A stretch of 64,000 bases of DNA, taken from an uncultured Ruminiclostridium sp. Its GTDB lineage: Bacteria; Bacillota; Clostridia; Oscillospirales; Ruminococcaceae. The translations under genes and the position numbers were made by a program. How positions within the stretch are numbered: the stretch's first letter is position 1; each line of letters starts with the position of its first letter. The notes below the pieces were generated by a model that was given only the letters and a program-made list of their open reading frames with translations, was not told the DNA's origin and did no database searches. Of this stretch, positions 1 through 64,000 are shown piece after piece. The stretch covers positions 1-64,000 of the forward strand of contig CANQXF010000013.1 in assembly GCA_947627695.1 (NCBI GenBank), written 5' to 3'.

Positions 1-16
1 CCCGCACCCGTCTGTT

Positions 17-877
17 TTACAGCTTCCTGAACCCGCAGGCTGAATTTCCGTTTACGAGCCAGCTTAGGGACGGCTCGAACATTACGCCGCCTCTTGGCTC
101 AAGTCCGTAACTGTACGTGTTCTTTATCGCTATCTGTGTAAAGGTGGTGGCTCTGTCCATAGCTATCGGCAGGCTGTCGCCTTTAAGCAGACCGCCTGTC
201 AGCACGCCTGCGAAGATGTCCCCTGTTCCGGGATAGCTTGCGGGAACGTAGTCGCAGTCCACACGCCAGAACCCGCCCTGCTCACGGTCACAGCCGATGT
301 TGGCGATAACGCCGTCCGCAAGGGGAACGCCTGTTATCACCGCGACCTTTACACGCTCGCAAAGGCGGGCGAGCCAGCTTCTTGCGGCGGCGGCGGTAAG
401 CTCCACGGGGTATTTCTCCCCCAAAAGCATTGCCGCTTCGGTGAGGTTTGGGGTTATCACGTCGGCAACGTTCACAAGCTCCCCCATTCGCTTGCAAAGC
501 TCGGGGGTGCAGGTGCGGTAAGGCTTGCCGTGATCGCCCATTACGGTGTCAACTATTTTAAGGCTGTCCTTGTATTCCCTGAAAAAGTCAAGGCAGTGGT
601 CTATCTGCTCCGTTGAGGCGAGAAAGCCGCTGTAAACTGCGTCAAAGGCTATCCCCAGCTTTTTGTACTGAGCGAGAGTGGGGCTGATGTAGTCGGTGAG
701 GTCCTTTATCACCACGTCCTCAAAGCCGCCTGTATGAGTGGACAAAACGGCGGTGGGAACGGGACAGCACTGTATCCCCATAGTGCTGAGGACAGGCAGT
801 ATAACCGCCAGAGAACAGCGGCCGTAGCCCGACATATCGTGTATTGCGGCGACCCTTAACTGATGTCTGCGTTCCAT
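17..877 (-). CDS. pdxK: Pyridoxal/pyridoxamine kinase (PdxK/PdxY type)
   Basis: A 286-residue ribokinase-fold kinase expected to phosphorylate vitamin B6 vitamers with ATP in the cytoplasm (pyridoxal phosphate salvage). Seen: the N-terminal HDMSGYGRCS stretch (residues 13-22), typical of PdxK/PdxY, and the GTGD anion-hole/catalytic-base motif at about 217-220. Length matches the family. The start has AAGGAG seven bases upstream. It follows the EAL-domain gene on the same strand after a hairpin, so it may be only partly co-transcribed. The split between pyridoxal and pyridoxamine preference cannot be read from sequence. Confidence 0.9.
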   Translation of the reverse strand: MERRHQLRVAAIHDMSGYGRCSLAVILPVLSTMGIQCCPVPTAVLSTHTGGFEDVVIKDLTDYISPTLAQYKKLGIAFDAVYSGFLASTEQIDHCLDFFREYKDSLKIVDTVMGDHGKPYRTCTPELCKRMGELVNVADVITPNLTEAAMLLGEKYPVELTAAAARSWLARLCERVKVAVITGVPLADGVIANIGCDREQGGFWRVDCDYVPASYPGTGDIFAGVLTGGLLKGDSLPIAMDRATTFTQIAIKNTYSYGLEPRGGVMFEPSLSWLVNGNSACGFRKL

Positions 878-896
878 ATTTTCTCCTTGTATATTT

Positions 897-923
897 AAGC
901 CGCAGGTCTGTTGCCTGCGGCTT
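897..923 (-). terminator. Hairpin between the EAL gene and pdxK
   Basis: Perfect 10-bp stem (AAGCCGCAGG / CCTGCGGCTT) with a 7-base loop directly after the stop of the EAL gene. The following T-run on the minus strand is poor, so this may be an attenuator or a weak terminator. Confidence 0.6.
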
Positions 924-930
924 TGATACG

Positions 931-3108
931 TTAAACCTTTATTTCGGCGTTCCGGTTCGCCTTGGGAATGAGAAATTCACGCTCGATAAGCGCGGCGGGC
1001 TTGGGCTTGCTGTAAAGGAAGCCCTGCGCTATGTCGCAGCCCAGCTCCTCCAGTATCGCCCTTTGCTCCTCGGTCTCCACGCCCTCGGCAAGAACGGTGA
1101 GCTTCAGCGCCTTGCCCATTTCGATTATCGCCTTGGCGATACAGCGGGCGGTCTCGTTCGTTTCAATGTCGTAAACAAGACTGCGGTCTATCTTCAACAC
1201 GTCTATGGGAAGTATCTTCAAAGATGAAAGGGAGGAATAGCCTGTTCCGAAATCGTCCATTGAAATGGAAACGCCTAGCTTTTTCAAGGCGTTAAGAACG
1301 CTCACCGTGCGGTCTATGTCTATGATAGCCATAGTTTCGGTAAGCTCCACTTCAAGACAGCTTGCAGGTATTCCCGATTGCTCGAGAGCGTTTTTCACAG
1401 ATTCAACCACGTCGGTCTGGTAAAGCTGCGCCTGGGACATATTCACGCTTATCCGTATGTCGGGATAGCCCTTTTCCCTCCACATACGGCTTTGTATGCA
1501 GGCCTGCAGCATTCCCCATTCGTCGATTTTTGTGATTATGCCCATTTCCTCGGCAACGCTGATGAACTGCCCCGGCATAATAAGTCCCTGGGTCTTGTGG
1601 TTCCAGCGCATAAGCGCCTCTGCTCCCACCATTTCACCTGTTTTTATGTCTATCTTGGGCTGGTAGTAAAGCTCCAGCTCGCCCTGCCGCAGGGCTTCGC
1701 CTATCTCATGCTCCACTATGTCCCTGCCGCTGACCTTTTTTTCCACCTCGGCGTCAAAGTATCTGCACAGGTCGCCTTGGCTTTCCGAGCCGCTGAACAG
1801 GGTTACGCTGGCTTTGTTGTAAAGCGTTCCTACGTCGTCTGCTCCGTCAAAGAAGCAAGCGCCTGCGGTAAAGCCTATCTGCTCCCTTAGCACTGAGGGG
1901 AGAGTTTCGTTGTTACAGCAGTTTTCTATCATTATGCCGATGCCCTTGAGCAACTTTTCCACCTCCGCCTTATCGCCGTATTCCAAAAGCATTGCGTAAT
2001 CGGAAAATCCCATCTTGCCCAGCACCGCTTTTTCGTCAGTCAGGCGGAGCATAGTTTCGGCGTACAGCTTGGAAAGCGTATCTGATACCTCTATGCCGAA
2101 AAGCATAGAGATGTTTCTCAGTCTTACCACCTGGAGGCATATCATAACGGCGGGTGTGCCTTTCTTCCTGCACTGTTCAAGGAGGTCCTCGCCCTTTGAC
2201 ATAAAGCCGCTTCTGGTGTATATTCCTGTGATAGCGTCAATGTTGCCGCTGTCAAAGGCGGCCTCGCGGTGTATGCGGTTGGCTGTGGTGTCGAATATCA
2301 TACCCGTGCGCAGGCGGCGGAAGTCGGTGGCGTCCTTGTTCAGCCTGCATTCTATGGTGAAGATGTGGTACGTTCCAGACGAAGTCTTCAGCGACGCTTC
2401 AACGTAAAGAGAGTCGGTGACGCCTGTAACAAAGCAGTTTATCTTTCTCTGCACCTCCAGCAGCTCGTCTTTTTTGACAATGGAGTACAGCTTTTCAAGG
2501 GGTATATTTTCCTTATCGGAAAAGCCCAGTATCTCGCACATAGAGGCGTTGGTCTCTATCCTTGCGGATTCGCCCTCGGTGATTATCGCAAACGGTCCCG
2601 CCTCGGCATTGGCGACGGCGGTCCTCATATAGTCAAACTCGCTGACTATCTCACTGCCCACGCCTGTCATACTGTCCCCTAAGTCGGAGCCGAAGGAGTA
2701 TATCTTTCCGTTGGCGGAAATGCTCTTCCAGCGAATATAGCCCTCTTTGCCGTGAGGGGCGTCGTAGCGGGAAACAACGCCGTTCTTTTTCAGAGCGTTC
2801 ACGCAAAGGGAAATGCCGTTGTTTTCACCTGAGCTTTTTTCGGAGAAAACGCTCCTGACGTAATCGGCGTTGGGAGTGATACCGCAGCTTTCCAGCAGCT
2901 TTTTCAGATCATCGCTGAAAGTAACATGAGAAAGGTCCTCATTCCACACAAGGCGGTAATCAAAAGCGCTGTCCGCAAGGCTGTCAAAGCGGTTGCGCTC
3001 GCGTTTGAGCGAAAACACCATACCCACAAATGCGCTTGCCGCAAGTATGCAGACAAACAAAAGCACCGCTGACATACATATCAGCGCAACGGGCAAAGCC
3101 TGTGGCAT
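931..3108 (-). CDS. Membrane-anchored PAS / degenerate GGDEF / EAL cyclic-di-GMP phosphodiesterase
   Basis: A 725-residue signalling protein. One N-terminal membrane helix is followed by a PAS-like sensor region, a GGDEF-fold region (about 300-440) in which the signature reads MGFSDYAM, and a C-terminal EAL domain (about 475-720). The EAL domain keeps EALMRW, the DDFGTGYSS loop, the KID lysine/aspartate, the AEGVE glutamate and QGFLYSKP, so it should hydrolyse cyclic-di-GMP, while the GGDEF part is probably a non-catalytic regulatory module. I chose the second Met (3108) because AAGGAGG lies 8 bases upstream of it; an upstream in-frame ATG at 3141 lacks a good site. Own promoter at 3176-3204. 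Confidence 0.9.
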   Translation of the reverse strand: MPQALPVALICMSAVLLFVCILAASAFVGMVFSLKRERNRFDSLADSAFDYRLVWNEDLSHVTFSDDLKKLLESCGITPNADYVRSVFSEKSSGENNGISLCVNALKKNGVVSRYDAPHGKEGYIRWKSISANGKIYSFGSDLGDSMTGVGSEIVSEFDYMRTAVANAEAGPFAIITEGESARIETNASMCEILGFSDKENIPLEKLYSIVKKDELLEVQRKINCFVTGVTDSLYVEASLKTSSGTYHIFTIECRLNKDATDFRRLRTGMIFDTTANRIHREAAFDSGNIDAITGIYTRSGFMSKGEDLLEQCRKKGTPAVMICLQVVRLRNISMLFGIEVSDTLSKLYAETMLRLTDEKAVLGKMGFSDYAMLLEYGDKAEVEKLLKGIGIMIENCCNNETLPSVLREQIGFTAGACFFDGADDVGTLYNKASVTLFSGSESQGDLCRYFDAEVEKKVSGRDIVEHEIGEALRQGELELYYQPKIDIKTGEMVGAEALMRWNHKTQGLIMPGQFISVAEEMGIITKIDEWGMLQACIQSRMWREKGYPDIRISVNMSQAQLYQTDVVESVKNALEQSGIPASCLEVELTETMAIIDIDRTVSVLNALKKLGVSISMDDFGTGYSSLSSLKILPIDVLKIDRSLVYDIETNETARCIAKAIIEMGKALKLTVLAEGVETEEQRAILEELGCDIAQGFLYSKPKPAALIEREFLIPKANRNAEIKV

Positions 3109-3175
3109 AAGGTTTCCCTCCTTTTTTATGATATACGGCATAAGCCGCTTTTCAGTTTCAAAAGTATATGCATTT

Positions 3176-3204
3176 ATTGTAACATATTTAAAGTCTTAAA
3201 TCAA
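3176..3204 (-). promoter_or_regulatory. Sigma-A promoter of the EAL gene
   Basis: TTGATT (-35), 17-bp spacer, TACAAT (-10) on the minus strand, about 70 bases before the chosen start. Confidence 0.7.
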
Positions 3205-3270
3205 GGGAATTTGCGTTAATTTTGCCCTGCCGTCAGCCAAAAAAACAAGTCGTTTTCTGTGCATTTTCGC

Positions 3271-3348
3271 AAAACAAAAAGCGTTCCTTCAGCCGCACTG
3301 ACGTGGGAAAACGCAGGTTTTCTCACAACAGGGCGATTTAAGAACGCT
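3271..3348 (-). terminator. Terminator of the fatty-acid operon, after acpP
   Basis: On the minus strand an outer AGCGTTC/GAACGCT stem encloses a smaller hairpin (GAGAAAAC / GTTTTCcC type) and is followed by TTTTTGTTTTG. It lies about 40 bases past the acpP stop, at the end of the ten-gene operon. Confidence 0.65.
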
Positions 3349-3385
3349 GTAATTGTCTTCTGTAATATGACAAAATCAGTCGGAT

Positions 3386-3616
3386 TTAGTCAACGTTGTC
3401 CTCGATATACTTAACGATATCGCCGACGGTCTTGATGTTCTCGACCTGATCGTCGGGGATCTCAATGTCAAATTCTTCCTCAAAGCTCATTACAAGATCC
3501 ACGATGTCAAGGCTGTCTGCGCCAAGATCCTCCTGAATGTTGGCGTCGGGAGTAACCTTTTCCTCTTCAACGTCAAGCTGATCCACGATAATGGATTTTA
3601 CCTTTTCGAATACCAT
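3386..3616 (-). CDS. acpP: Acyl carrier protein
   Basis: 76 residues, the usual size. It carries the growing acyl chain on 4'-phosphopantetheine attached to Ser35 in the DSLDIVDL motif, and is very acidic as expected. I chose the ATG at 3616, preceded by TTGGAGG; the longer reading frame that begins upstream adds 19 residues unlike any ACP. It is the last gene of the fab/acc operon, which is unusual, because acpP more often sits near fabF or fabK. The intrinsic terminator candidate follows. Confidence 0.97.
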
Positions 3617-3669
3617 GATATTTACCTCCAAAGTTATATTTAATGCATTTTTATGAAACGGAGCGTTTG

Positions 3670-4473
3670 TCATTCTTCAAACATTCCGATTTTTCTGAAT
3701 TTATTATACCTATTTTCAAGCATTATGTCAATATCGAATTGAGAAATTCTTTCAACTGCCTCCGACAAATATTCCGCAAGGTTAGACGCAGTCAGCTTCA
3801 TATCGTTCTGAGCGCCGCCCACTGCCTCGGGGATTATCCTGTCGCACACGCCAAAACGCTGTGCGTCCTCGGCGGTTATCTTCATAAGCTCGCAGGCTTC
3901 CTTTTCCCTGCCGGGGTCCTTCCACAAAATAGAGGCAAAGCCTCGTGGGGAGATGACCGAATAAAGGGCGTTCTCCAGCATAGCAAGCTCGTCGCATACT
4001 GCAAGGGCAAGCGCTCCGCCGCTTCCGCCCTCGCCCAGCACTACGCTGATGACGGGAGTTCGCAGGGTCATAAATTCCATAAGATTGCGGGCGATAGCCT
4101 CGCCCTGCCCCCGCTTTTCCGCCTCAACTCCGCAGAATGCACCCGGAGTGTCAACAAGGCATATCACGGGACGGTGGAATTTTTCCGCCTCCTTTGCAAC
4201 GCGAAGCGCCTTGCGGTAGCCCTCGGGGTGGGGCATTGAAAAGTTGGTGCGCTTGTTTTCCTCGATATTTCTTCCCTTTACCTGCGCTATCACGGTGACG
4301 GGAACGCTGTTCAGGGTGGCTATCCCGCACATTATGGCGGGGTCGTCGCCGTAATGCCTGTCGCCGTGAAGCTCCAGAAAATTATTGAAAATAACGGGTA
4401 TATAGTCGTTTACCGTGGGGCGGTTCTTCAGTCTTATAAGCGCCAGCCTTTCGGTAGCCGTCAGCTTGTTCAT
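3670..4473 (-). CDS. accA: Acetyl-CoA carboxylase, carboxyltransferase alpha subunit
   Basis: 267 residues. With AccD it forms the carboxyltransferase that moves CO2 from biotin on AccB to acetyl-CoA, giving malonyl-CoA. Seen: the crotonase-fold CoA-binding core with [10 protein letters not shown] and the oxyanion-type glycines of [12 protein letters not shown]. Starts 19 bases after the accD stop, with GAAAGGC upstream. Order accC-accD-accA is standard for Clostridia. Confidence 0.96.
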
Positions 4474-4492
4474 ATTCGTTTGCCTTTCAAAA

Positions 4493-5377
4493 TCAGGATT
4501 TTGGTCTTTCTTCCTTGGGGTAATTGTGCAGCTTCATTATCCTTGCAAGCGTTCTTCTCATCATAGTGCGCTCGACTATCATATCCACAAAGCCGTTTTC
4601 CTGCATAAATTCCGCCGTCTGGAAATCGTCGGGGAGCTGCTGCTTTATCGTCCCTTGTATAACTCTTCTTCCCGCAAAGCCGATAAGCACTTTTGGCTCG
4701 GCTATTATTATATCCCCCAGACTTGCGAATGATGCGGTGACTCCGCCTGTGGTGGGATCGGCAAGGACGGTGACGTACAGCTGTCCCGCCTGACTGTGCC
4801 TTGCCGCCGCGCCGCTGGTCTTTGCCATCTGCATAAGGGAAACTATCCCCTCCTGCATTCTGGCGCCGCCGCTGGCGGTGAAAAGCACTACGGGGAGCTT
4901 TTTCTCAGTAGCGTATTCAAAGGCTCTGGTTATCTTTTCGCCCACGACGCTGCCCATACTCGCCATCATAAAGTTGCTGTCCATTATGCCGATAACACAG
5001 CGGTATCCATGGATAAGACATTCGCCCGTAACTATTGCCTCGTTGGTTCCGCACTGCTGTTGGGCGGCTTTCACCTTTTTCTCGTAATCGGGAAATTCTA
5101 TGGGGTTTTTCCCCGTCATTCCTGCGTCGAACTCAACGAAAGTCCCCGGATCGGCGGTGTACTGCAAACGCTCCTGCCAGGTCAGCCTTGCGTGATAGTT
5201 GCAGGCGGCGCAGACCTTGCGGTTCTTTTCAAAGTCCTCCATATACGCCACTGTGCCGCAGCGGGGGCATTTGAACAGCAAATCCTTGGGTATGTTTATG
5301 TCGGAGGAGCCGTCGCTCTTTTCCTCCTCCCCGTCGTTGAAACGGGCTCTTACCACTTTAAACAGATCTTCAAGCAA
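4493..5377 (-). CDS. accD: Acetyl-CoA carboxylase, carboxyltransferase beta subunit
   Basis: 294 residues. Partner of AccA. The N-terminus carries the four-cysteine zinc ribbon of this family (CPRCG, then CAACN), followed by the carboxyltransferase core with the FTASGGARMQEG motif near the middle. It lies 15 bases downstream of accC. The about 35-residue acidic N-terminal lead before the zinc ribbon is common in Clostridia. Confidence 0.96.
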   Translation of the reverse strand: MLEDLFKVVRARFNDGEEEKSDGSSDINIPKDLLFKCPRCGTVAYMEDFEKNRKVCAACNYHARLTWQERLQYTADPGTFVEFDAGMTGKNPIEFPDYEKKVKAAQQQCGTNEAIVTGECLIHGYRCVIGIMDSNFMMASMGSVVGEKITRAFEYATEKKLPVVLFTASGGARMQEGIVSLMQMAKTSGAAARHSQAGQLYVTVLADPTTGGVTASFASLGDIIIAEPKVLIGFAGRRVIQGTIKQQLPDDFQTAEFMQENGFVDMIVERTMMRRTLARIMKLHNYPKEERPKS

Positions 5378-5392
5378 AACCTTGTTCCACCT

Positions 5393-6742
5393 TTACTTTT
5401 TTGTCAAATCCTTGCGATTGAGAAAGCCGATGTCAAAATCTCCCTTTTCAAAGTCGCTGTCCTTTAAGAGATTGAGCTGAAAGTCCACGTTGGTGGTTAT
5501 CCCCTCGATGAGAAATTCCCCAAGAGCGACCTTCATCTTCTGTATCGCCTCGGCTCTGTCCTTTCCCTTTACTATGACTTTGGCTATCATACTGTCGTAG
5601 TAGGGGGAAATTTCATAGCCCTGATAAACTGCGGTGTCTATGCGCACGCCGAAACCTCCCGGCATATGCAATGACTCTATCCTGCCCGGGCAGGGTCTGA
5701 AGCCCTTGGCGGGGTCCTCGGCGTTTATCCTGCACTCGATTGCGTGGCCGTCTATCTTCACGTCCTCCTGAGAGAAGTCAAGAGGCTGACCGTCGGCTAT
5801 CTTTATCTGCTCTTTTATCAGGTCTATCCCCGTGAGCATTTCGGTGACGGGGTGCTCCACCTGTATTCTGGTGTTCATTTCCATAAAGTAGAAATTCCTG
5901 TCCTTGTCCACAAGGAATTCCACCGTTCCCGCATTGGTGTAGCCGCAGGCTTTTGCTGCTCTCACCGCCGCCTCCCCCATTTTTTTGCGTAATTCGGGGG
6001 TCATTACCACGGAGGGGCTTTCCTCAAGCACCTTCTGATTTCTCCTCTGGCAGGAGCAATCGCGCTCTCCCAGATAAACGGCGTTGCCGTGTTCGTCCGC
6101 AAGGAGCTGTATCTCGATATGTCTGGGATTTACTATGAACTTTTCTATATAAACGTCGTCGTTGCCGAAAAACTGCTTTGCCTCCTGTTTGGCGGCAAAT
6201 ATTTTTTCTTCCAGCTCGTCCTCGCTCTCCACAAGGCGTATGCCCCGTCCGCCGCCGCCCGCTGAGGCTTTTACCATAACGGGATAGCCTATCTCTGCGG
6301 AAACGGCTTTTGCGTCCTCAAGGTTCTCCACTACTCCGTCGGAGCCGGGGACTACGGGGACGTTCGCCTCTATCATCGTCTTTTTCGCATTGGCTTTGTC
6401 CCCCATAGCGTCCATTGCGGCGGCGGTAGGGCCTATCCACTTTATGCCGCATTTGTCGCAAAGGCGGACAAATCCGCTGTTCTCGGAAAGAAATCCGAAT
6501 CCCGGGTGAATGGCTTTCGCTCCCGTTATCTCGCAGGCGGCAATTATCGCCTTGGTGTTTATATAGCTGTCCGCAGTGGCGGGAGGACCTATGCACACCG
6601 CCTCGTCCGCTATCTGGGCGTGTAACGCCGTTTTGTCCGCAGTTGAGTACACCGCCACGGTCTTTATGCCCATCTCACGGCAGGCTCGGATTATTCTCAA
6701 AGCTATCTCGCCTCGGTTGGCGATAAGTATTTTGCTGAACAT
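5393..6742 (-). CDS. accC: Acetyl-CoA carboxylase, biotin carboxylase subunit
   Basis: 449 residues, full length. It carboxylates the biotin of AccB using ATP and bicarbonate. ATP-grasp features are visible: the KASAGGGGRGIR glycine loop, the ERDCSCQRRNQKV segment, and FMEMNTRIQVEHPVTE with metal-binding Glu and catalytic Arg. Upstream GAGG and an ATG at 6742 mark the start. It is separated from fabZ by about 276 bases holding three hairpins, so this gene and the following accD-accA-acpP may be regulated apart from the upstream half. Confidence 0.97.
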   Translation of the reverse strand: MFSKILIANRGEIALRIIRACREMGIKTVAVYSTADKTALHAQIADEAVCIGPPATADSYINTKAIIAACEITGAKAIHPGFGFLSENSGFVRLCDKCGIKWIGPTAAAMDAMGDKANAKKTMIEANVPVVPGSDGVVENLEDAKAVSAEIGYPVMVKASAGGGGRGIRLVESEDELEEKIFAAKQEAKQFFGNDDVYIEKFIVNPRHIEIQLLADEHGNAVYLGERDCSCQRRNQKVLEESPSVVMTPELRKKMGEAAVRAAKACGYTNAGTVEFLVDKDRNFYFMEMNTRIQVEHPVTEMLTGIDLIKEQIKIADGQPLDFSQEDVKIDGHAIECRINAEDPAKGFRPCPGRIESLHMPGGFGVRIDTAVYQGYEISPYYDSMIAKVIVKGKDRAEAIQKMKVALGEFLIEGITTNVDFQLNLLKDSDFEKGDFDIGFLNRKDLTKK

Positions 6743-6827
6743 CAGTATACCTCGTTTTAGGCGGTAACGCCGTTATTTTGCTGGGTAGAGCAAAGCGGGG
6801 TCGGTGCGGTGGAGTTGCTTTACCGCT

Positions 6828-6984
6828 GGGGAAAACCTTTCTGAAGAAAGGTTATTCCCCAGACCCCTTTCCAAAGACTTTTAATGATTTTTTTCAAAAG
6901 GGGCTATACCCCTTTTGAAAAAAATAGTCAGAAGTTTTAGGGAGGGGGTTTGGGGGACGACCCTTTTCCAAAAGGGTCTCCCCC
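6828..6984. repeat. Three consecutive hairpins in the fabZ-accC gap
   Basis: The 276-bp gap between fabZ and accC holds three stems in a row: 6828-6860 (14 bp, one bulged A, loop TGAA), 6887-6925 (17 bp perfect, loop CTATA) and 6952-6984 (GGGGGA + GACCCTTTT arms, one bulge, 2-base loop). No reading frame crosses it. It looks like an intergenic mosaic repeat, or an operon-internal processing/attenuation site. Confidence 0.75.
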
Positions 6985-7018
6985 AATGGTACAGTGAATC
7001 CACCGTACCAACACCGCT

Positions 7019-7447
7019 TTACTTTATCGCAAAGGAAATCTCCGCGGAGACTGCTTTTTGTCCGTCGACGGTGCAGGTGCCGCTGCCGACGCCTACGGGA
7101 CCTTTCACCTTTATTATCTCCACCTCAATGCGCAGCAGGTCGCCCGGGACTACCTGGCGGCGGAACTTTGCCTCTTTAACTCCGCCGAAAAAGCCTATCT
7201 TCCCCTTGTTTTCAGGGAGCGCCAGCATTGCGACTGCTCCCGCCTGCGCCATCATCTCCAGCATAAGCACGCCGGGAACTACGGGATAATCGGGGAAATG
7301 CCCCTTGAACCAGAATTCGTCGGGCTTCATCAGCTTTGTTGCCACAACTCTCTTCCCCGCCTCCATCTCCTCAATGGTGTCTATCAGCAGGAACGGGTCG
7401 CGGTGCGGGATTATCTGCTTTATCTCTTCCTGTGTCATCAACGGCAT
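7019..7447 (-). CDS. fabZ: 3-hydroxyacyl-ACP dehydratase
   Basis: 142 residues, hot-dog fold. It dehydrates 3-hydroxyacyl-ACP to trans-2-enoyl-ACP. The catalytic His lies in GHFPDYPVVPG and the catalytic Glu in the LMLEMMAQ helix; IIPHRDPFLLID marks the N-terminus. Sits 17 bases after accB. No second dehydratase (fabA) is visible in the window. Confidence 0.96.
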   Translation of the reverse strand: MPLMTQEEIKQIIPHRDPFLLIDTIEEMEAGKRVVATKLMKPDEFWFKGHFPDYPVVPGVLMLEMMAQAGAVAMLALPENKGKIGFFGGVKEAKFRRQVVPGDLLRIEVEIIKVKGPVGVGSGTCTVDGQKAVSAEISFAIK

Positions 7448-7464
7448 GGTCTTTTTCCTTTCTC

Positions 7465-7896
7465 TCAGGCGTCAATGCGGATAAGCGGCTGGTCGTATTC
7501 CACCGACTCGCCGTCACTTACAAGTATCTCCGCAACGGTGCCGTCAAATTCGCTGGTTATCTCGTTCATCAGCTTCATGCTCTCAACTATGCATACGACG
7601 CTGCCCTTGCTCACCTTGTCGCCTACGGAAACGAAGGGCGGCTTTCCCGGAGCAGCGGCGGCGTAAAACGTGCCTATCAGCGGAGCCTTCACAAATCTTC
7701 CGCCTGAAGCAACGGCGGGGGCGGAGGCAGGCTGAACGGGCTGCGCGGCAGGCTGTACCTGCACGGCGGGTGCGGCATTGCGCTTGGTCAGCTTTACCCT
7801 GAACTCGTCCGTTTCCACCTCTATCTCGTCCATAGCGGCTTTGTTCACCTGCTGTGAAAGGGCGTCAACTATCTCCAGCAATTCTTTTTTATCCAT
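7465..7896 (-). CDS. accB: Biotin carboxyl carrier protein of acetyl-CoA carboxylase
   Basis: 143 residues. The C-terminal biotinyl domain carries ESMKLM with the biotinylated Lys at about 108, and an Ala/Pro/Gln-rich flexible linker precedes it. I start at the ATG at 7896 with AAGGAA upstream; a TTG three codons earlier is also possible but lies on the ribosome site. It lies between fabF and fabZ, a common clostridial order. Confidence 0.96.
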   Translation of the reverse strand: MDKKELLEIVDALSQQVNKAAMDEIEVETDEFRVKLTKRNAAPAVQVQPAAQPVQPASAPAVASGGRFVKAPLIGTFYAAAAPGKPPFVSVGDKVSKGSVVCIVESMKLMNEITSEFDGTVAEILVSDGESVEYDQPLIRIDA

Positions 7897-7931
7897 TTTA
7901 TGCAATTCCTTTCCTTATGGGAAGTTTTATT

Positions 7932-9164
7932 TTACTCAACAGGCAAGAAGCAAAGGCTCACGTTATGTCCGCCAAAGCCCAGAGAGTTGCTCACTGCGCC
8001 TGTTATCTTCATCTTGCGGTTCTCGCCCTTGCAGTTGTCAAGGTCACATTCGGGGTCGTCCACCTGAAGTCCCGCCGTGGCGTGAACAAGGTCGTTCTTC
8101 ATTTGCAGGCAGACTGCTATCGTTTCAACTCCGCCTGCCGCGCCCAAAAGGTGACCTGTAAGGGATTTCGTGCTGTTCATCACCATTTTGTAGGCGTGGT
8201 CGCCGAAGGTTTTTTTCACCGCCGCCGTTTCGGTGCGGTCGTTTATGGGAGTTGAGGTGCCGTGGGCGTTGACGTAATTTATCTGTTCAAAGGGAACGCC
8301 CGCCTCCTCAACGGCAAATTTCATCGCCATAGCTCCGCCCTCGCCGTCAGGGTCGGGGGAGGTCTCGTGATAAGCGTCGCAGGTAGCGCCGTAGCCCGCA
8401 ATTTCAGCGTATATCTTTGCGCCTCTGGCTTTTGCGTGTTCGTATTCCTCGATGACAACTATGCCTGCGCCGTCGCCGAGAACAAAGCCGTTTCTTTCTT
8501 TATCGAAGGGTATTGAGGCTCTGTTCACGTCGGTGCTTCTGGTGACGGCGTGCATATTGTTGAAGCCTGCAAAGGCAAAGCCTATCCTGCAAGCCTCTGC
8601 GCCGCCCGCAAGCATTACGTCAGCGTTGCCGTATTTTACTGCTCTGAACGCCTCGCCTATGCCGTGAGCGCCGCTGGAGCAGGCGGAAACGGGGCAGTAG
8701 TTTATGCCCTTGAAGCCTGTTTTTATGGCTATCGTGCCTGCCGCCATATTCCCTATCATCATAGGAATGGTGAAAACGCTGACACGCTGATTGCCCTTGT
8801 TATGATAAGCTAGCACCTGTTCCTCGGTGGTGTGCATTCCGCCTATGCCGCTGCCCACGATAACGCCCTTTCTGTACGGGTCGATGTCGGAAAAGTCCGT
8901 CCCTGCGTCCTCAAGCGCTTTCATAGCGGCGTAAAGCGCGTACTGGGACATAACGTCTATCCTGCGCTTTTCCTTTTTGTCGATATACTGGTCGGGGTCG
9001 AAGTTTTTCACGTCAGCAAAGACGTTAAGCTCCTCGCTTTGTCCCTCGAACCAATGACCGAGGGTAAAGCCGTTTTTCCCCGCGACGATATTGCTCCAAA
9101 ATTCGTCTACGGTGTTTCCTATGGGGCTGAGCACGCCCAAGCCCGTTATGACTGCCCTTCTCAT
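7932..9164 (-). CDS. fabF: 3-oxoacyl-ACP synthase II
   Basis: 410 residues, full length. Condensing enzyme that elongates acyl-ACP with malonyl-ACP. Catalytic triad visible: Cys162 in SACSSGAHG, His in NAHGTSTPIND, and His in KSLTGHLLGAAG. Starts 31 bases after fabG. No second KAS (fabB) is seen here. Confidence 0.97.
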   Translation of the reverse strand: MRRAVITGLGVLSPIGNTVDEFWSNIVAGKNGFTLGHWFEGQSEELNVFADVKNFDPDQYIDKKEKRRIDVMSQYALYAAMKALEDAGTDFSDIDPYRKGVIVGSGIGGMHTTEEQVLAYHNKGNQRVSVFTIPMMIGNMAAGTIAIKTGFKGINYCPVSACSSGAHGIGEAFRAVKYGNADVMLAGGAEACRIGFAFAGFNNMHAVTRSTDVNRASIPFDKERNGFVLGDGAGIVVIEEYEHAKARGAKIYAEIAGYGATCDAYHETSPDPDGEGGAMAMKFAVEEAGVPFEQINYVNAHGTSTPINDRTETAAVKKTFGDHAYKMVMNSTKSLTGHLLGAAGGVETIAVCLQMKNDLVHATAGLQVDDPECDLDNCKGENRKMKITGAVSNSLGFGGHNVSLCFLPVE

Positions 9165-9194
9165 TTTTATCCGTTTCCTTTCTTTTTTCTCTTT

Positions 9195-9929
9195 TTACAT
9201 TGAAAGTCCGCCGCTTATCTCAATGACTTGACCTGTGACGTAGGAGGAATCGGGTCCCGCAAGGAACGAAACTACGCCCGCTATCTCCTCCACCTCGCCG
9301 TAACGGCGCATTGCTATCAGGTCTAATATCGCCTTTTTCTGCTGGTCTGTAAGCTGGTCGGTCATAGGAGTCTTGATAAAGCCGGGGGCTATCGCATTTA
9401 CGTTTATCCCTCTGCTGCCAAGCTCCTTGGAGGCGGATTTTGTCATTCCGATTATCGCCGCTTTGGAGGCGCTGTAGTTGAACTGACCCGCGTTGCCGTG
9501 AACGCCAGCCACGGAGGACATATTGATTATTCTGCCGCTTCTTTGCTTCATCATTATGGGAGCGACGTTTTTCATCATATTGAAAACGCTCTTCTGATTT
9601 ACTGCGATGACAAGGTCGTAGTTTTCCTCGCTCATTCTGGCAAGAAGTCCGTCGCGGGTGATGCCTGCGTTGTTCACAAGCACGTCGATAGTGCCGAAGT
9701 CTTCCTTTATCGTCTTCACCGTTTCCTCAACCTGTGCGGAGTCGGAAACGTCTGCAATGTAAACCTCGCATTTTACGCCGAGAGCCTTTATCTTTTCAAC
9801 GATGTCGTTGTTCTCGAAGCTCTTTTCGCTGATGTCGTTCAGTGCGATGTCAAAGCCGTCCTTTGCCAGTCTTTGCGCTATCGCCGCGCCTATGCCCCGT
9901 GCGGAGCCTGTTATAACAGCAGTTGCCAT
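9195..9929 (-). CDS. fabG: 3-oxoacyl-ACP reductase
   Basis: 244 residues, short-chain dehydrogenase. NADPH-dependent reduction of 3-oxoacyl-ACP. TGSARGIG nucleotide loop at the N-terminus, NNAG motif, and catalytic Ser/Tyr/Lys in SSVAGVHGN and YSASK. Fifteen bases after fabK; the position inside the operon makes FabG far more likely than another SDR. Confidence 0.96.
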   Translation of the reverse strand: MATAVITGSARGIGAAIAQRLAKDGFDIALNDISEKSFENNDIVEKIKALGVKCEVYIADVSDSAQVEETVKTIKEDFGTIDVLVNNAGITRDGLLARMSEENYDLVIAVNQKSVFNMMKNVAPIMMKQRSGRIINMSSVAGVHGNAGQFNYSASKAAIIGMTKSASKELGSRGINVNAIAPGFIKTPMTDQLTDQQKKAILDLIAMRRYGEVEEIAGVVSFLAGPDSSYVTGQVIEISGGLSM

Positions 9930-9943
9930 ATTTTCTTCCTTTC

Positions 9944-10870
9944 TTATTTGCCTAAAAGCTTTTCAGCCTGTGCGAACATTTCCTCGATTATCTCTTTTGC
10001 GGGCTTTACCTCGTTTACCATACCCGCAATTGCTCCGCAAAGGAAGGAGCCTTCCTCAAGATTGCCGTCCTTTACCGCTTTTCTTAATGAGCCTACGGTT
10101 ATCTCCTCAAACTGTTCGGGAGTTATGGAGCCGTCACGCTCGCCGTTTGCCAGCTTTCTTGAAAATTTTGTCTTGACGCTGCGGCAGGGGTGACCTGTGT
10201 AGCGCCCTGTCACAATACTGTCGGTGTCCTTTGCGTTTATCACAAGCTCTTTATACGTTGGGTGTATCTGACATTCCTCGCTGGCAAGGAACCTTGTTCC
10301 CACCTGAACGCCCTCAGCTCCCAGCATAAAGGAAGCGGCTATCCCTCTGCCGTCCGCTATGCCGCCTGCGGCAAGAACGGGTATCTCCACTGCGTCCACT
10401 ACCTGCGGCACAAGGCACATGGTGGTGTTTTCGCCGATATGACCGCCGCTTTCCGTTCCCTCGGCGATAACTGCGTCTGCGCCTGCTCTTTCCATACGCT
10501 TTGCAAGGGCTACGCCCGGAACGACGGGAACTACCTTAACTCCTGCAGATTTCCACATTTCCATGTATTTCCCCGGATTTCCTGCGCCTGTGGTGACTAC
10601 CTTCAGCTTTTCGTCAGCGCAAAGTTGCGCCACATCGTCGGCGGTGGGGGACATCAGCATTACGTTTACGCCGAAAACGCCGTCGGTAAGGCTTCTCGCC
10701 AGTTTTATCTGCTCCTCGACGTATTCGGCGGGAGCGTTTCCCGCGGCGATAAGTCCCACGCCGCCCGCTTCGGCTACCGCCGCCGCAAGGCGTCCCTCGG
10801 ATACCCACGCCATTCCCCCTTGGAAAATGGGGTATTTTATTCCCAGAAGCTCGGTAATTCTTGTTTTCAT
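9944..10870 (-). CDS. fabK: Enoyl-ACP reductase II, FMN-dependent
   Basis: 308 residues, nitronate monooxygenase-like TIM barrel that performs the last reduction of each elongation cycle with FMN and NAD(P)H. Seen: YPIFQGGMAW at the N-terminus, the EGTESGGHIGE substrate/FMN loop with catalytic His, and GAEGVQVGTRFLA phosphate binding. Placement between fabH and fabG supports FabK rather than a nitronate monooxygenase. No FabI-type enzyme is present in the window. Confidence 0.94.
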   Translation of the reverse strand: MKTRITELLGIKYPIFQGGMAWVSEGRLAAAVAEAGGVGLIAAGNAPAEYVEEQIKLARSLTDGVFGVNVMLMSPTADDVAQLCADEKLKVVTTGAGNPGKYMEMWKSAGVKVVPVVPGVALAKRMERAGADAVIAEGTESGGHIGENTTMCLVPQVVDAVEIPVLAAGGIADGRGIAASFMLGAEGVQVGTRFLASEECQIHPTYKELVINAKDTDSIVTGRYTGHPCRSVKTKFSRKLANGERDGSITPEQFEEITVGSLRKAVKDGNLEEGSFLCGAIAGMVNEVKPAKEIIEEMFAQAEKLLGK

Positions 10871-10893
10871 AGGTCTTTCCTTCCTTTTATTTC

Positions 10894-11898
10894 TTAAAGC
10901 TCCATATATACTGAGCCGTAAGTAAGTCCTGCGCCGAAGCCGACGAGAACGGTCTTCATTCCCTCTTTCAGCTTGCCTGCTCTGTTAAGCTCGTCCAGTA
11001 TGGTGGGAATGCAGGCGCTTGAGGTGTTGCCGTGGTCGGCAAGGTTACAGCAGACGCGGCTTTCGTCCACGTCCATATTTTTCATAGCGGAGGAGATTAT
11101 GCGCTGATTTGCCTGATGAGGGATAACAAGGTCGATATCCCTGCTGTTGACTCCCGCCTTGGCTATCACCTTGGCGAAGCTGTCGGTCATAGCGTCCACC
11201 GCGAAGCGATATACCGCCTTGCCGTCCATTTTCAGGTACTTGTTCTTTTCGGGGGTATCAAGTATATGTCTTATGCTTTTATCGTAGTCCTTAAATCCCT
11301 CAAGGGGCATATTGCTTTCGTAATTTACACGGCAGTAAAGCGCCTCAAGCGGGTCGCCCTTTGCGCCGAGGCAGCTGTAAAAGGGCTTGTCTGCGGCTTC
11401 CACGATAACTGCTCCTGCTCCGTCGCCGAACAAAAAACAGCTTGTGCGGTCGGTGAAGTCCTGCTGGCGGGTGAGAAATTCGCTTGAAACGATAAGTATT
11501 TTTTTGCAGTCGCCTGTCCAGAGGTAGCGCCTTGCCATATCAACGGCGGAAATAAAGCCCGTGCAGGCGGTGTTTATGTCAATACAGGCGGCGTTGGCGG
11601 CGCCGATGTAATGCTGTACAAGGCAGGAATCAGAGGGGTAGAAAAAGTCGGGGGTGCAGGTGGTGAGAATTATCAGGTCGATCTCCAGCGGGTCCGTTCC
11701 CGAATTTTCCAAAGCGTTTTTTGCCGCTTCCACCGCCATTTCGTAATTCATCATATCGGTGGAATAACGGCGCTGTTTTATGCCCGTTCTCGTGTATATC
11801 CATTCGTCGGAAGTGTCAAGAAACGTTGCAAAATCATCGTTGGTGACCACCTTGGAGGGGACACACCGTCCCGTGCCTATTATTTTTATCCCGTTCAT
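10894..11898 (-). CDS. fabH: 3-oxoacyl-ACP synthase III
   Basis: 334 residues, full length. It starts fatty-acid synthesis by condensing an acyl-CoA primer with malonyl-ACP. Catalytic Cys112 in NTACTGF, His in PHQANQRI, Asn in HGNTSSA. First gene of the operon, with GGGAAAGGG-type ribosome site and a strong promoter about 100 bases upstream (12004-12033). Confidence 0.97.
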   Translation of the reverse strand: MNGIKIIGTGRCVPSKVVTNDDFATFLDTSDEWIYTRTGIKQRRYSTDMMNYEMAVEAAKNALENSGTDPLEIDLIILTTCTPDFFYPSDSCLVQHYIGAANAACIDINTACTGFISAVDMARRYLWTGDCKKILIVSSEFLTRQQDFTDRTSCFLFGDGAGAVIVEAADKPFYSCLGAKGDPLEALYCRVNYESNMPLEGFKDYDKSIRHILDTPEKNKYLKMDGKAVYRFAVDAMTDSFAKVIAKAGVNSRDIDLVIPHQANQRIISSAMKNMDVDESRVCCNLADHGNTSSACIPTILDELNRAGKLKEGMKTVLVGFGAGLTYGSVYMEL

Positions 11899-11929
11899 AA
11901 TATTCCCTTTCCCTATCGCTGAACTTCAC

Positions 11930-11958
11930 TTGATTTTATTGATGAAATGGTATATAAT
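11930..11958 (+). promoter_or_regulatory. Candidate sigma-A promoter for fabD-aroE-aroK
   Basis: TTGATT, 17-bp spacer, perfect TATAAT on the plus strand, about 150 bases before fabD. It overlaps the transcribed leader of the divergent fabH operon. Confidence 0.55.
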
Positions 11959-11997
11959 GTTTAATGGTCGTTTTCGTATGCAGTAAAAAATACCATT
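11946..11997. promoter_or_regulatory. Inverted repeat in the fabH-fabD divergent region
   Basis: AATGGTAT at 11946-11953 and ATACCATT at 11990-11997, 36 bases apart, lie at the likely fabH start of transcription and over the plus-strand -10. Possible operator for a lipid regulator. It does not resemble the FapR or FabT consensus as I know them. Confidence 0.35.
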
Positions 11998-12003
11998 CAA
12001 TAT

Positions 12004-12033
12004 ATTTTAACTCATTTACGGTGGATTTGTCAA
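12004..12033 (-). promoter_or_regulatory. Sigma-A promoter of the fabH operon
   Basis: Perfect TTGACA, 18-bp spacer, TAAAAT on the minus strand. Predicted transcript start near 11997, giving a leader of about 100 bases. Confidence 0.75.
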
Positions 12034-12111
12034 CTATATTTTTCACCGCCATATAAAAAAGAGGTAAAAATTTTCATTTTTTCAAATTAAAACGACACAG
12101 GAGGCTTTTTT

Positions 12112-13020
12112 ATGAAAACCGCGTTTTTATTCTCGGGACAGGGCTCCCAATATCCTAAGATGGGAAAGGAGCTTTTTGAGCTTGTTCCCGAAAGGGGAAA
12201 GGCAATTTTGCAGACGGCGGAAAAGGTCCTTGGTTACGACATATGGAAGATAATGCAGGAGGGCACGGCGGAGGAGCTGGCTGAAACGAGAGTTTCACAG
12301 CCCGCCATATTTACCGTTTCCCTGCTGGCTTTGGAAGCTGCAAAGGCGAAAGGCATTGAGTTTGAGGGAGTTGCGGGACATTCTCTCGGCGAATACGCCG
12401 CTATGACGGCGGCGGAAATGTTGACCTTAGAAGAGGGCTACACCGCAATAAAATACAGAGCAGAGGCTATGGACAAGGCGGCAAAGGCTAATCCGGGCGC
12501 TATGGCGGCAGTTATCGGGCTTCCCGCCGAAAAGATCGTGCAGGCTTGCGAAAAGGTGAGAAGTGAGGGGGAATACGTTGATGCGGTGAACTTCAATTCC
12601 CCCGTTCAGACGGTCATTGCGGGAACGAAAGAGGGCGTCGCAAAGGCGGGCGAGCTGCTGAAAGCGGAGGGGGCAAGGAGAGTTATGCCCCTGGCGGTAT
12701 CTGCGGCGTTCCACTCGGAATTTATGAAAGGCGCCGCCGAGGAATTTCAGGCGGCGGTAAAGGATATCGATTTCAAGGCGCCTAAAGTTAAATTTTATTC
12801 AAATGTTCTGGGTTCGGAGCTTACCGATTTTTCGGATATGCCCGAGCTTATGGCAAGGCATATCTGCTCTCCAGTAAAATTCACGGACGAACTGAACGCT
12901 ATGAAAAACGACGGATTTGACAACTTTCTGGAGCTTGGTCCCGGCAAGGTGCTGACGGGACTGGTGGGAAAGACGCTGGAGGGCGTTACCGCCGCAAGCT
13001 CGGAAAGTCTTTACGCATAA
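12112..13020 (+). CDS. fabD: Malonyl-CoA:ACP transacylase
   Basis: 302 residues. Transfers malonyl from CoA to ACP. Seen: FSGQGSQYPKMG, the nucleophile Ser91 in GHSLGEY, and the catalytic His in AAFHSEF near 200. ACAGGAGG precedes the ATG. Unusually it is divergent from the other fab genes and leads an operon with aroE (15 bases downstream) and aroK. Confidence 0.97.
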   Translation: MKTAFLFSGQGSQYPKMGKELFELVPERGKAILQTAEKVLGYDIWKIMQEGTAEELAETRVSQPAIFTVSLLALEAAKAKGIEFEGVAGHSLGEYAAMTAAEMLTLEEGYTAIKYRAEAMDKAAKANPGAMAAVIGLPAEKIVQACEKVRSEGEYVDAVNFNSPVQTVIAGTKEGVAKAGELLKAEGARRVMPLAVSAAFHSEFMKGAAEEFQAAVKDIDFKAPKVKFYSNVLGSELTDFSDMPELMARHICSPVKFTDELNAMKNDGFDNFLELGPGKVLTGLVGKTLEGVTAASSESLYA

Positions 13021-13035
13021 GGAGAAGATAACGCT

Positions 13036-13860
13036 ATGAAAAATTACGCTCTTATCGGCTTTCCTCTGGGGCATTCGCTGTCGCCGCAGATACACGGCAG
13101 GCTGTTTTCTCTGGCGGGAACGCAGGCGGATTACAAGCTGACGGAAATTCCTCCCGAGGAGCTGCAAAGCCGCTTTGAGGAGCTGAAAAAGCTGGACGGG
13201 TTCAACGTCACTATCCCTCACAAGATAAACATAATCAAAATGTGCGACGAGCTTTCGGAGGGCGCGGCGCGTTACGGCTCGGTGAACTGCATAAAGAACA
13301 GCGGCGGGAAAACCGTGGGTTATAACACCGACGTGCTGGGCTTTGTGAAATCGGTGGAGCAGATGGGGGCGTCGCTGTCCTCAAAGGTCTGCCTGCTTGG
13401 CTGCGGCGGAGTTGGCAGAATGATGGCGGTGGAGGCGGCTTATCAGGGCGCTGAGCTTGATATTGCGGTGCGCGACGCAGATATTCCCGTTGCGGAGGGG
13501 ATAAAGGCAGATATTGAAAAAGTCCTTCCCCAAAGGAAAGTAAGGGTCTTGCGGCTGGCGGAGATGAACGGCGGGTACGATTTAGTAGTGAACGCTACGC
13601 CTGTGGGAATGTATCCGAATACGGATAATTCCCCATTGGAAAAAAGTCAGCTCAGGGACGTGAAGTTTTTGTTCGACGCTGTCTACAATCCCACGGAAAC
13701 TAAGCTGGCGAAGTATGCGAGGGAGCTTGGGATAAAGGCTTGTACGGGAATGTCTATGCTGGTACTGCAAGCGGTGGCGGCGCAGGAGATATGGAACGGC
13801 TCGGAATTTGACGTGAAGGATATTGAAAAGCTTATCGCCGATATGGAGGCGCTTGTATGA
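13036..13860 (+). CDS. aroE: Shikimate dehydrogenase
   Basis: 274 residues. NADP-dependent reduction of 3-dehydroshikimate in chorismate synthesis. N-terminal HSLSPQIHG substrate loop, catalytic Lys in NVTIPHK, GCGGVGRM nucleotide loop, and NATPVGMYP. Its last four bases overlap the aroK start (ATGA), so the two are translationally coupled. Confidence 0.95.
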   Translation: MKNYALIGFPLGHSLSPQIHGRLFSLAGTQADYKLTEIPPEELQSRFEELKKLDGFNVTIPHKINIIKMCDELSEGAARYGSVNCIKNSGGKTVGYNTDVLGFVKSVEQMGASLSSKVCLLGCGGVGRMMAVEAAYQGAELDIAVRDADIPVAEGIKADIEKVLPQRKVRVLRLAEMNGGYDLVVNATPVGMYPNTDNSPLEKSQLRDVKFLFDAVYNPTETKLAKYARELGIKACTGMSMLVLQAVAAQEIWNGSEFDVKDIEKLIADMEALV

Positions 13861-14357
13861 AAAGCGTTTATCTGTGCGGATTTATGGGCTGCGGTAAAAG
13901 CCATGTGGGTAGAAAGCTGGCGGCAAGGCTGAATATGGAATTTGCCGATCTGGACGCTTATATTGTGAAGCGGGAGGGGCGTTCCATTCCTCAGATATTT
14001 GCGGAGGACGGAGAAGCGCATTTTCGCGAGCTTGAGGCAAAGTACATAGGCGAGCTTAACGTCGGGTGCGTGGTGGCGACGGGCGGCGGAGCGCTGATAA
14101 ATGAAAGTACCGCCGCTTTCGCAAACGAAAACGGGATAACTGTGTTTTTGGACGCGCCCTTTGAGGTGTGCTACGAGAGGATAAAGGGAGATACGAACAG
14201 GCCGCTGGTGGTGAATAACACGAAGGAACAACTTCTTGATTTATTTAACAGGCGCAGGGTGATCTACAGGAAAAACTCTGCGGTTTGTGTAGAGATAGGG
14301 AGCTGTTCGGGGGAGACCATTGAGAGGATACTGGATAAGATAGGAACAAGTGCATAG
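13857..14357 (+). CDS. aroK: Shikimate kinase
   Basis: 166 residues. Phosphorylates shikimate with ATP. Walker A GFMGCGKSHVG at 9-18, DLDAYI shikimate-binding Asp, the GGGAL loop, and the NRPL lid region. Overlaps aroE by four bases. The other chorismate genes are not in the window. Confidence 0.95.
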   Translation: MKSVYLCGFMGCGKSHVGRKLAARLNMEFADLDAYIVKREGRSIPQIFAEDGEAHFRELEAKYIGELNVGCVVATGGGALINESTAAFANENGITVFLDAPFEVCYERIKGDTNRPLVVNNTKEQLLDLFNRRRVIYRKNSAVCVEIGSCSGETIERILDKIGTSA

Positions 14358-14407
14358 GATAGAATATGAAACGGGTGCGGTAAAGGGAAGAGGTGCTTGT
14401 CGGGGGG

Positions 14408-14498
14408 GCGGCGAAGCCGCGCTTGCCCGCGAAGCGGGCAAGCGTCAAGCCTGCGAAGCAGGCTTGACCGACGCCGAAGGCGTCGGCGGCTTCGCCGC
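14408..14498. repeat. Tandem array of GAA-triloop hairpins
   Basis: Five back-to-back palindromes in the 241-bp aroK-amidohydrolase gap: GCGGC-GAA-GCCGC (14408-14420), a 9-bp stem (14422-14442), a 10-bp stem (14445-14467), an 8-bp stem (14468-14486) and CGGC-TTC-GCCG (14487-14497). All have GAA (or TTC) loops and four contain GCGAAGC on one strand. The element is GC-rich and followed by ACGAAAGGGGCAGG, a tail shared with 61533-61546. Confidence 0.85.
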
Positions 14499-14598
14499 GG
14501 CACAACACCGTATAAGGAGCAGTTCTTCCCTCCCACACCGGGAGCCTGTTCCACGAAAGGGGCAGGCGGGAAAAATCAAATGCTTTGAGGTACCGAAA

Positions 14599-15789
14599 AT
14601 GCTGATTTACAACGCAAAAATTTACACTATGTCCGATATGGGCGTTATAGAAAACGGATTTATAGAGACCGAGGGGAGCAAAATAAAGCGTGTGGGAAAG
14701 ATGACGGAGCTTGACGTTCCGCCCACGAGAGAGGATTTCAACGCTTTCGGCTGCAACGTGTACCCCGGCTTTATCGACTGTCACTCACATATGGGAATGT
14801 GGGAGGACGGACTTGGCTTTGAGGGGGCGGACGGCAACGAGATTACCGACCCCACAACTCCCCAGCTTAAAGCTATCGACGGGGTAAATCCCAACGACTA
14901 CTGCTTTCTCGAGGGGGCAAGGGCGGGAGTTACCACCGTGCTGACGGGAATGGGCAGCGCAAATCCCGTTGGAGGAGAGTTCCTGGCGATGAAGACCTAC
15001 GGCAGCAGCCGCATCGATAAGCGTGTTATTTGCTCTCCTGCGGCGATAAAATTTGCCTTGGGGGAAAATCCCAAAAAGTGCTACAACGACCGCGACGAAG
15101 CTCCCACCACAAGGACCGCCACCGCCGCCCTGATACGGGAACAGCTTTACAAGACAAAGCGGTATATGGAGGATATTGAAAATTACGAGGCGAGCCTCGG
15201 CGGCGACAACGAAGGCTCAATGCCCGATTACGACATAAAGTGCGAGGCGCTGATACCGCTGATGAGCAAAAAGATGAAGGCGCATTTCCACTGTCACAGG
15301 GCGGACGACATTTTTACCGCCGTAAGGATAGCAAGGGAATTTGACCTTGATATAGTGCTGATACACGCTACCGAGGGTTGGCTGATAGCGGACGAGCTTA
15401 AAGAGGACGGTTTCCCCTGCGTGGTGGGACCGATAATCTGTGACCGCTGTAAGCCTGAGCTGAGCAGGCAGACCATTGAAAATGCCGCAAGGCTGAACAA
15501 GGCGGGGGTAAAAATAGCTATCTGCTCCGACCACCCCGAAAATCCCATTCAGTATCTTCCCCTTGAGGCGGGAGTATGCATAAAAGGCGGGCTGGACAAG
15601 GACGCCGCCCTCGCCGCAATAACCATAAATCCCGCACAAATAGCGGGGATAGACGACAGAGTGGGGAGCATTGAGGTCGGAAAGGACGCGGATATAGCCG
15701 TTCTTGACGGAGAATTTTACGACGTGCTTACAGTAGCAAGGCTTGTGCTTGTGGACGGCAAAGCCGTTCCGCAGAAAGGAGAGCTGTAA
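14599..15789 (+). CDS. Amidohydrolase family protein (imidazolonepropionase-like)
   Basis: 396 residues, metal-dependent hydrolase fold. The YPGFIDCHSHMGMW segment gives the HxH metal pair, HFHCHR a later His, and ICSDHPENP the C-terminal metal Asp; KDADIAVLDG is the usual closing beta-sandwich motif. The open frame extends 83 codons upstream through the hairpin array, but that stretch is repeat-derived, so I start at 14599 after TTTGAGG. Substrate unknown; the neighbours do not include histidine or pyrimidine catabolism. Stop overlaps the next start by one base (TAATG). Confidence 0.85.
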   Translation: MLIYNAKIYTMSDMGVIENGFIETEGSKIKRVGKMTELDVPPTREDFNAFGCNVYPGFIDCHSHMGMWEDGLGFEGADGNEITDPTTPQLKAIDGVNPNDYCFLEGARAGVTTVLTGMGSANPVGGEFLAMKTYGSSRIDKRVICSPAAIKFALGENPKKCYNDRDEAPTTRTATAALIREQLYKTKRYMEDIENYEASLGGDNEGSMPDYDIKCEALIPLMSKKMKAHFHCHRADDIFTAVRIAREFDLDIVLIHATEGWLIADELKEDGFPCVVGPIICDRCKPELSRQTIENAARLNKAGVKIAICSDHPENPIQYLPLEAGVCIKGGLDKDAALAAITINPAQIAGIDDRVGSIEVGKDADIAVLDGEFYDVLTVARLVLVDGKAVPQKGEL

Positions 15790-16328
15790 TGAAAAGAGCC
15801 ATAAAGGTACCTGTGACCTACGAAAGCAACTTTTCCCCCGAAGAGCTTGAAGAGAAAATGCTGGAGGAAAACCGTGAAGTATCCACGTCCTCAAATCTAA
15901 AGGGGAGAGAGATATTTTTGTGGAGCATTGAGGGGGACAGGGTGCAGCTTAAATTCTACCACAGCTATCACAGCGATATGTGCGACACTATGTTCATTGG
16001 CACTCTCAACAAGGGGCTTCAGGGAAGTCAGCTTGACGGCTTCATCAAAAAGCCTGCGGGGATATGGGGCGTTTTCTGGACAATACTGGCGGTCGCTCTG
16101 CTGATAGGGGCGGGGATAGTATTGGCGGCGCTGATGTCCGTCGAGATACAGGCGGGACTTATCCTGTTAGCGCCGCTGGTATTGGCTGTCGCCGCATTTA
16201 TAGGAGCAAGTATGCTGCGCTTTGACAAACAAAGGCTGGCGCAGATAAACGACTATATGCGGGAATTTACCGAATCAAAAAGCACAGACGTTCTGGGAGA
16301 GGAGCTTGCCGAAGATGAAAGAAATTGA
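15789..16328 (+). CDS. Hypothetical two-helix membrane protein
   Basis: 179 residues, family not recognised. Soluble N-terminal half (about 1-90), two adjacent hydrophobic helices (about 92-140) joined by a short turn, and a charged C-terminus. Coupled by TAATG to the amidohydrolase and overlapping the fumarase start, so it is part of the same transcript. YcxB-like architecture is possible but not certain. Confidence 0.75.
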   Translation: MKRAIKVPVTYESNFSPEELEEKMLEENREVSTSSNLKGREIFLWSIEGDRVQLKFYHSYHSDMCDTMFIGTLNKGLQGSQLDGFIKKPAGIWGVFWTILAVALLIGAGIVLAALMSVEIQAGLILLAPLVLAVAAFIGASMLRFDKQRLAQINDYMREFTESKSTDVLGEELAEDERN

Positions 16329-17160
16329 CGTTAAAACGGTTAAAGAAACGGTGGCAAGGCTTTGCTGCGAGGCAAACCTGTATCTTCCCGAGGGTATGCA
16401 GGAATTGATAAACTGCGCCGCCGAAAAGGAGGAAAGTCCCCTGTGCAAGGAGGTACTGCACGACATCAGCGCAAACGCCGACTGCGCAAAGGAGCTTGGG
16501 GTTCCCATATGTCAGGACACGGGAATGGCGGTGATATTCCTTGAAATAGGGCAGGATGTTCACTTTGTGGGAGGAGAGCTTTACGCCGCCATAAACGAGG
16601 GCGTTGCCGAGGGGTACGTTGAGGGAAAGCTGCGGCTTTCGGTGGTAGGCGACCCGCTGAAAAGAGTTAACACGGGGAACAACACCCCCGCAATAATACA
16701 TACAAGCATAGTTGCGGGCGACAAGGTGGATATAACCGTTGCTCCAAAGGGCTTTGGCAGTGAGAATATGAGTGGTATGAAAATGTTCACACCTGCGGCG
16801 ACCGCCGACGACATAGTTGATTTTGTCATCTCCGTTGCGGACAAAGCGGGGAGCAATCCCTGCCCGCCCATAGCGGTGGGCGTTGGCATAGGCGGGGATT
16901 TTGAATACGCCGCTATACTTGCGAAAAAAGCTCTTTGCAGAGATCTGAGGATAAGAAACAGCGACCCGTTTTATGCCGAAATGGAGCAGAAATGCCTTGA
17001 GGGGATAAATCTGCTGGGGATAGGCGCTCAGGGGTTCGGCGGAACGCAGACCGCTTTGTATGTGAATATCGAGCAGTTCCCCACCCATATAGCGGGGCTT
17101 CCCGTGGCGGTGAATATCGGCTGTCACGTCACCCGCCACGCTCACGCCGTTATTGAATAA
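16315..17160 (+). CDS. Class I fumarate hydratase (TtdA/FumA alpha) subunit
   Basis: 281 residues, corresponding to the N-terminal (alpha, iron-sulfur) half of class I fumarase/L(+)-tartrate dehydratase. Conserved cysteines are visible in VPICQDTGM, SNPCPP and NIGCHVTRHAHA. I start at the ATG at 16315, with GGAG about 10 bases upstream; the frame opens three codons earlier with TTG. A beta subunit normally follows directly, but here an ECF sigma gene follows, so the partner must be encoded elsewhere. Fumarase is more likely than tartrate dehydratase only by prevalence. Confidence 0.88.
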   Translation: MKEIDVKTVKETVARLCCEANLYLPEGMQELINCAAEKEESPLCKEVLHDISANADCAKELGVPICQDTGMAVIFLEIGQDVHFVGGELYAAINEGVAEGYVEGKLRLSVVGDPLKRVNTGNNTPAIIHTSIVAGDKVDITVAPKGFGSENMSGMKMFTPAATADDIVDFVISVADKAGSNPCPPIAVGVGIGGDFEYAAILAKKALCRDLRIRNSDPFYAEMEQKCLEGINLLGIGAQGFGGTQTALYVNIEQFPTHIAGLPVAVNIGCHVTRHAHAVIE

Positions 17161-17187
17161 AAAATTTTGAAAAATTTTTAAAAATTA

Positions 17188-17216
17188 TGTAACCTTTTTG
17201 TATTTTTATTCGTGTT
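17188..17216 (+). promoter_or_regulatory. ECF-type promoter, distal copy
   Basis: TGTAACCT, 15-base spacer, CGTGTT. Same architecture as the copy at 17365-17393. The -35 resembles the TGTAAC/TGAAAC elements of Bacillus ECF sigma factors. Confidence 0.6.
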
Positions 17217-17364
17217 ATATATGTGGTTCGGAAAAATCAACTTCCGACGGATCAGGAATAATGCGGATACAAATGCTTAACCTTGCGGCTGCTGTATCAA
17301 AGGCGATTTGTTTCCGCCGTCTGACAGGCAGCCGATAATTTTTGCAAAAAATTTTCCTGTAAAA

Positions 17365-17393
17365 TGTAACCTGTATAAGATTTAAAACGTATT
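17365..17393 (+). promoter_or_regulatory. ECF-type promoter, proximal copy
   Basis: TGTAACCT, 15-base spacer, CGTATT, ending 26 bases before the sigma-factor ATG; GAAAGGCGG ribosome site follows. Likely autoregulated. Confidence 0.65.
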
Positions 17394-17419
17394 GATTATG
17401 AAAGGCGGAAAAAGAGCGT

Positions 17420-17938
17420 ATGAGCAACAAAATTTCACTTTGCTCCGACAGCGACTTTGAAAAAGTGCTGGCGCTTTACAACAGAATGATATACCGCCTT
17501 GCCTTTGCCAGAACGAGGAACGTTCACGACGCCGAGGACATTTTGCAGGAGGTCTTTTTCAGATATGTGAACTCGCATACGACCTTCAACAGTGAGGAGC
17601 ACAGAAAAGCCTGGCTGCTGAGGGTGACGGTGAACTGCTCCAAGGACCTGGTGTCCTCCTACTGGCACAGGAAGCGCAGCGAAAATATTCCCTTCGGGAA
17701 AGAGCCGCATGAGGAGCTGACCCCGCAGGAGCGTTACGACACAAAGTCGGCGGTCTTGCAGGCGGTGGGCTCCATTCCCGAAAAATACCGTATCGTTGTG
17801 CATTTGTTTTATTTTGAGGAGCTTTCAGCCGAGCAGATAGCGGCAGTTACGGACAGCAGCGTTTCTTCGGTAAAAACGCGGCTCCACCGAGCGAGGAAAA
17901 TGCTGAAAAACATTCTGAAGGAGGATTTTTATGAGTGA
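17420..17938 (+). CDS. ECF-family RNA polymerase sigma factor
   Basis: 172 residues. Region 2 (about 15-80) includes HDAEDILQEVFFRY, the -10 recognition helix pattern; region 4 (about 115-165) ends with the helix-turn-helix LSAEQIAAVTDSSVSSVK and R-rich tail. Overlaps the next gene by eight bases, the usual arrangement for a sigma factor and its membrane-bound inhibitor. Two identical-architecture ECF promoters precede it, suggesting positive autoregulation. Confidence 0.93.
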   Translation: MSNKISLCSDSDFEKVLALYNRMIYRLAFARTRNVHDAEDILQEVFFRYVNSHTTFNSEEHRKAWLLRVTVNCSKDLVSSYWHRKRSENIPFGKEPHEELTPQERYDTKSAVLQAVGSIPEKYRIVVHLFYFEELSAEQIAAVTDSSVSSVKTRLHRARKMLKNILKEDFYE

Positions 17939-18746
17939 TTTCAAAAGCGAGTACAAGCGTGCTATGAATGAGATAGAGCCTGATCCCGAGCTGCTGAAAA
18001 GGCTGTCGGAATCACAAGGTATGCTCCCCGCAGTTCAAAAGAAAAAGAGCTGTATAAGGCTGAATAAATATTCGATGATAAAGGTCGCTGCCGCCTGTCT
18101 GGTGCTGATAACGGCAATAACGGCGGGAGGGATCTATGCGGTGAAAAATATGATGACCGCCCAGCCGCTGTCCCCAGGCGGAGTAGACGTGAATATGACC
18201 GACGAGCCGAACGTGGATACTTCGCCGAACGCCGAGGATAACGTAAATTCAGCGATGAGCATAAGCCCGAAAATGCTGCTTAACACAGTATACGGCGGGC
18301 ACATTGAGGAGGTAAGCGGAAAGCGCATAAAGCTGTCGGATTTTTCGTATCTCGACAACTGCACCGTTATTTTCGCTTATTATGCGGAGACAACACAGGA
18401 GGCGGACAACCTTTTCCTCTTTATCAGCGACGATATGAAAAAAAGATATATGCTGCTTGAAGCACGCACGGAGCAGTGCGGCGGGGACAAATTTTTTGAG
18501 GAAATACAAACGGGCGTGCCTGAGTTTACTCTGAACAAGATGTACACGCTGCAAAGCGAGGAATATTCAGATCTGCTGGACACAGTTATAAGCGGAACGG
18601 ACGGCGCCGCAAACGTTTCCGTATTGTACGGCTATGCGGGGCATAACCAACAGGCGGGAAGCTTCGCACACGTCCTGTGGGCGGAGGAAAATATCATAAA
18701 CAGCTTTAACAGTATCTTTTCAGCTTATGGCGTGATAATTTCGTAA
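17931..18746 (+). CDS. Putative anti-sigma factor, single-pass membrane protein
   Basis: 271 residues. A cytoplasmic N-terminus of about 48 residues, one membrane helix (about 49-72) and a large extracytoplasmic domain, similar in layout to DUF4367/DUF4179-type partners of clostridial ECF factors. No classical zinc-binding HxxxCxxC motif. Function inferred from the overlapping sigma gene. The signal sensed is unknown. Confidence 0.7.
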   Translation: MSDFKSEYKRAMNEIEPDPELLKRLSESQGMLPAVQKKKSCIRLNKYSMIKVAAACLVLITAITAGGIYAVKNMMTAQPLSPGGVDVNMTDEPNVDTSPNAEDNVNSAMSISPKMLLNTVYGGHIEEVSGKRIKLSDFSYLDNCTVIFAYYAETTQEADNLFLFISDDMKKRYMLLEARTEQCGGDKFFEEIQTGVPEFTLNKMYTLQSEEYSDLLDTVISGTDGAANVSVLYGYAGHNQQAGSFAHVLWAEENIINSFNSIFSAYGVIIS

Positions 18747-18757
18747 ACAAATAAAAA

Positions 18758-18802
18758 TCGCTCCGAGGTGAGAAAACGGAATGCTTTCCCATATCGGAGC
18801 GA
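18758..18802. terminator. Bidirectional terminator between the anti-sigma gene and the M14 pair
   Basis: TCGCTCCGA / TCGGAGCGA stem with T-runs on both sides (ATTTTTTAC on plus, ATTTTTATTTG on minus), between convergent genes. Confidence 0.75.
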
Positions 18803-18816
18803 ATGATTTTTTACGT

Positions 18817-19752
18817 TTAATTTTTCAGTCTTCTTATCAGTTTATACACTACGGAATTTTCCGACGCCAGCGGAGCGTTGTGGGCGAAGAAAACTATGCC
18901 GCTGCATGGGGCTTTTACTTCCTCAATTATCGTGTTCTCATAGGGGTGGAGGATATGGGCGATCACTTCACCGTGCTCTGCCTCGTCGCCGGGGCGTTTC
19001 AAGCCTCGGTAAATTCCGCCCTTGGTGCAGTAAACAGGCATAAGTCCCTCCTCGTCAAGGGTGGTGGCGATGTAGCCGCCGTGGCACTGATACTTGATTA
19101 TCCCCATTCGGGAGAGAAAGCGAAGCACCGACGCCACTGCAATGCCTGCGCTTTCCTCGTCGATATGCTCAGTCTCGTTGGTGTAGATGGAAAAGGCGCT
19201 GGTGTTGTTGAGCTGCCAGTTGTAGTTCAGGGTGGTCTCCTCAAAGGGTCTGGGCTTTCTCACCACTACATAAGGCAAGCCGAACAGGTTGGCAAGGCTG
19301 GTGTTTTCCCTGCCCGTTTCCAGCATACGGACGTGAGGGATAAAATCCCCGGGCATATAAAACGAGGTGAAGTGTATGCCGTACTGAAAGCCGCTTATCT
19401 TGGACAAAAGCTCCGCCGCAACACGCTGTACGGGCTCTCCCGACGAATTGCCTGGGAAGCTGCGGTTTATGTCCCTGCCGTCGGTGGACCAGAAGCGCTT
19501 TTCTATATTCATTGAAAAAGGATTTATGCAGGGGACGACGGTTATTTCATGTCCGTAGCTTATCCTGCACTGGCGTTCAAGCTCGCCAAGAGCCTTTATC
19601 AGTTTGGAGCAGATGTACATCTGCTGAATCTCGTTGCCCCGCATTGAGCCAACTATGCAGCACGCCTTGTCCCCCTTGTTGAAGCGGTAGGCGCTGACGG
19701 TGAAATCTCCTCTGTATACGGAGTCGTATTTGTATATTTCTTCCTTTATCAT
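18817..19752 (-). CDS. M14-type (AstE/aspartoacylase-like) protein with altered zinc site
   Basis: 311 residues, same length and layout as the upstream neighbour (19749-20684), which it overlaps by four bases, so it is a tandem paralogue. The zinc motif HGDE of the neighbour aligns with RGNE here (His to Arg). The later zinc His is kept (YGIHFTS), but the region matching the neighbour's catalytic Glu (LVVEMGAG) reads FSIYTNET. It may be a catalytically dead partner or have shifted chemistry. The C-terminal beta domain (APCSGIVFF) is intact, so the gene is under selection rather than decaying. Confidence 0.75.
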   Translation of the reverse strand: MIKEEIYKYDSVYRGDFTVSAYRFNKGDKACCIVGSMRGNEIQQMYICSKLIKALGELERQCRISYGHEITVVPCINPFSMNIEKRFWSTDGRDINRSFPGNSSGEPVQRVAAELLSKISGFQYGIHFTSFYMPGDFIPHVRMLETGRENTSLANLFGLPYVVVRKPRPFEETTLNYNWQLNNTSAFSIYTNETEHIDEESAGIAVASVLRFLSRMGIIKYQCHGGYIATTLDEEGLMPVYCTKGGIYRGLKRPGDEAEHGEVIAHILHPYENTIIEEVKAPCSGIVFFAHNAPLASENSVVYKLIRRLKN

Positions 19753-20684
19753 CTTCCGCCTCCAAGTATCCTTGCGATAAGACTGCCCGGGGACACGACG
19801 GGATATTCCCGCATAGTGAACACAGTCCCCGAAACGGGGGAGAAAATCTCCTCCTCTATCTCGCCCGTATAGGCGTTGATGATGTCGCCTATGTGGTCGC
19901 CCTCGAATATGCCTGTCCAGTGCTGAATGTCGGGGATAAACACGCCGCTTTTCTCACAGTGTATCACGGTCACTTCCCCGTCGGTGGACACCATAGGGTT
20001 TGAAACGCCCTTTACTCTGCCCGTCCATATCCCCAGCTTTGCCATAACTGCGAAAATGCCGTCAAGAAGCTGTTCGCCGTACTCCTTGGTTATCCTCATT
20101 CCTGCACCCATTTCCACCACGAGGCAGGGTGTTCCCCTGCTGTTCAGCGTGTGGGAGAGGGAGGAGGGGCGAACGGCGGAGCTGTTCCCCACCCATATAA
20201 AATCAGCGTTCAGCTGTTTTGCCAGGGGGAGCAGCTTTGAGGCGTACTCGGGATTTATCCGCACCTGGGGTATCTCCCGCAGGAAAATGTCGCTGGAATG
20301 TATGTCTATGCAAAGGTCTGCGCCGAGAATGTCGTCTATCACCTGACCTGCGACGTGTTCCCAGGGGGTCCCTCCCTCGCCGCCGGGAAACATTCTGTTC
20401 ATATCCAGCTCGTACATGGGGATATGTCGGTTCACAGCGTCAACGCCCAGCGGGTTCATAGCGGGGTACACGTCAACTATGCCGTTAAGCTCGGTATAGT
20501 TCCTGTTTATGCGGCGTATAAGCTCGTAGCAGACGTACTGCCCCTCAAGCTCGTCCCCGTGTATGCCTGTTACAACGGCTATTCTCTTTTGTCCCTCCGC
20601 CTGTTCCTTGGGAGCAAGGCGGTTTCGCTTTATATTGACCCTTTCGCCCACGGGAAGGGCGAAGGACACCACCGTTTCAAGCAT
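19749..20684 (-). CDS. Succinylglutamate desuccinylase/aspartoacylase-family M14 metallohydrolase
   Basis: 311 residues. Zinc-dependent amide hydrolase fold: HGDE in VTGIHGDELEG provides zinc His and Glu, DIHSSD a further zinc His, and LVVEMGAG the likely catalytic Glu. The C-terminal beta-barrel domain (FSPVSGTVF) is typical of the AstE/AspA group. Substrate unknown; no arginine-succinyltransferase genes are nearby. First gene of a two-gene operon with its degenerate paralogue. Confidence 0.82.
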   Translation of the reverse strand: MLETVVSFALPVGERVNIKRNRLAPKEQAEGQKRIAVVTGIHGDELEGQYVCYELIRRINRNYTELNGIVDVYPAMNPLGVDAVNRHIPMYELDMNRMFPGGEGGTPWEHVAGQVIDDILGADLCIDIHSSDIFLREIPQVRINPEYASKLLPLAKQLNADFIWVGNSSAVRPSSLSHTLNSRGTPCLVVEMGAGMRITKEYGEQLLDGIFAVMAKLGIWTGRVKGVSNPMVSTDGEVTVIHCEKSGVFIPDIQHWTGIFEGDHIGDIINAYTGEIEEEIFSPVSGTVFTMREYPVVSPGSLIARILGGGR

Positions 20685-20704
20685 ATTTTTTCCTCCTTTA
20701 AAGG

Positions 20705-20744
20705 CAAAAAACTCTACGAGGAAACCCCTGAAAGGTTTCCTCGT
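20705..20744 (-). terminator. galE terminator
   Basis: Perfect 11-bp stem ACGAGGAAACC / GGTTTCCTCGT, 7-base loop, followed on the minus strand by AGAGTTTTTTG. Confidence 0.88.
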
Positions 20745-20764
20745 AAATTTGCAGTATTATCAGC

Positions 20765-21769
20765 TTATCTTATGTGTGTCTGAAGAACGAAGTTCCATGC
20801 GTCACGGCACATTTCCTCGATCCCTCTTTCCGCCTTCCAGCCAAGCTCCTTGTTCGCCTTTTTGGGGCTGGAATAGCACTTTGCGGCGTCACCCGGGCGG
20901 CGGGGCGCGATCTCGTGAGGTACTTTGACACCGTTCACCTTTTCAAATGTGTTGATTATCTCAAGCACGGAATAACCCTTGCCTGTTCCCAGATTGTAGG
21001 CTAAAGCGCCGTGCTTTTCACGCACTGCGGAAATTGCTGCAAGGTGACCCTTTGCCAGGTCAACAACGTGGATATAATCCCTTATGCAGGTGCCGTCGGG
21101 GGTGGGATAATCGTCGCCGCAGACGTACAGCATAGGCGTTTTTCCAGACGCTGCATTGAGTATCCTGGGCATAAGGTTGTTGGGTATGCCGTTGGGGTCC
21201 TCGCCTATCTTGCCGCTTTCGTGAGCGCCTATGGGATTGAAGTATCTCAGCAGGGCAACGCTCCAGCGTTCGTCAGCGTGGCACAGCTCCCTGCACATAT
21301 TCTCTATCATCAGCTTGGTGCTGCCGTAAGGATTTATTGAGGAAAGAGGGAAATCCTCGGTAACGGGCACCTTTTCGGGGAATCCGTAAACGGTGGCGGA
21401 GGAGCTGAACACAAGTCTGCGGCAGCCGAATTCCTCCATAACTTCAAGCAGGGAAAGCGTGGTGTCGATATTGTTGCGGTAATACATTATGGGCTTTTCA
21501 ACGCTTTCGGGGACAGCCTTGTAGCCTGCGAAGTGGATGACCTCCTCGATAAAATTCTCTCTGAAAATGCGGTGGAGTATCTCCTTGTCCGCAACGTCGC
21601 CCTCGTAAAAGGCGAAGCCCTTTCCTGTAATGTCCTGAACGGCGTTGATAACGCCGGGCTTTGAGTTGAAGAAATTGTCGATAACAACTACGTCCTCGCC
21701 CGCTTCAAGAAGCTCGACGACGGTGTGAGAGCCGATAAAGCCTGTTCCTCCTGTTACAAGTACAGCCAT
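20765..21769 (-). CDS. galE: UDP-glucose 4-epimerase
   Basis: 334 residues, full length. Interconverts UDP-glucose and UDP-galactose with bound NAD. TGGTGFIGSH NAD loop at residues 6-15, DNFFNSK, SSSATVYG with catalytic Ser, and YGSTK with the Tyr/Lys pair; RYFNPIGAH and RRPGDAAKCYS later. Own sigma-A promoter upstream and terminator downstream, so it is monocistronic. It marks the left chromosomal flank of the island. Confidence 0.96.
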   Translation of the reverse strand: MAVLVTGGTGFIGSHTVVELLEAGEDVVVIDNFFNSKPGVINAVQDITGKGFAFYEGDVADKEILHRIFRENFIEEVIHFAGYKAVPESVEKPIMYYRNNIDTTLSLLEVMEEFGCRRLVFSSSATVYGFPEKVPVTEDFPLSSINPYGSTKLMIENMCRELCHADERWSVALLRYFNPIGAHESGKIGEDPNGIPNNLMPRILNAASGKTPMLYVCGDDYPTPDGTCIRDYIHVVDLAKGHLAAISAVREKHGALAYNLGTGKGYSVLEIINTFEKVNGVKVPHEIAPRRPGDAAKCYSSPKKANKELGWKAERGIEEMCRDAWNFVLQTHIR

Positions 21770-21858
21770 GATTACCTCCGAAAAAATTTATTTTATTATT
21801 TATGCGTGGGAATTTGTGTGAAGTGCGCCGACGGTTTGCGGCGGATCGTTCTTTATAA

Positions 21859-21887
21859 AGTATAACCTATATTGGGGGAAAAGTCAA
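21859..21887 (-). promoter_or_regulatory. Sigma-A promoter of galE
   Basis: TTGACT, 17-bp spacer, TATACT on the minus strand, 90 bases before galE. Confidence 0.8.
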
Positions 21888-22013
21888 GGGAGGAGTGAAA
21901 GGGATTGGTGAAGAGCAAAAGCGAGGAAACCGTCTGACAGCGAGACAAAACCCGGTTATAGGCATATTTATCGTTTTGCTGTGAATTATCAAAAAATTCA
22001 TTTTGAGTCAATG

Positions 22014-22038
22014 AAAAACCGCCCTGCGGGCGGTTTTT
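22014..22038. terminator. Bidirectional terminator at the left edge of the island
   Basis: AAAAACCGCCC / GGGCGGTTTTT with a TGC loop. No gene ends into it on the plus strand; on the minus strand it lies 140 bases after the GIY-YIG gene. The rest of the 407-bp gap 21770-22176 holds the galE promoter and a weak copy of the island repeat, and nothing else I recognise. Confidence 0.85.
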
Positions 22039-22146
22039 GTTTTGCCATTAGCTTGATGCGGTTTTGTTGATAAGAAATGCGGTTTGATTTTTCTGCATTT
22101 TTGTCAGGTTTTGCTGTTGGAATTTGACAAAAAGCGTTTGCTTTTC

Positions 22147-22178
22147 ATTCAGGCAGCAGGGGCTATATGAATTTTTTT
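22147..22178 (+). repeat. Short diverged copy of the island left-end repeat
   Basis: Resembles the ATTCAG..AGCA..GGGCTAT..TGA..TTTTTT segment found at 22999, 31014 and (weaker) 36966, and like them lies just before the 3' end of a minus-strand gene. No guaA-like core is visible to its left, so the assignment is tentative. Confidence 0.4.
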
Positions 22179-22866
22179 ACTCGTCCTCTGCGTCTTCACT
22201 CTCAATATTGCTGCGCATATCGCTTAAAGTGATACCGTCCTTGGTAAAGTATTTCCAGCCGTTGACGTGAAGGCTGTCTGCCCACCCGTATTTTTCTGAA
22301 AGTATCTTGATAGCAAGACCGGTAACAGAATAGCTTACTCCGTCATATTCGACCTGATTTTTTTCATCAAGGACTTTTGCAATGATAGTGTCGTCATACA
22401 GAAATTTTATTTCTTCGCCGACGCTTATTCGCAACAGTTTAAAAGAATTATTTGAACGCTTTGTTCTTCTGTCTGCCAATTCCTGTTCCTGCGACTGATC
22501 CACAGTAGGCGTATACAGTGTCAGTTTATCTATATCTCCTCGTAATGCTGCAATATCCTTAAAAATTCCGTATGCCGTTTCAGGAGAAATTTTGAAAAAC
22601 TCACGTTCACGGATCCGTCCGCTGCCAAGTCGCTCCCGTGCGTGGATCGAATCGTCCACCCTGTCGATAAGACTATGTATTCTTGCTTCAACTTCGGTTG
22701 GATTCTCTACTTCATAAACAGCATAGCACCGAAAAGACAGCGGAATATTCGGCGGCGAATTAAGCTCATGCAAGCGCCGTTCAATATCGTTCCTCTCAGT
22801 CATACCGATTTTTACCCATCCGTCTAAGCATGGATTTGTAAGTATGTATACAAGACCTTTTGACAT
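22177..22866 (-). CDS. GIY-YIG (T5orf172-type) nuclease with C-terminal RAMA-like domain
   Basis: 229 residues. N-terminal GIY-YIG fold: GLVYILTNP and WVKIGMT (about 4-23), RRLHEL arginine (about 31-36) and the EVEARIH glutamate helix (about 57-63). The C-terminal part (about 145-215), with KVLDEKNQVEYDGVSYSVTG and NGWKYF, matches the RAMA/DUF4357-like module found fused to restriction-modification and other DNA-targeting enzymes. Probable DNA endonuclease with a DNA-reading domain; a role in phage defence is inferred. Start supported by AGAAAGGAA. Left-most gene of the AT-richer island. Confidence 0.82.
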   Translation of the reverse strand: MSKGLVYILTNPCLDGWVKIGMTERNDIERRLHELNSPPNIPLSFRCYAVYEVENPTEVEARIHSLIDRVDDSIHARERLGSGRIREREFFKISPETAYGIFKDIAALRGDIDKLTLYTPTVDQSQEQELADRRTKRSNNSFKLLRISVGEEIKFLYDDTIIAKVLDEKNQVEYDGVSYSVTGLAIKILSEKYGWADSLHVNGWKYFTKDGITLSDMRSNIESEDAEDE

Positions 22867-22916
22867 TTACAGTTTCCTTTCTGTTATAAGGTTATTTTTG
22901 AAGTATTTGGGTGGGA

Positions 22917-23040
22917 TTATTCACACTCGCTCCCAATAGCGCAATATTAAACATATTTGCTATAAGAGCTTAACGTGAGGTATTCATATTTTTTCACTAT
23001 TCAGAGAGCATGGGCTATCTGATTTTTTGTTGCCATAGTT
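22917..23040 (+). repeat. Candidate attachment site plus element-end repeat, copy A
   Basis: TTATTCACACTCGCTCCC at 22917-22934 resembles the guaA 3' end (TATTCCCACTC at 46287-46297) with one change, and the next ~115 bp match copy B at 30931-31056 almost base for base, ending in GGGCTATCTGATTTTTTGTT. TTGCCA repeats follow. Interpreted as one end of an integrated element. The gap 22867-23106 contains nothing else. Confidence 0.7.
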
Positions 23041-23106
23041 TTGCCAAGAGTTAGCGTGGATTACATGTAGAAAAACAAGAGTATGCCGTATGTTCAATCA
23101 ATTGAA

Positions 23107-24834
23107 TCAGAGTTCCATAAGTTGAGACTGGGTTTTCATAATAATCTTACCCTGTGGGGCAAATCTTTTACTTCCGTCAATGGCATCGGCAATCCGTTTA
23201 ATTCCGTCTTCATCTGCATTTATAAACAAAGATAAACGTTGAGTAGCTCTTGAGCATGCAACATATAATACTCTTTTCTTCTCCTCGTTGCTAAATGAAT
23301 TCTCGTCAATATCAGTAATAATTATTACCCTGCTTTCTAATCCCTTGAATTTAATTGCCGTAGTAAATAGAACTGCTGAATTACTTTGTTCACGCAAAAT
23401 CGGAATGCCTGATAACTTATAGACGCCGTTCAAAATAGAGTCTTCTTCTTTTTTGAGTGAGAGAATAACGATGTCACTATATGAATAGCCATTATTATCA
23501 TCAGTATAATATTTGATAAGTTTGCTCAGTTTCATTAACGGATCACCTTTGATAAAGCTTATACTGGTTTTGTCACCTTTTATCATAGCAATTTTGGGAC
23601 TTACTTCTACATCAATTATGTTATAAGAAGTAAGCGCAATTTCATAAGTATTACGACAATTTTTAGTCAGTACCAATTTACATTCAGAATCTTGTATCCA
23701 TTGTGGCACCTTCTGAGTTGTCAACAACTGATTTTTATCATAAAACACAAAAAAGTGTCCATCGACCAATTCACAATATTCTTTAAAATAAACTATTTCA
23801 TCATTATCAAAATCTTGTCCCTCGTCGATAATAACATCATCAAAGTTCAATTTATCCCAATCTATTGCCATAAGTGCTTGTGCTCTATCCTTTGGACTTG
23901 ACAAATCTCTCCAGTTGTCAGCATACTTTGATATAAATGTATGTATGTTGTAATAGGTTACATTTTCATATGGGTACATATGAGCTAAAAAACTGAACAG
24001 CATCCGATTGAAGCAAAGAAACAGAACTTTTCGACCTTCAGCGCCAAATCGTCTGGCTGCTTCCTTTGCAATCAGTGTCTTTCCTGTTCCTGCTACGCCT
24101 TGGATAGTCGAATTATTCTGTTCGGATATGTAATCAAGTAAACCCGTTTGCTCGTCTGTAAGCTTTAAAAAGGCTTTTTCAATAGCGCTTTTCTTTGCGC
24201 CGGGAGCTGTAATCAACTCGAAGTCTGCCGCAATCATATCTACGATTTTTTCAAATTCTTCATCGGTAATATTTACTTTCAGCTTTGTCCCATAGAATTC
24301 GAAAATATCGTAGATTGCTTGCTTACCTTTTGCAAAGGATTCATATCCAAGGACAGCTCCTGATACTTCCCTATATGCCATAGGAAAGCTCTTGATTTTG
24401 TCTTTAATCTCACATGAAGAAAACCACACTGCGGCTTCAATAGGGAATCGTGAATCAAGATCATCTGCAATATTTGAAATAGCACGACGGTAATGATATA
24501 TCCCGTCGATTGCCTGGGATAATGGATCATTGCGCTTTTTTTTATTTAAAATATGTACTTCTTGAGTTGCTTGGTTTTTCTGATAAAAAGCATAATCATG
24601 ATAAACAATGTCCCCGCCCTTTACTTCTAAAACAATCGCTCCTAATTTTCTATGAAGAATCAGAAAGTCGTTTTCTTTCCATGTGGTTTTCCACTTATTA
24701 TTTCGTTTCATCCATTGAACAGAGTGAAAGATAATATATCCATCATCAAGCTTTTCAAGAAACTCATATACTTCTCTTTCCGAAAAAGGAAGATCGGTTA
24801 TATCCTCTTTTTGAGGGTATATCATTGCACACAT
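23107..24834 (-). CDS. NERD nuclease-domain / UvrD-like DNA helicase
   Basis: 575 residues. The N-terminal third is a NERD (nuclease-related) domain with NDFLILHRKLGAIVLEVKGG (about 55-74), giving the D...ExK catalytic pattern. A superfamily 1 helicase follows: Walker A GVAGTGKT (246-253), Walker B IIDEGQDF, FKGLESRVII and VACSRATQRL motif VI. It starts at 24834 right after the upstream stop (TAATATG), with AAGGAG inside the upstream gene, so the pair is coupled. The combination of nuclease and helicase suggests DNA degradation, plausibly of invading DNA; this role is inferred from context. Confidence 0.85.
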   Translation of the reverse strand: MCAMIYPQKEDITDLPFSEREVYEFLEKLDDGYIIFHSVQWMKRNNKWKTTWKENDFLILHRKLGAIVLEVKGGDIVYHDYAFYQKNQATQEVHILNKKKRNDPLSQAIDGIYHYRRAISNIADDLDSRFPIEAAVWFSSCEIKDKIKSFPMAYREVSGAVLGYESFAKGKQAIYDIFEFYGTKLKVNITDEEFEKIVDMIAADFELITAPGAKKSAIEKAFLKLTDEQTGLLDYISEQNNSTIQGVAGTGKTLIAKEAARRFGAEGRKVLFLCFNRMLFSFLAHMYPYENVTYYNIHTFISKYADNWRDLSSPKDRAQALMAIDWDKLNFDDVIIDEGQDFDNDEIVYFKEYCELVDGHFFVFYDKNQLLTTQKVPQWIQDSECKLVLTKNCRNTYEIALTSYNIIDVEVSPKIAMIKGDKTSISFIKGDPLMKLSKLIKYYTDDNNGYSYSDIVILSLKKEEDSILNGVYKLSGIPILREQSNSAVLFTTAIKFKGLESRVIIITDIDENSFSNEEKKRVLYVACSRATQRLSLFINADEDGIKRIADAIDGSKRFAPQGKIIMKTQSQLMEL

Positions 24835-24835
24835 A

Positions 24836-27800
24836 TTACTTAAACTCCTTTGCAATCTGCTCATAGTCAATTTCCGCTATTCTGTAAGCTTGCCACCCCA
24901 TGGCAGCATAATTGCGCATTACGCTATCAGGAGTTTCGTGATCACAAATGAGGATATTTCTACTTGGCCACGACATAAGGATAAAATCACCAAGTGTAGA
25001 ATTTTTGATAATTGTTTCCAAGTATTCCGGCTTTGGCACACCACTTTCTTCTAACTTTTTAAGCAGGGAATGATCAGCGTCATCAAAGAAAGTGTAAATA
25101 TCTGCCCATCGATTGATTGCATTAGTCGTATAAGAGTGCTCCTTATCAATAGAACGGCGCATTTCTACCTTAAAAATGACCTCTTCATTTTTAACCAACA
25201 CGTCGTATCCCAGAAAATAGTTTTCAATATAATTCCATCGTTCTTCGTCAGTTTTTAATTCCATAAAGAATTTAGACAGAATGTCAACATCACGATTGTG
25301 CTTTTGCCGCGCCTTTGTAACATAGTTGTTGGAATAATTGATGTTTCCCAGGACAATGCCTTTAATCTTGTTGGGGTCATTCAAACGGATAAAGATTTCC
25401 GGCTCCTCACCTCCCATAATTTCATAAGTGATATATCCAAAAACAGACAAAAGCTTTAACGATAAAGCGGACCCTTCGTCGCTTGCAAGGCTCATATAAG
25501 CGGAGAACGATGCCTTCTGAATGCCGGAAAAATCGCTAATAATTTTAGATTTTGTAATAGGCTTGCGCATAAGCTCTTTAAAATTACCGTTTGCAAGGTA
25601 GTATTGTGTGCGACCAATTACATCATTTGTTCTACGTTTTACGCAGATAGAATTGGAATCAACAAGATCAAAGAGAGAATTAGCAATCACTCGTGCTTTT
25701 GTCCTTCCATATCTTTTACTAATCAGTCTTTCAAAATCGTCAATAGTAAAATACTGATTCCGATAGTTATCATAAAGACTATTTGCAATGAATTCAAAGT
25801 CTTCTAGGATCTTATTACGGATATCTCCAAGCAAGTAATCCTCGCTGGCTTCAACGGAAACTTTTTGACGCGGAAAAATGAAATCACGAATTCCGGGCAT
25901 TATTTCTATATTGTTGTGAACAGCTGCTTGCTTGTTAAAGTACCAATACTTAAATTGCGGGAAAGAAATATTAGGGTGGAATTCTTCCCAGATTCGTTTT
26001 AAATCTACAGAATAAATATCCCCCATGTCACTTAAAGACGAGCCGTCTTTCTGCGGCTCATTATACCGCCCCTTCTGTACATATGTAAAGCATCCACCAA
26101 ATCTGGAGTTCAATACATCTTGCGAATGTTCTCGATGAATAACCACATAAGCTTTAGTAAATACGCTCTGCGGACGAGAAATGAGAACCTTATAGTTGTA
26201 CTTATCATAAAGGTCCTTTTCAAGCATAAGCAAACATGTTTTTAGCTGATTGATACAGGAAGAATCATCACGACCAAAAATATATGTGAATGATTCGGGC
26301 GAGATCAAAAAGTTCCTCGCATATCCCTTATTCTTGTAAGTTTCATATATTCCTTCAAGGACCTTTTTGATCTGGTATTGCTTAATTTGGGACATGCCAA
26401 ACAGGATTTTCATAAACATAAGGTCATTGTAATAGAAATCTGTAATTGCATATCCTGTCATAGATTCCTTACGGGAAGCTCGACCAATTTCCTGTACATA
26501 GTCGCACAAATTCCCGGTTGCCGCATAATGATATACATTTTTTATATCATCCACATCGACGCCCATGCCGAATGCTTTTGTTGCATACATTACGGGCATG
26601 ATGCCTTTCCTGAATTTTTCAAAAGTCTCCTGCTTTTGCGCATTAAAATACTCGGCGCTTTGCTCGTTGATATTTCTGCCGGTATATGTTCCGATGCTGT
26701 CACTCATAGTTATACCGGCAAAGCTGCGCAGCCCCTTCTTTGCATCACCGGCTAGTTTAGCAAAAGGAAAATATACAATTGTCTTTTCCCTTTTTTCAAT
26801 CCATTGCTGTAAACGGGCATTCAGGTCGACAGTTTTCGCCGCTTCATATTCCGACTTAGGTCTTTTTGAAGTGGATTTAACATTGATCTCAAATTTTATG
26901 TCGGTGCGTTTGGTATATCCAATGTATTTTATGGGATTTTCCATATAAAGGCTTGTTATTGTCTCGCCCACAGAATCATCCGCACCGCCATTTATTGCAG
27001 TTGCCGTAAATGCACAGATAGGAAAATGATATGTCTTTCTTTTGATGCCGCGACTTGTTTGAATATTATGGCGCAACTGGTTAATATATCCTCCCAAATA
27101 CCAATAATCGGGTCTAAAACCAATACCCCAAGTTGTAACAATATGGGCTTCGTCTACAATAAGCAAACCGATTTCACGTTCGCCGATAATTGTTTCAATC
27201 GAATAGGAAAGTAACGTTTCAGGACTTAAATACAGTAAATCAACTTCTCCTTCTTTTATTCTCTTTAAAACTGCCTCTTTTTCTACCTGTGTAATCAAGT
27301 CGGAGTTAAACGCTTCAACGCGGGTGTATCCGCTTTTAATTAACTTTTCTTTTTGATCTTGCATCAGTGCTTTTACAGGCTCTATAATAATTGTAAGCTT
27401 ATTATATTTTTTTGCAAGATATACAGCAGGAATCTGGAACATAACAGACTTACCTGCACCCGTGGAAGCAGTGATAAAGATATCGCGAAAAGTTTTTCCT
27501 TTTTCATCTGCATACGAATTTTCAGCTTGACATATGATATCTCTAATAATTCTGCCCTGGGAAATATAAACAACTTCTTTGTCAATATCCGGGCTCTTGT
27601 AAAACGGAATAGATCTAAATTCTTTAAATCCGTCTATACCGATATCATCTTGAGCTATTTTTAACAGTTCAGCTTCTTGATCCGAATCTTCCGCAAGCTG
27701 TTCATAATATTTAGACGCCCTGATCTTGTGATATTGACAATATGCGAGCAAAGAATTAAGAATTCTATTGGAAACCTCACCATCTGTCGTTTGAATGCCA

Positions 27801-28405
27801 AGCGTTTTCGGCATAATTTTATCAAGATCGGATAAGTCTCTAAGATATGTTTCAACATCCTCATTCAAATAGATATGAAATTCGACATCAGAAGTGTCCT
27901 CATATAGACGACCTACAGGATAGAAATCACTCACAGTAATCTTCTCGTTTTTTTCGTACTCATAGTTGAAAAAGCTACCATAATACTGACCATCAATGAG
28001 GATTAACGCATTATACACAGAAAGAAATCTAGTGCAATCATCGCTGAGACTACCCTGCTCTTGTCCATCAAGACTACGTTCAATTTCTTCGGCAATGTCT
28101 TCCGAAATCGTAATTTCAAGAGGATAATAGTCAGGAAATAGGTTATTTCTGTAAATTACAACTTCTAAGCCATCTTCCTCTACTGCCTCATCAACTCTGG
28201 TTTTAATAAGAGTATACTCTTGGTATGTAATCCAAACAACATCAGAATCCTCCATATCAAGCAATTCTCTTTCGAGAGCCTTGCGATAGTTCTTTTGGAA
28301 AGACAGGACATCGACCTTTGCAGCAATGTCGCCTTCCACGAGAGGAGTTCCACCCAATTGCTCTAAAAAAGATATATCAAAGCCTTTATATACGATCAGT
28401 TTCAT
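24836..28405 (-). CDS. Large RecQ-like DEAH helicase with unknown N-terminal domain
   Basis: 1189 residues. About 300 N-terminal residues match nothing I know. The helicase core has Walker A STGAGKS (about 314-320), DEAH (418-421), AFTATA, and motif VI QEIGRASRK (about 638-646), the last being RecQ-like. Some 540 further residues follow, with no clear RQC zinc-binding cysteines or HRDC domain. I start at the ATG at 28405 after AAGGTGG; the frame opens with a GTG inside that site. Strong promoter at 28448-28476. Operon partner is the NERD helicase. Likely a defence helicase; I cannot match it to a named system. Confidence 0.82.
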   Translation of the reverse strand: MKLIVYKGFDISFLEQLGGTPLVEGDIAAKVDVLSFQKNYRKALERELLDMEDSDVVWITYQEYTLIKTRVDEAVEEDGLEVVIYRNNLFPDYYPLEITISEDIAEEIERSLDGQEQGSLSDDCTRFLSVYNALILIDGQYYGSFFNYEYEKNEKITVSDFYPVGRLYEDTSDVEFHIYLNEDVETYLRDLSDLDKIMPKTLGIQTTDGEVSNRILNSLLAYCQYHKIRASKYYEQLAEDSDQEAELLKIAQDDIGIDGFKEFRSIPFYKSPDIDKEVVYISQGRIIRDIICQAENSYADEKGKTFRDIFITASTGAGKSVMFQIPAVYLAKKYNKLTIIIEPVKALMQDQKEKLIKSGYTRVEAFNSDLITQVEKEAVLKRIKEGEVDLLYLSPETLLSYSIETIIGEREIGLLIVDEAHIVTTWGIGFRPDYWYLGGYINQLRHNIQTSRGIKRKTYHFPICAFTATAINGGADDSVGETITSLYMENPIKYIGYTKRTDIKFEINVKSTSKRPKSEYEAAKTVDLNARLQQWIEKREKTIVYFPFAKLAGDAKKGLRSFAGITMSDSIGTYTGRNINEQSAEYFNAQKQETFEKFRKGIMPVMYATKAFGMGVDVDDIKNVYHYAATGNLCDYVQEIGRASRKESMTGYAITDFYYNDLMFMKILFGMSQIKQYQIKKVLEGIYETYKNKGYARNFLISPESFTYIFGRDDSSCINQLKTCLLMLEKDLYDKYNYKVLISRPQSVFTKAYVVIHREHSQDVLNSRFGGCFTYVQKGRYNEPQKDGSSLSDMGDIYSVDLKRIWEEFHPNISFPQFKYWYFNKQAAVHNNIEIMPGIRDFIFPRQKVSVEASEDYLLGDIRNKILEDFEFIANSLYDNYRNQYFTIDDFERLISKRYGRTKARVIANSLFDLVDSNSICVKRRTNDVIGRTQYYLANGNFKELMRKPITKSKIISDFSGIQKASFSAYMSLASDEGSALSLKLLSVFGYITYEIMGGEEPEIFIRLNDPNKIKGIVLGNINYSNNYVTKARQKHNRDVDILSKFFMELKTDEERWNYIENYFLGYDVLVKNEEVIFKVEMRRSIDKEHSYTTNAINRWADIYTFFDDADHSLLKKLEESGVPKPEYLETIIKNSTLGDFILMSWPSRNILICDHETPDSVMRNYAAMGWQAYRIAEIDYEQIAKEFK

Positions 28406-28447
28406 TATATTTCCCACCTTTTGATAATTTTCTCTATTATATAAAAA

Positions 28448-28476
28448 ATTATAGCATATATCGGGAAAAATAGCAA
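28448..28476 (-). promoter_or_regulatory. Sigma-A promoter of the RecQ-like/NERD operon
   Basis: TTGCTA, 17-bp spacer, TATAAT on the minus strand, 43 bases before the start. Confidence 0.75.
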
Positions 28477-28554
28477 GGCAAGGAAAAAATTTTACACATC
28501 AACCGAAAATCAACCTGTGATTATAAAGATTGACGATACTGCGGTCGGGAGAGG

Positions 28555-28925
28555 AGTTCGGAGACTTTGTCCTTGCCTATCACCCTTTTGATTTTTCTAA
28601 CCTTTTGCTGTCCTCTTGCAGTCCGACATTCTCTTTCAGCAGTTTCCTGTTATGCTCTTTCACACGCGCATAACTGTTATCTTGCACCGAGAAAGCCGTT
28701 CGTTCCCGAAATCATATCAAACTTGTCATCAGCTTGATGCTTGCGGGTATGATGAACAAGTATCAGGCAAATGCCATACGCACCTGCAAACTGTTTGAGC
28801 CTCGCTATAATCTGATAGTCGCTCGCATAGCTGTACGTCTCCTTACTCTCATCGCGGACTTTTTGGAGCGTGTCTATAATGATCAACTTGGTGTCCTTGT
28901 GTTCTTTTACAATCTTTCGCAAAAT
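28555..28925 (-). pseudogene. Relic of a mobilisation module: repA fragment joined to mob 3' fragment
   Basis: Reading the minus strand, 28925 to about 28685 encodes a stretch nearly identical to the middle of the RepA-like ATPase at 43338-44453 (DTKLIIIDTLQKVRDESKET and onwards). At about 28684 it runs directly into a segment matching the MobV C-terminus (DNSYARV.EHNRKLLKEN). The parental order repA-mob is kept, so an internal deletion in a second copy of that element explains it. Stops and missing ends make it non-functional. The remainder of 28418-28554 shows only the promoter. Confidence 0.85.
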
Positions 28926-28935
28926 TATTCAAACA

Positions 28936-28971
28936 AAAAAGAGCAATCGAAAAAATTCGGTTGCTCTTTTT
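28936..28971. terminator. Terminator after the AIPR gene
   Basis: AAAAAGAGCAA / TTGCTCTTTTT with an inner CGAA/TTCG extension and AAAA loop; T-rich on both strands; 70 bases past the AIPR stop. Confidence 0.85.
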
Positions 28972-29040
28972 ATTGCAAAGCCAATGCTGAGGAAAGCACA
29001 TTAGGTGACGTGGTTACAAATACTTTCCTTTTCTGATATT

Positions 29041-30801
29041 TTATACGACATCATCTGATTTTAAAAAAACCTTTAATCTATTATCTATTTTTTCCCAATC
29101 TTCTTCATCAAATGATTCTTCAATCCACTGCAAAATTATTTCATAATTATTATCGGATTTAAAAAGGTTGGAGAAACTTGTTATTTTTAATTGTTCTTTT
29201 CTTGCTTCATAAAATCGTTTAATCTGCCGAATTATCTGTTCAAACAAACTATGTAACAGCTTTTCTCTGTCATCTTCCTCATAATTGGAAATCAATAGTC
29301 CGTCAATATTATCTTTATGCAATTTTTCGTCTTCGTAATCGCTAATTATTTTAAACTTCTTCTTATAAAAATACAGCACGGTTGCCAATACGACGTATTT
29401 TCCGTTTTTTACAATAGAGATCCAGTCTAAATCATTTTTGTGATTGCCATTATTCAACATATTGCTATAATCATCATATATGCTTGCTAATTTTACTAAG
29501 TCATATAACGTATTATAGTCATGCTTTCTCATATATATCATTTTATATACTATCGGAGAAGAAAATAACGAATCTTTTTTACTGCGTGCAGAGCCTGGAT
29601 TTTGTAAAATGCAAGAATATATAAGCTGACCGATGTATTCATTCGACACACGAAATTCTTTTGAAACTTTATTATTGTTTAAAGGTTGAACGCCTCGTTT
29701 TATGCTTACGGCTAAACAATACCTGCCATTATTTGCACAATCTCTTTGCAGTTTGATTTGCTCGCGAGTATTAGATTTTAAATCACGTGGTTTAATAGGT
29801 TTTTGCGAGTTGGATGCTTCCGAAATTCTAAAAATAAACTGCTGTTTTTTATCAGCATCTAACGAACTATCAGATCTCACTATTTTACAAACAACGTCAA
29901 AATCATTATCTTCATTTATTATTTTTGACTCGCCTATTTTGGTTGTAGTTTGAGCTCCGTTAATTATTGAAAAACCATACAATCTGATTTTATATCCATC
30001 AATATCAAAATCATCACACCCTATGGTAATGCCATTATTTAAAAACCAAAATAAATCCTTTTCCTTTTTTATTGTGTTTTCAATTGCATCATCAACATTC
30101 TTCTGAGTTATATGTTCACGGATATTATAATTAAACAATCCATTTTGTCTGTACTTTTCATAAAGCCGTTTTATCGATGAGGCTTTAGCATTAACAATCA
30201 ATCCGTTTTCTCCATACGAAAGAAAATTATTTTTTTCTGATAAACTGATTTTTATGCTGTCCTCTTCAATTTTTTCATTTGTATAAGTAAGCTTTTCTAT
30301 CTCCTCGCTGTCATATATTGATAAATTAAAACTACTGAATTCATCCCTCTCAAAATAGTCGTATAATTTAGTTCTCATACTTTCAGTCAGTTGTGTATTC
30401 GTAAACAAAACCAATTCGATATTTTTATCATCATTTAAATTATCATACGCATTCAAGTATGCAGAAACCAACTTATCAGAATAATCGTCATACTTTCTTT
30501 CAGTAAAATTGCTTACGGTTTCAATTATTTTGTGATAAATGTTTTTTATATCTTCAAGACTTAATGAATCTGAAGATTTACCCTGTATTAAATATAATGT
30601 GTCCGAATCACTATAAATAAAATCTATTCCTCCGTCACGTGTTCCGTCAACAAACCCTGTTTTAATATCAATTTTTCCAATATTTCCATGATAAAAAAAC
30701 AAATCAACCGCTTGTAAAGTGAATAGATATTCATCGCTTGTTCTGCCTTCTGAAATACCAATGTCCTTACACATTGACCTTATATTATCCATATTTACCA
30801 T
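29041..30801 (-). CDS. AIPR-family (abortive infection phage resistance) protein
   Basis: 586 residues. The middle carries the AIPR hallmarks RLYEKYRQNGLFNYNIREH, WFLNNGITI and INGAQTTT (about 210-285). The N-terminus (about 50-76) has DGGID followed by LIQGK, the D...QxK pattern of PD-(D/E)XK-type restriction folds. AIPR proteins are linked to abortive-infection phage resistance; the mechanism here is not established. GGAGG seven bases upstream supports the start. Single gene with its own terminator, markedly AT-rich compared with the core genes. Confidence 0.85.
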   Translation of the reverse strand: MVNMDNIRSMCKDIGISEGRTSDEYLFTLQAVDLFFYHGNIGKIDIKTGFVDGTRDGGIDFIYSDSDTLYLIQGKSSDSLSLEDIKNIYHKIIETVSNFTERKYDDYSDKLVSAYLNAYDNLNDDKNIELVLFTNTQLTESMRTKLYDYFERDEFSSFNLSIYDSEEIEKLTYTNEKIEEDSIKISLSEKNNFLSYGENGLIVNAKASSIKRLYEKYRQNGLFNYNIREHITQKNVDDAIENTIKKEKDLFWFLNNGITIGCDDFDIDGYKIRLYGFSIINGAQTTTKIGESKIINEDNDFDVVCKIVRSDSSLDADKKQQFIFRISEASNSQKPIKPRDLKSNTREQIKLQRDCANNGRYCLAVSIKRGVQPLNNNKVSKEFRVSNEYIGQLIYSCILQNPGSARSKKDSLFSSPIVYKMIYMRKHDYNTLYDLVKLASIYDDYSNMLNNGNHKNDLDWISIVKNGKYVVLATVLYFYKKKFKIISDYEDEKLHKDNIDGLLISNYEEDDREKLLHSLFEQIIRQIKRFYEARKEQLKITSFSNLFKSDNNYEIILQWIEESFDEEDWEKIDNRLKVFLKSDDVV

Positions 30802-30930
30802 ATAACGTCCTCCGTTTTTTATTGATATAACAATTCTTAAAATAGTTGGGTTATAACATTAAAACATTATCAATAATAATTCACATATCCAACAATTTGT
30901 TTTGTGAATAAGGGTAGGAAAATAATTTTA

Positions 30931-31056
30931 TTATTCCCACTCGCTCCCGATAGCACGATATTAAACATATTTGCTATAGGAGCTTAGCACAAGGTATTTA
31001 TATTTTTTCCATTATTCAGAGAGCATGGGCTATCTGATTTTTTGTTGCCAAAATGT
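30931..31056 (+). repeat. Candidate attachment site plus element-end repeat, copy B
   Basis: TATTCCCACTC at 30932-30942 is identical to the guaA 3' end at 46287-46297; on the minus strand it reads GAG TGG GAA TAA, encoding EWE-stop just as guaA ends EWE-stop. The following ~115 bp match copy A (22917-23040). TGTTGCCA/TGTTGCCA direct repeats at the far end could be arm-type integrase sites. Confidence 0.75.
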
Positions 31057-31112
31057 TGCCAATGAACATTTCAAGTCACACAATCCAATTTCTACCATTA
31101 CTTAAAAATACA

Positions 31113-32945
31113 TTATCTGCACTTAATAACTTCATCAATCTTATCATTAACATTTTGTCCAACATAAATTATCATTGGAAAACCCTGTACATCTATAATT
31201 TTAGATTGTAAATCAACTTTTAATCCTATGTTTTCATTAGAATTTATAATATGATATTCAAATAGTGATGTTGCATTACCTTTTACTTGCTTAATGGCTG
31301 CATATATATCTTTCTCAGTAGTATTTTGTTGTAAAATTCCAAGAGCCAAGGGCAATTCGCTTAACAATTCTTTTTTGACTGCAAAACTTTCATCAACTCT
31401 TTTTGTTATTGCAACATATTGTAAAGCTACTATTATATCATTATAATTTTCATTTATAAAAGAAATATCTTTCTCACTTATATAAGATATTTCTTCTACG
31501 GCTGCTGACGGTTTTTCACTGTATGTAGTATTAGATGAAAATTTATAATAACTTTCAACTGCTCCTTTTTTAAGAACAAAACATCCTACTTCTGCTAATT
31601 TAGCAAGCAATGCTTCTATTCTACTTTTTATACTTTTCCATTCTTGATAATCTGGCCATTGCTCAATATCAGGCATACTAAAAAGCTGTCCAATCATAGC
31701 TCTTTTTGCAATTTTTACTTCGTCCTCATCTTCTTTTTTATTAATCCAATACGGATGAGTTTTATAAATATCTAACATATCATCTTTATGCTTGTTTACC
31801 AACTCCATTATTTTAGTTTTTATACTATTGACTAATTCTAAAATATTTCCACTCCCACAACTATTAGCCAACTCTATAGCTTTTGGTAAACTTGTGAACA
31901 AATCAACTATGCTATTGTCATCAATAAATCCATCCAAATCTGTTAATATTGCTACCTCTTTATTTATCATTCTAAATAATTTGGTTATGACAGGAAACTG
32001 TCCTTTCCCATCAACCGGAATAATTTGAGAGCCAGCCACATCAATATTCAAATTCAACCTATTTATCAGCGAGTGGCATATTATTAAATCACTTGCCCCT
32101 TCAATAAGTAATACTTTTTTTGCAAAAAAACCATTTTTATATATCTGCCCCATCCTTAGTAAAAATTCCTTTAATTTTTTTCCTTCAAGTTCTGGAGCAT
32201 TTGGATTTATTTGAACTGGAGCCTTCTTTTCTTCAAAAAAAACCAAATTACTAAAATCATTAATACTATTAAAAGATAATAATTCTGTAGAATGTGTCGA
32301 TAATATAATTGTCTTATCATACAATTTTACTGCGTTTCTTATTTCTCTCAATAAATATGATTGTAACTGTGGATGCAACGACACTTCCGGTTCATCAACA
32401 AGTAAAATCTTTACATCTTCATCAAATATCGCGGCCAATATTGATATAATATTTACTAATCCACTTGCTTCTACTGCAACTGAATATTCCTTCTGAGTAT
32501 CTGTCTTTTCAAAAAAGACTTTCATACTCCCTGCATCCCATCTAAGGTATATCTGCCTTCCAAATAAAACTGATAATCTTTCTGCAACTTTGATATAAAC
32601 ATCCTTCCTATCATCCATTGCAAAAAAATCACCCGATACTGTTTCAATTTCATGTCTCGCTTGCTTTGTTTCTCTGCTACCTACTTGATAATCATCAGGA
32701 ATCCACGAATATTGATTAACCCTAGATCTATATTGTTCCATTTCTCCGAGTCTATTTGAGGACAAATATCTAACTTTATTTGTTCCTAAGTTGTTCTTAA
32801 AATAATCTCTCATTTCTTTTAATGTTTGAGTTTTTCCGCTTCCATTAGGGCCCACGAAAATAGTCACTCCGGAGTATAAAGTAATCTCTATTTTGGTATC
32901 AAAAATATTATTTACCTGCAACTTACATACATAGGGATATTCCAT
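31113..32945 (-). CDS. OLD-family ATPase with TOPRIM nuclease domain
   Basis: 610 residues. N-terminal ABC/SMC-type ATPase: Walker A GPNGSGKT (32-39), signature/Walker B LLVDEPEVSLHP and ILSTHSTELL switch His. A TOPRIM domain follows, with LLIEGASDLI and ILTDLDGF supplying the acidic residues. This is the architecture of OLD/GajA nucleases involved in phage defence. No UvrD-like GajB partner lies next to it, so it is either a stand-alone OLD or has lost its partner. The ribosome site is weak. Very AT-rich. Confidence 0.88.
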   Translation of the reverse strand: MEYPYVCKLQVNNIFDTKIEITLYSGVTIFVGPNGSGKTQTLKEMRDYFKNNLGTNKVRYLSSNRLGEMEQYRSRVNQYSWIPDDYQVGSRETKQARHEIETVSGDFFAMDDRKDVYIKVAERLSVLFGRQIYLRWDAGSMKVFFEKTDTQKEYSVAVEASGLVNIISILAAIFDEDVKILLVDEPEVSLHPQLQSYLLREIRNAVKLYDKTIILSTHSTELLSFNSINDFSNLVFFEEKKAPVQINPNAPELEGKKLKEFLLRMGQIYKNGFFAKKVLLIEGASDLIICHSLINRLNLNIDVAGSQIIPVDGKGQFPVITKLFRMINKEVAILTDLDGFIDDNSIVDLFTSLPKAIELANSCGSGNILELVNSIKTKIMELVNKHKDDMLDIYKTHPYWINKKEDEDEVKIAKRAMIGQLFSMPDIEQWPDYQEWKSIKSRIEALLAKLAEVGCFVLKKGAVESYYKFSSNTTYSEKPSAAVEEISYISEKDISFINENYNDIIVALQYVAITKRVDESFAVKKELLSELPLALGILQQNTTEKDIYAAIKQVKGNATSLFEYHIINSNENIGLKVDLQSKIIDVQGFPMIIYVGQNVNDKIDEVIKCR

Positions 32946-33092
32946 CCTTTTTCACGACCCCTCACACGTTTTTATATATGGCAACAAATTTACACTATAT
33001 TTAACCATTTAACCAATAAATTCCAAATATGAATACAGCATTTAAGCTAATAAACCAATCTGCTATATAAAATAATCTATATATAATTTTCA

Positions 33093-33288
33093 TCACTCCC
33101 ACTCGTCACAAACAAAACAATTCTGCTTAGAAAATATGTGCGGACGTATCCCTTTCCTTTTGATAATTCTTATTCGCTGTATTATTCTGCCTGTATCGGC
33201 GGTTGTTATCAATTTGTTATCGAGGTTGATAACGGGAGTCGTTGCATTGTGGATATGGCGCGCATTGTGGGAATAATATTATTAAATC
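33093..33288 (-). pseudogene. Gene remnant ending in an EWE-stop, possible attachment site
   Basis: An open minus-strand frame of 65 codons without a start, ending CDEWE-stop. The terminal bases (TCCCACTC on plus, 33097-33104) share the guaA att core, but the flanking repeat of copies A and B is absent. The coding-like residues (TADTGRIIQRIRIIKRKG) are not a family I recognise. The surrounding gap 32946-33786 holds only this, a short ORF and another remnant. Confidence 0.45.
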
Positions 33289-33309
33289 AAATTCTCTAAG
33301 CAAAAACAA

Positions 33310-33423
33310 TTAATATCTGTTTTCATTTAGGAGCGTGAATATGATTCCCCAGTGAACGGTATTTAGAACGGTTTGGGTCCCCTGAACTACAAAGGATTCG
33401 GAAAAATAAGCCATATTGTTCAT
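33310..33423 (-). other. Short open reading frame of unknown status
   Basis: 37 codons from ATG 33423 (or 34 from 33414) to a TAA; hydrophobic C-terminal half (VHWGIIFTLLNENRY). A CGGAG lies upstream. Could be a real small protein or chance in the decayed stretch between the OLD gene and the zinc-ribbon gene. Confidence 0.25.
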
Positions 33424-33502
33424 ACTCCGGAATATCCTCGATCCACGAAAAAACATTGTTAAAGGAAGAAGCTGATTATAGCGTTAACAAGTCCTAATGC
33501 AC

Positions 33503-33769
33503 CTATGATTGCGGAAACAAAGGACGTCCCGCGAGTAAATCTGCTTCAATTGCCATACGCAATTCAGGCTCATTATTGGTTTAGTTAGTGTCAAGCGCTT
33601 TGATTGTTTCGCTTAACTGATTACAAGTATTCTCAAGAGTAGCCGCTTTATTTTCAAGGACATTAATTTGCTCATCATGCTCTATATTTTACATCGCTTG
33701 ACGAGCAAGTTTTTTGTCCTTCAAATCATCGGCATCAAGGCGTTTATCGTACTCGATGTCTTTTTTATA
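33503..33769 (-). pseudogene. Decayed coiled-coil gene fragment
   Basis: One frame of 89 codons reads as protein (KKDIEYDKRLDADDLKDKKL, later LENKAATLENTCNQLSETIK, ending AGRPLFPQS) but is broken by two TAA stops and has no start. Gene family unknown. It lies directly downstream of the zinc-ribbon gene. Confidence 0.6.
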
Positions 33770-33786
33770 TTAAAGCATATATACCA

Positions 33787-34635
33787 TTAACCGATCTTAG
33801 TTCCACAACTTGAACAAAATTTAGAACCCAGATTTATAGGTTTGCCACACTCGGTACAGAAAACTAATTTGTTAGCTTCAAGTTTATTACCACACTCGGA
33901 ACAAAATTTTGCATTCGCCGCTAATTTTTTGTGGCAGTTAGGGCACTCTGTTTTCTCAAGAAGCGCCACCTGAGCAACAGCGACAGGAACTTCTACAATT
34001 GAAGGAGACGGAGCTTCCTGCGCTATCATAACACTATTGAAACTCTGAATAGCACTATCAATATTAGGTATAACATATTCTTCAATTTTTTCTGAATAAC
34101 GATCCAGGTATTCATCAAAATCAAAGCGGTTTGAGCCTTTTTTCGATGAAATAAAAACTTCCTTCAATTCCTGCCCCACTTCCTTAAATGTACCTAAAAC
34201 AGAATAATCACTATCCTCATCGTCATTAATATCAAGAACAGGAACACCATCAAAATATGGTGCAAACTTGGTAACCAGCATAAGCTCTTCATTTTTTAAT
34301 ATTAAACCGCTCGCATTCTTTGCCAAGGCAGTAAAGAAGTCCTGTATTAAATATAAATATTTTAAGTTTTTGTTAGCTTTATCCTTGGTGTTCCTAAAAT
34401 TTCCTTTTTCTCTAAAAGGCAGTTTTACACCTTTCATCACTTGGATCTGTCCAACAAGCGTTTCTGTTTCTATTTTCAATTCTGTAATCATTTGACTCAC
34501 ACGAGCCAAGTTGCTTTTTATGTATTTACAATAACCTCCGGTCTGCTCACGATTTTGTTTCTTTGCGAATTCATCCTCAACTTTCTCAACAATCTTTGAG
34601 CCGGCCATTTTTCCAATTGCATTTAGTAACCCCAT
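33787..34635 (-). CDS. Double zinc-ribbon protein downstream of the reverse transcriptase
   Basis: 282 residues. Residues 1-210 are helical and charged with no recognised family; the C-terminus carries two zinc ribbons, CPNC...CSEC (about 231-250) and CTEC...CSSC (about 259-278). Start supported by GGAGG. It lies 164 bases downstream of the reverse transcriptase on the same strand, with only a weak hairpin between them. A helper role for the reverse transcriptase (nucleic-acid or partner binding) is inference from adjacency. Confidence 0.7.
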   Translation of the reverse strand: MGLLNAIGKMAGSKIVEKVEDEFAKKQNREQTGGYCKYIKSNLARVSQMITELKIETETLVGQIQVMKGVKLPFREKGNFRNTKDKANKNLKYLYLIQDFFTALAKNASGLILKNEELMLVTKFAPYFDGVPVLDINDDEDSDYSVLGTFKEVGQELKEVFISSKKGSNRFDFDEYLDRYSEKIEEYVIPNIDSAIQSFNSVMIAQEAPSPSIVEVPVAVAQVALLEKTECPNCHKKLAANAKFCSECGNKLEANKLVFCTECGKPINLGSKFCSSCGTKIG

Positions 34636-34755
34636 ATATGTATCCTCCGAAATAAGTAATTTTCATTTCCCTGACAGAACGTGCAGAGCAGGCAGTCATT
34701 TCAAGCCATTTGCTTTTTCCACTTTAATTTACATAGTCATCCCGGCTTTTCAAAC

Positions 34756-34784
34756 AAAGATTTTAGTGAATCATAAAAATCTTT
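34756..34784 (-). terminator. Weak hairpin after the reverse transcriptase
   Basis: AAAGATTTT / AAAATCTTT stem, AT-rich, followed by GTTTG on the minus strand. Low strength, so read-through to the zinc-ribbon gene is plausible. Confidence 0.35.
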
Positions 34785-34799
34785 TTAAAGACAAACTGC

Positions 34800-36368
34800 C
34801 TAAGTAATTGCCATTTCGTGAGCAACTTCTTCAAATATCTCTTTTCTGATGAAACTTATACCGGATTTCTTCATTGCACACCATTGTCCGAATAAATCAT
34901 CACATGATAAAGCTTCATAGCAAAATAACCAGTAACGATCCATGTCTGTGTTTTTCAATTCTCCGGCAGCTTTTTTCAAACGCTTTACCTGAGTAGCGCT
35001 TCGATTCCCATGATTTTTCTTCATAAAATAAAGCCACATAATAGTCATAAGAATACAGTCTTTGCTATTTAGTACATCATCTTGAACTTTCTTGTAATCA
35101 TTTTCAAATTCGTCAAGCACGAAGTCAAATCGGATAGCAAAGTAAATTGCATAGCACAAACTTTCGTAGTCGTTGAGTTTGACAGCTTCCCGATATATCT
35201 TATCCGAAAGGGCCTTAATTTCGCTTGAATCAACCTTATACGGTATGAACACATATTCTTCCATTAAATGCAAAATGTACGGATAAACCGCCGCTATATG
35301 CATAAATCGCTTTGCAGCCAGCTTCTTTCCATTGTCGGTAAGATTTGATTCTTTGAGCTTTTTAACAGCATAATTGATAACGGCAAAGTCTCCGATTTCG
35401 GAAGCCAGGTTTAAAGCGGTATCAATAAACGTATTTACTTGCGGATATTCAATCATTCCCGACGTGCCAACCCTGGGCAAATCATTCAAACGGTGTTTCC
35501 AGTTTTTCTCTATGCCGATAGGTAGCTCAATTATCTTTGTCTTTTTATGATTAAGCGACAAATCATATTCGCGAAGAGCCTCTTCAAGCTCCCGCATAAA
35601 TCTCAACGCTTCATCATAACTGTCAACATAGCATTCATAATCATCAATATTCCTGACATAACGATAGCCATTATCATAAAGCTTTTTATCTATCGCAGTC
35701 AAAATAATCTCTGCAAGCAGATTTGAGGCATGAGGTCCGATAAGAAATCCGTGAGTTTCGCTGTTGCACATATCCGAACACGCCTTATCTATCCTGTTAT
35801 ACCATGTATCGTTCCCAATATTATCCTTTGCTTCTTTCTTTCCCGCTAACGCCCACGGGATTGAATGTGTATAAACTGAGGGAAAACAGGTGGAAATATC
35901 CGTCCGAACAATAAAGCGGCTTATTCCTTTGCTGTTTATCAGTAAATCCGTTTCCGGGTTGCCGTTAACTCGCCAGTTCTTATAATTCATCTCAAAGATA
36001 CGCTTTGCGTTATACTCCTTGCGAATATGAATTCGGCTGACGCGATAGCTTTGGTGATCTGTCTGTGCATGAAAATGCTTGCGTATCTTATCCCAATCGT
36101 TCCTTAGCTCGGCACACACTCTTTGGTATTTAAAGGGATTCGGAATCCCCATAGTGCGCGGTATATTGATATTCCGCATAACACGAAAGGTTACATATTC
36201 ATTCCAACCCGCCTCGAACGGGCTTGATAAAGTTTGGCAGTAATCACAGAAAGGGACGGAAGTAAATACGGGCGGAAGCTTTTCTGCAAATAAGCCGTAC
36301 GCAAGTAGCCCTTCGTAAAGCTCATCGGAAGATATTTCGTCCATAAAATCCGCATACATTTTGTCCAC
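34800..36368 (-). CDS. Reverse transcriptase of the Abi/unknown-group (DRT-like) type
   Basis: 522 residues. RT palm motifs: RTDISTCFPSVYTH (motif A Asp), GFLIGPHASNLLAEIILTA (motif B-like), VRNIDDYECY (motif C, with IDD in place of YADD) and LNHKKTKI (motif D). The SVYTHSIPWAL segment resembles abortive-infection and unknown-group RTs used in phage defence rather than group II intron or retron enzymes. The last about 200 residues are helical, with no maturase or endonuclease domain. I start at GTG 36368 (AGAGGTGA eight bases upstream); GTG 36380 sits on the ribosome site. Exact subtype cannot be settled by eye. Confidence 0.85.
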   Translation of the reverse strand: MDKMYADFMDEISSDELYEGLLAYGLFAEKLPPVFTSVPFCDYCQTLSSPFEAGWNEYVTFRVMRNINIPRTMGIPNPFKYQRVCAELRNDWDKIRKHFHAQTDHQSYRVSRIHIRKEYNAKRIFEMNYKNWRVNGNPETDLLINSKGISRFIVRTDISTCFPSVYTHSIPWALAGKKEAKDNIGNDTWYNRIDKACSDMCNSETHGFLIGPHASNLLAEIILTAIDKKLYDNGYRYVRNIDDYECYVDSYDEALRFMRELEEALREYDLSLNHKKTKIIELPIGIEKNWKHRLNDLPRVGTSGMIEYPQVNTFIDTALNLASEIGDFAVINYAVKKLKESNLTDNGKKLAAKRFMHIAAVYPYILHLMEEYVFIPYKVDSSEIKALSDKIYREAVKLNDYESLCYAIYFAIRFDFVLDEFENDYKKVQDDVLNSKDCILMTIMWLYFMKKNHGNRSATQVKRLKKAAGELKNTDMDRYWLFCYEALSCDDLFGQWCAMKKSGISFIRKEIFEEVAHEMAIT

Positions 36369-36574
36369 TGTTGTATTCACCTCTTGCTATCTATGATTTG
36401 TTTATTATATTCTCATTATATAAATCGTTATAAAAATAACGTTTTATTTTCCTTACTTCCTAAACACAAGTGTTCATGAGCAATGAGCAATAAATTATAC
36501 CTCACGCTGTTTGTTTTCTGATATCCCGTTATCTTACACGGTTATGCTGTTTCTTTATTATGATTTATTTCAAC

Positions 36575-36736
36575 TTAAATCCGGCATTCTCCAGAATCTT
36601 CAACCTCAAAGCTCACCAGTGTCGTACAGTTCTTTTGGCGTATGTCACTCATAGGAATCAAGCAACGCTTGCATTTTTCAAAAAGTGATAACGCTACTCG
36701 ACGATAGACCGCATTTGCATAAGAAAAACTTTGACC
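36575..36736 (-). pseudogene. Short gene remnant upstream of the reverse transcriptase
   Basis: An open frame of 53 residues without ATG, ending FEVEDSGECRI, with protein-like composition (FEKCKRC, SFEVED). Family unknown. It lies in the 637-bp gap 36369-37005, of which 36369-36574 shows no gene and could hold an RT-associated non-coding RNA or only the RT promoter. Confidence 0.35.
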
Positions 36737-36891
36737 TTAAAACATGGCAGATTTTTAGAGATTTTTCGCTACACTAAATTATATCTGTGTATGATGGGTG
36801 GGCGTAGATTAAATCTGTTGATTCGTTGCTAAATATAAATCCGATGACATTATGAATATTATGATCTGTTTTACTAATTGCAATTAACAAA

Positions 36892-37000
36892 TCTTACTCC
36901 TCAATGAGATTGTATTAAAATATAATCTCTATAAGAATTTGATATGAGGTGTTTATATTTTTCTGTTATGCTGAAAGCATAGGATGTATGATTTTTGTCA
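36892..37000 (+). repeat. Diverged copy C of the element-end repeat
   Basis: CTTACTCCTCAATGAGA, then TATTAAAATATAATCTCTATAAG, AGGTGTTTATATTTTT and GGATGTATGATTTTTGTCA align in order with copies A and B. The core is degenerate: on the minus strand it reads ATT GAG GAG TAA (IEE-stop) against guaA IEWE-stop. It separates the RT module from the restriction module. Confidence 0.5.
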
Positions 37001-37005
37001 TAAAG

Positions 37006-37329
37006 TCAATCGCCTTGGATCTTTAATCCTTGCACAATTATCTTTAACGGCATTGTGCTGATTTTTTGTCCTGACAATTCGTGAAAGTGTCGATTTAGAT
37101 CATTGGCTCGAATTATAAGTAATTCGTTAATGGCGGCATCACTTAATTGCAATACTCGTTCTTTGCCTAAGAAATTCGCAAAATAAAGACGCAGATTGTT
37201 TATATTATCACTGTTACGATCCATCCATATAATTTCATCTCTGATTTTTTTCATTTCGATTTGAATATAGTAATTGTAAATTTCTATACCCTTGTCCACA
37301 AAGTCCAATCTATTACTCAGCTTATTCAT
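37006..37329 (-). CDS. Hypothetical protein at the end of the restriction-modification operon
   Basis: 107 residues, helical and charged, no recognised family. AGAGG seven bases upstream supports translation. It is 77 bases after the HpaII-like endonuclease frame and probably on the same transcript. Confidence 0.6.
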   Translation of the reverse strand: MNKLSNRLDFVDKGIEIYNYYIQIEMKKIRDEIIWMDRNSDNINNLRLYFANFLGKERVLQLSDAAINELLIIRANDLNRHFHELSGQKISTMPLKIIVQGLKIQGD

Positions 37330-37406
37330 AAATACCTCTGGGCTAAAAGTATAATTTAAAATTTTTCCCTATAACTGACAGAAATACAAGTCCCGTCATT
37401 TTCATT

Positions 37407-38481
37407 TTACTTTACAAACCTAATCTGCACGTTGAGTTTAAGCCGCTGTTCGCCGTTTTCTTCGTAAATTTTACCAAAGCCGTGTTTGCTTTGGCTCGGA
37501 GTATCAAATCTTGTAGCGGCGAAAATGTAGTTTTTGAACTCGTTGCGGTTGTAGATATGATAGCATACCACATCACCGTCCTCTTTGACGATTATAAAGC
37601 CGCCCGTTGCCTCATAATCGCCTGTCCAGAGCGTATTTGGAACCATTCCGAGCGCGATATTGGTCAACATTTCCTTGACATTGTGAGCGCAATATACGGC
37701 ATTGTTCTTGGTGGACACAATTCCGCTGTTTGCGGCCATAGCCGTAAGTTCGGAAATTGAGTGTGATTTGCCCTGATAATAGTATTTTATCATCTCTGCA
37801 AGCAGTTCGGGCATTTCTGCCGTTACCATTTTGAGGTTAAATTCGAGCGTTTCATTTTCTGTTGTGTAGAAACTTATGTCTGCACCGAGCAATTTCAGAT
37901 AATCAAACTTATCTTTGAACTTCTTAAATCCGTTGAAAGTTTCAATTTCCTTATCGCTCAAATTTTTTGCCGTCAATCCGATATATAAAATTCGTCGCTC
38001 CCGATGCGTTGAAAAGAGTAGACGGGCTGCCGAGCTGCGACTTTATGCTGAACCCGAAAGTATCGTCTCTTCCGGACATAATATCGTGAACCATAAGCCG
38101 AATATCAGACTTGTCAGAGGATTTTGCTTTCAACGAGCTGCATTTGACAGATTCGGCAAAACTCCACACATCGGGCAGTTCAAAAGCGCCTTTTCCGCAC
38201 TTGTTTTCTTTTATCCCGACAAGCAGATTGTTTGCCTGCTTGATAAACGCGTTTATCGGAATGCTGCAAATCTCCTCACCGCTTTCTGCGGATATGACCT
38301 TGATTTGCGCGGAACGGTGATATTCAAAAGTTCCCGTTGCTTGAGTACGAATTATTTTTATAATGTCATAGTATATATTCGGAATTCTGTTTGTGTCGGC
38401 ATCGGCGGCATACAGCTTTCCGTCTGCCAACAGCTTAAACAGTGTATAAAGCTCGCTCCATTCGCCTACGTTACCGGTCAT
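37407..38481 (-). pseudogene. HpaII-like type II restriction endonuclease, frameshifted
   Basis: Two overlapping frames together encode about 357 residues, the length of R.HpaII. The first (from 38481) begins with GNVGEWSELYTLFKLLADGK, a match to the HpaII N-terminus as I know it; the second ends at 37407 with LKLNVQIRFVK. They meet at a run of six T (37963-37968; A6 in the gene): with five A the frame would read FIYRIDGKNLSDKEIE without a break. So one extra base splits it. Expected to cut CCGG if restored. Consequences: inactive enzyme, phase variation, slippage during transcription, or an assembly error. Confidence 0.8.
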
Positions 38482-38495
38482 GTTTTGCCCCTTTC

Positions 38496-39371
38496 TTATA
38501 TCTTTTTAAAATATTCCTCATCAATCTCATAATCTTTTATTTCTCTAACACCTATACCGAATTGAGCCAGCTTTGTGATAAAATCTTCTCCGTCAATTAA
38601 ATCAATCTGCTGCTTACCCGGGTTAGATGCCTCTTCAACAGCTTGTTTTGAAAAAGAGCCGGTGGTAATGAACACACCCTTTTCAATATCGGTCGTCAGA
38701 GACCCTCTGAAATCTCTTATTTCGGGTGCGCCGACGGTTCCTTGATACCGTTTACATTGAAACGCTATATTGAAGCTGAAAATGCCGTTAATTTTCAGCT
38801 TGCCGGAGCCATCAATACCTCCGTCGCCCGATTTTTTGGTAACACGAACATCATCAAAGCCGCATTCTCTAAGTAACCTTTGAGTTAATCTTTCAAATGC
38901 GTAAGGATCCATTTCCAATAGAACTTTATAAAGTTTTTTCCTCCACGGTCTCACTTCTTCGGGAACATCAATACCCGCCGCTTCCATTTGAGCCTCTTGA
39001 CCATTATCTCCTTTGGATTGATTTGTTGCGGCATTTTCGTTTTTACGATAGTTTTGGCTAATATAAGTTCCATCAACTGTTTCTATATTTGAAAAAGCAG
39101 TTGTAATAGACCAAACGCTTCTTGCGCTATTTTCAATTGCTCCATAATTTTTCAACAAGGTTCTTGCCCAAGCCAGTCTATAATTGATTTCCGACATACT
39201 GCTACTGCCTTGATGAGGAATTGAGCATACATCATCAGACAAATGCAGTAATTCTGCTGCTTTGTCATTGATTTCGTTGTTTTTGCCCGACCCACCGAGT
39301 AACTTAAGCGCAGCATAAGTTACTTCCACCAATTTGGAATAATCGGGAATTTTAAAATTATCGGATTTCAT
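38496..39371 (-). CDS. Mrr-like restriction endonuclease
   Basis: 291 residues. N-terminal winged-helix domain (about 1-95) and C-terminal Mrr_cat domain: SGDGGIDG and FQCKRYQG give the D...QxK active site (about 183-213). Mrr enzymes typically cut methylated or modified DNA, which would conflict with the adjacent methylases unless the specificity differs, so it may act as a conventional restriction subunit here. Starts five bases after the upstream methylase. Confidence 0.88.
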   Translation of the reverse strand: MKSDNFKIPDYSKLVEVTYAALKLLGGSGKNNEINDKAAELLHLSDDVCSIPHQGSSSMSEINYRLAWARTLLKNYGAIENSARSVWSITTAFSNIETVDGTYISQNYRKNENAATNQSKGDNGQEAQMEAAGIDVPEEVRPWRKKLYKVLLEMDPYAFERLTQRLLRECGFDDVRVTKKSGDGGIDGSGKLKINGIFSFNIAFQCKRYQGTVGAPEIRDFRGSLTTDIEKGVFITTGSFSKQAVEEASNPGKQQIDLIDGEDFITKLAQFGIGVREIKDYEIDEEYFKKI

Positions 39372-39376
39372 AGTGT

Positions 39377-40516
39377 TTACCTCCCATAATTGTTATTGAT
39401 TTGAACTAAGCATTCTTTCATAAAACCCGCCATAACCTCCACTGCGGGGATAGTCACGGCGTTTCCGAACTGCTTATATTTCGGACCGTCGGCAAGTCCG
39501 TCCGGGAAACTGAATTTGTCCTCGCCCGTCTTTTTGTCAACAAAAGCGTAGTTGATAAACCCTTGCAATTTGCCCCATTCGCGAGGCGTCATAGCACGAA
39601 TACCCTTGTTGTTAAGCGGAGTTTGCTTTGAGGGCAGCACCTTGCCCGCAACCCCCTCTTTAGGGTCAATAACAAGATTGCGCTCTTTTCCCGAACCGCC
39701 CGTTGCAAGAATAGCATTGGAAACAGGGTGTTCGATTTCCGGAAGATTAACAATTCTGTAACCGAAACCGTTTCCCTTTCCCTCGTGACGTGCCTTGTGA
39801 CGTTCGAGCGTTTCCACATATCCCGACGACAGAAAATACTTATCTTCGGCATTCATTTCAAGCAGGTCGTTCAAATCGGCATAAATCAGATTTTTGCGCT
39901 CCGTGGGGAGCTTATTCGGCAGATTATCGACAGAATTTCCGAAAAGTTTTCTGTCAAATCCCATTATATAAACGCGCGGGCGATTTTGGGGAACGCCGAA
40001 GTTGCGGGAGTTTCTCACGAAATCTCTCGCATTATATTCAAGTTCTCCGTCTTGGTTTTCGGTCACTCCGATTACTTTATAATGCAAATCCTTTACCAGA
40101 ACTTCAATAATTGTCGCAAATGTATGACCTTTATCATGGGTGATAAGATTGTCCACATTTTCAAGCATAAACGCTTTCGGGCGGGTTCGCCTGATGATTT
40201 CGGCTATCTCAAAAAACAGCGTTCCGCGTATTTTGTCGGCAAAGCCCTCTTTCTTTCCCGCGCGGCTGAACGATTGGCACGGAAATCCCGCGAGGAGAAT
40301 GTCATAATCGGTTTTCTCAACCTTGACTTTAAATTCTTCGGTTGTAATGTCATTATACGGGTCGTCTTTGTCCTTAAACAGATGTCTGTATGTATTGCAG
40401 GCATTCTTGTCAATCTCGGCTGAAAGAACATTCTTAAAACCGCCGGCAAGTTCAAACCCCCGACGTATGCCGCCTATGCCCGCGCATAAATCAATCATCT
40501 TGTACACTTTGCTCAT
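39377..40516 (-). CDS. DNA (cytosine-5-) methyltransferase, M.HpaII-like
   Basis: 379 residues. Motif I IDLCAGIGGIRRGF, motif IV GFPCQSFS with catalytic Cys, motif VI MLENV, motif VIII QNRPRVYI, and motif X QFGNAVTIPA. The region before the target-recognition domain (ETLERHKARHEGKGNGFGY) and KGIRAMTPREWGKLQGF closely resemble M.HpaII as I recall it, so CCGG is the predicted target and this is the likely partner of the HpaII-like endonuclease downstream. Confidence 0.92.
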   Translation of the reverse strand: MSKVYKMIDLCAGIGGIRRGFELAGGFKNVLSAEIDKNACNTYRHLFKDKDDPYNDITTEEFKVKVEKTDYDILLAGFPCQSFSRAGKKEGFADKIRGTLFFEIAEIIRRTRPKAFMLENVDNLITHDKGHTFATIIEVLVKDLHYKVIGVTENQDGELEYNARDFVRNSRNFGVPQNRPRVYIMGFDRKLFGNSVDNLPNKLPTERKNLIYADLNDLLEMNAEDKYFLSSGYVETLERHKARHEGKGNGFGYRIVNLPEIEHPVSNAILATGGSGKERNLVIDPKEGVAGKVLPSKQTPLNNKGIRAMTPREWGKLQGFINYAFVDKKTGEDKFSFPDGLADGPKYKQFGNAVTIPAVEVMAGFMKECLVQINNNYGR

Positions 40517-40526
40517 CGTTGTTACC

Positions 40527-41471
40527 TCAAAAGCAGCTGCGGATATTGTCCGCTATTCTTTTCACAACCGGAACGCAGACCGTATTCCCGCATTGCTTGT
40601 ATGCTTGTTCAATCGGAATATCTTTAAACCCGAAATCGGGTGGGAAACCTTGTAACGCCAGACATTCTAACGGTGTGATTTTCCTTATCCCGTAGTTATC
40701 TCTTATTACGGGAACTCTGTCCGGGTATGTCCCCATATTCGCTTTAAGCGTAGGCGAGATAACGTACTTCCTCATTGCAACACCGCTGTCGTCTATACGA
40801 TACATACCGGTTGTATCGGGTATTCTCTTGTTAAGCAAATCAAAATATTTGCTTGTAGGTTTGTAGTAGAAATAGTCATGCTGTCTTACCGAGTGGTCGA
40901 ACACACTGCTCAAATTGCAGGTAAGCGGCATCTCACCCGGGAACGAGAATTTGCTCATCATATCGTAATCCGAGAACGCAGCTATAAAAGTTCTGTTCCT
41001 TTCCTGCGGAATGTTTGCGTGAGTATGCGGACTCTGAACCGTATATTTGACAAAGTATCCGATTTTGGAAAGGCAATTAAATATAGTAAGAAAAGTCCGC
41101 CCGTTGTCGTGGTTAATCAGATTTCGGACATTTTCAAGGAAGATAACTTTCGGCTTGATATGTTCGGCTATTGCGATTATTTCAAAGAACAGGTTGCCCC
41201 TTGCGTCATTAAATCCTCGTTGATACCCCATAACCGAAAAACTTTGGCAGGGGAAACCCGCAACTATCACATCGGCTTTCGGAACGGAGCTTTTGTCAAC
41301 TCCTCTTATATAGTCTTCGACAAGGCAATTTTGCGGGAAATTGTGCCTGTAAGTAACGCAGGCAAATCGGTCAAGCTCGTTAGCCCAAACCACCTCAAAC
41401 CCCGCCTGCTCAAAAGCAAGGTCAATGCCGCCTATGCCCGAAAACAGGCTTACTACCGTAGGCTTATCCAT
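40527..41471 (-). CDS. DNA (cytosine-5-) methyltransferase, second copy
   Basis: 314 residues. Motif I SLFSGIGGIDLAF, motif IV GFPCQSFSV, motif VI FLENVRN, motif VIII QERNRTF, motif X QCGNTVCVPVV. Start taken at 41471, where ATGGATAA overlaps the vsr stop. Sequence differs considerably from the neighbouring methylase, so it probably has another target; a separate endonuclease for it is not obvious, apart from the Mrr-like gene. Confidence 0.92.
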   Translation of the reverse strand: MDKPTVVSLFSGIGGIDLAFEQAGFEVVWANELDRFACVTYRHNFPQNCLVEDYIRGVDKSSVPKADVIVAGFPCQSFSVMGYQRGFNDARGNLFFEIIAIAEHIKPKVIFLENVRNLINHDNGRTFLTIFNCLSKIGYFVKYTVQSPHTHANIPQERNRTFIAAFSDYDMMSKFSFPGEMPLTCNLSSVFDHSVRQHDYFYYKPTSKYFDLLNKRIPDTTGMYRIDDSGVAMRKYVISPTLKANMGTYPDRVPVIRDNYGIRKITPLECLALQGFPPDFGFKDIPIEQAYKQCGNTVCVPVVKRIADNIRSCF

Positions 41472-41877
41472 TTCGTACCGCCGTTTCAACAGCATCGGCG
41501 CACTCGGATAGATGTTTCTTTATGTCATTTCCCCAAAAGCGAAACACCGTCCACCCTTGGCTTTCAAGCGTTTCGGTAACCTCTTTGTCACGCTCCATAT
41601 TGCGCTCGATTTTCGGTATCCAGAACTCTCGGCGAGATTTGAAATCGTTCTTGCGTTCTTCCCAGTTGTAGCCGTGCCAAAACTCGCTGTCACAGAACAC
41701 CACCACCTTTTTGCCGAGGAAAACAATATCGGGTTTTCCGCAGATGCCGTTTACGTTTTTGCGATAACGCAAGCCTCGCGCCCAAAGCTCTTTCATCAGC
41801 ATAACCTCAATCTTTGAGCCTTTGTTTTTGCAGGCTTGCATATTACGCTTTATCTGTTCGGGAGTTCTCTTGTCCAT
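41464..41877 (-). CDS. vsr: Very short patch repair endonuclease
   Basis: 137 residues. Nicks next to T:G mismatches left by deamination of 5-methylcytosine. Seen: RKNVNGICGKPDIVF with the catalytic Asp, VVVFCDSEFWHGY (in place of the more usual DGCFWHGC) and RDKEVTETLESQGWTVFRFW. First gene of the restriction-modification operon and coupled to the methylase start. Vsr genes commonly accompany C5 methylases, including HpaII-type systems. Confidence 0.92.
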   Translation of the reverse strand: MDKRTPEQIKRNMQACKNKGSKIEVMLMKELWARGLRYRKNVNGICGKPDIVFLGKKVVVFCDSEFWHGYNWEERKNDFKSRREFWIPKIERNMERDKEVTETLESQGWTVFRFWGNDIKKHLSECADAVETAVRNG

Positions 41878-41939
41878 ACTAAATTTTCACCGTATTTAAT
41901 CTGTTTTTCGACTGATATTATTATAATAATCCTTTATAC

Positions 41940-41968
41940 AATATAACATAATCAAATGAAAAAGTCAA
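41940..41968 (-). promoter_or_regulatory. Sigma-A promoter of the vsr-methylase operon
   Basis: TTGACT, 17-bp spacer, TATATT on the minus strand. A small AT dyad (ATTATTATAATAAT) just downstream could be an operator, but no controller protein is encoded in the cluster. Confidence 0.75.
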
Positions 41969-42011
41969 CATTCCAATGCACGCAAGTAGCGGCAGAAAGC
42001 CTTGCTGCTGC

Positions 42012-43148
42012 TTAATGTATCAGCTCTCTTTTTTCATTTTGGAGTATCTCCGCAACCCTATCTTCCCCTATCGCCAGCTTTATTTTTTCCAACTTCCTGC
42101 TTTCCTCCCTCAACTCCACATTCTCCTTCAGCAGCTTTCTGTTATGCTCCGTCACTCGCGCATAACTGTTATCTTTCGCGTCGAATCTTGCCTGCAAATC
42201 GTGGTTCTCGGCGCGCAAGTCAAGCAGCGAATGATACAGCGACTTTATGAGTTTGACTGCTTTTTCAAGTGCAGGCTTTGCCTTCTTCTCACGGTATGAT
42301 TTTGCGGATTCCAGCACGCCCGCTTCGGGCAAAATCTCATCTACATCTTCGGGAAAATCACGCGCCAACTTCTCTGCGTTTTTCAGCTTCGGCACAGTCT
42401 GATTCAACTGCTTTTCAACCGCTTTCAAGTACGTTTTTGCTGACTCAATCTCGGCATTAAGCTGCTCCACCTCCTCGGCGCGCTGTTTCTTCTCGAAGTC
42501 CAAAACCGAGAGGTGCTTTTCGTGTGTACCTTTCTGCTCCCATTCAATCCCATGCCGCTCCATGACCTCCGCGAGAGCCTCCTTTTCAGCCTGCACCCAT
42601 TGATTCCACTCGGTCATACCGCGAGTGCCGCCTTTGAATCCGAGAGCAGCCAATGCCTGTTTTAGTGACACCCTCGTATCAAGACCCCGTTTGCTGCCAG
42701 TTGTGAATGGAATAAAGTCAATGTGCAAATGCGGTGTAGCTTCGTCCATATGCAGGTGAGCCGAGAACACCCGCAGGCTCGGATTGCGCTCTTGCAAATT
42801 CTTAAAATAATCATCAAGTATGGTTTTTGCAAGCTCGCCGTTCTCAGTCGTGGCTCCCATATTATCCTTGTCGCCTATTTGAAGTATCAGCTCGTGAAAA
42901 GGTTTCTCCTGCTTGCCTGATCTGATTTTTTCATAGTAGTCGGAGATTTTTCTGTCCTCTCGAGCCTGCTTGGCATTGTACCGATCTAACGCGCTATCAA
43001 ACAATTCATGATAAACTTCCTTGATATTTTCATTGCAGTAGTCAATGTTCAAATGCGACCTCTCGCCATCCACGTTCGCAGCCTTGAATTTTCGACTGTT
43101 GTGATTGACTGAGCCTTTGCCCACCATCGCGCTGATCGTTCTTTTCAT
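42012..43148 (-). CDS. mobV: MobV-family (Mob/Pre) relaxase
   Basis: 378 residues. Nicks oriT and covalently holds the 5' end for conjugative mobilisation. Seen: HNSR near 16-19, and the HxH...DEATPHLH metal/active-site cluster at 131-142; long coiled coil from about 215 to the end. The N-terminal layout and size fit MobV of small Gram-positive mobilisable plasmids/elements. The candidate oriT lies immediately upstream. Confidence 0.9.
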   Translation of the reverse strand: MKRTISAMVGKGSVNHNSRKFKAANVDGERSHLNIDYCNENIKEVYHELFDSALDRYNAKQAREDRKISDYYEKIRSGKQEKPFHELILQIGDKDNMGATTENGELAKTILDDYFKNLQERNPSLRVFSAHLHMDEATPHLHIDFIPFTTGSKRGLDTRVSLKQALAALGFKGGTRGMTEWNQWVQAEKEALAEVMERHGIEWEQKGTHEKHLSVLDFEKKQRAEEVEQLNAEIESAKTYLKAVEKQLNQTVPKLKNAEKLARDFPEDVDEILPEAGVLESAKSYREKKAKPALEKAVKLIKSLYHSLLDLRAENHDLQARFDAKDNSYARVTEHNRKLLKENVELREESRKLEKIKLAIGEDRVAEILQNEKRELIH

Positions 43149-43177
43149 AGTCCTCCTTAAAAAGTAGCTTTGGTTCT

Positions 43178-43335
43178 GTTACTCTTGTCAAGAGTAACGC
43201 AAAAGCACTTTTGTCAGCTCCCGACAAAAGCGCCCTTGCGCTCTCCGAGGGGCAGCCGTTCCCTCTGCACTCCCTGCGTCGGTGCGTCGGTGAAACCGAC
43301 ACACCAGTGCTCTCAAAAACATCGACGCACCGACG
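43178..43335. other. Candidate oriT
   Basis: Non-coding stretch between repA and mobV with three inverted repeats: GTTACTCTT-GTC-AAGAGTAAC (43178-43198), CTTTTGTC/GACAAAAG (43208-43230), and a 13-bp pair CGTCGGTGCGTCG/CGACGCACCGACG (43277-43289 and 43323-43335). MobV oriT sites normally lie just upstream of the relaxase and contain such hairpins. The nick site is not identifiable by eye. Confidence 0.55.
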
Positions 43336-43337
43336 CG

Positions 43338-44453
43338 TTATTTCAGCTCAAGCGAAATCAGCTTGCTTTTGTGTGTGCGCCACGACGAGTACAAAATTTT
43401 GTACTCTTGCAGCAGCCGTCCCGCATTGACATTCAGCTTCATACTAAGCGCGTTCGGCTGGATTTCCACGCCCAAAAACGCCACTAACTCCGTCGGCGTG
43501 CCTTGCCAAGTCGGGCAGTCGGGCGTGATTTTTTTCGAGATGATTTCAAGCAGCGGCTCGGGCGGTTCCTGCTACAAATCCGTCTCCGCGCGGTCGAGCT
43601 CCCAAGTCAAATTTTCCTGATTTCGCGTAAGGTAAAATTTTTGGTCTTGCTGATCTCTGCCCGAAATTTCAAGTATCGCCGTGTTTGCCGTGCGCTTTTC
43701 TTTATGCAAGACGAACGCACCGTCAGCCGCGCCGAGCAGACCGTTCGTTCCCGAAATCATGTCAAACTTGTCGTCAGCTTGCTGCTTTCGGGTATGGTGG
43801 ACGAGCATAAGGCAGATCCCGTAGGCTCCCGCAAATTGCTTTAGCCGAGCAATGATTTGATAGTCGCTTGCATAGCTGTACGTCTCCTTACTCTCATCGC
43901 GGACTTTTTGGAGCGTGTCGATAATGATCAACTTGGTGTCCTTGTATTCTTTTGTGAATTTACGGAGCTGGTTCTCCAAGCCGCCGTTGACGCTGTTTGC
44001 AACGGTGGAAAAGTGCAGATTGTCTGTGCTGTCTGTGCCGAACATACGGTAGAAGCGGCTTTGCAGGCGGGCGTAATCATCTTCGAGCGCGAGGTACAGC
44101 ACCGTCGCAGGCTTCACCTCAAAATTCCACATCGGCGTACCCGTGCTGACATGGTAGGCGAGCTGCGCCATAAGAAAGCTCTTGCCCACCTTCGGCGCGC
44201 CGACGAAAAGATACACGCCCGCATAAAGCAAGCCATCGATGATCGGCGGGTTTGTGGTGAAAACTCGGTCGTAAAGCTCAGGCATAGACATAGTTTTGAG
44301 ATAGTATGGGTCGAGTTCATTGAAAGGGTCATAAAATTCCGCTGAGAACTTGACTTCACCGTCTAAATCTGTTAAAATATTATTGTGCTTATTTGACTGC
44401 CCCGCGTCCGCACCAACGGACGAGTTCGGGGCAGTTATTTTTGTTTCTGTCAT
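43338..44453 (-). CDS. RepA-like hexameric-helicase ATPase, interrupted by an in-frame TAG
   Basis: The frame from ATG 44453 encodes 293 residues to a TAG at 43572-43574, but continues open in the same frame for 77 codons to TAA at 43338, with protein-like sequence (LLEIISKKITPDCPTWQGTP, ending LISLELK). The full product would be 371 residues, with TGG (Trp) the likely ancestral codon. RecA-fold: Walker A GAPKVGKS (85-92), LALEDD, Walker B IIIDTLQ, HHTRK. Replication/mobilisation helicase of the element. Its start overlaps the stop of a decayed upstream gene. Confidence 0.8.
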
Positions 44454-44770
44454 TAAATTTCTCCTTTCATTTGTCCTAAAATCGTGGTAATTTGGCTGAT
44501 TACGGTCAGCAAGTCGCTGTCCACGTTCTGACCGTTATCAATTCTTTTCAGTTCCTCAAAAACTTTTACAAGCTCGTCCCGCAGAGCCTTATACACCCTC
44601 GGATTTCCTTGCGCAATTACCTCGCGGTTCAGAAGTCTGTTTCATAATATAGGGCGCTCTTTTTCAGACTTGTCAGAGAGGAATAGCTCGCATAGCGAAG
44701 TGTTTCTCTCCGGCAAGTACACAAAGGGGTAGCCGGCTCCGCCAGCGTAGGTGAGCTGTAGGCTCCCCTG
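44453..44770 (-). pseudogene. Decayed gene upstream of repA
   Basis: One frame of protein-like sequence runs from about 44770 (LTYAGGAGYPFVYLPER) through a TGA at 44642-44644 to LNREVIAQGNPRVYKALRDE and ends in TAA overlapping the repA ATG (TAATG coupling). No start codon is present. Family unknown; probably a small accessory or control protein of the element. Confidence 0.6.
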
Positions 44771-44779
44771 TCAAAAAGA

Positions 44780-44813
44780 AAAGCAGGAAACCGTTTTTGT
44801 GATTTCCTGCTTT
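44780..44813. terminator. Hairpin upstream of the mobilisation genes
   Basis: AAAGCAGGAAA / TTTCCTGCTTT, 12-base loop, T-rich on both strands, between the XRE gene (minus, ends 44926) and the decayed gene. The rest of 44814-44925 shows nothing. Confidence 0.6.
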
Positions 44814-44925
44814 ACTATCGCTAGTGGGTATGCGATATTCAATTTTATAATGAAAGAATGTGTTCCGGTTGCAAAGCCGGAACATTATAAATAACGACTA
44901 TGACCACAGTTGTCCTGCTTATCAT

Positions 44926-45855
44926 TTAATGGATGTGTAGCTTCTCTTTGCATTTTTCTGCTTGAACAAGCGGGTATGCTATTTCCGACTCATAACCAGC
45001 TCTTTTTAAATCCTCGATAATCTCACACCATAAATTATAAGCTTCGGAATATAGCCCAAGTTCATCATAATAGGCAGCTTTCGACAATTTCGCATCCCTA
45101 AGTGTACCATCCAGCTTCAGAGCCTGATCCCAATGTTGAAACGCTTCCTCTGTGCGACCCAGCTTCCTGCAGGCATCACCACCGAAAACGAAAAGCATCG
45201 CTTCCTCAGGGAAGTGCTGTGCAGCTTGCAAAAACCAGTCATAAGCCGCCTGAGCATCATTATTATAAAGATATGCAGCAACTAACAATATCCATTCTTG
45301 TGAATTTGCTGTACCTGTTTCAATAGCATCCAGTTGTTCGCGTATTGTTTCGTCACCACGGCCAATTCTGCTAAGGAAGTATGCCTTTTGCCGACGAGCT
45401 TTCCAGAGCGTTATACTATCACTGAGACGACGTGCATATTCGATGCTCTCGTCAAATAGCGTCACGGCCCGGAGAATGCAATGAATAGCCATGTACTGGT
45501 GTAGAATGCCCTCCATGCGAAGATCATTCGGTGTTTCATTGCCGGAATGACGAAGCTTTTCAAACTCAGAAACAGCTGTAGCAAAATCATCTGGGTTCCG
45601 GCTTTCCGAGAACATGGCAGTTAACCGTTGCGCATAATTGTCATAGGCGGAAGGCCGCTGCCGAAAGAGATCGTCAACGGTTACGCCATAGAGTCGTGCC
45701 AATTCCGGAAGCAGCATGATGTCAGGCATCGTTTTACCGCACTCCCACCGAGAAACGGATTTTGCGCTTACACCCAGCCGTAGGGCCGCTTGCTCTTGCG
45801 TCAGCTTTTTGTCAGCACGCAAGCGGCGCAGGTTGTCTATAAAAATATGATTCAT
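44926..45855 (-). CDS. XRE-family transcriptional regulator with TPR-like C-terminus
   Basis: 309 residues. N-terminal Cro/CI-type helix-turn-helix (about 3-58; LTQEQAALRLGVSAKSVSRW), followed by about 240 residues of helical repeats with TPR-like spacing. Start at 45855, preceded by AAAGGAG; the frame extends 17 codons further without a ribosome site. May control the element or respond to a peptide (Rgg/PlcR-like layout), which is inference. No secreted peptide gene is evident beside it. Confidence 0.82.
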   Translation of the reverse strand: MNHIFIDNLRRLRADKKLTQEQAALRLGVSAKSVSRWECGKTMPDIMLLPELARLYGVTVDDLFRQRPSAYDNYAQRLTAMFSESRNPDDFATAVSEFEKLRHSGNETPNDLRMEGILHQYMAIHCILRAVTLFDESIEYARRLSDSITLWKARRQKAYFLSRIGRGDETIREQLDAIETGTANSQEWILLVAAYLYNNDAQAAYDWFLQAAQHFPEEAMLFVFGGDACRKLGRTEEAFQHWDQALKLDGTLRDAKLSKAAYYDELGLYSEAYNLWCEIIEDLKRAGYESEIAYPLVQAEKCKEKLHIH

Positions 45856-45897
45856 TGGCGTACTCCTTTGCAGACTTGTATTACAGAACTTGCATTT

Positions 45898-45926
45898 ATA
45901 ATACACCGGGCAAAGAGAAATGTCTA
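45898..45926 (-). promoter_or_regulatory. Sigma-A promoter of the XRE/TPR gene
   Basis: TAGACA, 17-bp spacer, TATTAT on the minus strand, 43 bases before the start. Upstream, 45927-46205 holds no recognisable gene. Confidence 0.6.
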
Positions 45927-46205
45927 CATCGAATTTGTTGAGAGAACTCTTAAAAAATGAGATATGCCATAGTTTTTACACTAATGGTAGCATATAGCTG
46001 TAAAACTTCCTATGTATTCAGATGATTTCTGTATGAAAGCCTCTCATTCTCCTTTCTGCCCTTGCTATACGGAATAGTGGGACGGCTGTCTGTATCTGTT
46101 TTGTTTATTGTGCTTCTCTATCGTACATGAGCATTTACTCCGCACCTGAAAGCCACCCGATTGCTGCCGCAGAAAAACAATTTGTTGAAGAAATAATTTT
46201 TTCAT

Positions 46206-46226
46206 TTTGTACTCAATTTATACTCA
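46206..46226 (+). repeat. Direct repeats near the guaA junction (possible integrase arm sites)
   Basis: TTTGTACTCA and TTTATACTCA follow each other 11 bases apart, about 60-80 bases from the guaA att core. Spacing and position suit arm-type sites of a tyrosine recombinase, though none is encoded here. Confidence 0.35.
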
Positions 46227-46239
46227 TAAAGATATATGT

Positions 46240-46278
46240 AACCCCGTAAAGTTGTATAAATAGCGGCTTTACGGGGTT
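46240..46278 (-). terminator. Hairpin after guaA
   Basis: AACCCCGTAAAG / CTTTACGGGGTT, 15-base loop, ending eight bases from the guaA stop. T-run is weak on the minus strand. Confidence 0.65.
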
Positions 46279-46285
46279 GTTCTTT

Positions 46286-46298
46286 CTATTCCCACTCA
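46286..46298 (-). other. guaA 3'-end attachment site (island right junction)
   Basis: The last codons of guaA (GAG TGG GAA TAG) contain the 11-base core TATTCCCACTC (plus strand 46287-46297), which is identical at 30932-30942 and near-identical at 22918-22928. guaA 3' ends are a known integration hotspot for genomic islands. Confidence 0.7.
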
Positions 46299-47827
46299 AT
46301 CGTCGCCGGCGGTTTACTGGTCACATCATACACGATCCTGTTGATATTCTTCACCTCATTAACTATCCTTACGCTTGCCGCTTCAAGAACTTCGTATGGT
46401 ATCCTTGCAAAATCCGCCGTCATAAAGTCGGTGGTGGTGACGCCCCGCAGGGCGAGGGTGTAATCATACGTTCTGTCGTCGCCCATAACGCCTACCGAGC
46501 GCATATTGGTCAGCACGGCGAAATATTGGTTTATACTGCGGTCAAGTCCTGCCTTGGCTATCTCCTCACGGAAAATGCAGTCGGCGTCCTGAAGAATTTT
46601 CAGCTTCTCTCTCGTTATTTCCCCGATTATTCTTATGGCAAGTCCCGGACCGGGGAAGGGCTGGCGCCACACAAGATAATCCGCAAGTCCAAGCTCTGTG
46701 CCCAGCTTTCTCACCTCGTCCTTGAACAGCAGGCGTAGCGGCTCGATTATCTCCTTGAAGTCCACGCAGTCGGGAAGTCCGCCTACGTTATGGTGGGATT
46801 TTATCACTGCCGCATCGCCCAGTCCGCTTTCGATAACGTCGGGATAGATAGTTCCCTGCACGAGGTAATCCACCTTGCCTATCTTCTTCGCCTCTTCCTC
46901 GAAAACACGGATAAATTCTTCGCCTATTGTCTTGCGCTTTGTTTCGGGGTCGGAAACGCCCTCTAACTTTCCTATAAATCGGTCGGAGGCGTCAACTCTC
47001 ACAAAGTTCACGTTCCAGTCCTTGAAAGCCGCCTCCACCTCGTCGCCCTCGTTTTTCCGCATAAAGCCGTGGTCAACGAAAACGCAGGTGAGCTGGTCGC
47101 CTACCGCCTTTGAAAGCAGGGCGCAGGCTACCGAGCTGTCAACTCCTCCCGAAAGGGCGAGCAGGACTTTGCCGCTGCCCACCTTTTCCCTTATCTGAGC
47201 GATAGCGGTCTTGGCGTAGTTTGCCATGGTCCAGTCGCCTTTGCAGTGGCAGATATTGTACAGGAAATTTCCCAGTATCTCAAAGCCCTGCTGAGTGTGA
47301 TTTACCTCAGGGTGGAACTGCACGCCGTACAGCTTTTTCTCATCGTTTACCAGTGCGGCAAAGGGGCATTTTGCGGTGCTTGCTATTGCAGCAAAGCCTT
47401 CGGGCGCTTTTTTTATGTAATCGTTATGGCTCATCCAGACAACGGTTTTTTCGTTTATCCCCTCAAACAGCGGATGAGAGGTGTTGACTTCGCACTCGGT
47501 CCTGCCGAACTCGGACAGGCTGTTGTCCTCGGCGCTTCCTATCTCACCGTCAAGGGCGTAGGTGAGGAACTGCGCCCCGTAGCATATCCCCAGAACGGGA
47601 ACGCCTATTTCCAGTATCTCCCTTGACATTCTGGGGGAGCTGTCAAGATAGACGCTGTTAGGTCCGCCTGTGAAGATAATGCCCTTGGGGTTTCTCCCCT
47701 TTATTTCCTCAACGGGAGTTTTGTAGGAGATGACCTCGCAGTAGATATTGTGTTCCCTCACACGGCGTGCTATAAGCTGGTTGTACTGCCCGCCGAAGTC
47801 AATGACAAGAATAAGCTCGTTGTCCAT
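46286..47827 (-). CDS. guaA: GMP synthase (glutamine-hydrolysing)
   Basis: 513 residues, full length. Converts XMP to GMP. Class I glutamine amidotransferase domain (about 1-190) with Cys in GICYGAQF and His in QFHPEV; ATP pyrophosphatase domain with [11 protein letters not shown]-terminal dimerisation domain ending PPATIEWE. Start at 47827 after AAAGGAAGG. Own promoter at 47865-47893, no purine riboswitch seen. The coding end is intact despite island insertion. Confidence 0.97.
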
Positions 47828-47864
47828 TTTGTGCCTTCCTTTCATTTGTTTGTCCTTATCCGAT

Positions 47865-47893
47865 AGTATAACATTTTTTCACTGTTTTGTAAA
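47865..47893 (-). promoter_or_regulatory. Sigma-A promoter of guaA
   Basis: TTTACA, 17-bp spacer, TATACT on the minus strand, 38 bases before the start. Confidence 0.75.
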
Positions 47894-47982
47894 TAGATAA
47901 AAGGGCTTACATATTGAAAAAAAGCTGATATTGTGGTATCATAAATTTGTAGATTTTGCTGACAGGAAAAGGATATGATCTT

Positions 47983-48618
47983 ATGACAGAAGCAATTTTC
48001 TTTGACGCTTTCGGAACGCTGTTCAGCTGGGGAAAGATCTCCTCCTCCGAGATAGTCAGCGCGCTTATAGCTGAGGAAAAACGCCCCTCGGCGGAGGAAT
48101 TCTCCGTATGGTGGAAGGGGTATTATCGGGGAAAAACGATACCCTACGCACCGTTTATAACGGAAAGGGAAATTTTCACAATGCGAATGAATGAGGTTTT
48201 CGCCTTTTACGGCATTGAGGGAGACCCCGCAGATGAAGTGAAGAAATTTTACGAAAGGGCGTACGTAAGGGACGCTTATCCCGACGTAAAGCCTGCTCTT
48301 GCCGCTTTGAAGAAAAAGTACAGAATTTATATCGCCTCAAACACGGACAACGACGTTTTGCAGGCGGTGATGAAACGAAACGGGATAACCGCGGACGGCG
48401 TTTTCACCTCGGAAGATTTGAAATGCTACAAGCCCGACAGACGCTTTTTTGAAAGCATTTTGCAGGGGGCGGAAGTTGACTGCGAAAAAGCGGTGTTCAT
48501 CGGCGACAGTATCAGAGATGACATTGAGGGCGCAAAGCAGGTGGGAATGAAAACCATACTTATCGACAGAACAGGAAAGGCGGGGTACGACAGGATACCC
48601 ACGGAGATAGAAGAATGA
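47983..48618 (+). CDS. HAD-superfamily hydrolase
   Basis: 211 residues. HAD motifs: FFDAFGTLF (nucleophile Asp; second Asp replaced by Ala-Phe as in haloacid dehalogenase-like members), IASNTDND, KPDRRFF and GDSIRDDIEGA. Probably a phosphatase or dehalogenase-like enzyme with unknown substrate. Start at 47983 after AAAGGA. Overlaps the next gene by four bases. Confidence 0.88.
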   Translation: MTEAIFFDAFGTLFSWGKISSSEIVSALIAEEKRPSAEEFSVWWKGYYRGKTIPYAPFITEREIFTMRMNEVFAFYGIEGDPADEVKKFYERAYVRDAYPDVKPALAALKKKYRIYIASNTDNDVLQAVMKRNGITADGVFTSEDLKCYKPDRRFFESILQGAEVDCEKAVFIGDSIRDDIEGAKQVGMKTILIDRTGKAGYDRIPTEIEE

Positions 48619-49487
48619 ACTGCACTTTATGTCCCAGAAAATGCGGGGTCGACCGCTGTAAGCAGGCGGGATTCTGCGGGGTGAGGAATGACGAAAGCAC
48701 CGTGAGAGCCGCAAAAGCAATGCTCCATTTCGGAGAAGAGCCGCCCATATCGGGAAAGAATGGCAGCGGCGCTGTTTTCTTTTCGGGCTGTACTATGAGG
48801 TGCGTTTTCTGCCAGAATTACAATATCAGCAGCGAGGCTTTCGGAAAGGAAATAACCGTTTCCCGCCTTGCGGAGATATTTCTCTCCTTGCAGGAGCAGG
48901 GAGCGCACAATATAAATTTAGTGACAGGCTCACATTTTGTCCCCCAGATAATAAAGGCGCTGGATATTGCAAAGCCTGACATTCCTGTGGTGTTCAACTG
49001 CGGTGGATATGAGAGCGTTGAAACGCTGAAAATGCTGGAGGGATATGTTGACGTGTATCTTCCCGACGTTAAGTATTTCAGCGACGAGAACGCTTTGCGG
49101 TACTCGAACGCAAAGGATTATTTCAAAACGGCTTTCGGGGCGGTTGAGGAAATGCTCCGCCAGACGGGAAAATACGTTATAGAGGACGGGCTGATGAAAA
49201 AAGGCGTCATCATACGGCACCTGATACTTCCTAACTGCTATAAGGACAGCATAAGGCTGATGAACGCCCTTGAGCCGTTTAAGGACGACGTGCTGATAAG
49301 TCTGATGAGCCAGTATGTGCCTATGGGCAGGGCGAAGGACTTTCCCGAAATAAACCGCCGACTTACCACCTTTGAGTACAAAAAGGTGCTGGCAGAATGC
49401 GAACGGCTGGGATTTGAGGGATTTACCCAGGAGCGTTCCTCCGCTACTGATGAGATGACGCCTGATTTTGATTTAAGCGGATTGTAA
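48615..49487 (+). CDS. Radical SAM protein, PflX/PflA-like
   Basis: 290 residues. Radical-SAM cluster CTMRCVFC (about 59-66) preceded by an extra four-cysteine N-terminal motif (CTLCPRKC...CKQAGFCG). The layout fits the uncharacterised PflX-type activase family (COG1313). The target protein is unknown; no glycyl-radical enzyme lies next to it. Translationally coupled to the HAD gene (ATGA). Confidence 0.88.
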   Translation: MNCTLCPRKCGVDRCKQAGFCGVRNDESTVRAAKAMLHFGEEPPISGKNGSGAVFFSGCTMRCVFCQNYNISSEAFGKEITVSRLAEIFLSLQEQGAHNINLVTGSHFVPQIIKALDIAKPDIPVVFNCGGYESVETLKMLEGYVDVYLPDVKYFSDENALRYSNAKDYFKTAFGAVEEMLRQTGKYVIEDGLMKKGVIIRHLILPNCYKDSIRLMNALEPFKDDVLISLMSQYVPMGRAKDFPEINRRLTTFEYKKVLAECERLGFEGFTQERSSATDEMTPDFDLSGL

Positions 49488-49503
49488 ACTTTTCACAAAA
49501 CTA

Positions 49504-49540
49504 TTGACTTTCAAATGCGAAATTGTTATAATTGTTACAA
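49504..49540 (+). promoter_or_regulatory. Rubrerythrin promoter with PerR-like box
   Basis: TTGACT (49504), 17-bp spacer, TATAAT (49527-49532). TTATAATTGTTACAA at 49526-49540 matches the PerR box TTATAATNATTATAA at 13 of 14 or so fixed positions less two changes and covers the -10, so peroxide-responsive repression is likely. Confidence 0.65.
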
Positions 49541-49590
49541 CGCCGTTGATATTGCGGCGGTAAAATTCAATTGAAAAGGAGATAAATTAT

Positions 49591-50133
49591 ATGAAAAAGT
49601 ACATATGCCCTATCTGCGGTTACGTTTACGAAGGAGAAGAGCCCCCCGAGAAGTGCCCTCAGTGCGGCTGCCCCGCTGAAAAGTTTGAGGAGATGAAGCA
49701 GGACGAGCTGGTATTTGCCGACGAACACAGAGTAGGCGTTGCTCAGGGCGTTGACGAGGAGATCCTGGAAGGTCTGAGAATGAACTTCAGCGGCGAATGC
49801 ACCGAAGTCGGCATGTACCTTGCAATGTCAAGAGTTGCGGACAGAGAGGGCTATCCCGAGGTTGCAGAGGCATACAAGAGGATAGCTTATGAAGAAGCTG
49901 AACACGCAGCTAAGTTTGCCGAGCTGCTGGGCGAGGTAGTTACTGACTCCACAAAGAAGAATCTTGAGCTGAGAGTTGCCGCAGAACACGGCGCTACCGC
50001 AGGCAAGATGGAGATAGCCAAGAAAGCTAAGGCTCTCGGGCTTGACGCTATCCACGACACCGTTCACGAAATGGCAAAGGACGAGGCAAGACACGGCAAA
50101 GCGTTCAATGGTCTGCTGAAGAGATATTTCTGA
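49591..50133 (+). CDS. rbr: Rubrerythrin with N-terminal rubredoxin domain
   Basis: 180 residues. Residues 1-38 form a rubredoxin-like iron site (CPICGY, CPQCGC); the rest is a di-iron four-helix bundle with ExxH pairs (EEAEHAA, DEARHG). This reversed order is typical of clostridial reverse rubrerythrins, which act as NADH-dependent peroxidases. AAAGGAG precedes the ATG. Confidence 0.94.
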
Positions 50134-50157
50134 GCGTAGGTCACAAATATAAAAAAT

Positions 50158-50187
50158 AAAAAAGCAGGCTGAAAAGTCTGCTTTTTT
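50158..50187 (+). terminator. Rubrerythrin terminator
   Basis: AAAAAAGCAG / CTGCTTTTTT with a 10-base loop, 25 bases past the stop; T-rich on both sides. Confidence 0.85.
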
Positions 50188-50225
50188 GTTTATAATAGTT
50201 GGGAGCATAATGGGATAAGAGGATT

Positions 50226-50702
50226 TTATTGCCTGCTCAATTCAATCCAGAGCAAAGAATTATCACTTGAATATACAAATTCCGCCTTTACATTTTTATC
50301 GTTATCAACATAAACAAGCTCTCTTAATTGTTGCTCTCTATCATAATCTTTGTCTTGATAGTTCTCCCCTAATATCCTTTTTACATCTTCCGTTACTTCA
50401 GGATTTTCTCCGTTGACTTTTATATCAATATAATTTTCATCAAATCTTGCAAACAGGTAGGTGACTTCTTCGCTATCGTTTGTGTCAATAATAATTTCCT
50501 CGAATTTGTATTTATAATTTCCGGAGTATCTTTCGCTTTGCGTATAGGAAGTCAAAATATCATCATCTATTTTGTTACCCACAGACATACCGTTAAGATA
50601 TATTGCTGATAAATCTGTTGTTTTTAACGGTTTACTGCATCCTGCCATAAACATAAGAGGCACTAATAATAAAACGCTGAACTTGAAACAACCTTTTCCC
50701 AT
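50226..50702 (-). CDS. Hypothetical lipoprotein
   Basis: 158 residues. N-terminal signal peptide with lipobox FMAGC (Cys22), so it should be lipidated and outward-facing; Lgt is encoded at 53691. The mature part is acidic, beta-rich and of unknown family. AAAAGGA upstream. Confidence 0.8.
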   Translation of the reverse strand: MGKGCFKFSVLLLVPLMFMAGCSKPLKTTDLSAIYLNGMSVGNKIDDDILTSYTQSERYSGNYKYKFEEIIIDTNDSEEVTYLFARFDENYIDIKVNGENPEVTEDVKRILGENYQDKDYDREQQLRELVYVDNDKNVKAEFVYSSDNSLLWIELSRQ

Positions 50703-50773
50703 AATGTATGTTCCTTTTCAAATTTCTTATTCAAGCTCCCGATTTTTTCGTTTTTCAATCAGCTTTTATGTAC

Positions 50774-51244
50774 TCAGGCATTCTCCCCGCCTGCCGCCTG
50801 TCTTTTCACATTCTGTGACTTCCCAAGTCCTAAAACAAGGATAAAGATGGGATTAAAAAAGATAAGTCCCAGAGCGAAAAGGGCACCGTGTCCGAAAGCG
50901 TGAGACAGCTTGAAGAAATACACCACGTTCATCACTGCGCTCAGCAGGGCGCAGACCAGAACTCCCACCGTGAAGGGCATTGCGTACTGAGGGTAAAGCG
51001 GGCTGAGGAGGACAAGCGCCGAACCCGCAAAGGTGAACAGCATCATAATCCAGAACGCCCCGCCGCCCCACGCCGTTTTATAGGCGGTGTACTGGCTGAG
51101 TATGGGGACAAGGCTTTTCCAGCCCTTCTGACCTGACTTTTCAAAGATACGCCAGTGGGCTATCACCTGCAAAAGAGTCCATACTGCGGTCGCTATGCCG
51201 TAAATCAGAGTAAATTGCGTTATGTGTTCAAGTATCTCAGGCAT
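50774..51244 (-). CDS. DUF5684-type small membrane protein
   Basis: 156 residues with about four membrane helices. The pattern RIFEKSGQKGWKSLVPILSQY followed by TAWGGG is typical of the DUF5684 family, often near signal peptidases. Function unknown. Confidence 0.7.
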   Translation of the reverse strand: MPEILEHITQFTLIYGIATAVWTLLQVIAHWRIFEKSGQKGWKSLVPILSQYTAYKTAWGGGAFWIMMLFTFAGSALVLLSPLYPQYAMPFTVGVLVCALLSAVMNVVYFFKLSHAFGHGALFALGLIFFNPIFILVLGLGKSQNVKRQAAGGENA

Positions 51245-51324
51245 AATTTTTTCCTCCGTAATGCTTTTTTCAGTATATCACAAATTCCGACAAAATACAA
51301 TACCGCCAAAAAATCAAAAAAAGA

Positions 51325-51352
51325 GTTACCTTTCAAGGCGGCTTGCTGTCTT
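51325..51352 (+). promoter_or_regulatory. Possible ECF-type promoter of the second sigma gene
   Basis: GTTACCT, 15-base spacer, TGTCTT, resembling the TGTAACCT-N15-CGTNTT promoters at 17188 and 17365. 60 bases before the start. Confidence 0.35.
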
Positions 51353-51411
51353 TATTATCAGAGGGAAAAAATCCTCTTTAACGCCGACGTAAAATGATAA
51401 AGGAAAAATAT

Positions 51412-51972
51412 ATGGAAGATAAGGAGATAATCGAGCTGTTTTTCAGGCGCTCGGAAAAAGCCATAAAAGAAACGGCGCGCAAATACGGCGCATATCTTTC
51501 ACGGCTCGCTTACGGGATACTGTACAGCCGTGAGGACGCCGAAGAATGCGTCAACGATACCTATATGAAGGCATGGGACAACATACCTCCCGCCTGTCCG
51601 AAATACCTGTCCGCATTTCTGGGAAAGATAACGCGAAACATCGCCCTGAACAGGTACGATATGCTTAAAGCCGCAAAGCGGGGCGGCGGGCAGGTGCCGC
51701 TGACATTGGACGAACTGGCGGAATGTATACCCGACAGCAGCGACGTTCAAAGGCAGGTGGAGTCACAGGAGCTTACATCGCTGCTTGACCGCTTTCTGGG
51801 AAAGTTATCTCCCGCAAACAGAAACGTCTTTATGAAAAGATACTGGTATTTTCTTTCCATAGAGGAGATAGCGGAGGAAACGGGAAGCTCGTCGGACAAG
51901 GTGAAAATGCGCCTTTTCAGAACGAGAAAAAAACTGAAGGAATTTCTCCTGAAAAACGGAGTTGAGGTGTGA
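51412..51972 (+). CDS. ECF-family RNA polymerase sigma factor (second)
   Basis: 186 residues. Region 2 with SREDAEECVNDTYMKAW, region 4 with LSIEEIAEETGSSSDKVKMR. Start taken at ATG 51412 after AAAGGA, six codons into the open frame. It precedes a membrane protein gene with 14 bases between, the same layout as the pair at 17420. Confidence 0.92.
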   Translation: MEDKEIIELFFRRSEKAIKETARKYGAYLSRLAYGILYSREDAEECVNDTYMKAWDNIPPACPKYLSAFLGKITRNIALNRYDMLKAAKRGGGQVPLTLDELAECIPDSSDVQRQVESQELTSLLDRFLGKLSPANRNVFMKRYWYFLSIEEIAEETGSSSDKVKMRLFRTRKKLKEFLLKNGVEV

Positions 51973-51986
51973 GAAAGGAAACGCTT

Positions 51987-52739
51987 ATGAAAGAAGAACA
52001 ATTGCTTTACGCGCTGGGTCAGGTAAAGGACAGATATATCAGAAGCGCCGCCCCTGTCGCTGAACAGGCGGTGGAGGTCACAAGTCAAGTCCATTACAGA
52101 AAAGATATACGCCGCAAAGCTATACCTGTTATAGTATACTCTGCGGCGGTGGGATTTGCTATATGGGGACTTGCGAGCGTAAATATAACTGAAAGGGTCC
52201 CTCCCCTGTCCCAAGGAGAGGAAAGCCTGCCGGTACATTCATCTGATATTGTGGAAAACACCACCGGCGATAGCTCTGCCAGTATGGACAACACCATTCC
52301 TCCGTATTCGGGGATAACGGAATATAAATTAAGCGAGCTGGACAGTCTGGCGCTGTCTATCTACGTTCCACGCATATTCCCGTCTGGGTGTTATGCTGAG
52401 GAAACGGCGGAATACTCCACTGACCCGAGGCAGGGTTATGAGTCGCTTAAGATCAGCGTTTCCAACGGCGAAGAGCCTGATATATTGAGCATAATCATAT
52501 ATCGCTCTCAGACGGACGTGCCGTCGGAGGGGGACGTTATGCTGGAGGGACTTGCCGAAAAGGATATGCCTTTGGTTATGGAAAAGGGAGAGGTGAGAAT
52601 AGACGATACGACGGTACTGCGGCTCACGGCGGATATCGGCGGTATTCCTTACAGCGAGCTGTACGCAATGCTGATGTCAATGCCGTATATTGCAGGGGAT
52701 AACGATTTTTCCACCACGCTCCCTGAGGGCGTTTACTAA
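51987..52739 (+). CDS. Putative anti-sigma factor/membrane partner of the second ECF factor
   Basis: 250 residues. Short cytoplasmic N-terminus, one membrane helix (about 45-65), acidic extracytoplasmic domain. Start at 51987 after AAAGGAA. The C-terminal half is DUF4367-like in layout but not a firm match. Ends four bases from the convergent hydroxyacid dehydrogenase stop, leaving no room for a terminator. Confidence 0.7.
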   Translation: MKEEQLLYALGQVKDRYIRSAAPVAEQAVEVTSQVHYRKDIRRKAIPVIVYSAAVGFAIWGLASVNITERVPPLSQGEESLPVHSSDIVENTTGDSSASMDNTIPPYSGITEYKLSELDSLALSIYVPRIFPSGCYAEETAEYSTDPRQGYESLKISVSNGEEPDILSIIIYRSQTDVPSEGDVMLEGLAEKDMPLVMEKGEVRIDDTTVLRLTADIGGIPYSELYAMLMSMPYIAGDNDFSTTLPEGVY

Positions 52740-52743
52740 AAAG

Positions 52744-53694
52744 CTATACTGCCACGTTGTTCTGCGTATTTCCCTCAAGGAAAGCCTTTATATTATCCTC
52801 CACTATCCCCATGAGCCTTTGTCTTGTTTCAAGTCCCGCCCAGGCGATATGTGGGGTTATTATGCAGTTTTTTGCCTTGTAAAGGGGACAGTCCTCACGC
52901 ATAGGCTCGTTTCGCAGAACGTCTGTTCCCATACCGCCCAGCTTGCCGCTGTTAAGGGCGGAGGCGGCGGCGTTTTCGTCCACTACTGCTCCTCTGGCGG
53001 TGTTTATGAGATAGGCGCCGTCCTTCATCATAGCGATAGTATCGGCGTTTATAAGGTTTTCAGAGTCCTTGTTCAAGGGGCAGTGGAGGGAAACTATGTC
53101 GCTTTGGTGCAAAAGCTGTTGGAGGGAAACAAATTCCACGCCGTCAAATTCCTTTTTTGAACGGTTGTAGGCAACAACTTTCATTCCGAAAGCAAGGGCT
53201 ATCTCAGCAACCTTTCTGCCGATACTGCCGAAGCCGATTATACCGAGCGTTTTGCCTTTCAGCTCCATAAGCGGGATCGGGAAATAGCTGAAGGTCCTGC
53301 TTTTTATCCAGTCGCCCTCGTCCACCAGCTTTCTGTAATCGCCCACGCGGTTTGCAAGCTGTAGCATAAAGGCAAAGGCAAGCTGCGCTACGGAATCGGT
53401 GGAGTAGGCGGGAGCGTTGCACACGGCAATTCCCTTTTCTCTGCAATATTCCGTGTCGATATTGTTGTAGCCTGTGGCGAAAAGTCCGATATATCTCAGC
53501 TTTTCTGCCCCTTGCAGGTTGTTTCTGTCAAGCTTTGTCTTGTTGCACAGGATAATGTCTGCGTCAGCTATCCTTTTTGCAGTTTCTCCATATTCGGTGA
53601 GGTCATAAACGGTGACATTGCCGAATTTTTTTAATGTTTCATATGGCAGGTCGCCGCCGCTGACGGTTCCCCAGTCGGTTATGACTATCTTCAT
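52744..53694 (-). CDS. D-2-hydroxyacid dehydrogenase
   Basis: 316 residues. NAD-dependent, two-domain enzyme: GIIGFGSIGRKVA nucleotide loop (about 150-162), catalytic Arg in NTARGAVVDE, Glu in LRNEPM and His in TPHIAWAG. Resembles glycerate/hydroxypyruvate-type members; the exact substrate is not readable. Its start overlaps the lgt stop by four bases. Confidence 0.9.
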   Translation of the reverse strand: MKIVITDWGTVSGGDLPYETLKKFGNVTVYDLTEYGETAKRIADADIILCNKTKLDRNNLQGAEKLRYIGLFATGYNNIDTEYCREKGIAVCNAPAYSTDSVAQLAFAFMLQLANRVGDYRKLVDEGDWIKSRTFSYFPIPLMELKGKTLGIIGFGSIGRKVAEIALAFGMKVVAYNRSKKEFDGVEFVSLQQLLHQSDIVSLHCPLNKDSENLINADTIAMMKDGAYLINTARGAVVDENAAASALNSGKLGGMGTDVLRNEPMREDCPLYKAKNCIITPHIAWAGLETRQRLMGIVEDNIKAFLEGNTQNNVAV

Positions 53695-54569
53695 GCTTTC
53701 GCCTTTCTCTCACGCTTTTTTTGTTCCAGCTTCTCAAGTTCTATGGCGTAAATTTCATCATTTTTCTTTCCGAAAGCATCAAGCCATTTGGGGCGGACAA
53801 GCAGGAATATTCCCGCCGCCACGATAAAAAAGCTGATGAACTGGGAGGAGGAGAAAACAAAAATGCTCCCCCTGATAAGATCCCCTCTGAAATACTCCAG
53901 AACAAAGCGAAGTATGCCGTAGCTTACAAGATAGATCCCCGACGTGAGGAAACGGCGGGTCGTCCTGCGGTAAACGGCGGTGAGGACGAGCCAGAGGATT
54001 ACATTCGCAAACGCCTCTATAAGCTGAACGGGGAGCAATTCCACCCCTGCGGGCGCTCCGCCTAAATTCCCCTCAGGAAAGGTAACGGCGAAAATACCGT
54101 GATACTCCGTGCCGTAGCAGCAGCCCGCCATAAAACAGCCCAGTCTGCCGAAGGCGTGGAACAGCGGCACTCCCGCAAAGCCAAGGTCTATTGTGTTGCT
54201 GACGGGGAGCTTAAAGTGCAGGGTATATCTCAGCGCGCCGAGAACTGCGCCGATAAGCCCGCCGTAAAACACCAGTCCGCCGCCCGCTATCAGGGAAAAC
54301 CAATATTTCATATTATCGACGAAGGAATATTCGGGGTACCAGTAGACCTCCACCGAGGTAATAAGGTAAAACAGCTTTGCGCCGATTATTGCGCCGATAA
54401 AGGCGTATATCAGCATATAGAACATATCCTCCGCCGAGGTGCGCTGAACGGTTTTTTTCGGGAAGCGGCACATCACCAGAAAATACAGCGCTATCGCCGC
54501 CGCTCCGCCAAAGGCGCATACCACGTACATGGGAACGTCCCTGCCTAAAAATTCAAAATTGGAAAACAT
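53691..54569 (-). CDS. lgt: Prolipoprotein diacylglyceryl transferase
   Basis: 292 residues with about seven membrane helices. Transfers diacylglyceryl to the lipobox Cys of prolipoproteins. GRLGCFMAGCCYG replaces the proteobacterial GRIGNFxNGE-type signature, as in many Clostridia, and the conserved His and Arg of HAFGR and YFRGD are present. Charged Lys/Arg-rich C-terminus. CAAGGAG precedes the ATG. Confidence 0.9.
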   Translation of the reverse strand: MFSNFEFLGRDVPMYVVCAFGGAAAIALYFLVMCRFPKKTVQRTSAEDMFYMLIYAFIGAIIGAKLFYLITSVEVYWYPEYSFVDNMKYWFSLIAGGGLVFYGGLIGAVLGALRYTLHFKLPVSNTIDLGFAGVPLFHAFGRLGCFMAGCCYGTEYHGIFAVTFPEGNLGGAPAGVELLPVQLIEAFANVILWLVLTAVYRRTTRRFLTSGIYLVSYGILRFVLEYFRGDLIRGSIFVFSSSQFISFFIVAAGIFLLVRPKWLDAFGKKNDEIYAIELEKLEQKKRERKAKA

Positions 54570-54606
54570 CTTTTCTCCTTGAAAAAATTTTTTCAGTTAA
54601 ACAAAA

Positions 54607-54630
54607 TCAGCCCGAACAACGTCGGGCTGA
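54607..54630 (-). terminator. Terminator after the DUF4190 gene
   Basis: TCAGCCCGA / TCGGGCTGA, 6-base loop, then TTTTGTTT on the minus strand. Confidence 0.8.
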
Positions 54631-54649
54631 AATTTGCATCATCAGGCAA

Positions 54650-55009
54650 TTATTGCACTCCTGCCGCCGCACCGCCGGCTGCAAGGCAAGCTGCGCAAGC
54701 AATGCAAGCGATGAATACGATAGCGGAAAGTACCGCGCCGATTATACCCAGTACCAGACCTGCGGTCTGCATACCGCCTACAAAGCCCTGCTTCTTAGCG
54801 TTGATAGCAAGGATAACAGCTACGATACCCAGTGCAAGACCGAGCAGAGCGCCGTAACCGAACCAAGCTACTACAACGGAAGCGATACCGCATATAAGAC
54901 CGCCTGTTGCAGCGCCCTTTCCGGGGATCTGAGGAGGCTGCTGATAAGGCTGCTGATAGGGCTGCTGGGGCTGCTGCTGAGGCTGCTGATTGTTGTAATC
55001 GTTGTTCAT
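54650..55009 (-). CDS. DUF4190-type membrane protein, Gln/Pro-rich N-terminus
   Basis: 119 residues. N-terminal low-complexity QPQQQPQQPYQQPYQQPP tract, then two or three hydrophobic helices with the GKGAATGGLICGIAS and KKQGFVGG signatures of DUF4190. Paralogue of the next gene; function unknown. Confidence 0.78.
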   Translation of the reverse strand: MNNDYNNQQPQQQPQQPYQQPYQQPPQIPGKGAATGGLICGIASVVVAWFGYGALLGLALGIVAVILAINAKKQGFVGGMQTAGLVLGIIGAVLSAIVFIACIACAACLAAGGAAAGVQ

Positions 55010-55058
55010 TTCGTGTTCCTCCGTGAATATGGTTTATGTTATTTTATTTTGCGCTGTA

Positions 55059-55337
55059 TTATGCGCCTGCGGCAAAGCCCAGAGCTCCGAGAATGGCAGA
55101 AGAGAAGATGAGCATAAGCACTGTTCCCGCAATACCGATAACGCCGAGAACTATACCTGCGGTGACTTTTCCGCCGACAAAGCCCTCTTTCTTAGCCTGC
55201 ATACCCAGCGCGATAGCAACGATACCGAGAATGATACCTGCAAAGAAAAGGGAGATTATGCCGCATACCAGCGAGCCTGTCGCCTTGCCGTCGCCGGGCT
55301 GCTTTACAGGAAACTGGTTGTTGTAATCATTGTTCAT
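55059..55337 (-). CDS. DUF4190-type membrane protein
   Basis: 92 residues. Starts MNNDYNNQ exactly like its neighbour, then GKATGSLVCGIISLFFAG and KKEGFVGG, with two to three membrane helices. Start at 55337 (ATTGGAGGAA upstream); the frame opens 14 codons earlier without support. Own promoter at 55413-55441. Confidence 0.78.
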   Translation of the reverse strand: MNNDYNNQFPVKQPGDGKATGSLVCGIISLFFAGIILGIVAIALGMQAKKEGFVGGKVTAGIVLGVIGIAGTVLMLIFSSAILGALGFAAGA

Positions 55338-55412
55338 ATGAAATTTCCTCCAATTAGTGAACAAAAGTGCAGAGAACATAGTTATATTGTCCGCTGTTCA
55401 CTATTTTTTACT

Positions 55413-55441
55413 ATTCTATCACATAATTTTCATAATGTCAA
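55413..55441 (-). promoter_or_regulatory. Sigma-A promoter of the DUF4190 pair
   Basis: Perfect TTGACA, 17-bp spacer, TAGAAT on the minus strand. Confidence 0.8.
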
Positions 55442-55535
55442 GCCGCAGTTACAATTTTGTGATATTTGTCAACATCAGGGTGTGTAATCGGTCAAAATGC
55501 ACATACGTTCGATCTGTACAAAGCGGCGTCAGCTG

Positions 55536-58019
55536 TCAAGCCTGATATGAATAAATTTCCTCCGATCTATGGATATTTACGTAAGCTATCACCGAGCAGT
55601 CGGCAGGGTCGGCGGAGATTATCCTGCCGCCCGACATTACCGCAGTTATGATATCGTCCTGTATCAGAGCGAACAGTTTTGATGAATTTCTGTCGTACTC
55701 GATTATACTGCCCTTGTAGGTCAGCTCTCCCTCGCCGCTTATATTGCAGATGAAAAAGCGCTCTACCTGGGATACTCCGTCAAAATAAGTAACGGGGACT
55801 GCAATAACGCCTTTTTCCGCATCAATGCCTATCGCCGTGCTGTCTGTTTCGGCGGGGCTTGAGATGTATTCGTCCTTGGCGTTGTCCGCCACGGTGCCTG
55901 AATTTATCTCCAGCGTTGACAAAACCTCTCCAGTAGGGGAAACTGCTGACAAGACAAGACCTGTCCGCTGTCCTGCATCTCCTGACGGGCTTATGCGTAT
56001 ATTCATCTTATCGTTGTAGGCGGCGGTACTTCCTGCGGTCACCTCAACGGTGCTTTCTTCCATCGTCTTTCCCTCGGCGTCTATGCCGTAGGCTTTGCCG
56101 CTTGCGTCAACTATATAGGTCTCCCCGCCGTTAAAGCAGGTCGCGGCAAGCTCCCCGCCGCCTATGCCGTTTACCGTCATTACGCTGTTCAGATCGTTAT
56201 CAAGCACGTTCAGCACGGCAGAGCCGTTGTCAAGCGCGGTGACCTTTATGCCGTCTTCGTCCTTTCTTACGGCGGAAAATCCTGCGGCAATACCTGTCAC
56301 GGTACAGCTGTCCTTTAAGGTGACATTGCCGCTTACGTCATATCTTAGGAGAGTGTTTCCCTGAAATACGAAAATATCTGTTCCCTGTCCGTAAACAAGC
56401 TGTCCCTCGCTCCCTGCCGCCGTCGCACAGGATACGCTCCCGCTTTGCACGTCAAGGGAAAAGACGGTCACAAAGCCTGCGTTTGCAGGGGTACTGCCGA
56501 TAAATACGTTTTCGGCGGAGCAGTAGGAGGTATTGTTATCGGGAGCTGTGACGTACGGCATAAAGCTGTTGCCGTCTGATCCGTTTGCTCCGTCTGCAAG
56601 ACCTTCCCACAAGGCAAATATCGCTTTGCCGCTTTCGGTCCACGCTCCTGCGCACCGACCTGAAAATTTGTACAGGCTGATGTTTTGCCTGTTTTCGGGA
56701 AGCTCGCCGTCTAAAAGCTCCACTACCGTTTCATAACGGCTTGCGGCTATTTCAGCGGCGGGAGAGTCGTCGCCTTCGGAGGCATTCGCTATTCCTTCTT
56801 TCAGCGTTTCAGAGATGACCGCAACGCCTTTTTCCGTGTCAAGCAGTCCCAACAGCTTTACGTCCTCACCGTAGCTGCGGGAGTCAAGCTGCTGCATTAC
56901 GCCGTCGGAACAGCGCAGGATATATACAGTGTCTTTGTCGCAGAAAACAAATCTGTCCCCTTTCATCACCCTGTCCGTGACGTCGCTTTCCTTGTAGGGA
57001 GTTCCCGCCGTGTAAGCGGCGTTTCGCGTGAATGCGGGCTGAGTTGAAACGGGAAGTCCGTTCATAGCGGCGAAAAGACCGCTTTCATCTAAATTCTGAG
57101 AGCTTGCTCCGCCGTTTTCTCCCGGCAAGAAAGAGCCTGTCGCGACGTAGCGGATAACAAAGCTGAGCGCGATAAGCACTATGGCGGCAACCGCAATTAT
57201 TATGAACAGCTTCTTTGTAGAAAGGGGCTTTTTTTCCTCCTCCTCGTCTTCTTCATCTTCGTCGTCGGGTTCGTCTGAGGGTTCGTCTTCGGGTTTTATA
57301 TTTACAGGTGCTTTTTCCGTTTTGGGAAGCTCCTTGGTCTGCTCCTCCTTTGCTTTTGCGGGGTGCTCTTCCGCAGCAGGTTCTGCTTTTTCAGCGGGCT
57401 TTTCCTCCGCTTGGGGAGCTTGGGGCTGTACGGGTTCACTTTGGTCGGCTTTAGCCTTGTCCCTTGCGGCGGCGGTCTGCTGTACCGCAATTATCAGCTT
57501 TTCATAGTCCTCTCTTGTGAGGGAGGATTCCTCAAGTATCTCTATAAGGCGCTTTACTGTAAGTCCCTTGCTGTTTTCTATCTCCTGATACGCCTTGTTG
57601 CTTATCTTGGAATTGCCCAGCAGATTGAGAAATTCCCTGCCTGTGATACGGTGGTGGCGCACTATCTTGATAAATGCGGACGCGCCTATCTCGGGAACGG
57701 GCTTGCTTTCGGCGGGGGGAGTGGGTTGTTCAGCTTTTGGTGGAGTGGGTTGCTCTGTCTTGGGTGGAGCGGGCTGCTCAACTTTGGCAGGAGCAGACTG
57801 TTCTGCTTTGGCGGGAGCAGGCTGTTCAACTTTGGTGGGAGCAGGTTGCTCTGCTTTGGCGGGAGCAGGTTGTTCTGCCTTGGCGGGAACAGGCTGTTTT
57901 TCCGCACTTTCGCTTTTTACGTCTTTTTTTATTATAACGGGCGTCATTTTTTCGGGAGATATCTCGGCGGGAAGCTGAGTCCTCTCAAAATACCCGTTCA
58001 TGGTTTTCTTCAGATCCAT
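55536..58019 (-). CDS. Large membrane protein: heptad-repeat tail, helical domain, one membrane helix, beta-propeller-like exterior
   Basis: 827 residues. N-terminal region with about eight copies of a seven-residue unit (PAPAKxEQ type, about 43-105), then a small helical, DNA-binding-like domain (about 110-185), a second low-complexity acidic stretch ending in a run of Asp/Glu, a membrane helix (about 275-297), and about 520 extracytoplasmic residues with repeating beta-strand units like a propeller. Start at 58019 after TTGGAG. It follows a sigma-like gene by 18 bases, so it may be its membrane regulator. Confidence 0.7.
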   Translation of the reverse strand: MDLKKTMNGYFERTQLPAEISPEKMTPVIIKKDVKSESAEKQPVPAKAEQPAPAKAEQPAPTKVEQPAPAKAEQSAPAKVEQPAPPKTEQPTPPKAEQPTPPAESKPVPEIGASAFIKIVRHHRITGREFLNLLGNSKISNKAYQEIENSKGLTVKRLIEILEESSLTREDYEKLIIAVQQTAAARDKAKADQSEPVQPQAPQAEEKPAEKAEPAAEEHPAKAKEEQTKELPKTEKAPVNIKPEDEPSDEPDDEDEEDEEEEKKPLSTKKLFIIIAVAAIVLIALSFVIRYVATGSFLPGENGGASSQNLDESGLFAAMNGLPVSTQPAFTRNAAYTAGTPYKESDVTDRVMKGDRFVFCDKDTVYILRCSDGVMQQLDSRSYGEDVKLLGLLDTEKGVAVISETLKEGIANASEGDDSPAAEIAASRYETVVELLDGELPENRQNISLYKFSGRCAGAWTESGKAIFALWEGLADGANGSDGNSFMPYVTAPDNNTSYCSAENVFIGSTPANAGFVTVFSLDVQSGSVSCATAAGSEGQLVYGQGTDIFVFQGNTLLRYDVSGNVTLKDSCTVTGIAAGFSAVRKDEDGIKVTALDNGSAVLNVLDNDLNSVMTVNGIGGGELAATCFNGGETYIVDASGKAYGIDAEGKTMEESTVEVTAGSTAAYNDKMNIRISPSGDAGQRTGLVLSAVSPTGEVLSTLEINSGTVADNAKDEYISSPAETDSTAIGIDAEKGVIAVPVTYFDGVSQVERFFICNISGEGELTYKGSIIEYDRNSSKLFALIQDDIITAVMSGGRIISADPADCSVIAYVNIHRSEEIYSYQA

Positions 58020-58037
58020 TTGTTTCTCCAATCGGTT

Positions 58038-58496
58038 TTACAGCTTTTGCGCCAGCTTTTCCCTTGCGCTGTCCAGCTTTTTTGATACCACTTCGAGCTT
58101 CAGTCCTGTGACGGAAGCTATATCCTTGGGTTCAAGGTCAAATTCCGCCCAGATGGTCACCGCAAGCCTTTCCGCATCGGTAAGGCGGTTCATGCTGGCT
58201 TTGATGAAATCGGGGTCGGGCTCCTGCCGGGGCGGCGTTTTTCTGTACTCTCTGTAACGGGCGATTATCTGCTCGCAGGTCTTTTTCAGCCAGAGAAGGT
58301 CAAAATCCTCCTCGCTCTTACAGCCGCCTATCTCCTCATAAGCGCTTTTCAGCGAGGCGGTCATTACCTCAACCGCCTCCTTTGAGGTGGCAAGGGAATA
58401 ATAGGCTACAAAGTATATTTTCTTGTACGATCGGGTGTAAAGCTGCGTGAATGCCGCCGTATCTCCGCCTGCGGCAAGTGTAAGGATCTCGCTCAT
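58038..58496 (-). CDS. Divergent ECF sigma-like factor
   Basis: 152 residues. Region 2-like helices (FTQLYTRSYKKIYFVAYYSL) and a region 4 helix-turn-helix (LEPKDIASVTGLKLEVVSKKL) are recognisable, but the region 2 acidic helix DAEDxxQ is missing, so promoter melting may be altered. Operon partner of the propeller protein. AAGGAG precedes the ATG. Confidence 0.7.
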   Translation of the reverse strand: MSEILTLAAGGDTAAFTQLYTRSYKKIYFVAYYSLATSKEAVEVMTASLKSAYEEIGGCKSEEDFDLLWLKKTCEQIIARYREYRKTPPRQEPDPDFIKASMNRLTDAERLAVTIWAEFDLEPKDIASVTGLKLEVVSKKLDSAREKLAQKL

Positions 58497-58681
58497 TTGT
58501 TTCTCCTTAAATTTCGCTTTGGATTGTGGGAATAAAAATATACTTATTTATTGTAACACATTTTTGTCAAAAAGAAAAGAGTTTTGCGGAAAAACTTCGG
58601 AAAAAATCGGTTGCTTTCAGGGAAAAAGCGGAGTATGAACGGTCGGAAAAAGAGAACTTAGCGGGTTTTGGACAAAACAAT

Positions 58682-58707
58682 ACCGCATTGTCTTACGACA
58701 ATGCGGT
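58682..58707 (-). terminator. Ferredoxin terminator
   Basis: ACCGCATTGTC / GACAATGCGGT with a 4-base loop, then ATTGTTTTG on the minus strand. Confidence 0.85.
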
Positions 58708-58738
58708 GATGTTCGCTTTGTTTTAAGTAAAAATCATC

Positions 58739-58906
58739 TTATGCCTGAGGAGCTCCTACGGGGCAGGTGCCTGCGCAAGCGCCGCAGTCGATGCAAGCGT
58801 CAGCGTCGATAACGTACTTGCCGTCTCCCTCGGAAATAGCGTTTACGGGGCAGCCGTCAGCGCAAGCGCCGCAAGCGATGCAATCGTCAGAGATAGTATA
58901 AGCCAT
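58739..58906 (-). CDS. 2x[4Fe-4S] ferredoxin, clostridial type
   Basis: 55 residues, too short for many gene finders. Two CxxCxxCxxxCP motifs (CIACGACADGCP at 9-20 and CIDCGACAGTCP at 38-49) bind two [4Fe-4S] clusters. Small acidic electron carrier for low-potential reactions in anaerobes. AGGAGG eight bases before ATG 58906, promoter upstream and terminator downstream: monocistronic. Confidence 0.97.
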   Translation of the reverse strand: MAYTISDDCIACGACADGCPVNAISEGDGKYVIDADACIDCGACAGTCPVGAPQA

Positions 58907-58927
58907 GATATTGTCCTCCTAAAAGTT

Positions 58928-58966
58928 TATTATAGTTATAATATCACTAAAATCCTAAAAAGTCAA
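58928..58966 (-). promoter_or_regulatory. Ferredoxin promoter with overlapping dyad
   Basis: TTGACT (58961-58966), 17-bp spacer, TATTAT (58938-58943) on the minus strand. TATTATA-GT-TATAATA (58928-58943) is a perfect dyad over the -10, a possible operator. Confidence 0.65.
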
Positions 58967-59084
58967 GTGGTGAAAGGTTTTGCGGGTTGCTTTACGCTAA
59001 CCTGCCATTTGCTTTTCAAATTCGGAAAAACCGTCAGGCGTTAGCTAAAGCTATCAAAGGGGAGAAAAATTTTTCAGAGAAAAA

Positions 59085-59951
59085 TCAATCCTCCAGCTCC
59101 TTCAGAGCCGCCATTTCGTCCCTGTTCACCTTTATCCTTGAATCCTTTATCAGCTTTACGTCGTTTCGGTTGAAGGAAACAGGGGGAGCCTCCTTGTTCT
59201 TGTCAAGTGTGACCTTAAGCTCGCCTGTCAGCAGGTTCACGTCCTCAACGATGCCCCTGCCCTGCTGAGTGTCCACCAGCGCTCCCACCTTGGGAGTTAT
59301 TTTAAGCAGCTCCTCGTAGCTGTCCTGCTCGTATTTCAGGCAGCACATAAGTCTGCCGCAGGTGCCTGATATTTTGGTGGGGTTAAGGGAGAGGGACTGT
59401 TCCTTTGCCATTTTGATGGAAACAGGCTGAAATTCGCCAAGGAATGAGGAACAGCAAAGCTGTCTGCCGCAGATACCAAGTCCGCCCAGCATTTTCGCCT
59501 CGTCACGGACGCCTATCTGCCTCAGCTCTATCCTGGTGCGGTAAATTCCCGCCAGATCCTTTACCAGATCGCGGAAGTCCACCCTGCTCTCGGAGGTAAA
59601 ATAAAACATTATCTTCCCGCCGTCAAAGGTACATTCCACGTCGATAGGCTTCATATTCAGCTTATGCTCGGCTATCTTCTGGGTGAACACCTGCATTATC
59701 TCGTCCTTGCGGGCTTTGTTCTTTTTCAGCGTTTCAAGGTCCTCGGGGGTAGCTATGCGGTATATCTCACGCAAAGGGTGCACTATGTCCTCGTCGTCCG
59801 CCATAAAGTTGCCGATTACCACGTCGCCGCACTCCACGCCTCTTGCGGTCTCCACTATCACCTTGTTCCCCACGGGTATCTTCTGCCCCATGGGAGAAAA
59901 GTAATATACCTTTCCCACGTCCTTGAAACGTACTCCTATAACTTCGGTCAT
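59085..59951 (-). CDS. ricT: RicT/YaaT (PSP1 domain) protein
   Basis: 288 residues. PSP1 core with conserved cysteines in GICGRQLCCSSF and GTCGRLMCCLKYE. In Bacillus RicT works with RicA and RicF in an iron-sulfur complex that affects RNA processing; whether that holds here is inference. Overlaps holB by four bases. Order darA-holB-ricT matches the Bacillus yaaQ-holB-yaaT locus. Confidence 0.92.
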   Translation of the reverse strand: MTEVIGVRFKDVGKVYYFSPMGQKIPVGNKVIVETARGVECGDVVIGNFMADDEDIVHPLREIYRIATPEDLETLKKNKARKDEIMQVFTQKIAEHKLNMKPIDVECTFDGGKIMFYFTSESRVDFRDLVKDLAGIYRTRIELRQIGVRDEAKMLGGLGICGRQLCCSSFLGEFQPVSIKMAKEQSLSLNPTKISGTCGRLMCCLKYEQDSYEELLKITPKVGALVDTQQGRGIVEDVNLLTGELKVTLDKNKEAPPVSFNRNDVKLIKDSRIKVNRDEMAALKELED

Positions 59952-60949
59952 AACTGTATTTTCCTTATTTTAAATTTTTCTTTTTCCGCCGCCCCGAAAA
60001 GCGCCGCCGTGAACGCGTTGGCGGTGAGAACGGCGTTGAAATTCACTCTTGAGGTTATTTCGGTAAATTCTGCCGCCCTACTGCACATCTCGTTCAAAGC
60101 AAAGGGCGGATATTTTTCCGCCAGCCTGCGGGAAAGCTCAGCGTCACAGCCGCAGGAGGGCGTTCCCCCCTGAGAAATAACAAATGCGTCGTGAATTATG
60201 TTCCCTGCGGCGGCAATAACCGCTTTAAGCGGCCCCCGCTTGTCCTCCTTAGGCTGAGGGATACGGCGCGTTACCGCAAGCGCCGTATATTCATGGTATT
60301 CCAGAAGGGCGGCAATATATTCCCTTGCTAAATCGAAATAAAGCGTGCCGTTTTTGTCCTTTGCCGCTTTAAGCGCCTGTCCCAGATTGCCGCCGAACAT
60401 AGCCGCCAGCTTGTCTGCGTCCTTTGTGACGCCCATTTCCTTCAGCGCCGCTTCACATTCCTTTGGGGAAAGCTCGCAGGTGGGTATCACTGCGACTCTT
60501 GAAAGGATAGTGGGAAGAACGGCGTTCTTTTCGGACGCTGTGAGAATGAACCTCACGCTGTCGGAGGGTTCTTCCAGATAGGTCAGGAGGACGTTCTGAC
60601 AGTCCTTTCTCGCAAAGTGGAAGTTGGAAAGGATATAGACTCTCAGCTTTCCCTCCACGGGCGTGGCAAATGAGCCTCTCAGCAGCTCTCTTAAATCGGC
60701 TACCGACATATCCCCGCAGTCGGCGTATATCACGTCGGGGTGAATATGCTCTCCTATCCTGCGGCAGTCGGAGCATTTCATACAGGGCTTTTCCCTTTCA
60801 CCGCAGAAATACAGCATTGCGGTGAAGTCGGCAAGCGTTCTTTTCCCCGTTCCGTCGTTGCCGCAGAACATAAGGGAGTGGGGCATACGCCCGCTGTCGG
60901 AATAGCGTTTAAGCTGCTCTAACGCCTGCTTGTTTCCGTATATTTTCAT
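59948..60949 (-). CDS. holB: DNA polymerase III delta' subunit
   Basis: 333 residues. Clamp-loader AAA+ protein: GNDGTGKRTLADF near the N-terminus, zinc module CGEREKPCMKCSDC (about 49-62), and TYLEEPS as expected for delta'. Overlaps both darA and ricT by four bases. Confidence 0.93.
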   Translation of the reverse strand: MKIYGNKQALEQLKRYSDSGRMPHSLMFCGNDGTGKRTLADFTAMLYFCGEREKPCMKCSDCRRIGEHIHPDVIYADCGDMSVADLRELLRGSFATPVEGKLRVYILSNFHFARKDCQNVLLTYLEEPSDSVRFILTASEKNAVLPTILSRVAVIPTCELSPKECEAALKEMGVTKDADKLAAMFGGNLGQALKAAKDKNGTLYFDLAREYIAALLEYHEYTALAVTRRIPQPKEDKRGPLKAVIAAAGNIIHDAFVISQGGTPSCGCDAELSRRLAEKYPPFALNEMCSRAAEFTEITSRVNFNAVLTANAFTAALFGAAEKEKFKIRKIQL

Positions 60950-61269
60950 AGCTTTTCAAATCTCTCGATGTCGGTGACGAAAACGGTAGCTCCGCCCACG
61001 CTCACCTCAACGGGATTGCTGTTGTAGCCGCCCACGCCGTATGATGCGGCGGAGGGGACGAACTGCTTTCTCTTATGGCTGTGGTCGCGGATTATACCGA
61101 TTATCTCCTCCACCTTGTCGTTGTCGGAGCAGACGAGAAATGTGGTGTTCCCCGCCATAAGAAAGCCGCCTGTGGACGCCAGCTTCGTGGCGGAAAAGCC
61201 GCTTTTTGTCAGCGCATTGGCAACGGCGTGAGAGTCGTCGTTGTTTACGATAGCGTAGATAAGTTTCAT
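60946..61269 (-). CDS. darA: Cyclic-di-AMP receptor DarA (PstA)
   Basis: 107 residues, PII-like trimeric fold. NNDDSHAV, TKLASTGGFL and TTFLVCSDNDKV match the DarA/PstA family that binds cyclic-di-AMP. First gene of the darA-holB-ricT operon, promoter at 61342-61370. Confidence 0.94.
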   Translation of the reverse strand: MKLIYAIVNNDDSHAVANALTKSGFSATKLASTGGFLMAGNTTFLVCSDNDKVEEIIGIIRDHSHKRKQFVPSAASYGVGGYNSNPVEVSVGGATVFVTDIERFEKL

Positions 61270-61341
61270 ATTTTTACCTCGTTTTTGGGGGTATGCGTTG
61301 TTAATGATGTGTTTGTTGAAAACAGTATGGAATTACATTTT

Positions 61342-61370
61342 ATTATACCACATTCGCAGGGATTTGTAAA
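61342..61370 (-). promoter_or_regulatory. Sigma-A promoter of darA-holB-ricT
   Basis: TTTACA, 17-bp spacer, TATAAT on the minus strand, about 73 bases before darA. Confidence 0.8.
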
Positions 61371-61382
61371 GAGCAGGCGCAG

Positions 61383-61550
61383 CCGCCTTTGCGCCGCGAA
61401 GCGGGGCAAAGCGCCGCCGAAGCGTAAGCGAAAGCGGCGGGAGCGAAGCGTATGCGGAGCGACGCGGCTGCGGGGCAGGCGGGCGGGTAGGAGCAGGCGT
61501 TCGGAACGTGACGCGGGAGCTGTGCTTCTACGAAAGGGGCAGGGGTTTTA
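61383..61550. repeat. GC-rich GCGAAGC-type hairpin repeat
   Basis: Occupies most of the 283-bp gap between darA and the YaaO-like gene. Contains CTTTGC/GCAAAG enclosing CCGC-GAA-GCGG, a CGCCGC/GCGGCG stem and further GCGAAGC cores, and ends ACGAAAGGGGCAGG like the element at 14408. In Bacillus tmk lies at this position; here there is only repeat. Confidence 0.7.
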
Positions 61551-61552
61551 AT

Positions 61553-62851
61553 TTATCGGTTTACCACTGCTCTCACCTTTTCCACGCCGTAACGCGCCAG
61601 CAGCCTCACTCCCTGCGCCGTGAACAGCTCGCCGGGCATTACGATGGGGACGCAGGGCGGGCAGGGGCAGGTCACCCCGCCGCATATCAATCCCTCGGCG
61701 GCAATTATGCTCACCTCTTCGGTGGGGGAAAGGAGCGCGTCCCTTGGGGACAAGACCGCCGTGGGAACAGTGAATTTCGGCTCGGTAACGGCTATGGGGT
61801 CTTTTTTCGGTATGGACAGGGCGGCGGAGAGTATGCGCTGAAAATCCGCAAGATTTTGCCCCGTGGAAAACAACAGGACTACGTATCTTCCGTCAGAAAG
61901 CTCGGCGGATACTTCCCTTTCCCTCAGCTGTCTTGAAAGCTCAAAACCGCTGTAACCGTACTGCGCGGCGTCGATAGTTACCCGCATAAGGTCGCTTTTG
62001 CGCAGGCAGTAGCCCGCTGTCAGCAGGGAATTTTTCAGCCGTTTTATCTGTGATGTCACCTGCTCGAACCGCTGTTTTTGCTCGTCTATATGCCTGTTGC
62101 AAAGATCAAGGCTGTCAAGCACCAGATAGGACGGACTTGAACTGCCGAAAAGGGCGGTAAATTCTTTCGCTCTTTCAGCGTATGCGGTAGCGGCGTTTTC
62201 CGAAACATGAAGATACGCTCCCCCTGTAAGGCAGGGCAGGGTCTTGTGGGCGCTGTCAGCGGTCATATCCGCCCCCAGCTTTATGGGGTGTCTGCCTGTG
62301 AAAACGTGGTAAGCGCCGTGGGCGTTGTCCACAAGCAGGGGTATCTTTTTCTCACGGCAAAGCTCCGCCAGCGGCTTTATGTCGCATTCCCCGCCGTAAT
62401 AGTCAATGCTCTGCACGAAAAGGCAAAGCGTCCTGTCGGTTATCTTTGCCGCCGCCTGACGTGGGGTCACGTCGCAGGAAAGAAAGGAGGACGGCAATAT
62501 CCAGTCCACCTCAAGTCCCAGAAGCGCGCAGGCGGAGATAAGGCTCCTGTGGCACCAGCGCGACGCCGCTACTCTTGTTTTGCGGGGATCAGCCGCCTTT
62601 GCCGCCGCAAGCATTGCCTGTATCGCAAGGGTGCTCCCCCCGCAGGAATACACGGTCTTTCCCGCCCCGAACAAAGCCGCCGCGTTTCTTTCACTTTCGC
62701 CGATAATTCCCGACGCTTCGTAAAGGCTGTCTGCGCCGTCTATTTCAGTGATGTCGAAGGGCTCGCTTTTCTGTCCCGGCATATGACAGCGCACTGCGCC
62801 CTCAAGGGAATAGGACTTCAAAAAATCGTGTATGGGAGTTGAAACGCTCAT
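61553..62851 (-). CDS. YaaO-like PLP-dependent Orn/Lys/Arg decarboxylase family protein
   Basis: 432 residues. Fold-type I PLP enzyme: HMPGQK near the N-terminus, DNAHGAYH with the PLP-binding Asp, and the Schiff-base Lys in DSAHKTLPCLTGG. C-terminal domain with GGVTCPCPPCVPIVMPGE. Speculatively lysine or arginine decarboxylase; the substrate is not readable. Its position beside darA-holB-ricT agrees with Bacillus yaaO. Confidence 0.88.
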   Translation of the reverse strand: MSVSTPIHDFLKSYSLEGAVRCHMPGQKSEPFDITEIDGADSLYEASGIIGESERNAAALFGAGKTVYSCGGSTLAIQAMLAAAKAADPRKTRVAASRWCHRSLISACALLGLEVDWILPSSFLSCDVTPRQAAAKITDRTLCLFVQSIDYYGGECDIKPLAELCREKKIPLLVDNAHGAYHVFTGRHPIKLGADMTADSAHKTLPCLTGGAYLHVSENAATAYAERAKEFTALFGSSSPSYLVLDSLDLCNRHIDEQKQRFEQVTSQIKRLKNSLLTAGYCLRKSDLMRVTIDAAQYGYSGFELSRQLREREVSAELSDGRYVVLLFSTGQNLADFQRILSAALSIPKKDPIAVTEPKFTVPTAVLSPRDALLSPTEEVSIIAAEGLICGGVTCPCPPCVPIVMPGELFTAQGVRLLARYGVEKVRAVVNR

Positions 62852-62877
62852 TTTTTCTTCCTCCTTGCGGTTTGTTC

Positions 62878-62905
62878 TTGACTATTTCAAAAAAAGTGTT
62901 ATAAT
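62878..62905 (+). promoter_or_regulatory. Sigma-A promoter of the CofE-like gene
   Basis: TTGACT, 16-bp spacer, TATAAT on the plus strand, 41 bases before the start. Confidence 0.75.
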
Positions 62906-62945
62906 ATATTAGTTGAAAAAATTGTAAAATAAAGGAATTTGTAAT

Positions 62946-63734
62946 ATGGAAATGCCGTTCAGCCCCAACGAGGGCAAAAATCTCACCATAGATACCGACT
63001 GGGGCACTTACGCCCGCTTCCCTATCAAAACTCACGTCGTTATGAAAGAGGACGTGATGAACGACCTTATGGACAAGTACGTTATGGACTATCTGGAGGA
63101 GGGAGATATGATCTTCATTTCCGAAAAGATAGTTGCGATAACTCAGGGGCGTGCGCTGAAAGTAAGCGATATAAAGGTCAGCCGTCTGGCAAAGTTTCTT
63201 GTAAAATTCGTGTACAAGTCCGACGCGGGTATCGGTATCGGCGCTCCCTCCACAATGGAGCTGTGTCTGCGCGAATGCGGCAGGGTCAAGGTGCTTTTTG
63301 CCGCCGCCGTTGCGGGTATATGCAAACTGTTCGGCAAGAGGGGCGTGTTCTACAACATTCTGGGAATGAAGGCAAGGGCTATCGACGGTCCCAGCGAATA
63401 CAACGTTCCGCCCTATAACGAATATGCAAAAATGGCTCCCGAAAACCCCGACGGCGCCGCCGCCGATCTTAAAGCGCACACAGGCGTTCCCGTGGTGATC
63501 GTGGACGCAAACGACCTCGGCTGCAACGTGCTGGGCAAAAGCGACAAGGATATGCCCGACAAATTCTGCGAACAGCTTTACCGTGACAATCCTCACGATC
63601 AGGGCTTCTGTCAGACTCCTTTAGCTATCGTCCGTAAAGTTGACAAGCTGGTGGGAAAAGACCTGGAGCTTGCCAAGCAGGAGCGCGTAAAATTCGACGA
63701 GAAAAAGGCTGAGGCTGAAAATACAAAAAAATAA
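62946..63734 (+). CDS. CofE-like (F420-0:gamma-glutamyl ligase family) protein
   Basis: 262 residues. EEGDMIFISEKIVAITQGRA is the CofE-family GxxxxISEKxVAxSxGR-type motif, and VVIVDANDLGCNVLG a second conserved segment. Clostridia rarely make F420, so it may act on another substrate. AAAGGAA precedes the ATG. Charged C-terminal tail. Confidence 0.82.
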   Translation: MEMPFSPNEGKNLTIDTDWGTYARFPIKTHVVMKEDVMNDLMDKYVMDYLEEGDMIFISEKIVAITQGRALKVSDIKVSRLAKFLVKFVYKSDAGIGIGAPSTMELCLRECGRVKVLFAAAVAGICKLFGKRGVFYNILGMKARAIDGPSEYNVPPYNEYAKMAPENPDGAAADLKAHTGVPVVIVDANDLGCNVLGKSDKDMPDKFCEQLYRDNPHDQGFCQTPLAIVRKVDKLVGKDLELAKQERVKFDEKKAEAENTKK

Positions 63735-63745
63735 TGAAAACACAC

Positions 63746-63782
63746 GGCTTTGCGGCAATATAATATTACGCAGAGCCTTTTT
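63746..63782 (+). terminator. Terminator of the CofE-like gene
   Basis: GGCTTTGCG / CGCAGAGCC (one G-U pair), 14-base loop, then TTTTT. Confidence 0.85.
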
Positions 63783-63860
63783 CATATCAGCAATTTTTAC
63801 AATTAAAATATATCACCTAAAACAGTTTTTGTCAAGAAATCCAAAGTTCACCACTTTAAA

Positions 63861-63889
63861 TTGACATTTTGTCCTTGCGGTGATAAAAT
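63861..63889 (+). promoter_or_regulatory. Sigma-A promoter at the right edge
   Basis: Perfect TTGACA, 17-bp spacer, TAAAAT on the plus strand, about 50 bases before the partial gene. Confidence 0.8.
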
Positions 63890-63939
63890 AAAAAAGTACG
63901 AAAACAAACGGGTGTATTCTGCCCTGAAAGAGAAATAAA

Positions 63940-64000
63940 ATGGAAAATCTGTACATAGAACAATGGGTATTCATGTTTTTCATATTCACCATGATAGGCT
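63940..64000 (+). CDS. Start of a membrane protein, cut by the window edge
   Basis: ATG at 63940 opens a frame that runs to the end: about 20 residues, MENLYIEQWVF followed by hydrophobic MFFIFTMIG, so probably a membrane segment. A purine-rich GAAAGAG lies upstream, and a strong promoter precedes it. Family cannot be told. Confidence 0.6.
   Translation, partial: MENLYIEQWVFMFFIFTMIG

Follow-up and report, generated by a model that had tools for sequence, protein, structure and literature searches.

The window analysed here, 64,000 nucleotides at the start of contig CANQXF010000013.1 from an uncultured Ruminiclostridium sp., a gut bacterium, carries a row of gene blocks between a galE-like gene and guaA; all the genes and element ends located below lie on the minus strand. 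guaA, the target gene, codes for GMP synthase (46286..47845; Pfam GMP_synt_C 3e-43, GATase 1e-41) and ends GAGTGGGAATAG, its last nucleotides (46286-46297) forming the proximal core. The left flank is the galE-like epimerase gene (20765..21769; GDP_Man_Dehyd 4e-59, Epimerase 6e-56), whose orthologue in the sister species G068 is 99% identical and is found on the guaA contig. Guanine-cytosine content is 0.50-0.52 in the flanks and 0.30-0.44 in the blocks, with a different value in each. We distinguish five units, which in order from guaA encode RepA-Mob-restriction-modification proteins, a Drt4 reverse transcriptase, an OLD-like protein, AIPR with two helicases, and T5orf172.

Unit 1 starts with an HTH-TPR protein gene (44926..45906; HTH_3 4.6e-13) at the place where relatives have an integrase, followed by genes for a RepA-like AAA_25 ATPase (43572..44453; Pfam AAA_25 2.4e-30) and a Mob_Pre, i.e., MobV-type, relaxase (42012..43148; Pfam Mob_Pre 2e-23). 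Its cargo (37407..41877), identified with Pfam and PADLOC, comprises Vsr, two C5 DNA methylases, Mrr and an HpaII-type nuclease split over two frames. Unit 2 encodes the Drt4-type reverse transcriptase (34800..36380; PADLOC Drt4 6.8e-201) and a zinc-ribbon protein (33787..34635; Pfam Zn_Ribbon_1 9e-15). The segment at 36445..36683 was considered as an RNA accompanying the reverse transcriptase and rejected, as it matches the coding C-terminal end of DNA methyltransferase genes (70-74% to the ends of the coding sequence in intact genes from three genomes) and is a remnant of such a gene; Rfam gave no match within 20000-48000. Unit 3 consists of an OLD-like ATPase-TOPRIM protein gene (31113..32945; OLD-like_TOPRIM 1e-15, with PADLOC matches to the GajA/Old models). 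In unit 4, an AIPR/AbiU-like protein gene (29041..30801; AIPR 2.3e-27, AbiU 1.3e-32) is separated by fused mob and repA scraps (28587..28922; DNA identity of 79% to 42079-42175 and 87% to 43729-43953 of the window) from genes for a DEAD/RecQ-like helicase (24836..28417; DEAD 1.5e-21, PADLOC C3a193 1.5e-160) and a NERD-domain helicase (23107..24870; NERD 2.4e-9, PADLOC RTasNERD-Hel 9.3e-53). Unit 5 holds the T5orf172 protein gene (22177..22866; T5orf172 2.1e-14, PADLOC PDC-S57 1.1e-56). The cargo blocks are thus as the first-pass annotation of this DNA had described them, according to both Pfam and PADLOC. With PADLOC matches in all five units, several predicted anti-phage systems stand side by side, as in a defence island, and apart from the mobility genes the content is mostly predicted anti-phage cargo, roughly one system per unit.

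Unit junctions were predicted at the core GAGTGGGARTRR. The first-pass annotation had placed an 11-base core, TATTCCCACTC, at the guaA stop and at 30932-30942, with one change at 22918-22928, and these coordinates hold, with exact copies at 46287-46297 and 30932-30942 and a single mismatch in the copy at 22918-22928. It had also listed two weaker copies. The one at 33093-33104 is in fact an exact, full core of the variant GAGTGGGAGTGA, the same as the guaA ending of G068 and G067, and has arms; the one at 36893-36903 is indeed decayed, yet lies inside a recognisable right end. The proposal that each copy reads as a gene end stands for the codons only, as the internal copies are outside coding sequence, past each unit's last gene. 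The 11-mer on its own was rejected as evidence, because its 19 matches in the window with at most two mismatches are not significantly more than the 14.6 expected.

Repeats of about 132 bp, 88-92% alike, have the cores at 30.9 and 22.9 kb as their tips, and a right end is laid out as two arm repeats with an 11-nt period, about 120 bp ahead of the core, followed by the core itself. Repeats resembling integrase arms are found at -119/-120 before the minus-strand cores 33104, 30942 and 22928. The right end of unit 2 (33093..33223) has arms at 33204-33223 (TCGATAACAAATTGATAACA at -119, 8/9) and the core at 33093-33104; that of unit 3 (30923..31068) has arms at 31043-31062 (9/9 at -120) and its core at 30931-30942; and that of unit 4 (22908..23056) has arms at -119 and the singly changed core at 22917-22928. 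Units 2 and 3 have intact right ends, and the one at 33.1 kb shares the geometry of the others with a different arm sequence. A right-end profile matched 22908-23056, 30923-31068 and 36879-37006, by construction since it was built from these three and one G068 copy, and also about 22111-22176, which was outside the building set (E 5e-4) and lies directly 3′ of the T5orf172 gene. The latter (22111..22176) is the decayed right end of unit 5 and has no core left; that of unit 1 (36879..37006; E 9e-26 to the profile of which it is part; 80% over 84 bp to a G068 right end) has neither an intact core nor arms. The left end of unit 1 (46207..46286) directly follows guaA and contains a hairpin (46240-46278) and arm repeats (46207-46226; TGAGTATAAATTGAGTAC, 8/9) at +71 from the core, and 46216-46297 shares 79% similarity with the DNA that follows the distal core of G068. 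The idea that the hairpin is the native guaA terminator, which would set the array away from the core, was discarded in view of the +71 arm repeat and of the different hairpins that several relatives have of their own there. An arm-repeat scan of the window detected no internal left arms, which in some relatives are visible in the sequence of tandem loci.

The same geometry recurs at other guaA loci, of which 86 out of 98 could be anchored with a guaA pattern, the other 12 being without it. Of 70 distinct loci, 33 have an arm repeat following the guaA core at +66..71 (0.19% by chance), and arms precede 12 of 14 secondary cores (1.75% by chance), 11 of them at -119..-123, including the three of the window; the other two cores have no arms. 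These narrow ranges were fixed after a wide-range scan had revealed the positions. In the wide ranges, set before the positions were known, arms with a score of at least 8 were present on the guaA side in 34/79 loci (chance 5.3%) and at 10/13 secondary cores (chance 4.1%). Downstream of guaA, in 79 distinct loci totalling 575,695 bases, the strict core has 13 occurrences, all of them on the guaA strand, against a maximum of 5 for 1000 permuted core patterns; two of the 13 are the window's own and one, at locus L095, is the end of a guaA-like paralogue and was dropped as an att site.

Comparison with the sister species put one boundary at a core. The region 22917-28907 of the window is 95.7% identical to a stretch of G068, with homology stopping exactly at the core that both share; past it, the window has T5orf172 and galE, and G068 has an old left-end hairpin and metE. 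This is the outcome the first-pass annotation had proposed to look for, boundaries in related genomes at the predicted cores. The shared stretch is the helicase half of unit 4, which in G068 is placed in the unit adjoining guaA. On its proximal side, unit 4 is not the same in the two genomes, the break falling inside a repA remnant, which indicates that cargo has also been exchanged inside units. The galE-guaA interval was comparable in three genomes, one per species (G000, G068 and G067), and was occupied in all of them, so that no empty interval was found. When the DNA of units 2 and 3 and of the AIPR portion was compared with 71 genomes of the genus, no other location emerged for the Drt4, OLD or AIPR modules; matches were limited to the zinc-ribbon gene (G053), the methyltransferase remnant (G064, G032 and G001) and right-end repeats. 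The right-end repeat had no match in plasmids, and an exact piece of it had none in viral contigs.

In 19 of the 79 distinct loci, a tyrosine integrase of one family (about 50% identity) is encoded no more than 2.7 kb from guaA, and four loci with a nearby integrase have no left arms at the score tested. A further integrase match (L064/L116) turned out to be a melibiase and is excluded from this count and from the further search of the array, though its sequence stayed in the integrase profile. No member of the family is present in the genome studied here, and neither Pfam nor a further search revealed a tyrosine integrase or its vestige in the array interval. An intact relative of unit 1 is found in G032 (L059), with the guaA core, integrase, RepA, Mob, a C5 methylase, an Eco47II-type nuclease and a TIR/SEFIR protein, and with arms and core at 10.4 kb. 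Unit 1 has the relaxase of an IME but no integrase of its own, which L059 has in the matching place. As in CIME arrays, the units stand in tandem with kept att sites at one target (the arm-bearing cores at 33.1, 30.9 and 22.9 kb and the left end at guaA), integration genes are absent and transfer genes have been lost from the array, but unit 1 retains Mob and is therefore not a CIME but an IME in partial decay. Integron cassette arrays combine an IntI integrase with attC sites; here the interval has no integrase by Pfam, and the ends are arm-plus-core sites.

Taken together, these features very probably identify the galE-guaA interval as a decayed, integrase-less tandem accretion array of IME/CIME-type elements at the guaA 3′ end. 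The chain of cargo units suggested by the first-pass annotation is real and bounded at cores, and it probably comprises five units, one more than proposed. We infer that tyrosine-integrase elements, IMEs or relatives, would have inserted one after another at a core of about 8-12 bp consisting of the last guaA codons and the stop, each integration renewing the end of guaA and displacing earlier elements outward. The units keep a right end on the far side, and the left end with its arms at +71 follows guaA. Later losses would have removed the integrases, the internal left ends and most of the transfer genes, with rep-mob of unit 1 and the fused scrap of unit 4 as putative survivors of the transfer genes. 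This order of events is a reconstruction, and selection for defence may be why the cargo has persisted.

The units might instead still be mobile: integrase-less cassettes whose ends function and which incoming elements move in trans through their guaA-type integrases, the site being a platform for defence cassettes. The intact right ends of units 2 and 3 would fit, as would the half of unit 4 that another species has elsewhere in the row at 95.7% identity, and so would G001, in which a core with arms lies on one contig only 1.7 kb after guaA in a genome devoid of the family integrase. We nevertheless consider it unlikely, given that the window lacks internal left arms, several ends are decayed, the genome has no integrase of the family, and the mid-gene loss of part of unit 4 is unlike cassette exchange. 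The wider proposition, that in this bacterial group the guaA 3′ end is a platform at which integrase-free arm-plus-core defence modules are captured, shuffled and swapped between species by visiting guaA integrases, is similarly doubtful; if true, it would provide a tyrosine-integrase parallel to integron cassettes.

Considerably less probable than accretion of att-bounded elements is an ordinary defence island formed by homologous or illegitimate recombination, its right-end repeats being copied along with neighbouring genes rather than acting as attachment sites. The cargo swap inside unit 4 and the similarity of the repeats at 22.9 and 30.9 kb would agree with it, but the 33.1-kb right end has equal geometry with other arms, and that geometry is also found beside guaA in other species with integrases, making this very improbable. 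A short core matching by chance within a defence-rich region would account for the unremarkable frequency of the 11-mer alone; the strand bias, the arm spacing and the G068 boundary are all contrary, and we give this explanation almost no weight.

The guaA 3′ end is an established tyrosine integrase target, as the first-pass annotation had stated, with ATE-1, an IncP island and GIsul2 described in PMC5704250 and ICE_SmiB6_guaA in PMC4701971; in the streptococcal guaA elements, as reported, the repeats hold only the exact 3′ end of guaA. The array resembles these elements in its target, whereas they are described as single and integrase-bearing, with other cargo. Tandem accretion with loss of integration and transfer genes and retention of att sites at the 3′ end of housekeeping genes is documented for streptococcal IMEs and CIMEs (PMC5704250, PMC5357655), mostly at rpsI, rpmG and rplL in those accounts, in contrast to the guaA site, the approximately five units, the mostly defence-related cargo and the missing integrase found here. 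Dehalococcoides ssrA islands are likewise tandem and marked by gene-3′-end repeats, 15 of 31 being without an integration module, but they are described with a Ccr-type serine recombinase and reductive dehalogenase cargo (PMC3146451). Accretion of elements inside Tn7-like cargo is another setting (PMC8649781). Defence islands at chromosomal hotspots (PMC10121019) resemble the array in that defence systems cluster at one set position in the chromosome; in the array, most systems have their own att-like end as a boundary. No defence array at guaA was found in the literature searched, the scope of which left out most subscription journals. As guaA targeting and tandem accretion have each been published, the array adds a further case, in which the growth of a defence island by successive site-specific insertions at the end of an essential gene can be followed with measurable boundaries. 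Arms at set distances, +66..71 past the guaA core and about -120 ahead of the far one, provide a simple rule for splitting such islands into units, usable in other genomes and even in integrase-less ones.

The first-pass annotation had taken an 11-base core that recurs between galE and guaA to mark a chain of islands. On its own, this core does not exceed chance expectation (14.6 matches with up to two mismatches expected in the window, 19 observed), and the claim was therefore tested with longer features and related genomes, both of which bear it out. In the sequence downstream of guaA at 79 distinct loci (575,695 bases), the guaA strand carries 13 copies of the strict core GAGTGGGARTRR and the other strand none, while 1000 permuted patterns gave a mean of 0.22 matches and a maximum of 5. 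Of these 13 copies, two belong to the window itself and one, at relative locus L095, was rejected as an att site, being the end of a guaA-like gene, which leaves ten as independent support. Upstream of guaA (734,844 bases, redundant loci included), the core matched once, on the opposite strand. The L095 gene is separate from guaA, lies ~1.3 kb after it, resembles the C-terminal part of GuaA and ends in the same EWE-stop codons. Separate genes of this type are also present in G031 (contig C141) and G027 (C89), two of the genomes compared, with a guaA-type integrase nearby, and such a paralogue may therefore be a second integration target.

Short repeats flanking the core are the binding sites of tyrosine integrases that have an arm-binding domain, and Pfam Arm-DNA-bind_4 was detected in two tested integrases of relatives. 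We defined arms as two 9-mers with a period of ~11 nt. With wide position ranges and at least 8/9 matches, arms follow guaA at 34 of 79 loci (chance 5.3%) and precede 10 of 13 secondary cores (chance 4.1%). Narrow ranges, chosen from the positions that the wide-range search had suggested, placed arms after guaA at 33 of the 70 distinct loci for which the sequence was long enough, all at +66 to +71 nt from the core (chance 0.19%). At a threshold of at least 7/9, 12 of 14 secondary cores are preceded by arms (chance 1.75%), which lie at -119 to -123 in 11 cases. These 14 are the strict cores minus L095, together with two others: the window core at 22.9 kb, which has one mismatch, and a relaxed core in G001. 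Arms were missing at the tested distance from the relaxed G001 core and from a strict core at L061 (G020), ~2.17 kb after guaA; the latter may reflect either a different integrase type or a decayed end. In the window, arms lie at +71 from guaA and at -119, -120 and -119 from the cores ending at 33104, 30942 and 22928, respectively, and internal left arms are missing. The copy at 33.1 kb, initially described as weak, is thus well supported by its arms, whose sequence is unlike that at the 30.9-kb core, arguing against one end having been copied.

At 30.9 and 22.9 kb, the cores form the tips of ~132-bp repeats. A right-end profile built from three window copies and one from the sister species G068 re-finds its own sources by construction; a further copy from outside this training set was identified at 22111-22176 (E = 5e-4), directly 3′ of the T5orf172 gene stop. 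In G002 (E = 3e-11), L144 (4e-11) and G001 (7e-11), the profile also located right ends, 9 to 18 kb downstream from guaA. Further right ends, in G029 (3e-17) and G031 (4e-6), are on contigs in which guaA was not observed. Matches in L060, L061, L110 and L073 (E = 4e-4 to 0.065) were partial or weak and were left out of the count.

G068 shares the window's galE-guaA order, with both genes on a single contig; its flanks are ~95% identical to window 14128-21889 and 46280-50874, and a piece matches 21918-22032 at 87%. Window 22917-28907 is the only long galE-guaA block common to both (95.7% identical). It lies within the fourth unit in the window and within the unit adjoining guaA in G068, where no strict core lies between it and guaA. 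Short matches between the flanks correspond to right ends, mob and repA pieces, and the left-end hairpin. The expectation that module boundaries in a related genome would fall at cores held at the distal end of this block, where homology stops after the core: the window continues into T5orf172, and G068 into a hairpin followed by metE, metF and a LysR gene. That hairpin and the one next to guaA in the window are 79% alike. Such a layout is what a unit would leave had it inserted between guaA and an older left end. On the proximal side, homology breaks off within a repA remnant, and cargo was therefore exchanged within the unit as well. An empty galE-guaA site, also anticipated, was found in neither G068 nor a second relative, G067. 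In G067, a ~3.8-kb segment (contig C3, 151473-155316; L049, L150) matching window 46290-50133 and including guaA is inverted relative to the window and G068, and the island now lies on the other side: left arms are present at +68 from guaA, and the island that follows encodes Mrr and a serine recombinase.

A tyrosine integrase family (~50% identity among aligned members) is encoded at most 2.7 kb from guaA in 19 of 79 distinct loci. Where more than 3.5 kb of downstream sequence was available (46 loci), an integrase of the family was present in 11 of 18 loci with left arms versus 4 of 28 without. A search of 71 genomes from the genus with one member as the query, at E 1e-40, found the family in 15; at this limit it was absent from G001, G067, G068 and the window's genome, G000, whose best match is 26% identical. 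No integrase vestige was detected in the galE-guaA interval (best E = 0.48). G000 contains 18 Phage_integrase matches, none on the window's contig, and a distant integrase may act on these sites.

In G032 (L059), a 10.4-kb element stretches from the guaA core to a second core, whose arms are perfect. It carries genes for an integrase, RepA, Mob, a C5 methylase, an Eco47II-type nuclease and a TIR/SEFIR protein. Unit 1 of the window, next to guaA, has RepA, Mob, methylases and nuclease in this order, minus the integrase. An HpaII-type nuclease gene at 37407-38481 (minus strand) is split over two overlapping frames (profile positions 1-171 and 171-359) and is therefore either broken or misread in the assembly. 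At L056 (G061), guaA is followed by two family integrases in tandem, one at 0.13 kb and one at 14.4 kb, separated by a core and arms; thus, elements with their own integrase accrete too.

From the ends, spacing, boundary and absence of the integrase family observed in the array, we infer that its ends were probably made by integrases like those of the relatives, that new units entered at the guaA core, displacing older ones outward, and that the integrases and left ends disappeared later. Since internal left arms are missing, most units would now hardly be excisable singly, even given an integrase. Integration at the guaA 3′ end is described for ATE-1, an IncP island and GIsul2 (PMC5704250) and for ICE_SmiB6_guaA (PMC4701971). 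Accretion of decayed elements is on record (PMC5704250, PMC5357655), and long tandem arrays, with about half of the units lacking integration genes, are described at Dehalococcoides ssrA (PMC3146451). The guaA array is of the same kind, to which it adds a locus whose ends are unusually clear and whose cargo is mostly defence genes, in what is probably a gut bacterium, judging from the animal-gut isolate names of many of its closest relatives.

Defence labels are PADLOC model matches, and the functions that their family names imply are predicted. Unit 1 matched type II and IV restriction, the reverse transcriptase of unit 2 Drt4 (6.8e-201), the OLD protein of unit 3 GajA/Old relatives, the AIPR protein of unit 4 AbiU and its helicases C3a193 and RTasNERD-Hel, and the T5orf172 protein of unit 5 PDC-S57. 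G+C content is 0.30-0.44 in the units, each different, versus 0.50-0.52 in the flanks. The relatives' cargo is mixed: PADLOC models at 1e-5 recognised 4 of 10 proteins. Three of these are a type I restriction-modification protein, an Argonaute-like protein and a PrimPol-helicase; the fourth, assigned to ParB by Pfam, matched a methyltransferase model. The other six had no match, so that a defence bias is demonstrated for the window rather than for the site in general. The zinc-ribbon gene at 33787-34635 is 77% identical to one in G053 (C148, 71-1060; L177), which lies downstream of a 443-aa gene in a conserved pair; the window lacks that partner. A remnant of a DNA methyltransferase C-terminus is present at 36445-36683 (minus strand), with intact relatives in G064, G032 and G001.
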